From contig CM075775.1 of assembly GCA_037974665.1 (NCBI GenBank), forward strand, positions 37,474,152-37,538,151: DNA of 64,000 nt, in the 5' to 3' direction. Both the position numbers and the translations under genes were made by a program. The notes beneath the pieces were generated by a model. The model worked only from the letters and a program-made list of their open reading frames with translations. It did not search any database and was not told the DNA's origin. Below, piece by piece: positions 1-64,000 of this stretch; within the stretch, counting starts at the first letter, position 1; each line of letters starts with the position of its first letter. The DNA comes from Ehretia macrophylla. Lineage: Eukaryota > Streptophyta > Magnoliopsida > Boraginales > Ehretiaceae.

Positions 1-3000
1 ATTTTTCCGTCTCTAATCGTACGTCGTGAGCCGCAAAAAGGACGAGAACCTAATCCATCACATTTCTGTTACCGAATCCCATGCCACCTTGGGCATGACA
101 ACTTTGCTTCACGTAGAGGTTGGGCCCGCAAACTGAGGGCATAGGACTTAGGACCAGGTCTCCGTCGCTTCGGTTCCCATAACTTTTGATCCGTAAGGAG
201 TTACGCGGCGCACAACATAATGTTGGAAAGCTCTCCGAGAGCTCTACGAGGGGGGTAGCAAGCCTGCATGGCTGCGCCTATTTTCAGAGCCCAAAATCAA
301 ACGTTTTCATCAGTTTCTGGACAGTTTTCTTCTTTTGCGTTGTTTTTCTGTCCCGAATCGTACGTCGTGAGCCGCGAAAAGGACGACAACCTAGTCCATC
401 ACATTTCTATTACCGAATCCCACACCACCTTGGGTAAGAAAACTTCGCTTCACGTAGAGGCTGGGCCCGCAAACCGAGGGCGTGGGACTTAGGACTAGGT
501 CTCCGTCGCTCCGGTGCCCATAACTTTTGATCCGTAAGGAGTTACAAGGCGCACAGCATACAGTTGGAAAGCTCTCCTAAAGGTCTACGATGGGGGCAGC
601 AAGCCTACTTGGCTGCACCTATTTTTTGAGCACAAAATCGAACGTTTTCATCAGTTTCGGTACTCATTTCTTCTTTTGCGCTGTTTTTTCGTCCCGGATC
701 GTACGTCGTGAGCCGCGAAAAGGACGATAACCAAATCCATCACATTTCTATTACCGAATCCCACGCCACCTTGGGCAAGACAACTTCGCTTCACGTAGAG
801 GCTGGGCCCACAAACCGAGGGCGTGGGGCTTAGGACCAGGTCTCCGTCGATTCGGTGCCATAACTTTTGATCCATAAGGAGTTACACGACGCACAACATA
901 CCGTTGGAAAGCTCTCTGAGAGCTCTACGATGGGGACAGCAAGCCTGCTCGGCTGCACCTGATTTTGGGTCCTAAAATCAAACGTTTTCATCAAATTCTG
1001 GACACTTTTCTTCTTTTGCGCTGTTTTTTCGTCCCGGATTGTACGTCGTGAGCCGTGAAAAGGACGACAACCCAATCCATCACATTTCTATTACCGAATC
1101 CCACGCCACCTTGGGCAAGACAACTTCGCTTCATGTAGAGGCTGGGCCCGCAAACTGAGGGCGTGGGACTTAGGACCAAATCTCCGTCGATCCGGTGCCC
1201 ATAACTTTTGATCCATAAGGAGTTACACGGCACACAACATACCGTTGGAAAGCTCTCTGAGAGCTCTACGATGGGGACAGAAAGCCTGCTCGGTTGCGCC
1301 TGATTTTGGAGCCCAAAATCGAATGTTTTCATCAGATTCGGGAGACTTTTCTTCTTTTGCGCTATTTTCCGTCCCGGATCGTACGTCGTGAGCCGCGAAA
1401 AGGACAACAACCTAATCCATCACATTTTTATTACCGAATCCCACGTCACCTTGGGCAAGACAACTTTACTTCACGTAGAGGCTGGGCCCGCAAACCGTGG
1501 GCAAAGGGCTTAAGACGAGGTATCCGTCGCTCCGGTGCCCATAACTTTTGATCCGTATGGAGTTACGCGGCGCACAGCATACCGTTGGAAAGCTCTCCGA
1601 GAGCTCTACGACGGGCGCAGCAAGCTTGCATAGCTGCGCCTAATTTTGGATCCCAAAATCGAATGTTTTTATTAGTTTCTGGACACTTTTCTTCTTTTGC
1701 GCTGTTTTTCCGTCCCGGATCGTACATCGTGAGTCGCGAAAAGGGTGACAACCTAATCCATCACATTTCTATTACCGAATCCCACAGCACCTTGGGCAAG
1801 ACAACTTCGATTCACGTAGTGGCTGGGCCCGCAAACCATGGGCGTGGGGCTTAGGACCAAGTCTCCGTCGCTTTGGTGCCCTTAACTTTTGATATGTAAG
1901 GAGTTACGCGTCGCACAGCAAACCGTTGGAAAGCTCTCCAAGAACTTGACGACGGGGGCAGCAAGCTTGCTTGGCTGCGCCTGTTTTCAGAGCCCAAAAT
2001 TGAACATTTTTATCAGTTTTGGGACACATTTCTTTTTTTGTGTTATTTTTTCGTCCGGGATCGTACGTTGTGAGCCGCGAAAAGGACGACAACCTAATCC
2101 ATCACATTTCTATTATCGAATCCCACGCCACTTTGGGCAAGACAACTTCGCTTCACTTAGAGGCTCGACCCGCAAACCGAGGGCGTGGGGCTTAGGACCA
2201 GGTCTTCGTCGCTCTGGTGCCTATAACTTTTGATCTGTAAGGAGATACGCCGCGCACAGCAAACTGTTGGAAAGCTCTTCGAGAGCTCTACGAAGGAGGC
2301 GAAAAGCCTGCTTGCCTGCGCCTGTTTTCGGAGCCCAAAATCGAACATTTTCATCAGTTTCGGGACACTTTTCTTTTTTTGCGTTGTTTTTTCATCCCGG
2401 ATCGTACGTCGTGAGCTGCGAAAATGACGACAACCTAATCCATCACATTTCTATTATCGAATCCCACGCCACTTTGGGCAAGAAAACTTCGCATCACGTA
2501 GAGGCTCGGCCCGCAAACCGAGGGCGTGGGACTTAGGACCAGGTCTCTGTCGCTCCGGTACCCATAACTTTTGATCCGTAAAGAGTTACGCGGAGCACAG
2601 CATACCGTTGGAAAGCTCTCTGAAAGCTCTGCGATAGGGGGTACAATCCTACTTGGCTGCGCCTGTTTTCGAAGCCCAAAATAAAACATTTTGTTCAGTT
2701 TCGGGATACTTTTCTTCTTTTGCAATATTTTTCCGTCCCGGATCATACGTAGTGAGCCGCAAAAAGGAAGAGAGCATAATCCATCACATTTATATTACCG
2801 AATCCAACGCCACCTTAGGCATGACAACTTCGCTTCACGTAGAGGTTGGGCTCGCAAACCGAGGGCGTGGGGCTTAGGACCAGGTCTCCGTCGCTCCGGT
2901 GCCCATAACTTTTGATCCGTAAGGAGTTACGCGGTGCACAGCATAACGATGGAAAGTTATCCGAGAGCTCTACGATGGGGGCAGCAAGCCTGCCCAGCAG

Positions 3001-5940
3001 CACCTGTTATCGGAGCCCAAAATCAAACATTTTTATCAGTTTCTGGACAGTTTTCTTCTTTTGTGCGGTTTTTCCGTCCCGAATCGTACGTCGTGAGCCG
3101 CGAAAAGGATAACAACCTAATCCATCACATTTCTATTACCGAATCCCACGCCACCTTGGGTAAGACAACTTCACTTCACATAGAGGCTGGGCCCGCAAAC
3201 CGAGGACGTGGGGCTTAAGACAAGGTCTCCGTCGATCCGGTGCCCATAACTTTTGGTCCATAAGGAGTTACACGGCGCACAACATACCGTTGGAAAGCTC
3301 TCTGAGAGCTCTACAATGGGGACAACAAGCCTGCTCGGCTGCGCCTGATTTTGGGGCCCAAAATTGAACGTTTTCATCAGATTCTAGAGACTTTTCTTCT
3401 TTTGCTCTGTTTTTCTGTCACGGATCGTACGTCGTGTGCTGCGAAAAACACGACAACCTAATCCATCACATTTCTATTACCGAATCCCACGCCACCTTGG
3501 GCAAGACAACTTTACTTCCCGTAGAGGCTGGGCCCGCAAACCGTGGCCGAGGGGCTTAAGACGAGGTATCCGTCGCTCCGGTGCCCATAACTTTTGATTC
3601 GTATGGAGTTACGCGACGCACAGCCTACCGTTGGAAAGCTCTCCGAGAGCTCTACGATGGGGGCAACAAGCTTGCTTAGCTGCACCTGATTTTGGAGCCC
3701 AAAATCGAATGTTTTTATTAGTTTCTTGATACTTTTCTTCTTTTGCGCTGTTTTTCCTTCACGGATCGTACGACATGAGCCGTGAAAAGGGCGACAACCT
3801 AATCCATCACATTTATTTTACCGAATCCCATGGCACCTTAGGCAAGACAACTTCGATTCACGTAGTGGCTAGGCCCGCAAACCATGGGCGTGGGGCTTAG
3901 GACCAGGTCTCCGTAGCTCCGGTGCCCATAACTTTTGATCCGTAATGAGTTACGCGTCGCACAGCAAACCGTTGGAAAGATCTCCGAGAACTCGACGACG
4001 GGGGCAGCAAGCTTGCTTGGCTGCGCCTATTTTCAGAGCCCAAAATCAAACATTTTCATCAATTTTGGGGCACTTTTCTTTTTTTGTGTTGTTTTTCCGT
4101 CCGGGATCGTATGTCGTGAGTCGCAAAAAGGACGACAACCTAATCTATCATATTTATATTATCGAATCCTATGCCACTTTGGCCAAGACAACTTAGCTTC
4201 ATGTAGAGGCTTGGCCCGCAAACCGAGGGTGTGGGGCTTAGGTCCAGGTCTCCGTTGCTCCGGTGCCCATAACTTTTGATTCGTAAGGAGATACGCGGCG
4301 TACAGCAAACCATTGGAAAGCTCTCCGAGAGCTCTACGAAGGCGAAAAAAAGCCTGCTTGGCTGCGCCTGTTTTTGGAGCCCAAAATCGAATGATTTCAT
4401 TAGTTTTGGGACACTTTTCTTATTTTGCGTTGTTTTTCTGTCCCGGATCGTACGTCGTGAGCCGTAAAAATGACGACAATCTAATCCATCACATTTCTAT
4501 TATCGAATCCGACGCCACTTTGGGCAAGACAACTTCGCTCCACGTAGAGGCTCGTCCCGCAAACCGAGGGCGTGGGGCTTAGGACCAAGTCTCCGTCGAT
4601 CCGGTACCCATAACTTTTGATCCGTAAGGAGTTACGCGGAACACAGTATACCATTGGAAAGCTCTTCGAGAGCTCTACGATGGGGGATGCAAGCCTGCTT
4701 GGCTGCACCTATTTTCGGAGCCCAAAATAAAACATTTTGTTCAGTTTTGGGACACTTTTCTTCTTTTGCAATATTTTTCTGTCTCGAATCGTACGTAGTG
4801 AGCCGCAAAAAGGAAGAGAACATAATCCATCACATTTCTATTACCGAATCCCACGCCACCTTGGGCATGACAACTTCGCTTCACGTAGAGGTTGGGCCCG
4901 CAAACCGAGGGTGTAGGGCTTAGGACCAGGTCTCCGTCGCTCTGGTGCCCATAACTTTTGATCCGTAAGGAGATACGCGGTGCACAGCAAACCGTTGGAA
5001 AGCTCCCTGAGAGCTCTATGAAGGAGATAAAAAGCCTGCTTGGCTGTGCCTATTTTCGGAGCACAAAATTGAACGTTTTCATTAGTTTCGGGATACTTTT
5101 CTTATTTTGCGTTGTTTTTCCGTCCCGGATTGTATGTCGTGAGCCGCGAAAATGACAGCAACCTAATCCATCACATTTCTATTATCGAATCCCACGCTAC
5201 ATTGGGCAAGACAACTTCACTTCACGTAGAGGCTCGGCCCGCAAACCGAGGGCGTAGGGCTTAAGACCAGGTCTTCGTCGCTCTGGTACCCATAACTTTT
5301 GATCCGTAAGGAGTTATGCGGAGCACAGCATACTGTTGGAAAGCTCTCCAAGAGCTCTACGATGGGGGGTGCAAGCCTGCTTGGCTGCGCCTATTTTCGG
5401 AGCGCAAAATAAAACATTTTGTTCTATTTCGGGACACTTTTCTTCTTTTGCAATATTTTTTCATCCCGGATCGTACGTAGTGAGCCGCAAAAAGGAAGAG
5501 AACATAATCCATCACATTTCTATTACTGAATCCCACGCCACCTTGGGCATGACAACTTCGCTTCACGTAGAGGTTGGGCCCGCAAACCGAGGGCGTGGGG
5601 CTTAGGACCAGGTCTCCGTCGCTCCGGGGCCAATAACTTTTGATCCGTAAGGAGATATGCGGCGCACAGCAAACCCTTGGAAAGCTCTCCGAGATCTCTA
5701 CGAAGGAGGAAGAAAGCCTGCTTGACTGCGCCTGTTTTCGGAGCCCAAAATCGAACGTTTTCATCAGTTTCGGGACACTTTTCATCTTTTGCGTTGTTTT
5801 TCCGTCCCGGATCGTACGTCGTGAGCCGCGAAAAAGACAACAACCTAATCCATCACATTTCTATTATCGAATCCCGCGCCACTTTGGGCAACACAAATTC
5901 ACTTCACGTAGAGGCTCGGCCCGCAAACCGAGGGCGTGGG
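1..5940 (-). repeat. 341 bp satellite, array A (inverted)
   Basis: About 17.4 head-to-tail monomers of a ~341 bp satellite; the left edge runs off the window. Strand is given relative to arrays B and D, whose plus strand reads CAAAAGTTATGGGCACCGG; here that motif is found reverse-complemented (CCATAACTTTTGATCCGTAA). Other landmarks recurring once per monomer are ACGTACGATC, a TCTATTACCGAATCCCA block and a GAGCTCTC/GAGAGCT dyad. Monomers differ from each other at many CpG/TpG/CpA positions and by small indels. One frame is open through most monomers, but its only start is TTG and the period is not a multiple of three, so I do not regard it as coding. The satellite is not one I can name. Confidence 0.95.
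1..5940 (-). repeat. Higher-order repeats in array A (8-mer, 6-mer, then 2-mers)
   Basis: Monomers can be sorted into types by private variants. Reading left to right the order is F G H I I J K E, then F G I J K E, then F E F E. Type F carries a GGAAGAG or GGACGAG variant and GGGCATGACAAC; type E carries CGAAAATGAC and GGAGATACGC. Equivalent positions in the main unit are spaced 2,046 bp (six monomers): 1254/3300, 1889/3935, 2230/4276, 2653/4699. After about 4.28 kb an E-F dimer of 682 bp repeats (4276, 4958, 5640). This ordering was done by eye from shared variants; a self-alignment would refine the limits. Confidence 0.75.
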
Positions 5941-6232
5941 CCTTTGACTATTTCTATGAAAAATGCTCAGAGCTGGCAAAACTAGTCACCTACCAATTTC
6001 CATGCATTTTAAACATCATCTACTAGGCCAAATTCACTTTGTTCTAACAAGTCAGAAATCTGCCATTTTCGCAATTTCACCTATCTTCAAATTCCAGCTA
6101 AATATCTTGTCATGCATGATTACAAAAGCTCATGTACACACAAATACCACAAGTACAGAGGTAAAAATAGACATATGAAGGCATGCATGTGGTTTTTGAA
6201 AGCTTTTAAAAAAGGATTAACCCTCACCTTAG
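5941..6232 (-). mobile_element. Chromovirus LTR fragment at the A/B satellite border
   Basis: A ~290 bp piece of the same LTR family found at 21941-25485 and 25697-29384, in the same (minus) orientation. Shared landmarks in order are ACTAGTCACCTACCAATTT, a CATCATCTACTAGGCC block, AATATCTTGTCATGCATG, GGCATGCATGTGG and ending TAACCCTCACCTTAG. It starts immediately at the end of satellite array A. It is an incomplete fossil with no coding part. Confidence 0.85.
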
Positions 6233-6703
6233 TCTGACGTGCTATTTTCAAATCGATTGATAGATAGTCTGATCTGTTCTGATGGATTGAAAAAGATAGA
6301 GAAGAAATCTATCAAGAATAAGGGAAAATCTCATATTTCTATCTATTGCTGAGACAACTATCTATTCTTGATCCATCAGAAAAAAATCAATATGTATCTG
6401 ATGGAGTCTACATCGTACGTAGAACGGCCAAGCGCTTTTTAGGCCAGCTCAGTTCTCTTATCCATCCCATCGGTCCAATGCACTAGGCTCATCTCATGGA
6501 GGGAAAAGCCAAAATGTAGTTGTCTTGTTCACCGCCTCGACGCATTCCCTTCTCTCCCCGTTATCGTCCCACATAAAAAGAAAGAACGTAGAGCCCCAAC
6601 TCGACCTGTAGGTCCGCTAACGTAAAGCAAAGAGTTGAGCCTGAACTAGTGAACCAAAGTCACTTTTGGAACCGTACATCCTACAACTAACATGTGTCTA
6701 GTG
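6233..6703. other. Unassigned ~0.47 kb insert at the satellite orientation switch
   Basis: This stretch matches neither the satellite nor the LTR. Its left part (about 6240-6420) contains interrupted inverted repeats: TTCTGATGGAT and CAAGAATA are mirrored by TATTCTTGATCCATCAGAA. Its right part (about 6420-6700) is more GC-rich, with blocks such as CGACGCATTCCCTTCTCTCC and TAGAGCCCCAACTCGACC. The texture resembles non-coding plant mitochondrial DNA, but I could not match it to a specific organelle gene. No usable reading frame is present. It separates satellite monomers facing opposite directions. Confidence 0.5.
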
Positions 6704-8339
6704 TGGGCTCAGCCTCTACGTGAAGCGAAGTTGTCTTGCCCAAGGTGCCATAGGATTCGATAATAGAAATGTGATGGATTAGGTTGTCGTCCTTTTCTAG
6801 GCTCACCACGTACGATCCGGGACGGAAAAACAACATAAAAGAAGAAAAGTATCCCAAAATTGATGAAAACGTTCAATTTTGGGCTTCAAAAATAGGCGTA
6901 GCATAGCAGGTATGCTGCCCCCGTCATAGAGCACACGGAGAGCTTTTCAACGGTATGTTGTGCACCGCTTAACTCCTTACGGATCAAAAGTTATGGGCAT
7001 CGGAGCGACGAAAACCTGGTCCCAAGCCCCACGCCCTCAGTTTGCGGGCCCAGACTCTACGTGAAGTGAAGTTGTCTTGCCCAAGGTGTCGTAGGATTCG
7101 ATAATAGAAATGTGATGGATTAGGTTGTTGTCCTTTTAGCGGCTCACGACGTACGATCCGGGACGAAAAAATAGCACAAAAGAAGAAAAATGTCACAAAA
7201 CTGATGAAAACGTTCGATTTTGGGCCCTGAAAACAGGTGCAGCCAAGCATGCTTGTAGCCCCCGTCATGGGGCTCTCGGAGAGCTTTCAAACAGTATACT
7301 GTGCACCGTGTAACTTCTTACGGATCAAAAGTTATAGGCACAGGAGCGACAGAGACCTGGTCCCAAGTCCCACGCCCTTGGTTTGCAGGCCCAGCCTCTA
7401 CGTGAAGCAAAGTTGTCTTGCCTAAGGTGCCATGGCATTCGATAATACTAATGTGATTGATTTGGTTGTCGTCCTTTTCGCGGCTCATAACGTACGATTC
7501 GGGATGAAAAAATAGCGCAAAAGAAGAAAAGTATCCCGAAACTGATGGAAACATTCGATTTTAGGCTCCAAAAATAGGCGAAGCATAGTAGACTTGCTGC
7601 CACCGTCGTAGAGCTCTCGGAGAGCTTTCCAACGGTATGTTGTGCACCACGTAACTCCTTACAGATCAAAATTTAAGGGCACCAGAGCGACGGAGACTTG
7701 GTCCCCAATCCCACGCCCTTGGTTTGCGAGCCCAGCCTCTACGTGAAGCGAAGTTTTCTTGCCCAAGGTGCCATGGGATTCAAAAATAGAAAAAGGTTGG
7801 ATTAGGTTGTCGTCCTTTTCCCGGCTCACGACGTACGATCCAGGATAAAAAAACAGTGCAAAAGTAGAAAAGTATCCTAAAACTTATGAAAACAATCGGA
7901 TTTGGGCTCCAAAAATAGGCGCAGCCGAGCAGGATTGCTGCCCCCATCGTAGAGCGCTTGGAGAGCTTTCCAACGATATTATGTGCAGCGCGTAACTCCT
8001 TACGGATCAAAAGTTATTGGAACCGGAGCGACAGATACTTGGTCACAAGCCCAACGCCCTCGATTTGCGGGCCCAGCCTCGACATGAAGTGAAGTTGTCA
8101 TGCCCAAGGTGTCGTGAGATTCGGTGATAGAAATGTGATTGATTAGGTTGTCGTCCTTTTTGCGGCTGGCGACGTACGATCCGTGACAGAAAAATAGCGC
8201 AAAAGAAGAAAAGTGTCCCAAAACTGATGAAAATGTTTGATTTTGGTCACCAAAAATAGGCACTGCTAAGCAGGCTTGCTGCGTCCGACGTAGAGCTCTC
8301 AGAGAGCTTTCCAACGATATGCTGTGCGCCACGTAACTC

Positions 8340-11300
8340 CTTACGGATCAAAAGTTATAGGCAAATGAGCGACGGAGACCTGGTCCCGAGCCCCACGTCC
8401 TCGGTTTGCGAGCCCAACTTCTACGTGAAGCGAAGTTGTCTTGCCCAATGTGCTATGGGATTCGATAATAGAAATGTGATGGATTAGGTTGTCGTCCTTT
8501 TCGAGGCTCACGACGTACGATCCGGGAAGGAAAAACAGCGCAAAAGAAGAAAAGTGTCCTAAAACTGATAAAAACATTCGATTTTGGGCTCCGAAAATAG
8601 GCACAGCCAAGCAGGATTGCTGCCCCCGTCGTAGAGCTCTCGGAGAGCTTCCCAACGGTATGCTGTGCACCGCATAACTCCTTACGGATCAAAAGTTATG
8701 GCACCAGAGCGACGGAGACATGGTCCTAAGCCCGACGCCCTCGGTTTGCGGGCCCAGCCTCTACGTGAAGCGAAGTTGTCTTCCCCAAGGTGCCATGGGA
8801 TTCGATAATACAAATGTGATGGATTAGGTTGACATCCTTTTCGCGGCTCACGACGTACCATCCGGTACAGAAAAATAACGCAAAAAAAAAGAAAAGTGTC
8901 CCGAAACTAATGAAAATGTTCAATTTTGGGATCCAAAAATAGGAGCAACCGAGCAGGCTTCCTACCCCCGTCGTAGAGCTCTCGGAGAGCTTTCCAACGG
9001 TATGCTGTGCGCCGCTTAACTCCTTACAGATCAAAAGTTATGGGCACCAGAGCGACGGAGACCTAGTCCCAAGGCCCATCCCCTCGGTTTGCGAGCCCCG
9101 CCTCTATGTGAATCGAAGCTGTCTTGCCCAAGGGGCTATGGGATTCGATAATAGAAATGTGATGGATTAGGTTGTCGTCCTTTTTACGGTTCACAACGTA
9201 CGATCCGGGACGGAAAGACGGCGCAAAATAAGAAAAGTATACCAAAATTGATGGAAAAACGTTTGATTTTGGGCTCTGAAAATAGGAGCAGGCGAGCAAG
9301 CTTGCTACCCTCATCATAGAGCTCTCGGAGAGCTTTCCAACGGTATGTTGTGTGTCGCGTAACTCCTTACAGATCCAAAGTTATGCGCACCGGAGCGACG
9401 GAGACCTGGTCCCAAGCACCACGCCCTCGGTTTGCTGGCCTAGCCTATACCTGAAGCGAAGTTGTCTTGCCCAAGGTGCCGTGGGATTCGATAATAGAAA
9501 TGTGATGGATTAGGTTGCCGTCCTTTTCTAAGCTCACGACGTACGATCCGGGATGAAAAAACAGCGCAAAAGAAGAAAAGTGTCCCACAACTAATGAAAA
9601 CGTTCAATTTTGGGTTCCAAAAATTGGATCAAGCAAGCAGGCTTGCTACCCTCGTCGTAAAGCTCTCGGAGAGCTTTCTAACAGTATGTTGTGCGCCGCG
9701 TAACTCCTTACGGATCAAAAGTTATGGGCACCGGAGCGACAGAGACATTGTCCCATGCCCGACGCCCTCGGTTTACGGGCCGACCCTCTACGTGAAGCAA
9801 AGTTGTCTTGCCCAGGGTGCCATGGGATTCGATAATAGAAATGTGATGGATTATGTTATCGTTCTTTTCGTAGCTCATGACGTATGATCCTGGATTGAAA
9901 AACAACACAAAAGAAGAAAAGTGTCCCATAACAAATGAAAACGTTCAATCTTGGTCTTCGAAATCAGGCGCAGTCGAGCAGGCTTTCTGCCCCCGTCGTA
10001 GAGCTCTCGGAGAGTTTTCCAACGATATACTGTGCGCTGCGTAACTCCTTACGGATCAAAAGTTATAGGTACCGGAGCAACGGAGACCTGGTCTCAAGCC
10101 CCACGCCCTCGGTTTGTGGGCCCCGCCTCTACGTGAGGCGAAGTTGTCTTACCCAAGGTGCTGTGGGATTCGATAATAGAAATTTGATGGATTAGGTTGT
10201 CGTCCTTTTCGAGGTTCACAACGTACGATCTGGGACAGAAAAACAACGCAAAATAAGAAAAGTATTCTAAAACTGATGAAAACGTTCGATTATTGGCTCC
10301 AAAAACAGGCGCAGAAGAGCAGCCTTGCTGCCCCCATCGTAGAGCTCTCGGAGAGCTTTCCAACGGTATGTTGTGCGCCACGTAAATCCTTACAGATCAA
10401 AAGTTATGGGCATCGGAGCGACGGAGACCTGGTCCCTAGCACCACGCCCTCGGTTTTCGAGCCAAGTCTCTTCGTGAAGCGATGTTGTCTTGCCCAAGGT
10501 GCTTTGGGATTCGATAATAGAAATGCGATGGATTAGGCTGTCGTCCTTTTCTAGGCTCACGACGTACGATACAGGAAGAAAAAATAGCGCAAAAAAAGAA
10601 AAGTGTCCCAAAATTAATGAAAACATTCGATTTTGGGCTCTGAAAATAGGCGCGGCCGACCAGGATTGCTGCCCTCGTCGTAGAGGTCTCGGAGAGCTTC
10701 CCAACAGTATGTTGTGCACCGCGTAACTCCTTAGGGATCAAAAGTTATGGGCACCGGAGCGACGAAGACATGGTCCTAAGCCCGATGCCTTCGGTTTGCG
10801 GGCCCAGCCTCTATGTTAAGCGAAGTTGTCTTGCCCAAGGTACTGTCGGATTCGATAATACAAATGTGATGGATTAGGTTGTCGTCCTTTTCGCGGCTCA
10901 CGACGTACGATCCGGTACAGAAAAACAACCCAAAAGAAGAAAAGTGTCCCGAAACTAATAAAAACATTTGATTTTGGGATCCAAAATTAGGTGCAGCTGA
11001 CAAGGCTTCCCGCCCACGTTGTAGAGCTCTCGGAGAGCTTTCAAACGGTATGTTGTGCGCTACATAACTCCTTACAGATCAAAAGTTATGGGCACCAGAG
11101 CGACAGAGACCTGGTCCCAAGCCCCACCCCCTCGGTTTGCGAGCCCCGCCTCTACGTGAATCGAAGTTGACTTGCCCAAGGTGTCGTGGGATTTGATAAT
11201 AGAAATGTGATGGATTAGGTTGTCGTCCTTTTGCGGTTCACAACGTACGATCCGAGATGAAAAAACAACGCAAAATAAGAAAAGCATCTCGAAACTGATG

Positions 11301-12440
11301 GAAACATTCGATTTTGGGCTCCGAAAATAGGAGCAGGCCAGCAGGCTTGCTACCCTGGTCGTAGAGCTCTCAGAGAGCTTTCCAACGGTATGTTGTGTGC
11401 CGCGTAACTCCTTACGGATCCAAAGTTATGGGCACTAGAGCGACGGAGACCTGGTCCCAAGCACCACGCCCTCGATTTGCGGGCCCAGCCTATACGTGAA
11501 GCGAAGTTGTCTTGCCCAAGGTGCCGTGGGATTCGATAATAGAAATGTGATGGATTAGGTTGTCGTCCTTTTCTAAGCTCACAACGTACGATCCGGGAAG
11601 AAACAACATCGAAAAAGAAGAAAAGTGTCCCAAAACAAATGAAAATGTTCAATTTTGGATTCTGAAAACTGGAGCCGGTGACCAGGCTTGCTACCCTCGT
11701 CGTAGAGCTCTCGGAGAGCTTTCCAACGGTATGTTGTGCGCCGCGTAACTCCTTACGGATCAAAAGTTATGGGCACTGAAGCGACGGAGACATTGTCCGT
11801 TGCCCGACGCCCTCGGTTTGCGGGCCCAGCTTCTATGTGAAGCGAAGCTGTCTTGCTCAAGGTGCTGTGGGATTCGATAATAGAAATGTGATGGATTAGG
11901 TTGTCGTTCTTTTCGCGTCTCACGACGTACGATCCTGGATGGAAAAACAACGCAAAAGAAGAAAAGTGTCCCATAACTAATGAAAACGTTCGATTTTGGT
12001 CTCCGAAATCAGGTGCAGATGAGCAGGCTTTCTGCCCCCGTCGTAGAGCTCTCGGAGAGCTTTCCAACAGTATGTTGTGCGCCACGTAACTCCTTACAGA
12101 TCAAAAGTTATAGGCACCGGAGTAAAGGAGACCTGGTCTAAAGCCCCACGCCCTCGGTTTGCGGGCCCCGCCTCTATGTGAGGCGAAGTTGTCTTGCCCA
12201 AGGTGCCATGGGATTCGATAATAGAAATGTGATGGATTAGGTTGTCGTCCTTTTCGCGGCTCACAACGTACAATCCGGGACAGAAAAATAGAGCAAAATA
12301 AGAAAAGTATCCTGAAACTGATGAAAATGTTCGATTTTGGGCTCCAAAAATAGACGCAGCAGAGCAGGCTTGCTGCCCCCGTCGTAGAGCTCTTAGAGAG
12401 CTTTCCAACGGTATGTTGTGTATCGCGTAAATCCTTACGG
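8340..12440 (+). repeat. 6-mer higher-order repeat in array B (~2.05 kb period)
   Basis: Two consecutive six-monomer blocks, about 8340-10390 and 10390-12440, share private variants at ~2,046-2,050 bp spacing. Examples are the CGGTACAGAAAAA variant with ATACAAATGTG (8810-8880 and 10860-10920), GGAGCAGG / GAGCAGG variants (9290 and 11330), and GACATTGTCC (9745 and 11790). The second block's later monomers recur again at about 15.9-17.2 kb, after the 5-mer duplication. Limits are approximate. Confidence 0.7.
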
Positions 12441-12589
12441 ATCAAAAGTTATGGGCACCGGAGTGATGGAGATCTGGTCCCAAGCACCACGCCCTCGGTT
12501 TTTGGTCCCAGCCTCTACGTGAAACGAAGTTGTCTAGCCCAAGGTGCTGTGGGATTCGATAATAGAAATGTGATGGATTAGGTTGTCGT

Positions 12590-15500
12590 CCATTTCTAGG
12601 CTCACGACGCACGATCCAGGAAGAAAAAACAGCGCAAAAGAAGAAAAGTGCACCAAAACTGATGAAAACGTTCATTTTTCGGTTCAAAAAATATGAACAG
12701 GCAAGCAGACTTGTTACACTCATCGTAGAGCTCTCGAAGAGCTTTCCAACGGTATACTGTGCCCCGCATAACTCTTTACGGATCAAAAGTTATAGGCACC
12801 GGAACGACGGAGACTTGGTCCCAAGCCCCACGCTCTCGGTTTGCGTGCCCAACCTCTACGTGAAGCGAAGTAGCCTTTCCCAAGGTACCGTAGGATTCGA
12901 TAATAGAAATGTGATGGATTAGGTTGTCATCCATTTCGTGGCTCACCACGTACGATCCGGGACAGAGAAACAGCGCAAAAGAATAAAAGTATCCCGAAAC
13001 TGATGAAAACGTTCGATTTGGGCCCCAAAAACAAGCGCTGCTTAGCAGACTTGCTGCCCCCATCGTAGAACTCTCGGAGAGCTTTTCAATGGTATGCTAT
13101 GCGCTGCGTAACTCCTTACGGATCAAAAGTTATGAGCATCGGAGCGATGGAGACCTGGTCCCAAGCCCCACGCCCTCAGTTTCTGAGACCAGCCTCTACG
13201 TGAAGCGAAGTTGTCTTCCCAAGGTGCCTTGGGATTCGATAATAGAAATGTGATGGATTAGGTTGTCGTCCTTTTCGCGGCTCACGACGTACGATCTGAA
13301 ACGGAAAAACATTGCAAAATAAGAAAAATATAACGAAACTGATGAAAACGTTCAATTTTTGGCTCCGAAAGTAGAAGTAGCCGAGTAGACTTGCTTCCCC
13401 CGTCGTAGAGCTCTTGGAGAGCTTTCCAACGATATGTTGTGCGCCGCGTAACTCTTTACAGATCAAAAGTTATGGGCACCGGAGAGACGGAGACCTGGTC
13501 CCAAGCCCTACGCCTCGATTTGCGGGCCCAGCCTCTGCATGAAGCGAAGTTGTCTTGCCCAAGGTGCCATGGGATTTGATAATAGAAATGTGATGTATTT
13601 GGCTGTCGTCCTTTTCGCGGCCCACAACGTACGATCCGTGACAGAAAAACATTGCAAAAGAAGAAAAGTATCCCGAAACTGATCAAAACATTCAATTTTG
13701 GGCTCCAAAAAAGGCACAGCAAAGCAAGCTTGCTGTCACCATCGTAGATCTCTCGAAGAGCTTTCCAACAGTATGTTATGCACTGCGTAACACCTTACAA
13801 ATCAAAAGTTAAAGGCACCGGAGCAACGGAGACCAGGTTTCAAGCCCTACGCCCTCGGTTTGCGGGCCCCGCCTCTACGTGAGGCGAAGTTGTCTTGCCC
13901 AAGGTGCCATGGGATTCGATAATAGAAATGTGATAGATTAGGTAGTCGTCCTTTTCGCAGTTCAAAACGTACGATTCGGGACAGAAAAACAGCACAAAAT
14001 AAGAAAAGTATCCTAAAACTGATGAAAACGTTCGATTTTGGGCTCCAAAAAAGACGCAGCAGAGCAGGCTTGTTGCCTCCGTCGTAGAGCTCTCGGAGAG
14101 CTTTCCAACGGTATGTTGTGCGCCGCATAGATCCTTACGGATCAAAAGTTATGGGCACCAGAGCGACGGAGACCTGGTCCCAAGCACCAAGCCCTGGGTT
14201 TGCGGGCCCAGCCTATACGTGAAGCGAAGTTGTCTTGCCCAAGGTGCCGTGGAATTCGATAATAGAAATGTGATGGATTAGGTTGTCGTCCATTTCTTGG
14301 CTCACAACGCACGATCCAGGAAGAAAAAACAGCGCAAAAGAAGAAAAGTGCACCAAAACTGATGAAAACGTTCATTTTTTGGTTCAAAAAATATGAACAG
14401 GCAAGCAGACTTGTTACACTCATCGTAGAGCTCTCGAAGAGCTTTCCAACGGTATACTGTGCCCCGCATAACTCTTTACGGATCAAAAGTTATAGGCACC
14501 GGAGCGACGGAGACTTGGTCCCAAGCCCCACGCCCTCGGTTTACGTGCCCAACCTCTACGTGAAGCGAAGTAGCCTTTCCCAAGGTACCGTGGGATTCGA
14601 TAATATAAATGTGATGGATTAGGTTGTCATCCATTTCGCGGCTCACCACGTACGATCCGGGACAGAGAAACAGCGCAAAAGAATAAAAGTATCCCGAAAC
14701 TGATGAAAACGTTCGATTTAAGCCCCAAAAACAAGCGCTGCTTAGCAGACTTGCTGCCCCTATCGTAGAACTCTCGGAGAGCTTTTCAATGGTATGCTAT
14801 GCGCTGCGTAACTCCTTACGGATCAAAAGTTATGGGCATCGGAGCGATGGAGACCTGGTCCCAAGCCCCACGCCCTCAGTTTTTGAGACCAGCCTCTACG
14901 TGAAGCGAAGTTGTCTTCCCAAGGTGCCTTGGGATTCGATAATAGAAATGTGATGGATTAGGTTGTCGTCCTTTTCGCGGCTCACGACGTACAATCTGAA
15001 ACGGAAAAACATTGCAAAATAAGAAAAATATCACGAAACTGATGAAAACGTTCAATTTTTGGCTCCGAAAGTAGGAGTAGCCGAGTAGACTTGCTTCCTC
15101 CGTCGTAGAGCTCTTGGAGAGCTTTCCAACGATATGTTGTGCGCCGCGTAACTCTTTACAGATCAAAAGTTATGGGCACCGGAGAGACGGAGACCTGGTC
15201 CCAAGCCCTACGCCCTCGATTTGCGGGCCCAGCCTTTGCGTGAAGCGAAGTTATCTTGCCCAAGGTGCCATGGGATTTGATAATAGAAATGTGATGTATT
15301 TGGCTGTCGTCCTTTTCGCGGCCCACAACGTACGATCCGTGACATAAAAACATTGCAAAATAAGAAAAGTATCCCGAAACTGATCAAAACATTCAATTTT
15401 GGGCTCCAAAAACAGGCCCAGCAAAGCAAGCTTGCTGTTACCGTCGTAGATCTCTCGGAGAGCTTTCCAACGGTATGTTGTGCACCGCGTAACACCTTAC

Positions 15501-15990
15501 AAATCAAAAGTTAAAGACACCGGAGCAATGGAGACCAGGTTTCAAGCCCCACGCCCTCAGTTTGCGGGCCCCGCCTCTACGTGAGGCGAAGTTGTCTTGC
15601 CCAAGGTGCCATGGGATTCGATAATAGAAATGTGATAGATTAGGTAGTCGTCATTTTCGCGGTTCAAAACGTACGATTCGGGACAGAAAAACAGCACAAA
15701 ATAAGAAAAGTATCCTAAAACTGATGAAAACGTTCGATTTTGGGCTCCAAAAAAGACGCAGCAGAGCAGGCTTGTTGCCCCTGTCGTAGAGCTCTCGGAG
15801 AGCTTTCCAACGGTATGTTGTAAGCCGCATAGATCCTTACGGATCAAAAGTTATGGGCACCAGAGCGACGGAGACCTGGTCCCAAGCACCAAGCCCTGGG
15901 TTTGCGGGCCTAGCCTATATGTGAAGCGAAGTTGTCTTGCCCAAGGTGCCGTGGAATTCAATAATAGAAATGTGATGGATTAGGTTGTCA
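12590..15990 (+). repeat. Near-identical 1.70 kb 5-monomer duplication in array B
   Basis: About 12590-14289 is repeated at 14290-15990 with a fixed offset of 1,700-1,702 bp and few differences, much closer than neighbouring monomers are to each other. Shared rare variants include GAACAGGCAAGCAGACTTG (12700 and 14395), CGAAGTAGCCTTTCCC (12866 and 14566), the GATCTGAAACGGAAAAAC / AATCTGAAACGG region (13295 and 14995), and ACCAAGCCCTGGGTTTGCGG at the right ends (14187 and 15888). A more diverged relative of the block occupies about 16.8-18.15 kb. Few differences imply a recent unequal exchange. Confidence 0.88.
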
Positions 15991-18900
15991 TCCTTTTCTA
16001 GGCTCACAACGTTCAATTTTGGGTTCTGAAAACTGAAGCAGGCGACCAGGCTTGCTACCCTCGTCGTAGAGCTCTCGGAGAGCTTTCCAACGGTATGCTG
16101 TGCACCGCGTAACTCCTTACACATCAAAAGTTATGGGCACCGGAGCGACGGAGACATTGTCCCTTGCCTGACGCCCTCGGTTTGCGGGCCGAGCCTCTAC
16201 GTGAAGCGAAGCTGTCTTGCCCAAGGTGCCATGGGATTCGATAATAGAAATGTGATGGATTAGGTTGTCGTTCTTTTCGCAGCTCACGACGTACGATCCT
16301 GGATGGAAAAACAACGCAAAAGAAGAAAAGTGTCCTATAACTATTGAAAATGTTCGATTTTGGCCTCCGAAATCAGGCGCAGAGGAGCACGCTTTCTGCC
16401 CCCGTCATAGAGCTCTCGGAGAGCTTTCCAACGGTATGTTGTGCGGCGCGTAACTCCTCACAGATCAGAAGTTATAGGCACCGGAGCAACGGAGACCTGG
16501 TCTGAAGCCCCACGCCCTCGGTTTGCGGGCCCCGCCTCTATGTGAGGCGAAGTTGTCTTGCCCAAGGTGTCGTGGGATTCGATAATAGAAATGTGATGGA
16601 TTAGGTTGTCGTCCTTTTCGCGGTTCACAACGTACGATCCGGGACGAAAAAACAACACAAAATAAGAAAAGTATCCTGAAACTGATGAAAACGTTGGATT
16701 TTGGGCTCCAAAAATAGGCGCATCAGAGCAGGCTTGCTACCCTCGTCGTAGAGCTCTTAGAGAGCTTTCCAACTGTATGTTGTGCGCTGCATAAATCCTT
16801 ACGGATCAAAAGTTATGGGCACCGGAGCGACGGAGATCTGGTCCCAAGCACCACGCCCTCGGTTTTCGGGCCAAGCCTCTACGTGAAGCAAAGTTGTCTT
16901 GCCTAAGGTGCCGTGGTATTCAATAATAGAAATGTGATGGATTAGGTTGTCCTCCTTTTCTAGGCTCACGACGTATGATCCGGGAAGAAAAAGCAGCGCA
17001 AAAGAAGAAAAGTGTCCCAAAACTGATGAAAACGTTCATTTTTGGGCTCCAAAAATAGAAGCAGGCAAGCAGACTTGCTACCCTCGTTGTAGAACTCTCG
17101 GAGAGCTTTCCATCGGTATAATGTGTGCTGCGTAACTCTTTGCGGATCAAAAGTTATGGGCACCGGAACGACGGAGACCTGGTCCTAAGCCCCACGCCCT
17201 TGATTTGCGTGCCCAACCTCTACGTGAAGCGAAGTCATCTTTCTCAAGGTACCGTGGGATTCGATAATAGAAATGTGATGGATTAGGTTGTCATCCTTTT
17301 CGCAGCTCACCACGTACGATCCGGGACGGAAAACAGCGCAAAAGAAGAAAAGTATCCTGAAACTGATGAAAATGTTCGATTTTTGGCTCCAAAAACAAGC
17401 GCAACATAGCAGACTTGCTGCCCCCGTCGTAGAGCTCTCGGAGAGCTTTTCAATGGTATGCTGTGCTCTACGTAACTCCTTACGGATCAAAAGTTATGGG
17501 CATCGGAGCGACGAAGACCTGGTCTCAAGCCCCACGCCCTCAGTTTGTGGGACCAGCCTCTTCGTGAAGCGAAGTTGTCTTCCCAAGGTGCCGTGGGATT
17601 TGATAATAGAAATGTGATGGATTAGATTGTCGTCCTTTTCGCGGCTCACGACATACGATCCAAAAAGGAAAAACATCGCAAAATAAGAAAAATGTCATGA
17701 AACTGATGAAAACGTTCAATTTTTGCCCATGAAAATAGGAGCAGCCGAGCAGACTTGATTCCCTCGTCATAGAGCACTTGGAGAGCTTTCCAACGATATG
17801 TTGTGCGCCGCGTAACTCTTTACGGATCAAAAGTTATGGGCACCAGAGCGACAGAGACCTGGTCCCAAGCCCCACGACCTTGGTTTGCGGGCCCAGCCTC
17901 TATATAAAGCGAAAATCGTGGGATTTGATAATAGAAATGTGATGGATTTGGTTGTCGTCCTTTTCGCGGCCCACAACATACGATCCAGGACGTAAAAACA
18001 GCGCAAAAGAAGAAAATTATCCCGAAATTGATGAAAACATTCAATTTTGGGCTCCAAAAATAGGCGCAGCAAAGTAAGCTTGCTGCCACCGTCGTAAATC
18101 TCTCGGAGAGCTTTCCAACGGTATGTTGTTCGCCGCGTAGATCCTTACGGATCAAAAGTTATGGGCACCGGAGCGTCGGAGACCTGGTCCCAAGCACCAC
18201 GCCCTCGGCTTCTTGGCCCAGCCTCTACGTGAAGCGAAGTTGTCTTGCCCAAGGTGTCGTGGGATTCGATAATAGAAATGTGATGGATTAGGTTGTCGTC
18301 CTTTTCTAGGCTCACGACGTACGATCCGGGAAGAAAAAACAGCACAAAAGAAGAAAAGTGCCCCAAAACTGATGAAAACATTCATTTTTGGGCTTCGAAA
18401 ATAGGAACAGGCGAGCAGACTTGCTACCCTCGTCGTAGAGCCCTCGGAGAGCTTTCCAAAGGTATACTGTGCGCCTCGTAACTCCTTACGGATCAAAAGT
18501 TATGGGTACTGGAGCGACGGAGACCTGGTCCCAAGCCCCACACCCTCGGTTTGTCGGCCTAGCCTGTACGTGAAGCGAAGTTGTCTTTCCCAAGGTGCCG
18601 TGGGATTCGATAATAGAAATGTGATGGATTTGATTGTCGTCCTTTTCGCGACTCACAACACACGATCTGGGACAAAAAAAATAGCGTAAAAGAAGAAAAG
18701 TATCCCGAAACTAATGAAAACGTTTGATTTTGGGCTCCAAAAACAGGCGTAATAGGGTAGGCTTGCTGCCACCGTCGTAGAGCTCTCAGAGAGCTTTCCA
18801 ACGGTATGATGTGCGCCACATAACTCCTTACGGATCAAAAGTTATGGGCAACGGAGCAATAGATACCTGGTCACAAGCCCAACGCCCTCAGTTTGCAGGC

Positions 18901-20877
18901 CCGGCCTCTACGTGAAGTAAAGTTTCCATGCCCAAGGTGTCGTGTGATTCAGTGATATAAATGTGATTGATTAGGTTGTTGTCCTATTCGCGGCTGGCAA
19001 CGTACGATCCGGGACGGAAAAACAGTGTAAAAGAAGAAAAGTATCCCGAAACTGATGAAAATGTTTGATTTCGGGCTCCAAAAACAGGTGCTGCCAGGCA
19101 GGCTTGCTACGCTCGTCGTAGAGCTCTCGGAGAGCTTTCTAACGGTATGTTGTGCGCCGCGAAACTCCTTACGGATCAAAAGTTATAGGCAAAGGAGCAA
19201 CAGAGACCTGGTCCCAAGCCCCACACCCTCGGTTTGCCGGCCCAGCCTCTACGTGAAGCGAAGTTGTCTTGCCTAAGGTGCCTTGGGATTCGATAAGAGA
19301 AATGTGATGGATTAGGTTGTCATCCTTTTCTAGGCTCACGACGTACGATCTGGGAAGAAAAACAGCGCAAAAGAAGAAAAGTGTCCCAAAATTGATGAAA
19401 ACATTCAATTTTGGACTCCGAAAATAGGCACAGCCGAGCAAACTTGCTGCGCCTGTCGTAGAACTCTCGGAGAGCTTTCCAATGGTATGATGTGCACCGC
19501 AAAACTCCTTACGGATCAAAAGTTATGGGCAAAGGAGCGACGGAGACCTGGTCCCAAGCCCTACGCCCGCGGTTTGCGGGCCCAGCCTCCACGTGAAGCG
19601 AAGTTGTCTTGCCCAAGGTACCGTGGGATTCAATAAGAGAAATGTGATGGATTTGGTTGTCGTGCTTTTCTAGGCCCACGACGTACGATCTGGGAAGGAA
19701 AAACAGCGCAAAAGAAGAAAAATGTCCCAAAACTGATGAAAACATTCGATTTTGGGCTCCGAAAATAGGCGCTGCTACGCAAGCTTGCTGCGCCTGTCGT
19801 AGAGCTCTCGGAAAGCTTTCCAACAGTATGCTGTCTGCCGCGAAACTCCTTACGGATCAAAAGTTATGGGCAATGGAGCGACGGAGACCTGGTCTCAAGG
19901 CCGACGCCCTCGGTTTGCAGGCCCAACCTCTACGTGAAGCAAAGTTGTCTTGCCCAAGATGCCGTGGGATTCGATAATAGAAATGTGATGGATTAGGTTG
20001 TCGTCCTTTTCTAGGCTCATGACGTACGATCCAGGAATGAAAAACATCGCAAAAGAAGAAAAGTATCCCGAAACTAATGAAAACGTTCGATTTTGGGCTT
20101 CAAAAAAAGGCATAGTAGAGCTGGCTTACTACCCCCGTCGTAGAGCTCTCGGAGAGCTTTCCAACGGTATTTTGTGCGACGCGTAACTCCTTATGGATCA
20201 AAAGTTATGGTCACCGGAGCGACGGAGACATGGTCCCAAGCCCCACGCCCTCGGTTTGTGGGCCTAGCCTCTACATGAAGTGAAGTTGTCTGCCCAAGTT
20301 GCCATGGGATTCTATAATAGAAATGTGATGGATTAGGTTGTCGTCCTTTTCACGGCTCACGACGTACGATCCTGGATGAAAAAACTACGTAAAAGTAGAA
20401 AAGTGTACCAAAACTGATGAAAACGTTCGATTTGGGGCTCCGAAAATAGGCGCAGCCGAGCAAGATTGCTGCCCCAGTCGTAGAGCTGTCGGAGAGCTTT
20501 CCAACGGTATTCTGTGCGCTGCGTAACTCCTTACGGATCAAAAGTTATGGGCAAATGAGCGACGGAGACTTGGTCCCAAGCCCTACGCCCCCAGTTTGCC
20601 GGCCCATCCTGTACGTGAAGCGAAGTTGTCTTGCCCAAGGTGCCATGGGATTCGATAATAGAAATGTGATGGATTAGGTTGCCGTCAGTTTCTAGGTTCA
20701 CGACGTACGATCCAGGAAGGAAAAACATCGCAAAAGTAGAAAAGTGTCACAAAAATTATGAAAACATTCGATTTTGGGCTCCGAAAACAGGCGCAACCGA
20801 TAAGGCTTGCTGCCTCCGTCGTAGAGCTCTCGGGGAGCTTTCTAACTGTATTCTGTGCGCCGCGTAACTCCTTACGG

Positions 20878-21681
20878 ACCCTGACTCTGGAATTTCCTCT
20901 GCTGACCTGGAGGCTAGTATGGTTTCTTGTTCGGCTGACTCGAACCGGCTCCATCTAGTTTCCTCTTCTCAACTCGAGAGGCAGCAGCAAAGAGAGCAGA
21001 ATAAGTATCGAAGTCATGAGAAGCTAACTGGTCCTGAATCTCTGGCCTCAATCCAACAGTAAATTTCTACATTTTCGCCTCCGGAGTACAAACCATATAT
21101 TGAGCATAACGGGACAGTCGGTCAAAACGAGCCTCGTACTGGGCCACCGTCATATTACCCTGGGTCAAGTGCATGAACTCCTCGATCCGCCTCTGCCTGG
21201 AAACTGCAGGTACATATTTCTCCTTAAATGCCTTAACGAAATTACCCCACAAGCGAGGTGTCTGATCAGTCTCCCACAGTGCCTCTACAGTGTGCCACCA
21301 ATGCTCGGCATCCCCGTGCAACAGAAATACAGCAAACTCCACCTTTTCTTCATCTGTATAATCAAGTGGCCTGAAAAATCTTCTCGATCTCGAACAGCCA
21401 AGCCTCTGCTTTCTCATCATCAGCTTCCCCGTAGAATTTAGATGGGCGAAAGTCAAGGAATTCCCTCATTCTGCTATGTCTCCCATGGTTACCCTCATTC
21501 CTGTTTTGATGTTGTTGTTGTTGGCTTCACGTGCATCCTGACGCTCCATCACACGTGATACACGATCCATGGCATTTGCCATCATATTAAACATAGCTAT
21601 ACCGGAATTAGTTTGATAGGCATCTCCGGTCTCTTGAGGTTCACCGCTCCTATTAGTAGTACGGGTACTAGGGCCAGCCAT
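20878..21681 (-). pseudogene. gag remnant of the chromovirus
   Basis: The minus strand encodes pieces of a plant Ty3/gypsy gag protein. An N-terminal part begins MAGPSTRTTNRSGE and ends with an Asn-rich linker. A retrotransposon-gag domain follows, containing GDAEHWWHTVEALW, WGNFVKAFKEKYVP, RRIEEFMHLTQGNMTVAQYE and FDRLSRYAQYM, which are standard family landmarks. The gene is partial and broken in at least two ways, and it ends at the satellite border. It belongs to the same element as the LTR at 21941-25485. Confidence 0.8.
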
Positions 21682-21917
21682 CTATAGGCACAGATTACGA
21701 TGCATAATTTATTGAAATATGACAATTAAGAATCTAATGCATAAGATATGCAACATAATATGGATACAATTCCAGAAACATTTAAGGCATGTAAATCACT
21801 TAAGCACATAGAACATAGAAGGCACATTTATCACACAATAACACATAAACAAGTCATCCTAATTATCTTAGGGCTCTACCCACGGTCCGAGAATTAAACC
21901 CAGCTTAAGCAATCTAA

Positions 21918-21929
21918 GCTCTGATACCA
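21918..21929 (-). other. Primer binding site (initiator tRNA-Met type)
   Basis: The minus strand reads TGGTATCAGAGC, the 12-base match to the 3' end of plant initiator tRNA-Met typical of Ty3/gypsy and copia elements. It lies 11 bases downstream of the LTR end GGGGCGTGACA, which fixes the LTR border at 21941 and the direction of the element. Confidence 0.92.
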
Positions 21930-21940
21930 TTCTGTTTGGG

Positions 21941-24900
21941 TGTCACGCCCCAACCCGGCCTATAAAGGTTAGACTAGGGTGTGATCTAAACATTCAAGTC
22001 ATTTCACGTACTTAATCGTTCAAGGAGGTTTAGCACTTAACGTTTTATCCTAGACTCCAAAATTTTTCGGAAAACCGGTAGCATAACGGCTATAATTGGG
22101 CTCTTTGGTTTGACCTAGTTCTCTAAACGCCTCAAAATTTACCACCTCAATTTCATTTCCAACTAAGATTACTATCTTACCATCAATTGAATTGCCTATT
22201 GGTTATTTCGACATCCCGTTGATTTATAACCTAGCACGATACTATGTCTCGTTTGTTTATTTATCCTCGTTATGAAAGTACCTGTTGATCTTAGCTTAAT
22301 AGCGAATACCTGTTAAGATTGGATAAGTTCATTTACTTAGTCCTTAACTAGAGCATCATAACCTATGATAGATACTAGCGGATAATAAAAGCAAAAATGA
22401 TCTTAGTAGTGTCATGTCTAGCATCAGTCTACTTAATATAAGTACAAACCAAAATTAGACCCCAAATTACAACGGGGTCTTTTACATCACAACATTGAGC
22501 AACATAAAGGAAATAGTCTTCAAGTGACATAAAGTTCACAAGTAGCCACATTCAAGCAAAGCAAACAATGACAGGCAATCACTCCAGGGGTTCATCATTA
22601 GGCACACCGTCCTTGGGTACCTGTACCTGTTCTTCTTCACCTGTGATGAAAAAGAGGGTGAGTCCTTATGAACTCAGCGAGGGGGAAACAAGAAATACGT
22701 TTTGAAACTCATTTTCCGGTTCAATTATGAAAACTCTTTTTGAAAACATGTCACGTATTACAAATAATAAGGTACGCAAATATATGAAACAAATCGAGTA
22801 ACAGATACATTTACCGATCATTTCAAGGATACGGTGAGCAGTTGCTCTCAATTTCAATTTTGATACAATTGTTGCGGCCGACTTCAATAATCCACTTATC
22901 GCTCCCAATTGGGTGTACTCCGGATGTACCCCGAAACCTACGACCCAACTCTCTGAGGGTGAAATGCCAAGCGAGAGAGGGAATTGGACCATGGTAGTCA
23001 CGGTAACACCGGCAAGCCTGATGCCGCCCGGCGTGCGTGAAACACTACCATGCCACACTGAAAGGTTGCAACCTCGTATGCAATGCACATTTACATCATT
23101 TAACATATCACATTAAGAGGACAACAAAGTAGGTCACATCCGAGCAGTTATAAGATCGCACGTTGTCAAGTAATCAAACGAGGCACGATAAGACAAGTAA
23201 TTTCACTTGAAAGGCATATAGAGCCATATGAACATTAAACGGGCAGCCATGTAACACATGCAAGTCGAGCCATATAACTCATTTCGAAGTCCACGTAATC
23301 AAGTGATACGATTATTCAACATGCAACAACACCTACATGGGTTCGGATGCAAGAAAAGCCTATTTGACAACATGCAATGATCAAAATTACATTTAAGCTT
23401 ATAAGACATTTACGGGCAGCCCACTAAGCATATAATTTCCACACAATATCCAAATGATCAACACTTAGCAAGACTACCTAGTCATTAGGGTTTCCATTTC
23501 GTGCATATTTGTGCAATTTGAGTCTCAAACCAACTCAAGGTCAATCTCAAGCCATGCATCATTTAATTCAACATCTTCAAACATTCAAAACAGTCCACAC
23601 AACATCCCGAAGCTACAATCCTAAGCATTTAATTCAACAAGAGAAGCCACAACAATTTTTCTAAGCATAACACTAGTGAAACCCTTACTACAATAGGCTG
23701 TTTTCTCACAATCCATAGGATAATCAAACAATCTCCAAATCCAGTGAATAAGATTTAAAATTAAAGCTTAAGGAGTTAACTAAAATCAGAAATGAACCTT
23801 GCATCGATTGGAGTTCGAAATCATTAGTTATAGCCGAAACAGTGAGATAGCACAAAACTGTCCAGATTTGCACACTTTTCAGAAATTGACGTTTTTGAGG
23901 TCCTTAGGGTCAGTTTTAGCCTTAGTCCATTCCTGAAAAAATTGTCCAGAACTGAAAAATATAGCAGCACACCAAATTTCATGCATTTTGGACAACATTT
24001 ACTAAGTCAAATATGGTTCGTTCCACAAGGTCAGTGCATCTGCCAAAACCTGCTTCATTTTTCCAGATTTCCAGATTTGGACACATTTTAAAGATTTGCT
24101 ATTTTTAGGACCTTAGAGTAAAAATTATCTTCGGCCTATTTCTGGGAAAAATGTTCAAAACTGTCCAAACTAGTTACCTACCAATTTTCAAGCATTTTCA
24201 ACATCATTTACCAAGCTAAACTTACCTCGAAACAGAATGGTCAGAGAGCTGTCAACAATCCGACTTCACCTAGCATCAATTTCAAGCCAAGATCTTGCCA
24301 TGCATGGTTGTTTAAGCTTATGAACGACCATATAACTCAAGTACAGAAGAAAATACACACATTTATGAGCATGCATGTGGATTTTTGAAGAGTTTCAAAA
24401 GGTTTTAGCCCTCACCTTAGCAATCAACCACAAAGATGCACAAAAGCCTTGTTGAAGCTCAAATCTCTTCTTCTTCTTGCTTAGCCGAAATCCCAACTAG
24501 CTTTTCTCTATTTTTCCTAGCTTAGTAACCAAGCTCTTAGTACATGCATGTAGTTAGGACTTGAAGAAAAGAAATGGATGCCAAAAAGCTTACCTAGGCC
24601 GAATAGAAGTCTTCAATGTACATGCATGTGTTATTTTCGAACTCTAGCTAGCTTGCTCGACTTTCTTTGATGGTTGCTTGACTTGTTCAACTAAGGTGTG
24701 ATGAAGATAAGCTATGGAGGTAGGGAACTCAGCCAAGGCCAAGAATGAGAGAGGAGAATGAGAGGGAGAGAGAGAAGAATGAAAGAGGAATGAAGAAATG
24801 ACAAAACATGACAAGAATAAAGTCTTTTGCATTCATCCAAGCATGTGGTCGGCCTTGGGCTAATAAATTCTGATTTTTTTGTGTGTTCAAGATGGAATTT

Positions 24901-25485
24901 TGAAATGTTAGCATGGGCATGGTCATTTGGTCGAGCAAGGTGAAGAGATTGAGGGGAATTTGAGCAATTTTTTAAGCATTTGTGTCATAGAATGTCATAA
25001 TGTGTCTAAGAATTAAGTTGAATTGAATAAGCATGCATAAACACCGCCTAGTAGTCGGCCCAGGCTACTAAAAATGCTGAATTTTGTCAACTTTTGATCA
25101 TTATTTAATTGTGTCTTGAAAGTGCAAAAAGAATAAGGAATAAAGAATGAAGAATGTTTAGTGTTTGGTGAATTTTTGCCTTCTAGTGAGTTGAATTAGG
25201 ATTATAATATTGATAGTGGATTTTGTAGGATTGTTTAATAGTCTAGTGCTTTGTGTAAGATGCTATCTTGATTAGCGTGAAGGCACGCTTTCCTAGATCT
25301 AGGGCACGAACTATGAAACGAACGCACATTTTTCAAGTAAATGCACGCAACCCTAAATGAATGCACGTAATTCAATGCATGGTACATAAAATGAACACAA
25401 TTCTTAAACCTAGGTCAAGGCACGCAAATCTAGATTAGGACACACGAAACGAGGTATCGCACGTAAATCGGGATCGGGCCTCACA
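21941..25485 (-). mobile_element. Chromovirus 5' LTR, 3.5 kb
   Basis: A single long terminal repeat of about 3,545 bp, delimited on the minus strand by TGTGAGGCCCGA (25485) and GCGTGACA (21941). Its outermost 200 bp (25280-25485) is made of degenerate ~20 bp sub-repeats of the form GGCACGYAAWTC. A GA-rich microsatellite lies near 24750-24785. Apparent ORFs inside it have no family resemblance. It shares most of its length with the copy at 25697-29384, but the two are visibly diverged and flank different DNA, so they are not the two LTRs of one insertion. Confidence 0.85.
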
Positions 25486-25696
25486 ACGGAGACATGGTCC
25501 CAAGCCCGACGCCATCGGTTTTTGGGCCCAGCCTCTACGTGAAGCGAAGTTGTCTTCCCCAAGGTGCTATGGGATTCGATAATAGAAATGTGATGGATTA
25601 TGTTGTCGTCCTTTTCTAGGCTCACACGTACGATCCGGGATGGAAAAACAGCGCAAAAGATGAAAAGTATCCCGAAACTGATGAAAACGTTCGATT
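25486..25696 (+). repeat. Satellite island C between two LTRs
   Basis: About 210 bp (0.6 monomer) of the 341 bp satellite, from ACGGAGACATGGTCCC through GATAATAGAAATGTGATGG and ACGTACGATCC to AAAACGTTCGATTA. It has the same orientation as arrays B and D. It shows that both LTRs sit within what was once one continuous array. Confidence 0.9.
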
Positions 25697-28600
25697 ATCG
25701 TTATTTTACATCCTTAACTGTTTCACTATGATTAATGCTTAACGTTAGCCTAGAACTCCAAAAGTTTTTTCCAGAAAATCGGCGGCATAACGGCAGTATT
25801 TAAGACCTTTTAGTTTGACCAAATTTCTAAACGCCTCAATTATTCCAATCATTAATCCAATTCCATTAAAGACTCCTATTTTGTCATCAACCGATATGCC
25901 TATTAGTCTATCTTGAAAGTCTCGTTTGTTTAATAAGCCTAACATGATAACTATGTCCCGTTTATTCATCGATTCTTATTACGCAAGCACCTGTTATCCT
26001 TTGGCTTACAATGAGTACCTAAGTGAAATTAGATGGAGTTAACTTGTTTGATTCTTCACCTAGTGGTTTAAATGCCTACGATAACTACTAACCAAGATAA
26101 TGAAATCAAAGCAATCAAATAAAGAGTTCGTCCGGTTATAATCAGTACAAGCCAAAATTAAACCCAAATTACAACGGGGTCATTTACATCAACAAAATAA
26201 GTATTCTTCAAGCAAAGACAATGTTCACAAAACAGTCACTGTCAAGAAAGGCACATAAAGCACGTAATCACTCCAAGAAATCATCGACAAGCGTATTCTC
26301 TTCGGGTACCTGTTCCAAATCTTCTTCACATGTGATGATAAAAGAGGGTGAGTCCTTATGAACTCAGCGAGGGGGAACGAGAGATAACATTTTGAAACTC
26401 TTTTCCGGTTAATCTTATGAAAACTCGTTTGAAAACATGTCAATTAGAATAAATAAGTTCATAACATAACATAAATATAAATGAACACATTTACCTGTCT
26501 TTCCTCCCTGAGGTCCTCTAGGAACCAAGCGAGAGTACTTAAACACATAGTAAAAAAAAAAAGGATACGATTTGATACGTACAGGACTCTAAAGGTAGCT
26601 CATACGGGCTCAAGAGGTAGCTCCCACCACATTTAGGTGTAGCACTTTCCCTTACATAGCACTTACTTCCTGTCGTTCAAGTTCATTTTTAGTAACAGTT
26701 GTTGCGGCCGGCTTCAATCATCCACTTTTCACGCCGAATGGGTGTACTCCGGATGTACCCCGAAATCCTACGATCCAACTCTCCGAGGAAGTCTAGCCCC
26801 CAAGCGAGAGAGGGAATTGGACAATGGTAGTCACGGTTGCACCGGCAAGCCTGATGCCGCCCGGTGTGCATGAACGCTACCACGCCAGAATGAAAGGTTG
26901 CAACCTTGTATGCAATGCACATTTATGATATTTAATATATCACATTAGGAGGACAACAAAGTAGGTTGCCTCCGAGCAGTCATAAGATTGCACATTGACA
27001 AGTAAACAAGTGAGGCACGATATGACAAGTAATTTCACTTGAAAAGCACATGGAGTTCTATGAACATTAAACGGGCAGCCATGTAACGCATGTAAATCAA
27101 GTCATATAACTCATTTCAAAGTTCACGTAATCAAATAATAGGATTATTCAACATGCAACGACATCTACGTGGAACCGGGTGCAAGAAAGGCCTACTTGTC
27201 AACATGTAATCATTGAAATCATGTTTAGGGCTATGAGGGCAACTACGGGCAGCCTACTAATCACACAATTAAATACGATATCCATAGGATCAACAACTTA
27301 GTGAATTTACCTAGTCACTAGGGTTTCAATTTGCGCTTACCCGTGCAATTAAGCCCCAAGTCATCTTGTAATCAAACTCAAGCCATGCATCGATTAATTC
27401 AAACACCCTCAAGTATTCAAAACAGTCCACACAACATCCCAATGCCACAATCCCAAGCATTTAATACAACAAGAGAAGCTACAATAATTTTTCTAAGCAT
27501 ATCACTAGATGAAAACCTTACTGCAATGGACTGTTTTCTCACAATGATTGAGACAAGCAAACAAACTCCAATTCTAGTGAACAAGATGTCAAATTAAATC
27601 TTAAGGAGTGAACTAAATTCAGAAACAAACCTCGCATCATTTGGAGTTCGGGTTCAATAGTTATAGCCAAAACAGTGAGACTACACAAAACTGTCCAGAT
27701 TTGCACATATTTCAATACTTGTCATTTTTGAGGGCTTAGGGTCAGATTTAGCCTTAGTTCATTTCTGACAAAAATGTCCAGAACTGAAAAATCTAGCATC
27801 ACACCAAATTTCATACATTTTGGATGTCATTTACTAAGTAAAACTGGTTCGTTCTACAAGGTCAGTGAATCTGCCAAAACCTGCTTCATTTTTCCAGACT
27901 TTCCAGATTTTGACACATTTTAATAATTTGCCATTTTGAGGACCTTAGAGTCAAAATTAACTTTGGCCTATTTCTGCGAAAAATGTTCCGAACTAGAAAA
28001 ACTAGTTACCTACTAATTTTCATGCATTTTTAACATCATTTACCTAGCCAAAATCACCTCGCACCAACAAGACAGAAGGCTGTCACATACACGATTTCAT
28101 CTATCATCACATTCTAGCCAAAAATCTTGTCATGCATGTTTATAAAAGCTCATGAACACGCATATATCTCAAGTATAGAAGTAAAGATAAACATTTAAGG
28201 GCATGCATGTGGTTTTTTGAAAGATTTTCAAGAAGTTTTAGCCCTCACCTCTTGAAGATTTAGCAAATGAGCACAAATGCTCTTCAAAATGCATAAGGGG
28301 AGCTTCTTCCTTGCTTCTTGCTTGCTTGGGCTGCTATGGCCGAGCTTGGGAGAGATCTTGAGAGCATGCTTGAGGTCTTGGAAGGTCAAGAGGCAGCCAT
28401 GGTCGAAAATGAGAGAGAAGGAGAGAGAATGAGAGAGTTTGTGAGGAAAGAGAGAGTTTGAGAGAGAAATTATGCTTGTGTGTGTGTGTGTTGGCCTTGA
28501 GCCTTTCAAATCTGAATTTTGTGTCATCTTTAGCATTTTTTTGAGTTGAAATGAAGCATGGCATTGAGAGGGTCGAAAATGAGATGCTTGGGTAGGGTGT

Positions 28601-29384
28601 AGGTGAATTTTTTATGCATTGTGCTTAGTGCATGTGTCATAGAATGTCTAGGCTTTAATTTAATTGTGCAAAGTTGATCAAATTGCCTTGTTTTGGCCAT
28701 GTAATGCAAGGGAGAATCTGAAATTTCAGATTCAAGTTAGTATATTTTGGATTATAATAAGTGTAGGTTTATAATAGTTTATTGGTTAGTTGAGTGTGAT
28801 AGAATATTTTATTAGTTAGTGGATTTTGTAGAGAATTTGAATTAGGAATATAATATTGGTTAGTGGATTGTGTAGGATTATCTTATTGTCTTGTGCTTTG
28901 TGTAAGATTCTTTATTGATTAGCGTGCGGGCACGTTTTTCTAGGTCTAGGACACGCACTACGAGACATGCAAAGAAATCAATTCGAGGCACGAATCACGA
29001 GGTAGACACAAACTACGAGGTAAGACACGCACTTTAAGGCAAATGCACGGATTCGAAGGTAAATGCACGCAACCTTAAGTGAATGCATGTAAATCAATAC
29101 AAGGCACGTAATTCAATGCAATGCACGTAAATCAAGGCATGGCACTTAAATCAAGGTTAAGACACACAATTCAAGGTCAGGGCATGCGAAATGAGGTATC
29201 GCACGTAAATCAAAGTTAGGGCACGTAAGTCGAGGATTATGGCACACAATTTTAGGTCAAGGCACGTATGACGAGGCATGCACGAAAACTAAGACAGGGC
29301 ATGTAATCCAAGGTAGGTCACACAATTCTGGGTCTAAGGCACGCAAATCGAGGTAAGACACGTTATTCGGGGTCGGGCCTCACA
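25697..29384 (-). mobile_element. Second chromovirus LTR (lone, incomplete at one end)
   Basis: About 3.7 kb homologous to the LTR at 21941-25485 in the same orientation. On the minus strand it begins TGTGAGGCCCGACCCC at 29384; the far end near 25697 lacks the terminal GCGTGACA. Shared landmarks include the AACTCAGCGAGGGGGAA block (26361), CGGGCAGCC blocks (27070, 27245), a run of Pyr-rich tracts, and CATGCATGTGG (28203). No primer site, gag or other internal part adjoins it, so it behaves like a lone LTR. The ORFs it shows are not family-related. It is a fossil. Confidence 0.85.
28920..29384 (-). repeat. Degenerate ~20 bp minisatellite at the LTR outer end
   Basis: Roughly twenty imperfect units of the form GGCACGTAAATCAAGG follow each other, for example around 29085, 29105, 29125, 29145 and 29205. 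The same minisatellite is shorter in the LTR at 25280-25485 (about 200 bp) and intermediate in the copy at 44522-44830 (about 300 bp), so its unit number varies between family members. Confidence 0.75.
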
Positions 29385-32300
29385 CAGCCTCTACGTGAAG
29401 CGAAGTTGTCTTGCCAAAGGTGTCATGGGATTCAATAATAGAAATGTGATGGATTAGGTTGTCGTCCTTTTCCCAGCTCACGACGTACGATCCGGGACGG
29501 AAAAATAGCGCAAAAGCATAAAAGTGTCCCGAAACTAATGAAAATGTTCGATTTTGGGCTCCAAAAAGAGGCGCAACCAAGTAGGATTGCTGCCCACCGT
29601 AGAGCTCTCGGAGAGCTTTTCAACGGTATGTTGTGCGCCACGTAACTCCTCACGGATCAAAGGTTATGGGCAAAGGAGCGACGGAGACCTGGTCCCAAGC
29701 CCCACGCCCTCAATTTGTGGGCCCAGCCTCTACGTGAAGTGAAGTTGTCTTGCCCACAGTGCCATGAATAGAAATGTGATGGATTAGGTTGTTGTCCTTT
29801 TCGCGGCTACTAACGTACGATCCGGGATGAAAAAACAGCGCAAAAGAAAAAAAAGTATCCCGACACTAATGAAAACGTTCAATTTTGGGCTTCAAAAATA
29901 GGCGCAGCTGAACAACCTTGCTGCCCCTGTCGTCGAGCTCTCGGATAGCTTTTCAACGGTATTCTGTGCACCGCATAACTCCTTACGAATCAAAAGTCAT
30001 GGGCACCGGAGCGACAGATACCTGGTCACAAGCCCCACACCCTCAGTTTGCGGGCCCAGCCGCTACGAGAAGTAAACTTGTCATGCCCAAGGAGTCGTGG
30101 GATTCGGTAATAGAAATGTGATTGACAAGGTTGTTGTCCTTTTCTCGACTGACGACGTACGATCCAGGACAGAAAAACAGCGCAAAAGAAGAAAAGTGTC
30201 CCAAAACTGATGAAAATGTTTGATTTTGGGCTCCGAAAATAGGCTCAGCAAAGCAGGCTTGCTGCCCCCGTCGTAGAGCTCTTGGAGAGCTTTCCAAAGG
30301 TATGCTGTGCACCGCGTAACTCCTTACGGATCAAAAGTTATGGGCAAAGGAGCGACAAAGACCTGGTCCCAAGCCCCACGCCCTCGTTTTGAGGGCCCAG
30401 CCTCTACATGAAGCGTAGTTGTCTTGCCCAAGGTATCATGGGATTCGATAATAGAAATGTGATGGATTTGGTTGTCGTCCTTTTCGCGGCTCACAACATA
30501 CGATCCGGGACGGAAAAACAGTGCAAAAGAAGAAAAGTATCCTAAAACTGATGAAAACTTTAGATTTTGGGCTTCAAAAATAGGCACAGCCGAGCAGGCT
30601 TGAGGCCCCCGTCGTGGAGCTCTCGGAGAGCTTTCCAACAGTATGTTGTGTGTCGCGTAACTCTTTATGGATCAAAAGTTATGGGCAAAGGAGCGACGGA
30701 GACCTAGTCTCAAGCCCCACGCCCTCGGTTTGCGGGCCCAGCCTCTACGTGAAGCGTAGTTGACTTGCCTAAGGTGCCGCGGGATTCGATAATAGAAATG
30801 TGATGGATTTGGTTGTCGTCCTTTTCGCAGCTCACAACGTACGATCCGGGATGAAAAAATAGTGCAAAAAAAGAAAAGTATCGTAAAATTGATGAAAATG
30901 TTCAATTTTGTACTTCAAAAATAGGCGTAGCTGAGCAGGCTTGAGGCCCCAGTCGTAGAGCTCTCGGAGAGCTTTCCAACGGTATGCTGTGCGCCGTGTA
31001 ACTCTTTACGAATCAAAAGTTATGGGCACCGGAGCGACGGAGACCTGGTCCTAAGCCCCACGCCCACGGTTTGCGGGCCTAGCCTCTACGTGAAGCGAAG
31101 TTGTCTTGCCCAAGGTGCCATGGGATTCAATAACATAAATGTGATGGATTTGGTTGTCATCCTTTTCGTGGCTCACAACGTACGATCCGGGACAAAAAAA
31201 CAATGAAAAAGTAGAAAAGTATCCCAAAACTGATGAAAACGTTTGATTTTGGGCTTCAAAAATAGGCACAGCCGAGCAAGATTGCTGCCCCCATCGTAGA
31301 GCTCTCGGCGAGCTTTCCAACGGTATACTGTGCGCCACGTAACTCCTTACACATCAAATGTTATGGGTACCAGAGCGACGAAGACCTGGTCCCATGCCCC
31401 ACGCCCTCGGTTTGCGAGCCCAGCCTTTACGTGAAGCAAAGTTGTCTTGCCCAAGGTGCCGTGGGATTCGATAATAGAAATGTGATGGATTAGGTTGTCG
31501 TCCTTTTTGCGGCTTACGACGTACGATCCAGGACGGAAAAACAGCACAAAAATAGAAAAGTGTCCCGAAACTGATGAAAACGTTCGATTCTGGGCTCCGA
31601 AAACAGGCGCAGCCGAGAAGGATTGTTGCCCCCGTCATAAAGCTCTCGGAGATCTTTCCAACGGTATTCTGTGCGCCGCGTAACTCCTTACAAATCAAAA
31701 GTTATGGGCACTGGAACGACAGATACCTGGTCACAAGCCCCACGCCCCCGTTTTGCGTGCCCAACCTCTACGAGAAGTGAAGTTTTCATGCCCAAGGTTG
31801 TCGTCCTTTTCGCGGTTGACGACGTACGATCCGGGACAGAAAAACAACGCAAAAGAAAAAAATTGTCCCAAAACTATTGAAAACGTTCGATTTTGTGCTC
31901 CGAAAACAGGCGCAGCCGAGCAGACTGGCTGCCTCCGTCATAGAGCTCTCGGCAAGCTTTCTAACGGTATGCTGTGACCCGTGTAACTCTTTACGGATCA
32001 AAAGTTATGGGCACCGGAGCGATGGAGACCTGATCCCAAGCCCCACGCCCTCAGTTTGCGAGCCCAGCCACTACGTGAAGTGAAGTTTTCTTGCCTAAGG
32101 CACCGTGGAATTCGATAATAGAAATGTGATGGATTAGGTTGTCGTCCTTTTCACGGCTCACGACATACGATCTGGGACGAAAAAACAACGCAGAAAAAGA
32201 AAAGTATCCAAAAATTGATGAAAACGTTCAATTTTGGGCGTAAAAAATAGGCGCAGCTGAGCAGGCTTGCTGCCCCCGTCGTAGAGCTCTTAGAGAGCTG

Positions 32301-35300
32301 TCTAACGGTATACTGTGTGCCACGTAACTCTTTACAGATCAAAAGTTCTGGACACCGGAGCGACAGAGACCTGGTCCCAAGCCCCATGCCCTCGGTTTGC
32401 GGGCCCAGACTCTACTTGAAGCGAAGTTGTTTTGCCCAAGGTGTCATGGGATTTGATAATAGAAATGTGATGGATTAGGTTGTCGTCCTATTCGCGGCTC
32501 ACGACGTACGATCCGAGACGAAAAAACAATGCAAAAGTAGAAAAGTGTCCCAAAACTAATGAACACATTCGATTTTGGGCTCTGAAAATAGGCACAGCAA
32601 AGCAGGATTGCTGCCCCCATCGTAGAGATCTCGGAGAGCTTTCCAACAGTATTATGTGCACCGCGTAACTCCTTACGGATCAAAAGTTATGGGCACCGGA
32701 GCTACAGGTACCTGGTCACAAGCCCCATGCCCTCGGTTTGCGGGCCCAGCCTCTACGTGAAGTGAAGTTGCCCAAGGTGTCATGGAATTCGTTAATAGAA
32801 ATTTGATTGATTAGGTTGTCGTCCATTTCGCGGCTGACGACGTACGATCCGGGAAGGAAAAATAGCCCAAAAAAAGAAAAGTGTCTCAAAACTAATGAAA
32901 ACGTTCAATTTTGGGCTCCAAAAACAAGCGCAGCCAAGCAGGCTGGTTGCCCCTATCGTAGAGCTCTCGGCGAGCTTTCCAACGGTATGTTGTGCGCCAC
33001 ATAACTCCTTACGGATCAAAAGTTATGGGCAAAGGAGCGACGGAGACCTGGTCCCAAGCCCCACGCCCTCGGTTTGCCGGCCTAGCCTCTACGTGAAGCG
33101 AAGTTGTCTTGCCAAAGATGCCATGGGATTCAATAATAGAAATGTGATGGATTAGGTTCTCTTCCTTTTCTAGGCTCATGACGTACGATCCGGGAAGGAA
33201 AAACAATGCAAAAGAATAAAAGTGTCCCAAAACAGAAGAAAACATTTGATTTTGGGCTCCAAAAATAGGCGCAGCCGAGCAGGCTTGCTGCCCCCGTCGT
33301 AGAACTCTCAGATAACTTTCCAATCGTATACTGTGCACCGCGTAACTCCTTACGGATCAAAACTTATGGGCACCGGAGCGACAGAGACATGGTCTCAAGC
33401 CCGACGCCCTCTGTTTGCGGGCCCAAACTTTACATGAAGCGAAGTTGTCTTGCCCAAGGTGCTATGGGATTCGATAATATAAATGTGATGGATTAGGTTG
33501 TCGTCCTTTTCGCGGCTCAAGACGTACGATTCGGGATGGAAAAACAACACAAAAGAAGAAAAGAGGTCCCGAAGCTGATGAAAATGTTCAATTTTGGGAT
33601 CTAAAAATAGGAACAACCGAGCAGGCTTGCTGCCGCCGTCGTAGAGCTCTCAGAGAGCTTTCCAACGGTATTTTGTGTGCTGCATAACTCCTTATGGATC
33701 AAAAGTTACGGGTACCGGAGCTACATATATCTGGTTACAAGCCCCACGCCCTCGGTTTGCGGGCCCAACCTCTACGTGCAATGAAGTTGTCATGCACAAG
33801 GTGTCATGGGATTCGGTAATTGAAATGTGACTGATTATGTTGTCGTCCTTTTTGCGGCTAACGACGTACGATCCGTGACGGAAAAATAGCGCAAAAGAAG
33901 AAATATGTCCCAAAACTGATGAAAATGTTCTATTTTGGGCTCTGAAAACAGGTGCAGCTGAGCAAATTTGCTGCCCCCGTCGTAGAGCTCTCGGCGAGCT
34001 TTCCAACGGTATGCTGTTCGCTGCGTAACTCCTTTCGGATTAAAAGTTATGGGCAAAAAAGCGACGGAGACCTGGTCCCAAGCCCCACGCCCTCGATTTG
34101 CCGGCCCAGCCTCTACGTGAAGCGAAGTTGACTTGCCTAAGGTGCCATGGGATTCGATAATAGAAATGTGATTGATTAGGCTCTCATCCTTTTCTAGGCT
34201 CACGACGTATGATTTGGGAAGGAAAAACAGAGCAAAAGAAGAAAAGTGTCCCAAAATTGATGAAAACGTTCGATTTTGGGCTCCGAAAATAGGTGAAGCC
34301 AAGTAGGCTTGCTGCCCCCGTCGTAGATCTCTCGGAGAGCTTTCCAACGGTATGCTGTGTTCCGCGTAACTCCTTACGGATCAAAAGTTACGGACATCGG
34401 AGCGACGGAGACCTGGTCCCAAGCCCCACGCCCTCGGTTTACGGGCCCAGCCTCCACGTGAAGCAAAGTTGTCTTGCTCATGGTGCCGTGGGATTCAATA
34501 ATAGAAATGTGATGGATTTTGTTGTCGTCCTTTTCGTGGCTCACAACGTATGATCCGGGATGGAAAAATAGCGCAAAAGAAGAAAAGTATCTCGAAACTG
34601 ATGAAAATGTTCGATTTTGGGCACCAAAAATAGGCGCAGACGAGATGCCTTGTGGCCCCCGTCGTAGAGCTCTCGGAGGGCTTTCCAATGGTATGCTGTG
34701 CACCGCGAAACTCCTTACGGATCAAAAGTTATAGGCAAATGAGCGACGGAGACCTGGTCCCAAGCCCCAAGCCCTCGGTTTGCCGACCCAGCCTCTACGT
34801 GAAGCAAAGTTGTCTTGCCCAAGGTGCCGTGAGATTCTATAATAGAAATGTGTTGGATTAGGTACTCGTCATTTTCTAGGCTCACGACGTACGATCCGGG
34901 AAGGAAAAACAGGGCAAAAGAAGAAAAGTGTCCAAAAACTTATGAAAATGTTCGATTTTGGGCTCCGAAAATAGGCGCAGCTGAGCAGGCTTGCTACCCT
35001 CATCGTAGAGCTCTCAGAGAGCTTTCCAACAGTATGTTGTGCGCTGCATAACTCCTTACGGATCAAAAGTTATGGGCACCAGAGCGACGGAGACATGGTC
35101 CCAAGCTCGACGCCCTTGGTTTGCCGGACCGGCCTCTACGTGAAGCAAAGTTTTCTTGCCCAAGGTGACGTGAGATTCGATAATAGAAATGTGATGGATT
35201 AGGTTGCCGTCCTCTTCTAGGCTCACGACGTACGATCAGGGAAGGAGAAACAGCGCAAAAGAAGAAATGTGTCCCAAAACTTATGAAAATGTTCTATTTT

Positions 35301-38300
35301 GGTCTCTGAAAATAGGTTTCAAATGAGAAGGCTTGTTACCCCCGTCGTAGAGCTCTCGGAGAGCTTTCCAACGGTATGCCGTGCGCCGCATAACTCCTTA
35401 CGGATCAAAAGTTATGGGCACCGGAGTAACGGAGACATGGTCCAAAGCCTGACGCCCTCGGTTTTCGAGCCCAGCCTCTACGTGAAGCGATGTTGTCTTG
35501 CCCAAGGTACCGTGGGATTCGATAATAGAAATGTGATTGATTAGGTTGTCGTCCTTTTGGCGGCTCACGACTTACGATCCGGGACGAAAAAATAACACAA
35601 AAGAAGAAAAGTATCCCGAAACTGATGAAAACGTTCGATTTTGGGATCCGAAAATAGGTGCAACCGTGCAAGCTTGCTGCCCCTGTCGTAGAGCTCTCAG
35701 AGTGCTTTCCAACGGTCTGTTGTGCGCAGCGTAACTCCTTATGGATCAAAAGTTATGGGCACCGGAGTGACGGAGACCTGGTCCTAAGCCCCACGCCCTC
35801 GATTTGCGGGCCCAGCCTCTACGTGAAGCAAAATTGTCTTGCCTAAGGTATCGTGGGATTCGATAATAGAAATGTGATGGATTTGGTTGTCGTCCTTTTC
35901 GCGGCTCACAACGTACGATCCAGGACGAAAAAATAGCGCAAAAGAAGAAAAGTATCCCGAAACTGATGAAAATGTTAGATTTTGGGCTCCAAAAACGGGT
36001 GCAGCAAATCTGGATTGGTGCCCCCGTCGTAGAGATCTCAGAGAGCTTTCCAACGGTGTGTTGTGCGCTGCGTAACTCTTTACAAATCAAATGTTATGGG
36101 CACCGGAGCGACAGAGACTAGGTCCCAAGCCCCATGCCCTCGGTTTGCGAGCTCAGCCTCTACGTGAAGCGAAGTTGTCTTGCCCAAGGTACAGTGGGAT
36201 TCGATTATAGAAATGTGATGGATTAAGTTTATGTCCTTTTCGCGGCTCACGACGTACTATCCGGGACAGAAGAACAGCGCAAAAGAAGAAAAGTGTCACG
36301 AAACTAATGAAAATGTTCGATTTTGGGCTCCGAAAACATGCGCAGCCGAGCAAGGTTGTTTCTACCATCGTAGAGCTCTCGGAGAGCTTTCCAACGGTAT
36401 GCTGTGGGCCGCGTAAATCCTTACGGATCAAAAGTTATGGGCAAATGAGGGATAGAGACCTAGTCCCAAGCCCCACGCCCTTGGTTTGCGGTCCCAGCCT
36501 CTACGTGAAGCGAAGTTGTCTTGCCCAAGGTGCCGTGGGATTCGATAATAGAAATGTGATGGATTAGGTTGTCGTCCTTTTCGCGGCTCACGACATACAA
36601 TACGGGAAGGAAAAATAACGCAAAAGAAGAAAAGTGTCCCGAAACTGATGAAAATGTTCACTTTTGGGCTCCAAAAATAGGCGTAGCCGAGCAGGCTTGC
36701 TGCCCTCGTTGTAGAGCTCTCAGAGAGCTTTCCAATGGTATGTTGTGTGCCTCGTAACTCCTCACGGATCAAAGGTTATAGGCAAAGAAGTGACGGAGAC
36801 CTGTTCCCAAGCACCACGTCCTCGGTTTGCGGTCCCAGCCTCTACGTGAAGTGAAGTAGTCTTGCCCTAGGTGCCATGGGATTTGGTAATAGAAATGTGA
36901 TGGATTAGGTTTTCTTCCTTTTCTAGGCTCACGACGTACGATCCGAGAAGGAAAAATAGCGCAAAAGAAGAAAAGTGTCCCAAAATTGATAAAAACGTTC
37001 GATTTTTGGCTCTAAAAACAGGCACAGCCGAGCGGGCTTGCTGCCCCCGTCGTATAGCTCTCGGAGAGCTTTCCAACGGTATGCTGTGCGCCGCGTAACT
37101 TCTTACAAATCAAAAGTTATGGGCACCGGAGCAACGGAGACATAGTCCCAAGCCCGACACCCTTAGTTTGAGAGCCCAGCCTCTACATGAAGCGAAGTTG
37201 TCTTGCCCAAGGTACCTTGTGATTCGATAATAAAAATGTGATGGATTAGGTTGTCGTCCTTTTCACGGCTCACGACATACGATCTGGGACGAAAAAACAG
37301 CGCAAAAGAAGAAAAGTATCCCGAAACTGATGAAAACCCTCGATTTTGGGCTTCAAAAATAGGCGCAGCTGAGCAGGCTTGCTGCCCCCGTGGTAGAGCT
37401 CTCAGAGAGCTGTCCAACGGTATACTGTGCGCCATGTAACTCCTTACGAATCAAAAGTTATGGGCACCAGAGCGACAGATACCTGGTCACAAGCCCCACG
37501 CCCTTGGTTTGCGGGCCCAGTCTCTACGTGTAGTGAAGTTGTCATGCCCAAGGTGTCGTGGGATTCGGTAATAGAAATGTGATGGATTTGGTTGTCGTCC
37601 TTTTCGCGGCTGACGACGTACGATCTGGGAAGAAAAAATAACGCAAAAGAAGAAAAGTGTCCCGAAACTATTGAAAACGTTTGATTTTGTGCTCTGAAAA
37701 TAGGCGCAGCTGAGCAGACTGGCTTCCCCCGTCGTAGAGCTCTCGGCGAGCTTTCCAACGGTATGCTGTGACCCATGTAACTCCTTACGGATCAAAAGTT
37801 ATGGGCACCGGAGCAACGAAGACCTGATCCCAAACCCCACACCCTCGGTTTGCGGGCCCAGCCTCTACGTGAAGTGAAGTTGTCTTGCCCAAGGTACCTT
37901 GGGATTCGATAATAAAAATGTGATGGATTAGGTTGTCGTCCTTTTCACGGCTCACGACGTACGATCTGGGATGAAAAAATAGCGCAAAAGAAGAAAAGTA
38001 TCCCAAAACTGATAAAACCCTCGATTTTGGGCTTCAAAAATAGGCGCAGCTGAGCAGGCTTGCTGCCCCAGTCGTAGAGCTCTCAGAGAGCTGTCCAACG
38101 GTATGCTGTGCGCCACGTAACTCCTTACGGATCAAAAGTTCTGGACACCGGAGCAACGGAGACCTGGTCCCAAGCCCTACGCCCTCGGTTTGCGGGCCCA
38201 GCCTCTACGTGAAGCGAAGTTGTTTTGCCCAAGGTATCGTGGGATTCGATAATAGAAATGTGATGGATTAGGTTGTCGTCCTATTCGTGGTTCACGACGT

Positions 38301-41300
38301 ACGATCCAGGACGGAAAAATAACGCAAAAGCAGAAAAGTGTCCCGAAACTAATGAACATATTCGAATTTGTGCTCCGAAAATAGGCACAGCAAAGCAGGA
38401 TTGCTGCCCCCGTCGTAGAGATCTCGGAGAGATTTCCAACGGTATTCTGTGCACCGCGTAACTCCTTACAGATCAAAAGTTATGGTCACCGGAGCTACAG
38501 ATACCTGGTCACAAGCCCCACGCCCTCGGTTTGCGGGCCCAGCCTCTACGTGAAGTGAAGTTGTCATGCCCAAGGTGTCATGGGATTCGGTAATAGAAAT
38601 GTGATTGATTAGGTTGTCGTCCTTTTCGCGGCTGACGACGTACGATCCGGGAAGGAAAAATAGCCCAAAAGAAGAAAAGTGTCCCAAATCTGAGAAAACG
38701 TTCGATTTTGGGCTCCGAAAATAGGTGCAGCCAAGCAAGCTGGCTGACCCTGTCGTAGAGCTCTCGGCGAGCTTTCCAACGGTATGTTGTGCGCCGCGTA
38801 ACTCCTTACGGATCAAAAGTTATGGGAAAAGGGGCGACGGAGACCTAGTCCCAAGCCCCACGCCCTCGGTTTGCCGGCCCAGCCTCTACGTGAAGCGAAG
38901 TTGTCTTGCCAAATGTGCCGTGGGATTCAATAATAGAAATGTGATGGATTAGGTTCTCGTCCTTTTCTAGGCTCACGACGTACGACCCGGGAAAGAAAAA
39001 CAGCGCAAAAGAAGAAAAGTGTCCCAAAACTGAAGAAAACATTCAATTTTGGGCTCCAAAAATAGGCGCAACCGAGCAGGGTTGCTGTCCCCGTCGTAGA
39101 ACTCTCGGATAACTTTCCAACAGTATACTGTGCGTCGCGTAACTCCTTACGGATCAAAAGTTATGGGCACCGGAGCGACGGAGACATGGTCCCAAGCCCG
39201 ACGCCCTCTGTTTGCGGGCCAAACCTCTACATGAAGCGAAGTTGTCTTGCCCAAGGTGCCGTGGGATTCGATAATATAAATGTGATGGATTAGGTTGTCG
39301 TCCTTTTCGCGGCTCAAGACGTATGATCCGGGATGGAAAAACAACACAAAAGAAGAAAAGAATTCTCGAAGCTTATGAAAACATTCGATTTTGGGATCCA
39401 AAAATAGGCGCAGCCGAGCAGGCTTGCTGCCGCCATCGTAGAGCTCTTGGAAAGCTTTCCAACGGCATTCTGTGCGCCACGTAACTCGTTACAGATCAAA
39501 AGTTATGGGTACCAAAGCTACAGATACCTGGCCACAAGCCCCACATCCTCGGTTTACGGGCCCAGCCTCTACGTGAAGTGAAGTTGTCATGCCCAAGGTA
39601 TCGTGGGATTCGGTTATTGAAATGTGATTGATTAAGTTGTCATCCTTTTCGATGCTGACGACGTACGATCCGGGACGAAAAAATAGCGCAAAAGAAGAAA
39701 TGTGTCCTAAAACTGATGAAAACGTTCGATTTTGGGCTCCGAAAACAGGCGCAGCCGAGCAGGCTTGCTGCCCGACATAGAGCTCTCGACGAGCTTTCCA
39801 ACGGTATGTTGTGTGCTACGTAACTCCTTTCGGATCAAAAGTTATGGGCAAAAGAGCGACGGAGACCTGGTCCTAAGCCCCACGCCCTAGATTTGCCGGC
39901 CCAGCCTCAATGTGAAGCGAAGTTGACTTGCCCAAGGTGCGGTGAGATTCGATAATAGAAATGTGATGGATTAGGTTCTCATCCTTTTCTAGGCTCACGA
40001 CGTATGATTTGGGAAGGAAAAACAGAGCAAAAGAAGAAAAGTGTCCTAAAACTGATGAAAATGTTCTATTTTGGGCTCCGCAAATAGGTGCAGCCGAGCA
40101 GGCTTGCTGACCCTGTCGTAGAGCTCTCGGAGAGCTTTCCAACGGTATGTTGTGCTCCGCGTAACTCCTTACGGATCAAAAGTTACGGGCACCGGAGCGA
40201 TGGAGACCTGGTCCCAAGCCCCACGCCCTCGGTTTGCGGGCCCAGCCTCTACGTGAAGCAAAGTTGTCTTGCCCATGGTGCCGTGGGATTCAATAATAGA
40301 AATGTGATGGATTTGGTTGTCGTCCTTTTCGTGGCTCACAACGTATGATCCGGGATGGAAAAATAGCACAAAAGAAGAAAAGTATCCTGAAACTGATGAA
40401 AACGTTCGATTTTGGGCACCAAAAATAGGCTTGGTAGAGATGGTTTATGGCCCCCGTCGTAGAGCTCTCGGAGGGCTTTCCAACGGCATTCTATCCGCCG
40501 TGAAACTCCTTACGGATCAAAAGTTATGGGCAAATGAGCAACGGAGACCTGGTCCCAAGCCCCACGCCCTCGGTTTGCCAGCCCAACCTCTACGTGAAGC
40601 AAAGTTGTCTTCCCCAAGGCGCCATGAGATTCTATAATAGAAATGTGTTGGATTAGGTAGTCATTGTTTTCTAGGCTCACGACGTACGATCCGGGAAGGA
40701 AAAACAGTGCAAAAGAAGAAAAGTGTCCAAAAAATGATGAAAATGTTCGATTTTGGGCTCTAAAAATAGGCATTGCTGAGCAGGCTTGCTACCCCCATCG
40801 TAGAGCTCTCGGAGAGCTTTCCAACAGTATGTTGTGCGCTGTGTAACTCCTTACGGATCAAAAGTTATGGGCACCGGAGCGACGGAGACATGGTCCCAAG
40901 CTCGACGCCCTTGGTTTGTCGGCCCAGCCTCTACGTGAAGCGAAGTTGCCTTGCCCAAGGTGCCGTGGGATTCGATAATAGAAATGTGATGGATTAGGTT
41001 GTCATCCTTTTCTAGGCTCACGACGTACGATCAGGGAAGGAAAAACAGTGTAAAAGAAGAAAAGTGTCCCAAAACTGATGAAAATGTTCTATTTTGGGCT
41101 CTGAAAACAGGCGCAGATGAGCAGGCTTGCTACCCCCGTCGTAGAGCTCTCAGAGAGCTTTCCAACGGTACGGTGCGCCGCGTAACTCCTTACGGATCAA
41201 AAGTTATGGGCACCGGAGCGACAGAGACATGGTCCCAAGCCTGACGTCCTCGGTTTGCGAGCCCAGCCTCTACATGAAGTGAAGTTGTCTTGCCCAAGGT

Positions 41301-44300
41301 GCCGTGGGATTCGATAATAGAAATGTGATTGATTAGGTTGTCGTCCTTTTCGCAGCTCACGACTTACAATCCGGGACAGAAAAATAACACAAAAGAAGAA
41401 AAGTATCTTGAAACTGATGAAAACGTTCGATTTTGGGATCTGAAAATAGGCGCAACCGAGAAAACTTGCTGCCCCGTCGTAGAGCTCTCGAAGTGCTTTC
41501 CAACGGTATGCTGTGCGCCGCGTAACTCCTTATGGATCAAAAGTTATGGGCACCGGAGTGACGGAGACCTGGTCCCAAGCCCTACGCCCTCGATTTGCGG
41601 GCCCAGCCTCTACGTGAAGTGAAATTGTCTTGCCCAAGGTATCGTGGGATTCGATAATAGAAATGTGATGGATTTGGTTGTCATCCTTTTTGCGGTTCAC
41701 AACGTATGATCCATGACGAAAAATAGCATAAAAGAAGAAAAGTATCCCGAAACTGATGAAAACGTTCGATTTTGGGCTCCAAAAATGGGCACAGCAAATC
41801 TGGATTGGTGCCCCCGTCGTAGAGATCTCAGAGAGCTTTCCAACGGTATGTTGTGCACCGCGTAACTCTTTACGGATCAAATGTTATGGGCACCGGAGCG
41901 ACGGAGACTAGGTCCCAAGCCCCACGCCCTCGGTTTGTGGGCTCAACCTCTACGTGAAGCAATGTTGTCTTGCCCAAGGTGCCATGGGATTCGATTATAG
42001 AAATGTGATGGATTAAGTTGTTGTCCTTTTCGCGGCTCACGACGAACGATCCGGGACAAAAAAATAGCGCAAAAGAAGAAAAGTGTCACAAAACTAATGA
42101 AAACGTTCGATTTTGGGCTCCGAAAACATACGTAGCTGAGCAAGCTTGTTTCCACCATCGTAGAGCTCTCGGAGAGATTTCCAACGGTATGCTGTGCACC
42201 TCGTAACTCCTCACGGATCAAAGGTTATGGGCAAAGGAGTGACGGAGATCTGGTCCCAAGCCCCACGCCCTCAGTTTGCAGGCCCAGCCTCTGCGTGAAG
42301 TGAAGTTGTCTTGCCCTAGGTGCCGTGGGATTCGATAATAGAAATGTGATGGATTAGGTTTTCGTCCTTTTCTAGGACCATGACGTATGATCCGGGAAGG
42401 AAAAACAGCGCAAAAGAAAAAAAGTGTCCCAAAATTGATGAAAATGTTCGATTTTCGGCTCTGAAAATAGGCACAGCCGAGCAGACTTGCTGCCCCTGTC
42501 ATATAGCTCTCGGAGAGCTTTCCAACGGTATGCTGTGCGCTGCGTAACTCCTTACGGATCAAAAGTTATGGGCACCGGAGCGACGGAGACATAGCCCCAA
42601 GCCCGTCGCCCTTAGTTTGCGAGCCCAGCCTCTACGTGAAGCGAAGTTGTCTTGCCCAATGAGCCATGGGATTCGATAATAGAAATGTAATGGATTAGGT
42701 TGTCGTCCTTTTCGAGGCTCATGACGTACGATTCGGGACGGAAAAATAGCGCAAAAGTAGAAAAGTATCCCAAAACTGATGAAAACATTCGATTATGGGC
42801 TCCAAAAATAGGCGCAGCCGAGTAGGATTGATGCCCCCGTCATAGAGCTCTCGAAGAGCTTTCCAACGACATTTTGTGCGCCACGTAACTCTTTACGGAT
42901 CAAAAGTTATAGGCACCGGAGCGACAAATACCTGATCACAAGCCCTACAACCTTTGTTTGCGGGCCCAGTCTCTACGTGTAGTGAAGTTGTCATGCCCAA
43001 GGTGTCGTGGGATTCGATAATAGAAATGTGATGGATTTGGTTGTCGTCCTTTTCACGGCTCACAACGTACGATCCGGGATGAAAAAATAGCGCAAAAGAA
43101 TAAAAGTGTCCTGAAACTAATGAAAACATTCGATTTTGGTCTCCAAAAATAGGCGCAACAGAGCAAGCTTGCTGCCCCCGTCGTAGAGCTCTCGGAGAGC
43201 TTCCCAACGGTATGCTGTGCGCCACGTAACTCCTTACGGATCAAAAGTTATGGACACCGGAGCGACGGAGACCTAGTCCCAAGCCCCACGCCTTAAGTTT
43301 GCGGGCTCAGCCTCTACATGAAGCGAAGTTGTCTTGCCCAAGGTGCCGTGGGTTTCGATAATAGAAATGTGATGGATTAGGTTGTCGTCCTTTTCGCAGT
43401 TCACGACATACGATCCGGGACGAAAAAACAGCGCAAAAGAAGAAAAGTGTCCTGAAACTGATGAAAACGTTCGATTTTGGGCTCCGAAAGTAGGCGCAGC
43501 CGAGCAGGCTTTCTGCCCCCATCGTAGAGCTCTCGGAGACCTTTCCAGCAGTATGCTGTGCGCCGCGTAAATCCTTACGGATCAAAAGTTATGGCTAAAG
43601 GAGCGACGGAGACCTGGTCCCAAGCCCCACGCCCTCGGTTTGCGGGCTCAGCCTCTACGTGAAGCGAAGTTGTCTTGCCCAAGGAGCTGTGGGATTCGAT
43701 AACAAAAATGTGATGGATTAGGTTGTCGTCCTTTTCGTGGCTCACGACGTACGATACGGGACGAAAAAATAGCACAAAAGTAGAAAAGTGTCCTGAAACT
43801 GATGAAAACGTTCGATTTTGGGCTCTGAAAAAAGGAGCAGGTGAGCAGGCTTGCTGCCCCGGTCGTAGAGATCTCGGAGAGCTTTCCAACGGTATACTGT
43901 GCGCTGCGTAACTCTTTACGGATCAAAAGTTATGGGCAAATGAGCGACGGAGACCTGGTCCTAAGCCCCACGGCCTTGGTTTGCGGGCCCAGCCTCGACG
44001 TGAAGCGAAGTTGTCTTGCCCTAGGTGCCGTGGGATTCGATAATAGAAATGTGATAGATTATGTTGTCGTCGTTTTCTAGGCTCACAACGTATGATTCGG
44101 GAAGAAAGAATAGTGCAAAAGAAGAAAAGTGTCCCAAAACTGATGAAAACGTTCGATTATAGGCTCCAAAAATAGGCGCAGCCGAGCAGGATTGTTGTCC
44201 CCGTCGTAGAGCTCTCGGAGAGCTTTCCAACGGTATTATGTGCACCGCGTAACTTTTACATATCAAAAGTTATGGGCACCGGAGCGACAGATACCTGGTC

Positions 44301-44521
44301 ACAAGCCCTACGCTGTTGGTCTGCGGGCCCAGCCTCTACGTGAAGTAAAGTTGTCATGCCCAAGGTGTTGTGGGATTCGGTAATAGAAATGTGATTGATT
44401 AAGTTGTCGTCCTTTTCGCGGCTGATGACGTACGATCCGGGACGGAAAAACAGCGCGAAAGAAGAAAAGTTCCCGAAACTGATGAAAACGTTCGATTTTG
44501 GGTTCCGAAAAGAGACACAGC
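29385..44521 (+). repeat. 341 bp satellite, array D
   Basis: About 44 monomers, the longest array here, in the same orientation as B. It resumes at CAGCCTCTACGTGAAGCG directly after the LTR end and stops at GAGACACAGC directly before the LTR at 44522. Several monomers share a variant with ACAGATACCTGGTCACAAG in place of GGAGACCTGGTCCCAAG; others share TTTTCTAGGCTCACGACG. Some monomers have short internal deletions (about 29765, 31790 and 32770). Confidence 0.95.
31700..42930 (+). repeat. 17/16-monomer higher-order repeat in array D (~5.8 kb)
   Basis: Copy 1 spans about 31.70-37.47 kb and copy 2 about 37.47-42.93 kb. Corresponding private variants lie 5,790-5,798 bp apart over most of the length: CCTATTCG with GAACA.ATTCGA (32488/38281), AACAACACAAAAGAAG (33543/39336), GAACATGCG/AACATACG with TTGTTTC (36340/42125), GGTGCCCCCGTCG (36017/41808). 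After about 36.43 kb the offset falls to 5,452 bp, so the monomer at 36430-36770 has no partner in copy 2. Copy 1 thus has 17 monomers and copy 2 has 16. Confidence 0.8.
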
Positions 44522-46205
44522 TGTGAGGCCCGACCCCGAATAATATGTCTTACCTCGATTTGCATGCCTTAAACCCAGAATTATATGACCGACCTTGGAT
44601 TACGTGCCTTGACTTTGAATTACGTGTGTTACCTTGTTTCGTGTGCCCTAACCTTGAATTACGTGCCATGCCTTGATTTACGTGCATTGCATTGAATTAC
44701 GTGCCTTGCATTAGTTTACGTGCATTCACTTAGCGTTGCGTGCATTTACCTTCGAATCCATGCATTTGCCTTGAACTGCGTGCCTTATCTCATAGTGTGT
44801 GCCATAGACATAGGAAAGCGTGCTCGCACGCTAATCAATAAAGAATCCTACACAAAGCACTGGACTATAAAATAATCCTACAAACACCACTAACTATTAT
44901 TATAATCCTAATTTAAATCTCTACAAAATCCACTAACTCTTAGTTTAATCCTAAGTCAAATTCAACTCAATATTTTAATGTACAAACATTCTTTATTCTT
45001 ATTCTTTATTCCTACTCTTTTGCAAAACCCATGCACCTACAATAAATTATTCCAAAAACAAGACAAAAAATTCAGAATTTAACATCACTTGGCCGACCAT
45101 ACCTTGTCCTTGAGCAAAAATTTGAACAACATAACTTATTCATGCATGCTAAGACACAATCTTACATATTGTCATATCTTTTCCATACACCAAAGCATTA
45201 TTTTATTAACCACCTTGCTCCACATTCTCGGCCACATCACCAAGCATGCCAAACAATTCAAACATGCTCCAAAAGATGACACAAATTCAGTTTTTGCAAG
45301 CCTATAGCTGACCACATGCACAAACATATCATTTATTTCTCTCAAAACTCTCTCAAGCTCTCATTCTCTCTCCTTCTCTCTCATTTTTGACCATGGCATC
45401 TCTTGAGCTTCCAAGACCTCAAGCTCACTCTCTAGGACACTCCAAGCATCGGCCATAGCAAGGTAATCAAGCAAGGATAGCTCAAAGTCACACACAAAGC
45501 TCAAAAACAAGGATTTTGTGCTCATTTGCTAAATCTTCAAAGAGGTGAGGGCTAAAACTCTTTTAAAAGCTTTCAAAAACCACATGCATGCCTCCATATT
45601 TCTATATTTACCTCTGTACTTGTTGTATATGTGTGTACATGAGCTTATGTAACCATGCATGGCAAGATATTCGGCTAGAACTTGAAGATAGATAAAATAG
45701 CGTAGCTGGCAGATTTCTGACTTGGTAGAGCAAGGTGCATTTAACCTAGTAAATGATGTTTAAAATGCATGAAAATTGGTAGGTGACTAGTTTTTCCAGT
45801 TCTGAGAATTTTTCGTAGAAATAGGCCAAGGCCAATTTTGACTCTAAGGTCTCCAAAATGGTAAATCATCGAAAGGTGTCTACATCTGGAAAATCTAGGA
45901 AACTGGAGCAGGTTTTTGGCAGTTCACTGTCCTTGTAGAACGAAACAGTTTTGACCTCTTAAATGATATTTAAAATGCATGAAATCCGGTAGGTTGCTAT
46001 ATTTTTCAGTTCTGGACATTTTTGTCAGAAATAGACCAAGGCTAATTATGACTTCAAAAACCTCAAAATTGGCAAAAATCGTAATGTGTCTAAAACTAGA
46101 CAGTTTTGCGTAGTCTCACGGTTTTTGCCATAACTCCTAAGTTTGAACTCCAAATGAGGTGAGGTTTATTTCTGGATTTAAATCACTCATTAAGATTTAT
46201 CGAAA
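44522..46205 (+). mobile_element. Third chromovirus LTR fragment, at the satellite/gene border
   Basis: Plus-strand orientation, opposite to the other copies. It starts with the family terminus TGTGAGGCCCGACCCCG, continues through the ~20 bp minisatellite (to about 44830), AGCGTGCTCGCACGCTAATC, a CT-rich stretch near 45350-45390, GGTGAGGGCTAAAAC and GCATGGCAAGATATTCGGC, and stops after CTCATTAAGATTTA. The next bases are recognisable NPF-gene intron. It is about the outer half of the LTR and is an incomplete fossil. Confidence 0.85.
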
Positions 46206-48122
46206 ATTCGGAATCAGTTTGACAATGATCATATGATGCTGAAAACAAGACTAATGTTTGACCTAATTATCCATTAGATCGAAAATTGGTTTTAGCGTAT
46301 TTTGACAGAAAAAGGCCTATACTGGTCAACTTGTGACATTGAATTCTCACCAAAGGATCCATGTCTAGGTTGGGAAAAAAGAGTCAATGCAGCCTTATGA
46401 TTTGCTGGAAATGGATTTGCCTGCAATTTTTTCTTATGTTGAATATTCATTTGGCTGCAGTGAAGGTTCCCACTATGATCTAACTCCCGCCTATCTGCAG
46501 GGTGTAGGCCTTTTGTCCATGTCAACACCACCCGTTCTCTCTTGCAACAAGTACGAGTCAGAATGCATCGGCCACACACAGAAAGCCCTCTTCTACACAG
46601 CCTTGGCACTGATAGCTATAGGAATGTCTGGTCATATCGTATCTCTCAAGCAATTCATTCTTGAACAACAAGCCGAAAGCAAAACAGATGACAAAAAGAA
46701 TAAGACAAGAATATTTCGACCACCAAGGAAGAGAGAACTTATCGTTGCACTATTTGCTGTTGTTGGGGGTATTGCTCTGCCATATACAAAACCATGGTCA
46801 ATCCGATTTGGAATTCCTGCAATTTGCACTTTGGTGGCAACAATTGTATTTCTGAGTGGCTCATGCTTTTACGAAAAAGATAAACCGAAAGGGAGTCCAA
46901 TAACAAATATATTCAGAGTCATCGTTGCCTCTGCTTCAAAAATATCCCTACCCCTTCCAAGTAACCACAAGAACCTTCACGAGGAAGATAAACCAGAAAG
47001 GTTGCCCCATACTGATGGACTAATGTTTGAAATGTTTTTTTCTTGCTCATCAGCTCATGTTTGTATTCTCAGAATTGAATGACTTCTTTTACTGCTAAAA
47101 ATTATTTTGACTCAGAAGTCTAGCTGATTTATTACGACTGCATAAAATTGTTGCACAATAAATGTGTGCCTTTTAATGGACATTGAATAAATGCATTTTC
47201 CTCTGTAACTGGGAAGTGGATAATATTATTTGCAGGTGCCTAGACAAAGCTGCCATCAAATTGCCAAATCAAGAGAGAAATAAATGGCTACTTTGTACAG
47301 TGACACAAGTCGAGGAAACCAAAATTGCCATCCGGATGTTTCCTATTTGGGTGATGTTTATAATCTGTGGGTTAGTTTCTTCTGCTGGGAGTCCTTACTT
47401 CCAAGAGCAAGCGAACAATTTGAGTCGCAAGGTAGGAAAACTGAAGGTTCCACTTACAATCCTGCTACTGCTACAAGAATATGCCAAGTCAATATTTTCC
47501 AAGATTTACCAAGGTAAAATTGAATTATTGAAGAATATTGGACTTGAAAAGTATGCAGTATGCACCACCAATTGGCATTGCAGGAGCTATGATATTCGCG
47601 ACACTGAGTTGTATAACTGCTACGAAAGTGGAAGTTCGAAGACTAGATGTTATTAGATCTCATGATTTAATTGAAAAACCTGAAGATACCATTCCTATGA
47701 ATCCTTTTTGGATGCTTCCACAATTTTTGCTGCTCGTTGGCCTTGATTCTTTCTTTGAAAAGAGTGTCACTGATTTCTTTCGCGAGCAATCACCTACATC
47801 AATGGAAAAGTATCTCTACTATTTCACCCGTGGAGTATCTGGTCTTGGATATATGGCCAGTGTTTTATCAGCATATCTTGTTGGTAAGATCAGTGAGCGT
47901 GGAGGAAAACCAAATTGGTTCCAGTATACTTTAAACAAGAGTCGCTTGGATAAGTACTTCTGGACACTATCCGTTGTGTGTGCTGTGAACTTTATTGTCT
48001 ACATATTGGTGGCTTCTTTCTACCCATACAGGCAACCTCCAGCTTCAGATGGTGAGGATCAGCCAGACGAGGAACGACCTGAGAATGAAGAATTAGGTGA
48101 AGTCTATAATAATAAGTTTTAA
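46206..48122 (+). pseudogene. 5'-truncated NPF5.5-like transporter pseudogene (copy 1)
   Basis: This is a tandem copy of the gene at 50181-53163. Recognisable parts are intron 2 (46206-46500), exon 3 (46501-47024) and exon 4 (47236-48122); exons 1-2, which would encode the first membrane helices, are absent because the LTR border falls in intron 2. Exon 3 keeps the reading GVGLLSMSTPPVLSC and ECIGHTQKALFYTALALIAIG. It lacks 15 bp (an in-frame loss of five residues after PPVLS) present in copy 2. Exon 4 starts with CLDKAAIKL and reads on to KYA, where GTATGCA is tandemly duplicated (47551-47564). This +7 shifts the frame, and the rest (PPIGIAGAMIFATLS to VYNNKF) lies in another frame. The downstream part is otherwise well conserved, so inactivation looks fairly recent. 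A truncated product starting at ATG 46387 in the old intron is possible but unlikely to transport anything. Confidence 0.88.
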
Positions 48123-49012
48123 TGATTTTGTTGCCCCGGTTAGAGATGTCGAATTTTTATTTTCACCCCCTGTTCTTGTATCGTCTGCAAATGATTGTCG
48201 CAAATTTATCGAACACTATTTGTGCTATATTCTTCTTCCCTCTGATAATATGAAAGGAGAATGCATTGCAATAATATAAATTATTTTTCCAGTTTGCTGA
48301 GGCAATTTAGTTTTGGACTTGAGCTTGAGTTGTTCTTGAAAAGCCTCTTAAGATTGCTGATAGCAGAAGCTTGTTTGCTTCTTGCAAGCTCAAAGTTAAG
48401 CAAAATTTTGAGTTTATCCGCAAAGAGGGTGTCTACCTAAGCTTCCTTTTCGGACACCGGACCGGACCGTAATACAATACGTACAATACAATACGTATCT
48501 CAGTGCTTAGAAGAAAATTTTCACTTACTTTATTTTTAAAGTTTATATTATAAATCCTTCAAATTTAATATAGACTAGTGTTGCTTCTCTGCAAGTTTTC
48601 TTTTCGACAAAAATGATAATAGAATTATTGTACAACTAAAAGTTCATAAAAACTTCTGAAAGCACGTCATCGATAATTTGGACAAAACATTAGGAAGCAA
48701 ATGTGACATAAACAATGGTGTCTTGTATTTCAAGCTCAAATAAAATTTAAAACAAATAACTTACGAGTATTATTTGGGTATAACTAGGCCTCCAACATTG
48801 TAAAAATAGCATTAAAAAAAAATGTCACCACTTCTCTCTTTCTTTTTGTTATATCTTTCTCTCTTCGTCTCCCATCTCTTTTCTTTTACTTCTTGATTAA
48901 CATAAACATATTTGATTGGGGTGCAAATTGAAATATTTTCCATTCCTCGGGGTGCAAATTGTAATTCTGCCCAACAAAAAATGACACCATAATATACCTG
49001 TAAACTATACAA
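46206..49012 (+). repeat. Tandem gene-block duplication, unit 1
   Basis: Homologous to 51176-54531. The match starts in intron 2 (CAGTTTGACAATGATCATAT in both), covers exons 3-4 and the 3' flank (CCAGTTTGCTGAGG; GGACAAAACATTAGGAAG), and ends near TGCAAATTGAAATATTTTC and the following AAACTATACAA. Distance between equivalent points grows from about 4.97 to 5.5 kb because of indels in the flanks. Confidence 0.85.
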
Positions 49013-49740
49013 TCATTTTTAAAGATACACACATTTTTTAAATTATGTCACATTTTTTTTAATAAAAATTAAATCGATATTTCGTACTATTTATATTTTA
49101 AAGATACACATATTTTTTAAAATTATTTAGAATAAATGTATCTCCCACCCATGTCTTATAAATTTGCGTCACTTGATTACCCCACCCCCCCTTTTTTTTC
49201 TTAATCCCAAAATAATGTCATTAAATTGTCCAACAAATTGAAACAAGAGAATCGTACTCATGTTTATGTTTTAGGTTTAAATTGTTCAACAAATTAATAT
49301 TTTGATTTGTCTTATTATGTTTATATTTGACTAATTTAGATCATAACTCTTACAAACGAGTCATGTGTGGTGGGAGCATAATCGAACAATATACCACCTA
49401 ATTTAAAATTTTAAATTATTAAAAATGAATTTGTTGTATTTATTGGACAATAATTTCAAGAATTAATTACTAATCCATTCATGAGATCCTACCCTCCATC
49501 TAGGAAGATTAATTAAATCAAGCCAGCTAATGGACAAAATGTAGTCTATGTTTTCTAGTACAAGTCAGGGTCTTTTTTTTTTTTAGTCAACTATAATAGA
49601 TTATGGTATTTCACACACATGAAATGCAGTCTATGTTTTCTAGTACAAGTCAAGGTCAACTTTCACACGCATGAAATGGTAAAGAGGGTAGTTTATGTCT
49701 GAATGCAGAAGTTTTTTGAAAGCAAGTGGGCTTCTCAGAT
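48123..49740. other. Intergenic, AT-rich; small direct repeat
   Basis: No gene is seen. The first ~900 bp is the 3' flank shared with copy 2. A local direct repeat, GTCTATGTTTTCTAGTACAA, occurs near 49542 and 49629, each near a TTTCACAC.CATGAAATG motif. The rest is AT-rich sequence without recognised elements. Confidence 0.6.
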
Positions 49741-50180
49741 GCTATATATTCCACAAGTTGACAGTCACAACCATGTTTCAATTCTCTTCTTCATGCTCCA
49801 CTTCATTATCTGAATATACACAACACTGAACACAGTGTGTGTGTGTGTGTGTGTGCATATGTGCCTGAGAAGCAGCTAGAAGAGTCAGCTTTTGGAGGTA
49901 AAGTTAGTGAAGTATTTAAGATTTGGTTCTTGATTCTACAGTTTTATCATTTCCTTTGATATTTTTTATCACATAGCAGGTTACATTTCAGTAAACTCTT
50001 GCGCGTTACAGCTTTGTAGTTTCATTACATTACGGATTTGTATTTATCATTCCTTGTTTGCATTGATGTTAACAGATGTCACGGTGCAAATCTTTTGTCT
50101 GCTCTAAACTTGCCAATCTGATACAATCTTGGTCTTTGGTTTGCTGGGATTGAGGTGACAACTGACAAGTCTGATCAGAG
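49741..50180 (+). promoter_or_regulatory. Probable promoter and 5' UTR of the NPF5.5-like gene
   Basis: GCTATATATTCC at 49740-49751 is a good TATA box candidate, and a CT-rich stretch typical of plant transcription starts (TCAATTCTCTTCTTCATGC) follows about 30-40 bp downstream. A (GT)n microsatellite at 49835-49855 would lie in the 5' UTR. GGAG followed by GTAAAG at 49898 could be the donor of a 5' UTR intron. These are sequence-pattern calls only; no transcript evidence is available. Confidence 0.4.
49835..49855. repeat. (GT)n microsatellite
   Basis: Uninterrupted GT run of about 10 units in the presumed 5' UTR of the NPF5.5-like gene. Confidence 0.95.
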
Positions 50181-53163
50181 ATGGAAATAGGGGAAACTCG
50201 TATAAGAGGTAACTCAGCTTCTTTTGCAGAATTTTGACTAGAGGAAAAACCGACTCATACGTGTGGATTTTACTAATATATGAGAGAATAATGTTAGTAT
50301 GGACTGATCAAATAGTTTCCCTTGACTAAATAGTACAATTTACAGCTTAATTCTTTTATTTGAATTCCTAATTGTAATAAGTGGTTGTTTGATAATGAGC
50401 AATAAATATCCCGTCTTTTTGCTAAATAGGATGTACTGAACTCATAATTCATTAGATTAGCTAAATATAGTAAGTAATTGTTCCCAGTTTTTCAATCATT
50501 TGATAACTATACTCATTATTTGGTAAATGATCACTATGATTCCAATTTTCTGTCATTAAGGTGAACAACTAAACCAAGAATTATCTTATGTCTACACTTT
50601 ATGTTAATGTAGACCAAGTTTAGATGATAAGCGGATTCATTATAGGATTACTGGTATCTAAGGCTCCCTTTTGTTTCTCTGCCATGGCAGTTCTGATCTG
50701 GGCTAACCTTTTGGCTGTGTATGCAATCTGGGTAATGATGACATACCTAACTGAAGTATGGAAACTAAGCGTCACGCATGCAGCTGGAATATTGAACATC
50801 TGGGGGGGCATCGTATTGACTCTTCCATTAGGCTTTGCTTACCTTGTGGACGCTCTCCTCGGCAACTACAAAGTTCTGGCTTTCTCCAGTATTGCTTATA
50901 GCATTGTGAGTTAACGTTCTCTTCGTTTCTTCCTTTCTTTGGTTAATTGGCATGAAATATCATTCAATTAATTCTTATAGTAATATATGTAGCACTGTGA
51001 AGTAAAGTGGAGAGATAAATATAAGATATTAGAGTTTTACTAAAGGCTTTAGCAGTTAACACTGTTTTATGTTTTGGGATTTCTCTTACGAAGCCCAACT
51101 ATTTCAGATTTGTTTAAATATATGCTTGGAGAGTAGACAAGGACAAAGTAAAGAGACTTCGAAGATTATCTGTATTCGGATCAGTTTGACAATGATCATA
51201 TACTGCTCTAATCTAGACTCGTAGTCGACCTAATCATCCACCAGATAAATTCTGAGACTTAGATTGCTTCCGGTGTAATTTGATAGGAAAGGCCTATAGT
51301 GGTCATATTGTTGACATTGACCTAAAATTCTCACCAAAATGATCGATGTTTAAAGTGGAAAAAATAGTCAACGGATCTGGATAATTTTCTGGAAATGAAT
51401 TTGTTTGCAACTATTACTCATGTTGAATATTTATTTCGCTGCAGTGAAGGCTCCACTATGATCTAACTCCACCTTTCTGCAGGGTCTGGGTTTTTTGTCC
51501 ATGTCAACACCTCCCGTTCTCTCCAATTCTACAGGCACTTGCAGCAAGTACAAGCCAGAATGCATCGGTCACACACAGAAAGTTCTCTTCTACACAGCCT
51601 TGGCACTGATAGCTATAGGAATATCTGGTCATATTGTATCTCTTAAGCCATTCATTCAGAAACAAAGGGAAAGTAAATCAGATGTTGAACAAGGCCGAAG
51701 AGAAAGTGATGTTCAAGAGAGCAAAACCAAAACAGTTGTCAAAAATGATAAGAACAAAATGGTACCACGATTTAAAATAAGAGAACTTGTCATTGCACTC
51801 TTTACTGTTGTTGGTGGTATTGCTCTCCCATATATAAAACCATGGTCAGTCCGTTTCGGAATCCCGGCAATTTGCACTCTAGTGGCAACAATTGTATTCT
51901 TGAGTAGCTCATGTTTTTACAATAGAGATGGACCAGAGGGGAGTCCAATAACGAATATATTCAGAGTCATTGTTGCCTCTGCTTCAAATATATCCAAACA
52001 GCTTCCAAGTGACTCAAAAGAACTTTACGAGGGAGATAATCGGGCTAGGGACCTGCTGCCCCACACTGATAGATTAAGGTTTGTGATGCCTTTTTCTTGC
52101 TTATTGGCTCATATAATTGTATGATTTCTTTTGATGTTTGATTTCTTTTTCTTTTCTGACTCAGAAGTCTAGCTTAATTTTTATGGCTTTACAATAAATG
52201 TTTGCCTTTCAATCGACAGAGTCAGGCATTTTGCTCCATTATTATTGGTTCCATAAAATTGTTACGTTGCATTTGATATTACGCACTTTCCTCTTTAACT
52301 GGAAGATTGTTTTACTTTTGGGACACAGGTGCTTGGACAAGGCAGCCATCAAATTGTCAAATCAAGAGGGAAATAGCTGGCGACTTTGTACCGTGACAGA
52401 AGTTGAGGAAACGAAAATTGCCATCCGCATGATTCCTATGTGGATGACATTTATAATCTGTGGCTTGGTTTCTTCTGCTGGGACCACATACTTCCAAGAG
52501 CAAGCGAACCACTTGAGTCGCAAGGTAGGAAAACTGAAGGTTCCTCTTCCAATCCTTCTAGTGCTACAAGAGTGTGCAAAATCAGTATTTACCTGGATAT
52601 ACCAAAAGCTAAAAGAACGCTTGGGGATTAAAAAGTATGCGCCATCAGTTGGCATTGCCGGAGCTATGATATTCGCAACACTGAGTTGTATAACTGCTGC
52701 CAAAGTGGAAGCTCGAAGACTAGATGTTATTAGATCCCATGATTTAATTGAAAAACCTGAAGAGACCATTCCGATGAATATATTTTGGGTGCTTCCACAA
52801 TTTCTGCTGCTTGGTGGCCTAGATTCTTTCTTCGCAAAGAGTGTCACTGATTTCTATCGCCATCAGTCTCCTCCATCAATGGCAAAATATGTTGATTATT
52901 TCACTAAGGGAGTATCTGGTCTCGGATTTATGGCGAGTGTTTTATCAACGTACGTTGTTGGTAAGATCAGTGAGCATGGAGGAAAACCAAATTGGTTCCA
53001 GAATACTTTAAACAAGAGTCGCTTGGATAATTACTTCTGGGCACTATCCGCTTTATGTGCTGTGAACTTTGTTGTCTACATATTGGTGGCTTCTTTCTAC
53101 CCATACAGGGAGGAACAGCTCGAGGCTGATGGATTTGGTGAAGGCAATGGTAATAACTTTTGA
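50181..53163 (+). CDS. NPF5.5-like: NRT1/PTR family transporter, NPF5.5-like (copy 2, intact)
   Basis: A plasma- or endomembrane transporter of the NPF (nitrate/peptide) major-facilitator group; the substrate is unknown. Four exons join in frame: 50181-50208, 50646-50905, 51483-52078, 52329-53163 (1,719 nt, 572 residues). All introns have GT/AG borders; the intron 2 donor GTGAGT and the intron 3/exon 4 border (ACAG followed by GTGCTTGGAC) are strong. The intron 1 acceptor at 50645 is chosen because the earlier TTTAG acceptor at 50623 breaks the frame. Family marks in order: MTYLTEVWKLSVTHAAGI (residues 41-58), VDALLGNY (77-84), STPPVL, CLDKAAIKLSNQEG (about 296), CTVTEVEETKIAIRMIPMW (about 315), TTYFQEQA, and LPQFLLLGGLDSFF. 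The canonical ExxER proton-coupling motif of helix 1 is absent (IWANLLAVYAI stands there), and a long charged linker replaces the usual central loop. Both traits agree with the short-N-terminus NPF5.5 subgroup, which I assign from memory of the family. The neighbouring pseudogene is its tandem copy. Confidence 0.85.
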
Positions 53164-54531
53164 TGATTTTGTTGCTCCAGTTAGAGACATCAAATTGATT
53201 TTCACCCCTATTCTTGTATCATATGCATGCAAATGATTGTTGCAAAATTTATCATACCCTATAATTGTGTATCATATATTCTTTTCCCCTCTGATAATAT
53301 CATCAGAGAATGTACTGCAACAATAGAAATTGTTATTCCAGTTTGCTGAGGTAATTTCTTTTCTAAACTTGACAAATCTTGTGCACTTTAGCTTGAGTTG
53401 TTCTTGAAAACCTCTTTAAGCTTCTTTTTTAGACAATGCTAAGCTAAGGTTGAAAAAAGATGCATATAAGCATTAACTGCTAATCTAGTATAGAGTGAAT
53501 GTATTGTTGGAACTTCGTTAAAAAAGGAAGTGATTAATTATAAGCACCTAACGTATAAGTTTGAGAAAATGTGCTCCAAGAAGAGTACAAAAAGGTGTTT
53601 GGAAATGCTTCTTTTTTATTATGAGTTTTCTTAATCTATCACCTATTACTAATATATACTTTAACATTATCTACAAGTATTTTTTTCTTGTCCAAAGGAT
53701 TTTAGAAGTATTGTAAATGTATAATCCATAAAAACTTTTTCGAAAGCACAATTAGATTACAAAATCTTTTAAATTTAATATAAACTAATCTCGATATTTA
53801 AAAATCTGCTAAAAAAAAATCAATTAATCAACTCATAACTAGTACTTCTCCAAAGTGTTTTTTCTCGACAAAAAGATAATAGAAGTATTGTACAACTAAA
53901 AGCTCATAAAAACTTCTGAAACCACATTTGAATTACGAAATACAATAATTTAATATATATACTAAACTTTGGAAAGTATATTTAAAAATGTAGATCTAAT
54001 AAATTATGATTGCAATCCCCGAAAATCTATAACATGACGTAGATAGCATCCTTCCCATTGTATTCCACTATGTCATTGATAATTTGGACAAAACATTAGG
54101 AAGTAAATATGACAAATAAGTTAGGTGTATTATTTGGGTATAAATAGGCCTTCAACATTGTAAAAATAGCATAAAAAGAAATCACCAAATTCACTATTCT
54201 CTCTTTCTTTATATTAGAAAATTCTCTGTTCGTTATTATATTTTTTTGGTTGTCATACAATTACTCGTATCCCAACGGCGCTAGAGCCTTTGTCAGATAA
54301 AGATAAATAAGGTGTGACATTCTCAAGATATGTAGTCGTGTAATTCCCCCTGGAGCCTCCATATAATAAAAAAGGGAAAGATCTTTCTCTCTTTTCTTTT
54401 ACTTCTTTATTAACAGAAACAAATTTGTTTGGGGTGCAAATTGAAATATTTTCTATTCCCAGGGGGCAAATTCTAATTTTCCCCAACTAGCAATGACGTC
54501 GTAATATCACCCCTAAACTATACAAACTGCA
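51176..54531 (+). repeat. Tandem gene-block duplication, unit 2
   Basis: Partner of 46206-49012. It contains intron 2 to the stop codon of the intact NPF5.5-like gene plus about 1.4 kb of 3' flank. Shared flank landmarks include TTGCTGAGG (53343), GGACAAAACATTAGGAAG (54086) and GGGGTGCAAATTGAAATATT (54430). Confidence 0.85.
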
Positions 54532-54985
54532 AAAAGCCGCCATTCAGAAGCAGCCACTTCATGACCAAAAAAAAAAAAAAGAAGCAGCCACTTTAAATTT
54601 TTTATTTTTTTATTTTTTCTTAAAATATGGAAAAAGCTTCAAGAGACAAAAGGGTAAATCTTTGATGATTCACTATTTTTTTTGTTTATGAATTTTAAAT
54701 TTAATTTAGCTTTTGGATATACTATCGAAGAGCAAAAGAAGAAGGATGGAGTGCTCGGAGCACTTTTAAGCTCCTTCAAATGAATGGGAAATTCAACATT
54801 TTCAAAGGTAATCGATGTTATAAGTTCGAGAATTAACTGTTTTGTATTTCAAATACTATGAAATAAATGACAATTGTCGAGTTATTATATAAGTGTCGAA
54901 TACTAAGTTATAAAGTGAACACTTATATAATGTGGACTGATAGGTTGTTATATTTAAAATGTTACAAATAAATATCTTATTATCA
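53164..54985. other. Intergenic, AT-rich
   Basis: 3' flank of the intact gene. It holds homology to the flank of copy 1 and otherwise AT-rich DNA with A and T homopolymers (for example near 54564-54620). No gene or RNA is recognised, and no single clear polyadenylation signal stands out after the stop codon. Confidence 0.6.
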
Positions 54986-55371
54986 ATTGAGAAAATATCA
55001 CATTTAGTCTTTATTATTTTTAAGATGTCTCAATTTGGTCCTTATTGTTTAATTTTTTTTAATTTAATCCCTATTAGTTCATTAAAAGTTTCAAATTCTT
55101 CTTTATTATTTTTAAAAAATTTCAATTTTGTCCCTATTATTTTTCTAACATTTCAAATTAGTCTCTATTGTTCAAAATTAATCAATTTAGTTCCTATTAT
55201 TTTTAAAAAAAATTCAAGTTTGTCTCTATTATTTTTCAAAAAATTTTAATTTAGTCATTGAATAATATGAACTAATTTAAAACTTTAAAAAATAATAGGG
55301 ACGAAATTAAAACTTTTAAAAAAATAATAGGTACAAAATTGATTTTTTTTAAAAATAATAGGGACGAAATC
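54986..55371. mobile_element. Foldback-type element with TTTAGTCCCTATTATTT sub-repeats (one end unclear)
   Basis: The left half repeats motifs like TTTAGTCTTTATTATTTTT and TTTTGTCCCTATTATTT about every 20-45 bp; the right half carries their inverse (AAATAATAGGGACGAAAT), so the whole could fold into a long hairpin. It is the same family as 58578-59035. The left terminus resembles that copy (AAAATATCACATTTAGTC), but no matching right terminus or target duplication is seen. Non-coding. Confidence 0.7.
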
Positions 55372-55438
55372 AATGGGGCTTTTACCAGGAAAGAAGACAA
55401 TGGGGCTTTTACCAGGAAAGAAGACAATGGGGCTTTCC
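55372..55438. repeat. 27 bp tandem repeat, 2.5 copies
   Basis: Two perfect copies of a 27 bp unit starting AATGGGGCTTTTACCAGG (55372-55398, 55399-55425) and a partial third. It directly abuts the foldback element and may have replaced its right terminus. Confidence 0.9.
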
Positions 55439-55672
55439 CGAACATATGAATAATAACTCTGTTTACTGCATAAGTTCATGATATAGAAGGTTACATAGTT
55501 GTTCATTTCCTTAGAAACTAGAAGTCTTGTAGGAGGTACAAATGCTAGCAACAATTTCCTATATAATGAATTGAATAATTTTATAGGAGCATATATTGCT
55601 AGCAAAAATTTCTTACATAATGAACTGAATCATGCAGGAAAATGTTAAGATACTTTTTGATGTTGGAAGCTC

Positions 55673-56178
55673 GAGTAAATTGCTTGTCGTCCTTCTGTGT
55701 TTTGCTCGAAATAATCATTCACTCCCTGTATTTTTAAAATAGACTTATTACTCCCTTGTGATTTTCTGAATGTAGCTGACCGCCCCCCTCCGTTAAAAAA
55801 AATTGTCTAATTTAACAGCAATTGTAACACACGCACTTAAAATGCGATTTTTTTATACTTTTGGTTTAAATAGATTCATTGCTGGACAAAGATACCCTTT
55901 TAGTAAATTGTTTGCCGCCCTCCTGTGTTTTGTCCAAAATACTCATTTACCCCCTGTAATTTTAAAATAGGCTCATTACCCTCTATGTTTTTTTAATTTT
56001 AATTTTATGTAAGGGTATAACGATCAATTAACTAATTTGATAACGTTTGTTACAGAATAACAGATTTTAGGTGCGTCTGCTTAATCGAAAAAATATATGA
56101 GGGTAATGAGCCTATTTTAAAAATACAAAAAATGAAATATTTCGAACAAAACATAAGAGAGCGGTAAACAATTTATTC
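55673..56178. mobile_element. 506 bp inverted-repeat element with perfect 10 bp target duplication
   Basis: Flanked on both sides by TTGGAAGCTC (55663-55672 and 56179-56188). Termini are GAGTAAATTG and, inverted, GAATAAATTG; the inverted similarity continues inward (GTCCTTCTGTGTTTTGCTCG against a mirrored CGAACAAAACATAAGAG). Inside, at about 55910, a second AAATTGTTTGCCGCCCTC segment repeats the left end. The 9-10 bp duplication and long inverted repeats suggest a Mutator-type non-autonomous element. Non-coding. Confidence 0.85.
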
Positions 56179-56188
56179 TTGGAAGCTC

Positions 56189-57788
56189 CAAGTCATCTTG
56201 GGAACATATCTATCAGGCTATATTGTTGAGTTTGCCAAAACAGTGGTGGTCAACTCTTTGTAGTAATTTGAGTAATATAGACTTTCAAAAGACAGTACAT
56301 TAAACGCATATGAAACTTCCAAATAAATGTTTAAGAGATTTGATTGTTTTGCATTAAAGGGATCGAATTATAACTGCTAGACAATGTGGGAAAATGATAA
56401 CATATGTACCAGAGAAGTTTGGCACCTCGATGTCAGTTCTTCATCGCGTGGGGCCAAGTATATTCCAAGGGGTTGGAATGTGGAATAAGAAGCTTTTGTA
56501 TCTCAATACAGGTGTACAAAGTTTTGGTACGAGTCATGACAATGTGTTTTTGGTTTGAGTACTCTTTGAGGAAGTATTACCTCCACTGTTTGTTAGTTTG
56601 AGAAAAAAATTTCACTCTCTGTATTGCATGGGTTATTACATTGCAAAAATTTAAAATACATTTAAAGTCGAGATTTTATTTATTTATTTATTATGATGTG
56701 GAACTGTCAAATCCAACCCAAGTAGTGATTCCTTTCAACAAGATAATTGATGATATTCATTGGTTTAGGGGTGCTAATAAGAACAAAAAGAATCAACAAA
56801 CAGATATCAAAAGAACAGCAAGAGAACAAAATTTTTAAGGAAAAGCATATTAGTTATTGACAACGAAAATCCAAACCTAAAAAGAAATTGTAAACTTGAG
56901 CAACATCCATTTGCAAAAATGAACTAGAAAACTTTTGTCAAAGACCTAACCGAATTGAAAGACCTGAGTTGTCGTCTATTTCCCCAAAAATTTACAAAGG
57001 TTATAGCACAGATAATCCCAAATTTTTTTGTATGTAGACTTTGAAGAGATTGCACCTATCAGCTCATATGTCAAGTGTTTGCAATGTCTTCTACGATGTT
57101 CTTTTAACAATTGAAAAAATGTATGACTTGCTGCTAATTCAGCTACCTGATTCTTATTATTAATGTCACTCACTGATATTTTAGTCACCATTAATTCATT
57201 AGCACTACATAAGACACTGCATGAGCACAAGGAATATAAGGTAATGATTCAGGTTCAGGCAAATTCAAGTGAAAAGTCTTTATCAAGCGCATCACAAGTT
57301 CCCGATTGGGGATAGTATCGTCAACCACTTTGATGATGGTGAAAAATTGAGTCTTCTCAAAACCTCCCATCAACATATATAATCAGCAAAATTAAGTGGA
57401 ACAACCCCAACCATATACACATCAGACAACTCAGACGAATCATAATCCTTGTGCAAATTCTCATACCATGTTTTAAATTTTGTTTGACTATTGTCCTTCT
57501 CAACTGAAAGAAAATCTACAACACTCTTTTCAACCTGAACAAGTCAGTTTAAAATCTCTGAAACAACATAATTAATTTGCACTCTATCAGAAACATGACT
57601 ACTAATTTATATGATGAAGGCACAGAGATTTTCAATTCTCATATATACTTACTTCATTGGCGGACAAAACTCATGATAGTAATCAACCTTATAAAATTTC
57701 TTTTTCAGAGCAACCCCATTTGTCCAACATTGCCCTTAAATTATTTATTTTAGAAATTTTTATGTCCAATCAAAGCAGCAATCAATAG
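56189..57788. other. Intergenic, no gene recognised
   Basis: AT-rich DNA. Short open stretches occur on the minus strand between about 57190 and 57540, one with a protein-like composition (FFTIIKVVDDTIPNRELVMR and LNLPEPESLPYIPC), but they fall in different frames and match no family I recognise. This could be an old gene fragment. There is a TTTATTTATTTATTTA run near 56683. Confidence 0.4.
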
Positions 57789-58003
57789 CAAATAGAGCTT
57801 AAACCCTAATTAACTATTGGTATTTTGATTAATTGTTAAATTGGTAAGTAATTATTTTGATAACAATCACTGAAGAAAAGGGAACAAAGTAATTTGCAAA
57901 CAGAGCTTAAACCCTAATTAACTATTGGTATTTTGATTAATGGTTAAATTAGTAAGTAACTATTTTGATAACAATCGCTGAAGGAAAGGGAACAAAGTAA
58001 TTT
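57789..58003. repeat. 107 bp tandem duplication
   Basis: Two copies (57789-57895 and 57896-58003) of a 107 bp unit beginning GCAAAYAGAGCTTAAACCC and containing TTAACTATTGGTATTTTGAT, with only a handful of differences. Non-coding. Confidence 0.92.
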
Positions 58004-58577
58004 GATAATACAGAAAGCAGTTGACTTATATTATAATGTAAGGAGAAGGAAAGTAATTGGACAAGTGAAAGTTTTTGATATGGAAGTGTTTTGTCATTTG
58101 CTAATTGTTATTTTCATATCATCCAATAGCTGCTATTTATAGAATCCCAATGGCGGTGGAAGAAAGCTTCTTCAGCAGCCTAGAATAATCTAATGAACAT
58201 ATTAATCTAACTACAACATTGCAAACCCAGAATATTTTAGGACATTTCATAAATCTTGAGATCTCTCTAGAATATTGGTGGAATTTGAGCATTAACTTTT
58301 TTAAAAAAACATATCCAAAATATGTTAAAAATCCAGAAATTAAAATCAAATTAGTGTTATATCCATGGCTTTTAAAAATAAACAGAAAATAAATTAAAAT
58401 TAACAAATGATTAAACATAATCATCACAAAATTTTAGAAATATCAAAAACCCTAGACGATTAATCTAAAAAATAAATCCAAAAATACCGCAATAAAATAA
58501 AGAAACAAACAAACACACACGTGTCTACAAACCCTAGCTTAAAAATGAAGATTGAGAAATTTACTGTAGCTAAGAAA
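58004..58577. other. Intergenic, AT-rich
   Basis: No gene or repeat recognised; the reading frames present are of low complexity. Confidence 0.6.
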
Positions 58578-59035
58578 GGAAAAATTCCACATTTAGTCCC
58601 TATTATTTGTAAAATATCTCAATTTAGTCTTTATTGTTTAAAATGTCTAAATTTAGTCCCTATTATTTTACTAAAAATTTTAATTTCGTCCCTATTGTTT
58701 CCCAAAAAGTTTCAATTTCATCTCTATTGTTTTTAAAAGGTTTCAATTTCGTATTTATTATTTTCTTAAAGTTTCAAATTCATTCCTATTATTCAATGAC
58801 TAAATTGAAATTTTTTGAGAAACAATAGGGACGAATTTGAAACTTTTTAAAAACAATAGAGACGAAATTAAAATTTTTGAGAAACAGTAAGGACGAAATT
58901 GAAAAATTTTAAACAATAGGGATGAAATTGAAACTTTTAGGTAAATAATATGGACTAAATTAAAATATTTTAAATAATAGGGACTAAACTGAATTTTTTT
59001 TTATAAATAATAGGGAATAAATGTGAAATTTTTCC
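58578..59035. mobile_element. 458 bp foldback element with 9 bp target duplication
   Basis: Termini GGAAAAATTCCACATTTAG and, mirrored, ATGTGAAATTTTTCC form terminal inverted repeats. The flanks are GCTAAGAAA and GCTAAAAAA, a 9 bp target duplication with one mismatch, typical of Mutator-like elements. The interior consists of many ~22 bp sub-repeats (TTTCRTCYCTATTRTTT) in the left half and their inverse in the right half. Non-coding, same family as 54986-55371. Confidence 0.85.
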
Positions 59036-59129
59036 GCTAAAAAATGAGCTAATTTTTAATCCTTGCACATGCAGCTTACGTGGATTTAACGTAAAAACTA
59101 GACAAAAAAATGCTATAAAGACTAACAGT

Positions 59130-60682
59130 TAGTGGCGGAGCCAGACACCCGGGATTAGGGGGTGCCGCTTCGCCACCTGAGATTAGGGGTGTATTACTGT
59201 AAGAAATATGTTACTATTGAGTCTCGGTATTAATCACAGAATAAAAATTTATTTCAATGCATAATTACATTGTATTATAATTGCATGGTATAGCATTACA
59301 AATTGAAAAGAGAAGAAAACAGTAAGCTACTAAACATTGATACTAATATATTGAATTACAAAGAGGAAAGGAAATAATGGAATAGTACTAAAAGTGCAAA
59401 CTGAAATCGAAAGATAAAAGAAATAATCAAATGATAAAGAAATGCAAACCAGCTGAAATCGAGACTCGAGCTTGGCTCGATGTCTTTAAGATTTTAACGC
59501 TTCGTATAAGTATTAATGTATCTTACGCGCAAACTTCCCAGAATACTACGATTAAACTTCTCGTAATAATAGCACTTCAAATTACGAGAACTTTCGAACC
59601 AACAACATCTAAACTCTCTTTGTTTAAGACTCTATGCAAAAAGTATTTCTTAGAAAACTTCTTTTTTTTATAGAATGAATTGGAAGCTGGATATATATAG
59701 GGAATACTCTGAATGAAATTCTGACCATACTAAATTCCTCCATTCAATACTCATAAAGCTGGGAGAACAAATGGACGTAATAGTGCCAAAGAAACGTTCA
59801 ACACGTTTCTGGCTATTAGAAAGAAACGTTTTGCCTAATTGAATTCTTGCAAAGCACAGCAATCATTACATATGAATTCTCACAAAACCGTTTCAGCACA
59901 ACATCCATATGAAAAATTAAGTTTGGAAATATATATGGGATTAATTTATTATATCTTGATATAAGTAATTTACATTAAAATATTCTTAATAAAACCAAAC
60001 TTAAACCCACTTTTACGCTTGCATAATGGTTCGGTGCCTTAGGGGCCAAAGCCAAGTCTCAAATCTGGATACAAAAATTGACCCACTTCCCAACTCTATA
60101 TTTCCCTAGTTAAATTCTCATTTCAACTTAATTTCAAATTTCTCATTCATCACCCATTTCTAACAATTATGTGCCAGAGTCAGTAACCGGGTTTGGATAC
60201 TCATTCATGCGAATTTTTTTTATACAAATTGAAAAAAAAAAAACTATTGCCTTTATCCCTAAAATCATGACAATGATGAAAAAATATTAAAATATTTAAA
60301 CATATAAAATTTGTTAGTATTCGAACCGAACTGTTTAATCAAAAATATAAAATAATCAATTAAAAATAAAAGACAATGTAAAAATTATTTAAAAAAATTA
60401 AACTTAAATTAAATGTACAATTAAACTAGAAAAGTTTAACTTAAATGTTAAAAATATTACAAAAATAAATGAATTTAAATTCATACACAATGATAACACA
60501 AATAGTCCCCGAAATATAGAAAATAAATTTAAAACCTATTTATAAATAAGAGAATAAAAGTAAAAAATGAAGAGAAAAAAACATGAGAAAAGAGAGAGAA
60601 TAAAAATAAGAGGATATTTTTAGAAGAAGAAAAAAAATTCAAATTTCAGGGGGTCACTGAGAGCCATGTGGCTCCGCCAGCG
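59130..60682. mobile_element. Non-autonomous hAT-type transposon, 1.55 kb, perfect 8 bp target duplication
   Basis: CTAACAGT flanks both ends (59122-59129 and 60683-60690). The terminal inverted repeat is TAGTGGCGGAGCCA at the left and, mirrored, CGCTGGCGGAGCCAC at the right, a terminus widespread in plant hAT elements. The interior is AT-rich with no transposase; the one open frame of 80 codons (from 59431) is not recognisable. The exact target duplication suggests a fairly young insertion. Confidence 0.88.
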
Positions 60683-60779
60683 CTAACAGTGACAAAAAAA
60701 ATATAAAATTGAAGGATTAAAAGACTCATTTGAGAACTATGAAACTGAAACAATTTTCACATACTGATTCATTCTCATG

Positions 60780-61010
60780 CCACCTATATATAATGCTATG
60801 GTAAAACAAAATCGTTGAGATACTTAGGCATCTTCCTTTGACGTCTCCATTTCCCATCATGCTGAATTTGTTGAGCTTGTGCGGAGTGATCATTCTGTTG
60901 TTTGTGCTCAGCTTGTGCAACTTCCTCCCTCAGCTCTGTTTCTTCATTTCTTTTGTTGAACTGAGATGGCTGCTGATTCATAAAAACAACACGCTTAAGT
61001 GGCATCAAAA
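60780..61010 (-). mobile_element. Possible retroelement protein fragment
   Basis: The minus strand has a ~70-codon open stretch rich in Gln, Glu and Asn that ends WRRQRKMPKYLNDFVLP. The closing pattern resembles the linker before the reverse transcriptase in Ty1/copia polyproteins. No other part of such an element adjoins it. It is a fossil fragment if the assignment is right; a host coding remnant is equally possible. Confidence 0.25.
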
Positions 61011-61540
61011 CTGCATTTTAGCGATTGCAGTGAAATGAACACGAGAAGCAAAACAATCATCAGAACATTATATCATAGGTTATCAAAATAGTGGCTCTTG
61101 ATGAGTTTCACATGGCAGTTCATATTTGAGAAGAAGATAACATCTCACTCTATCCGTAATGATAGACACTTAATGCGCATACGAGTATTCTCCAACATCA
61201 ATAACAACTACTGTCCTATTTGGATTTCTTCTTTGCTTTTGAATTTAATTCTCATCAATGCTTTGGTACGTTTTACCTTTGTCGTTTCGATACAGTATTT
61301 CTCTTTCCACAGTTTTTCCAAGTCAGCCGCAACTTCAACCAAATATACGTTCTTGAAGAAAGTAATTGCTGCCAGAACACAAGGACAATTCTATCGGAAA
61401 ATATTTTCCGGTATCAAATGCGATCGATCATATCCAAGTGCATATATCTGGAGAAAGAAAAAGATTATAGAAAGATTAAGACTATTTATGATTTTTACTC
61501 CCTAAAATATATGTTTTTTTTTTTTGTTCGAATTTGGGGC

Positions 61541-61705
61541 CCACTAACTTTTACAAAAGAGGGACAAATAACAAGCTTTGTAATTTGAGGTTTAATGAGA
61601 GTTACTTGCTGACCAAGAAAAAGAAGGGAAGAGGGGAGGGGAGGTTGCAGCTCCACTAACTTTTACAAAAGAGGGACAAATTTGATAACTAGCTTTGAAA
61701 TTATG
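61541..61705. repeat. Direct repeat, ~111 bp apart
   Basis: CCACTAACTTTTACAAAAGA plus GGGACAAAT occurs near 61541 and again near 61652, each followed by a related AGCTTTGWAATT segment. The spacer contains a purine run (about 61617-61645). Confidence 0.85.
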
Positions 61706-63410
61706 AATGGGCAGCGAGTCGGTTAATTACGATTTTTTTTTAATTATTATAACTTAAATCTGAAATCGAAACCGAAACTCGACGGTTTTAAAAATTATTA
61801 TCTAAAATTGAAATCGAAAAATAATGAAAAATTTACAGGTAACCGAAACCGAAACCGTTAACTTAAAAGAAATAAATTTAAATAAAAAATACCTCCAAAA
61901 ATAGTAAAAAAAATTAATAAAAAAACTGCAACATATTAGTAAAAAACAAATCTGACCACAAACAATAAAAACAAAAACAAAAAGTCAAACTGAAATAGAA
62001 AATCTGAAAAATTGTGCAAATAGCTATAAAAATATCTATATCCAAAGAAAATTAAACTTTAAATGAACATACATTCAAACCATAGACAAATTGGACTTCT
62101 GAGCGAGCGTGTTAATGTTTCGCTGTCAATTTGTTTTCTTTCTCGTTTTTCTTTTTCTTTTTCTTTTTTTTTTCCTCCCTCTTTACGCATTTGTTTTTAA
62201 CCACCAAAACCGTTAGCACTCAGAAATTTCTAATTATAATAAGTCACTATTTGACCATTAAATTTGACTCTTAAATATAAGAAGTTTTCTTGTGAGGATG
62301 GGAAATTTGTCTTGGTTTTTTTCTTCTTTTTGATTGTATAAAATAATATTCTTTTTTGATATAACGGAAGTCAAAACTTTTTCTTATTAATAATTTAGAA
62401 TCTTGGTTAATTTGTAGATGTAAAAGAAGAAAATTTTAATTTCACTCTATTTCTTTCCCGAGTCATGGGTTAATTTACTTGCACTCATATTAGTTCTTCA
62501 ATTAATAAATTAAGTTTGTCTCAAATACATAAACAACGACGGACAAATAATTTAATATCACTTCCACGGTAGGATTTTCTAAGTTAAATGGAGTTTTACT
62601 TGGCACAGGGACCGTACAATGGAGGAGTAAACAATTTAGGATTTTATTATTGTGATTTTTGAATGGTGTGAATTTTTTGTCAATAATATTGTGAACTTGA
62701 AAAAAGAAATAGAAATAATTAAGATAAGAAAATATGTGAGCTTGGCTCAACGTGAGGTGCTTAGTGGCCCATTAAGATAGTGAACCAAGGTTTTCAAATG
62801 TGAACTTGGGCAACTCAAATTCGATCAGATACCTTATCTATGTAGGCCCACAGAAGTAGCCCAAAAAGCAGCTAAAATTTTCTAGAAGTAAAATGGCTAG
62901 TGGTATAATTTTTATTTTAAATGTAAGAGGTACAAAAATTAATTCTCGTGTATAATATTTGAAGTGATATAAATAATTTAAATTTTCCTAAATCAAAAAA
63001 AGAAAATACCACCAACAATGGATATTCATTAATCTCAGTTATACTATAAACCTATTTTTTAGCTAAGCTACCCAAAGGGGACATTTTAATAATATTTAGA
63101 AACATTAAAAAGTTAAAAAAGAAAAGAAATAAAAAAACAACACAAAGAAGGGGTTACACTTCAATGAAAAAAATGGGGCTATTATGTGAATAATAAACAA
63201 ATAGTAAGGAAAAAAAAGCAAAAGAATTGTCAGATATAGTAGTGAAACGTGTCCATTTTATATTGAATTTGTTATCCACACAAAAATTAGCCCTCTCGCT
63301 TTCTTAAAGTGTAATATAATGTATTTAGCAAAAAAAAGTGCAATATAATGTGACATATATATGTAGTATGCCTTCTCAGGTATACTTTAAAAGGATAAAT
63401 TGTAGAATAT
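61706..63410. other. Intergenic, AT-rich
   Basis: Strongly AT-rich DNA with short CGAAACCGAAAC motifs near 61770-61860 and a pyrimidine tract near 62140-62180. No gene, RNA or defined element was recognised. Confidence 0.6.
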
Positions 63411-63715
63411 AGCATGCGGGGACTCTAAAGCTAGTCTTTCAAACGTGTAAAAAGTACATATAAGATTTATAAAAAAGTGTGTAAGTCTAATAATTGTGAT
63501 ATATATAACTATCACGTGTCGCTAACTTAAAAGTAAATGAGTAGTTGTTGAAAATGATAAGTCATTTATAAAAAATTTCTTACTATTAGCACTAGAAAGT
63601 TTAGTTGCATGCGGGCTTCTAAAGAAGACTAATTAGCAGCTAGTCTTTCAAATTGCAAAAAGCAAATTAATATGAGATTCATGAAAAACATATAAGTCCC
63701 AATAATTATAACATT
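63411..63715. repeat. Diverged direct duplication, ~195 bp apart
   Basis: GCATGCGGG, CTAGTCTTTCAAA, TAAGTC and TAATAATTGT/CAATAATTAT appear in the same order near 63412-63500 and 63608-63710. Non-coding. Confidence 0.65.
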
Positions 63716-63717
63716 AA

Positions 63718-63753
63718 ACACACACACACACATATATATATGTACATATATAT
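63718..63753. repeat. (AC)n(AT)n microsatellite
   Basis: An AC run followed by an AT run broken by GTAC. The DNA to the window end is purine (GA)-rich on the plus strand, with no gene recognised. Confidence 0.9.
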
Positions 63754-64000
63754 CACCATTTCATACACATACAAATAGGGAAAAATAAATATAAAAAGGT
63801 ACACTAACGTACCGCTCTAGTAGAAGATACTAAAGAGAGATTTGTATAGGTAATGGTGTCTGCTTCAAATGTATGTGTAGGTGAGAAAGAGATTGAAAAG
63901 ATTGAGAAAGTAGAGTAGAGAGAGAAATGTTAGTGAGTAAAAACTGAAGTTGGAGTGAGAGAGAGTGGAAAAATCGTGAAAGTGAAAGAGAAAAAGTAGG

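Follow-up and report, generated by a model that had tools for sequence, protein, structure and literature searches.

A stretch of 64,000 bp in the Ehretia macrophylla genome (C12:37,474,152-37,538,151, referred to here as the window; the genome comprises 1.58 Gb in 20 contigs) holds long arrays of a 341-bp tandem repeat with the long terminal repeats (LTRs) of a retrotransposon at their borders. The locus raises the question of why repeat and retrotransposon lie side by side and whether the repeat is centromeric, as the preliminary description of this DNA had suggested.

The description of a large 341-bp satellite of about 100 monomers and about 35 kb was borne out. BLAST with a consensus made from 20 window monomers located 35,468 bp of the repeat (∼104 monomers), and Tandem Repeats Finder (TRF), run on the window, recovered the 341-bp unit in three arrays (Table 1). 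The repeat had also been assigned to positions 1 to 44521. Satellite is indeed found across that span, but it is not continuous, being interrupted at 5945-6701 and 20879-29384, and the first array is inverted. Both interruptions are mostly retrotransposon derived, except for ∼470 bp at 6230-6701. Consecutive detected monomer starts are exactly 341 bp apart in 69 of 100 spacings (15 of 17 in array 1, 25 of 40 in array 2, and 29 of 43 in array 3). Pairwise identity among 20 of the ∼104 window monomers averages 84% (range, 79 to 94%), their consensus is 341 bp long, and a 28-mer from the unit was counted 32 times in the window and 0 times in 100 shuffles. Identities are flat (0.82 to 0.88) over lags of 1 to 12 monomers, i.e., equally high for neighbours and for monomers up to 12 apart, and no higher-order repeat is therefore apparent in the window arrays.

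Table 1. Satellite and retrotransposon features of the window (satellite coordinates from BLAST)
Feature	Position	Strand	Description	Source
Satellite array 1	2-5944	-	17.4 copies; inverted relative to arrays 2 and 3	TRF (2-5944), BLAST
LTR-like fragment	5939-6229	-	Abuts array 1 directly; strand as in 27961-28250 and opposite to 45543-45833	
Satellite array 2	6702-20878	+	41 monomer starts detected	TRF (6705-20878, overlapping rows), BLAST
gag region, Ty3/gypsy	20879-21680	-	Cut off at ∼20878, at satellite start	
Primer-binding-site-like motif	21916-21929	-	TGGTATCAGAGC	Read from sequence
LTR a, ∼3.5 kb	21941-25485	-	TGTGAGGCCCGA...GGGGCGTGACA; 5′ start at 25485 abuts satellite, target phase 254-259	3′ end read from sequence
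Isolated satellite fragment, 211 bp	25486-25696	+	Between LTR a and LTR b	BLAST
LTR b, 3′ end truncated	25697-29384	-	5′ start at 29384 abuts array 3, target phase 297-302	
Satellite array 3	29385-44521	+	44 monomer starts detected	TRF (29385-44511), BLAST
LTR c, truncated	44522-46199	+	5′ start at 44522 abuts satellite, target phase 144-149	

Abundance was estimated with the 28-mer TAACTCCTTACGGATCAAAAGTTATGGG, allowing up to 3 mismatches, a probe that matches 92% of the window monomers and ∼100% of those in other loci. It gave 247,370 + 246,130 = 493,500 matches genome-wide, while its reversed control gave 0. The count corresponds to ∼493,500 monomers and 168 Mb, ∼10.7% of the 1.58-Gb genome, placing the family at around half a million copies. 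An estimate from exact 28-mer matches (11,072) was discarded because that word is ∼10-fold more frequent in the window than next to LTRs elsewhere. With its long head-to-tail arrays and its high-copy unit, the repeat is a satellite DNA. The preliminary description did not recognise the repeat as a described family; in the literature, the 341 bp mentioned in PMC4053949 belongs to the American pika.

Distribution along chromosomes was read from an exact 88-mer of the satellite, which occurs at 612 places; positions are those of the first 100 listed, covering C1 to part of C4. Among these matches, the satellite lies at 0.93 to 2.7, 14.0, 34.7 to 41.6, 53.5, and 122.7 to 125.4 Mb of C1 (126.5 Mb), at 25, 34.5 to 38.3, and 74 to 77 Mb of C2 (88.7 Mb), at 24.5, 36.4 to 36.6, and 70.7 to 73.0 Mb of C3 (73.15 Mb), and at 30 to 32 Mb of C4. 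Satellite matches listed near the start of C1 also include 0.48 to 0.56 and 3.06 to 3.16 Mb. Interior blocks (C1, 32 to 42 Mb; C2, 34 to 38 Mb; C4, 30 to 32 Mb; C12, 35 to 40 Mb) are thus accompanied by blocks 0.5 to 4 Mb from the chromosome ends on C1 and C3, with several blocks per chromosome. A centromeric satellite is expected in one region per chromosome, a pattern that did not hold from C1 to part of C4, and the occurrence of blocks both near the ends and in the interior excludes a centromere-only satellite. The centromeric role first proposed is not supported in the form stated. Its wider form, in which the satellite is a centromeric or pericentromeric dinucleosomal repeat, draws on the interior blocks, a subset of which could be pericentromeric, and we regard it as unlikely: besides the terminal and multiple blocks, there is no half-unit repeat inside the 341 bp. 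The unit equals two nucleosome lengths numerically, as had been pointed out, but the two halves of the consensus match each other with a score of 11.0, not above the shuffled value (200 shuffles; mean, 13.1), which rules out a two-half (2 × 170 bp) origin. A unit of dinucleosome length is, alone, no centromere marker.

The sequences that border and interrupt the arrays belong to a Ty3/gypsy retrotransposon. An open reading frame at 21067-21456 matches Retrotrans_gag (E value, 9.5e-19) and Ty3_capsid, and the adjacent TGGTATCAGAGC motif is presumably a primer-binding-site-like motif of the initiator-Met tRNA type. All three LTR starts in the window adjoin satellite, each at a different phase of the monomer. 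Array 3 is bordered on each side by an LTR 5′ start, both LTRs running outward. A CACTA or foldback transposon, considered on account of 19-bp repeats in inverted orientation near 29 and 44.6 kb, was rejected, as these repeats are the two LTR starts that face one another from either side of the array. LTR c ends within ∼10 bp of an NRT1/PTR-type gene copy.

Assignment to Ty3/gypsy relies on a composite drawn from several loci: TG..CA LTRs, 5-bp target site duplication, primer-binding site, polypurine tract, gag (from the window), reverse transcriptase (from the related locus L041; RVT_1, E value of 6.6e-30), and integrase parts (from the related locus L018; SH3_Tf2-1, E value of 1.9e-27, and rve, E value of 8e-5, below the rve cut-off). 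The integrase piece of L018, which comes from a related element and not from the window, also has a Chromo domain match below the cut-off (E value, 0.089), and a search of solved structures with the integrase tail returned nothing relevant. In the type II chromodomains of plants, some of the usual aromatic residues are absent (PMC3059260). The element probably belongs to the Tekay (Del) clade of chromoviruses, given its long LTRs (∼3.4 to 3.9 kb in this family, with ends TGTGA/TGACA) and a reading of the integrase tail by eye. The beet Tekay elements Bongo1 to Bongo3 have LTRs of 2.6 to 3.0 kb (bar one with a deletion), total lengths of 8.4 to 11.6 kb, 5-bp duplications, and a Met-tRNA primer site (PMC3605345). 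The centromeric CRM clade was rejected because neither LTR length nor LTR ends fit; CRM LTRs measure 299 to 1,225 bp and end in TGATG/CATCA (PMC3059260).

Association of LTRs with the satellite extends beyond the window. Most LTR starts came from the 40 matches that scored best against one window LTR, 30 of which were used; the sample is not random. Together with those of the window the starts number 39; a loose polypurine motif marked 7 of these as 3′ LTRs, and they were set aside. The remaining 32 adjoin satellite in 24 cases, the family's own LTR in 5, and other sequence in 3, compared with a satellite expectation of 10.7% (binomial p ∼2e-17), and when the window and L002 are left out, 20 of 28 adjoin satellite (p ∼5e-14). 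L026, one of those scored by motif as a 3′ LTR, adjoins satellite, and counting by hand thus gives 25 of 33. L016 also has satellite next to it but lacks a clean LTR terminus. Six LTRs were traced to their far ends. Satellite lies on both sides of five, and the sixth continues into a primer-binding site. Among the five, two have identical 5-bp duplications (GACCA and ACCTT), one has a match at 4 of 5 bases, one has a 17-bp overlap, and one has a truncated 3′ end.

Co-location would also be expected if the satellite had been born from, or were carried inside, an LTR retrotransposon, for which Retand and the Lathyrus satellites offer precedents (PMC12477314). Contact with every LTR start in the window and the lone 211-bp satellite piece between two LTRs would suit such an origin. 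Junctions occur, however, at many phases of the monomer, run in either orientation, and are accompanied by 5-bp target duplications, and satellite was absent from all 29 internal gag loci outside the window. The duplications, being in register, largely refute an LTR origin, which we consider very improbable; the element entered the satellite rather than giving rise to it.

Integration was not spread evenly over the monomer. Projected onto it, 26 junctions share 12 target positions between them, and both orientations are represented at 6 of these. At shared targets the two orientations are offset by exactly 5 bp, as follows if one 5-bp staggered target is used on either strand. Opposite-orientation coincidences number 15, compared with 0.47 expected and a maximum of 6 in 100,000 simulations with 26 junctions, and same-orientation coincidences number 10 (0.48 expected; maximum of 8 in 100,000 simulations). 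Palindromy was not raised at the target sites (p = 0.75) and does not account for the positions, and an empty arc in the monomer was not significant (p = 0.14). There is a hint of G or C excess immediately outside the 5-bp target.

Recurrence at the same positions could instead reflect amplification, by unequal exchange, of composite units of satellite plus LTR rather than repeated targeted integration. Some copying is suggested by the satellite flanks of same-orientation pairs, which are 92 to 95% alike in four pairs (these may be copies of one event) and 89% alike in two more. LTR b of the window likewise has a copy on C2 (L012/L069) in which the 5′ target is identical and the 3′ junction is truncated in the same way (3′ phase by eye), so that both junctions are common to the two loci. 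In the remaining four same-orientation pairs, by contrast, the flanks are just 78 to 82% alike, and these look like separate events at one site. Nor is the use of one 5-bp target in opposite orientations, as in the 15 pairs above, expected from copying, and after one member of each of the four possibly copied pairs was dropped, the remaining 22 junctions still gave 10 opposite-orientation coincidences (0.34 expected; maximum of 5). Amplification is thus an unlikely account of the clustering, and repeated integration at fixed positions is preferred.

The same positions were examined genome-wide by counting, in the whole assembly, a pattern of satellite word, short gap, and LTR start. The stretch around target 216-221, a span of 11 positions, has 183 junctions. 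Among the 100 listed (C1 to C8), 85 lie at one position, 13 at 213-218, three bases on, and 2 elsewhere. In the mirror orientation of this stretch there are 43 junctions: 36 mirror the first position, 6 mirror the second, and 1 lies elsewhere. At the stretch of target 193-198, 23 of 27 junctions share one position, and even the stretch 24-33, picked as cold, has 21 junctions, 11 of which (counted by eye) are at one favoured position. With word frequency in the sampled monomers as the denominator, the rates per 100,000 word-bearing monomers are 78 for 216-221 (70 to 89, depending on the sample used), 14 for 193-198, and 8 for 24-33 (7 to 14). The mirror rate of 81 (43 to 227) rests on 24 word occurrences and supports a hot site, not equal use of the two orientations. 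Site 216-221 is hot in both orientations.

At the other end of the element, 135 LTR 3′ junctions lie in the 216-221 stretch, and of the 100 listed, 87 are at the first target, 12 at the second, and 1 elsewhere. Pairing of the listed 5′ and 3′ places gave 22 insertions, 18 of which measure 3.46 to 3.96 kb, as a solo LTR does, and four 7 to 14 kb. Their 5-bp duplications are identical in 20 cases, including one at C3:65.3 Mb, and differ by one base in two. Seven have lengths of 3901 to 3906 bp, which would be compatible with amplification, and there could be copies among these seven; 19 distinct lengths are nevertheless represented, so the 22 insertions are not one copied event.

A further possibility is that integration is random and that survival is limited to satellite heterochromatin. 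Retention in a niche is one of two general causes of uneven retrotransposon distribution (PMC12477314), yet it is not plausible that selection put 85 of the 100 listed junctions on a single base of an 11-position span. Retention bias is thereby refuted as a cause of position and is improbable overall. Enrichment in the satellite, 5-bp duplications in register, few fixed positions on the monomer, and both orientations are all direct observations, and we conclude with considerable confidence that a Ty3/gypsy LTR retrotransposon, probably a Tekay (Del) chromovirus, integrates preferentially and at specific positions into an abundant satellite that is not centromere specific.

How such targeting might operate can be outlined. 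Tethering of integration complexes via the integrase C terminus has been proposed for plant chromoviruses (PMC3059260), and here the chromodomain-like C-terminal part of the integrase may well tether the complex to satellite heterochromatin. Local DNA shape or sequence, nucleosomes in phase with the repeat, or both would then fix the exact position on the monomer; we give each about an even chance, and the two are not separable here. Later deletion and unequal exchange would have produced the solo and truncated LTRs, and some blocks of satellite plus LTR may have been copied between arrays.

A preference of a Ty3/gypsy element for tandem repeats has a reported precedent in rice, where RIRE7 is said to prefer the TrsD tandem repeat of heterochromatin (a 2001 report by Kumekawa et al.). 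By its title, that report resembles the present case in preferential insertion of a Ty3/gypsy element into a heterochromatic tandem repeat, but RIRE7 is a rice centromeric retrotransposon. It is also named CRR1 (PMC6317226). The Galadriel chromovirus Beon1 occupies beet 18S rDNA and, as described in PMC3605345, resembles the present element in being a chromovirus at a conserved tandem-repeat position, in both orientations, with a 5-bp duplication and a Met-tRNA primer site. Its target, however, is one place in the 18S rRNA gene, whereas the target here is a satellite in many blocks with several hot spots per monomer, and its LTRs measure 631 bp compared with ∼3.4 to 3.9 kb. Bongo3 of beet, despite the likeness of Bongo1 to Bongo3 to the present element, is dispersed along chromosome arms by fluorescence in situ hybridization (FISH), and the consulted parts of PMC3605345 report no satellite targeting for Bongo1 to Bongo3. 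Athila of Arabidopsis also invades satellite arrays (Wlodzimierz et al. 2023, as cited in PMC12477314), but it is an LTR retrotransposon outside the chromoviruses and its arrays are centromeric, unlike a satellite found in many blocks, including some near chromosome ends.

At the insertion sites of plant LTR elements, palindromes are in general weakly preferred, and predicted nucleosome occupancy follows a strong pattern (PMC6911290). One survey recorded 1008 of the 1024 possible 5-mers among target duplications, pointing to an apparently random choice (PMC6317226), to which the satellite-targeting family looks like a clear exception. Preference of a Ty3/gypsy element for a tandem repeat (RIRE7) and a chromovirus at one 18S rDNA position (Beon1) are already in print. 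Base-level insertion hot spots in a non-coding satellite appear to be new: the titles and abstract openings listed for open-access papers on retrotransposons in satellites mention none.

Inferences about targeting by plant LTR retrotransposons often draw on chromosome maps of low resolution. In this genome a single target sequence recurs about half a million times; the DNA context is therefore nearly constant, and each insertion can be placed to the base in either orientation. Control of integrase position by sequence and by phased nucleosomes is therefore directly testable against each other, and the insertions offer a way to date satellite blocks. We lean, slightly, toward the view that a plant chromovirus has, in the course of evolution, become nearly site specific in its integration into a non-coding satellite, with most insertions, in both orientations, going to a few 5-bp positions of each 341-bp monomer that are read via phased nucleosomes. 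If so, the satellite of E. macrophylla would be a natural array of half a million copies in which the choice made by an integrase may be read base by base.

The satellite and its LTR retrotransposons seem in places to have been copied together. LTR b (25697-29384), whose 3' end is truncated, and its counterpart on contig C2 (L012/L069, C2:26.32 Mb) share both the 5' target and the truncated 3' junction with the satellite, and for this reason a satellite-plus-LTR block appears to have been copied between the two chromosomes. Elsewhere in the assembly, solo-LTR-sized insertions at C8:1585366, C8:3170949, C8:4985284, and C5:76732657 lie in one common target and all have a spacing of 3901 bp, from which the spacing of three further insertions departs by no more than 5 bp; the C8 and C5 insertions may derive from a single block copied over long distances. 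Duplication is also probable for a nest found at two loci on C13 (L018, 16.40 Mb; L020, 12.94 Mb), where an LTR of the family has inserted into a related element, in its integrase region, since the nested LTR has the same flank at both.

The satellite arrays near the end of contig C1 (C1:477094-557727 and C1:3058370-3158432) look, from the spacing of one monomer word, like dimeric higher-order repeats, in contrast to the arrays of the window: exact matches to this word are often 677 to 678 bp apart, i.e., at every second unit of ∼339 bp.

Beside truncated LTR c, the homology between two tandem transporter gene copies begins ∼10 bp or less from the LTR end, and the first copy may therefore have lost its 5' part at the satellite/LTR border. 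The two AT-rich patches resemble one another in direct as well as inverted orientation, and a further match links the second to its reverse complement. The ∼470-bp stretch preceding array 2 had no BLAST match to the retrieved loci outside the window.

Further features of the window (window positions)
Feature	Position	Description
Stretch of ∼470 bp	6230-6701	LTR fragment on one side, array 2 on the other
NRT1/PTR (POT family) transporter gene	46206-48308	Tandem copy 1 of 2
NRT1/PTR (POT family) transporter gene	51174-53420	Tandem copy 2 of 2
AT-rich repeat patch	54992-55436	31-32-bp repeats
AT-rich repeat patch	58578-59035	31-32-bp repeats

Coding content differs among the LTR elements. In four of them (L011, L015, L025, and L031), the last 1.5 kb ahead of the 3' LTR contains only short open frames (≤54 amino acids); in the L018 element, by contrast, an integrase tail lies there. 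These four possibly represent a non-autonomous subfamily that is mobilized by an autonomous one.
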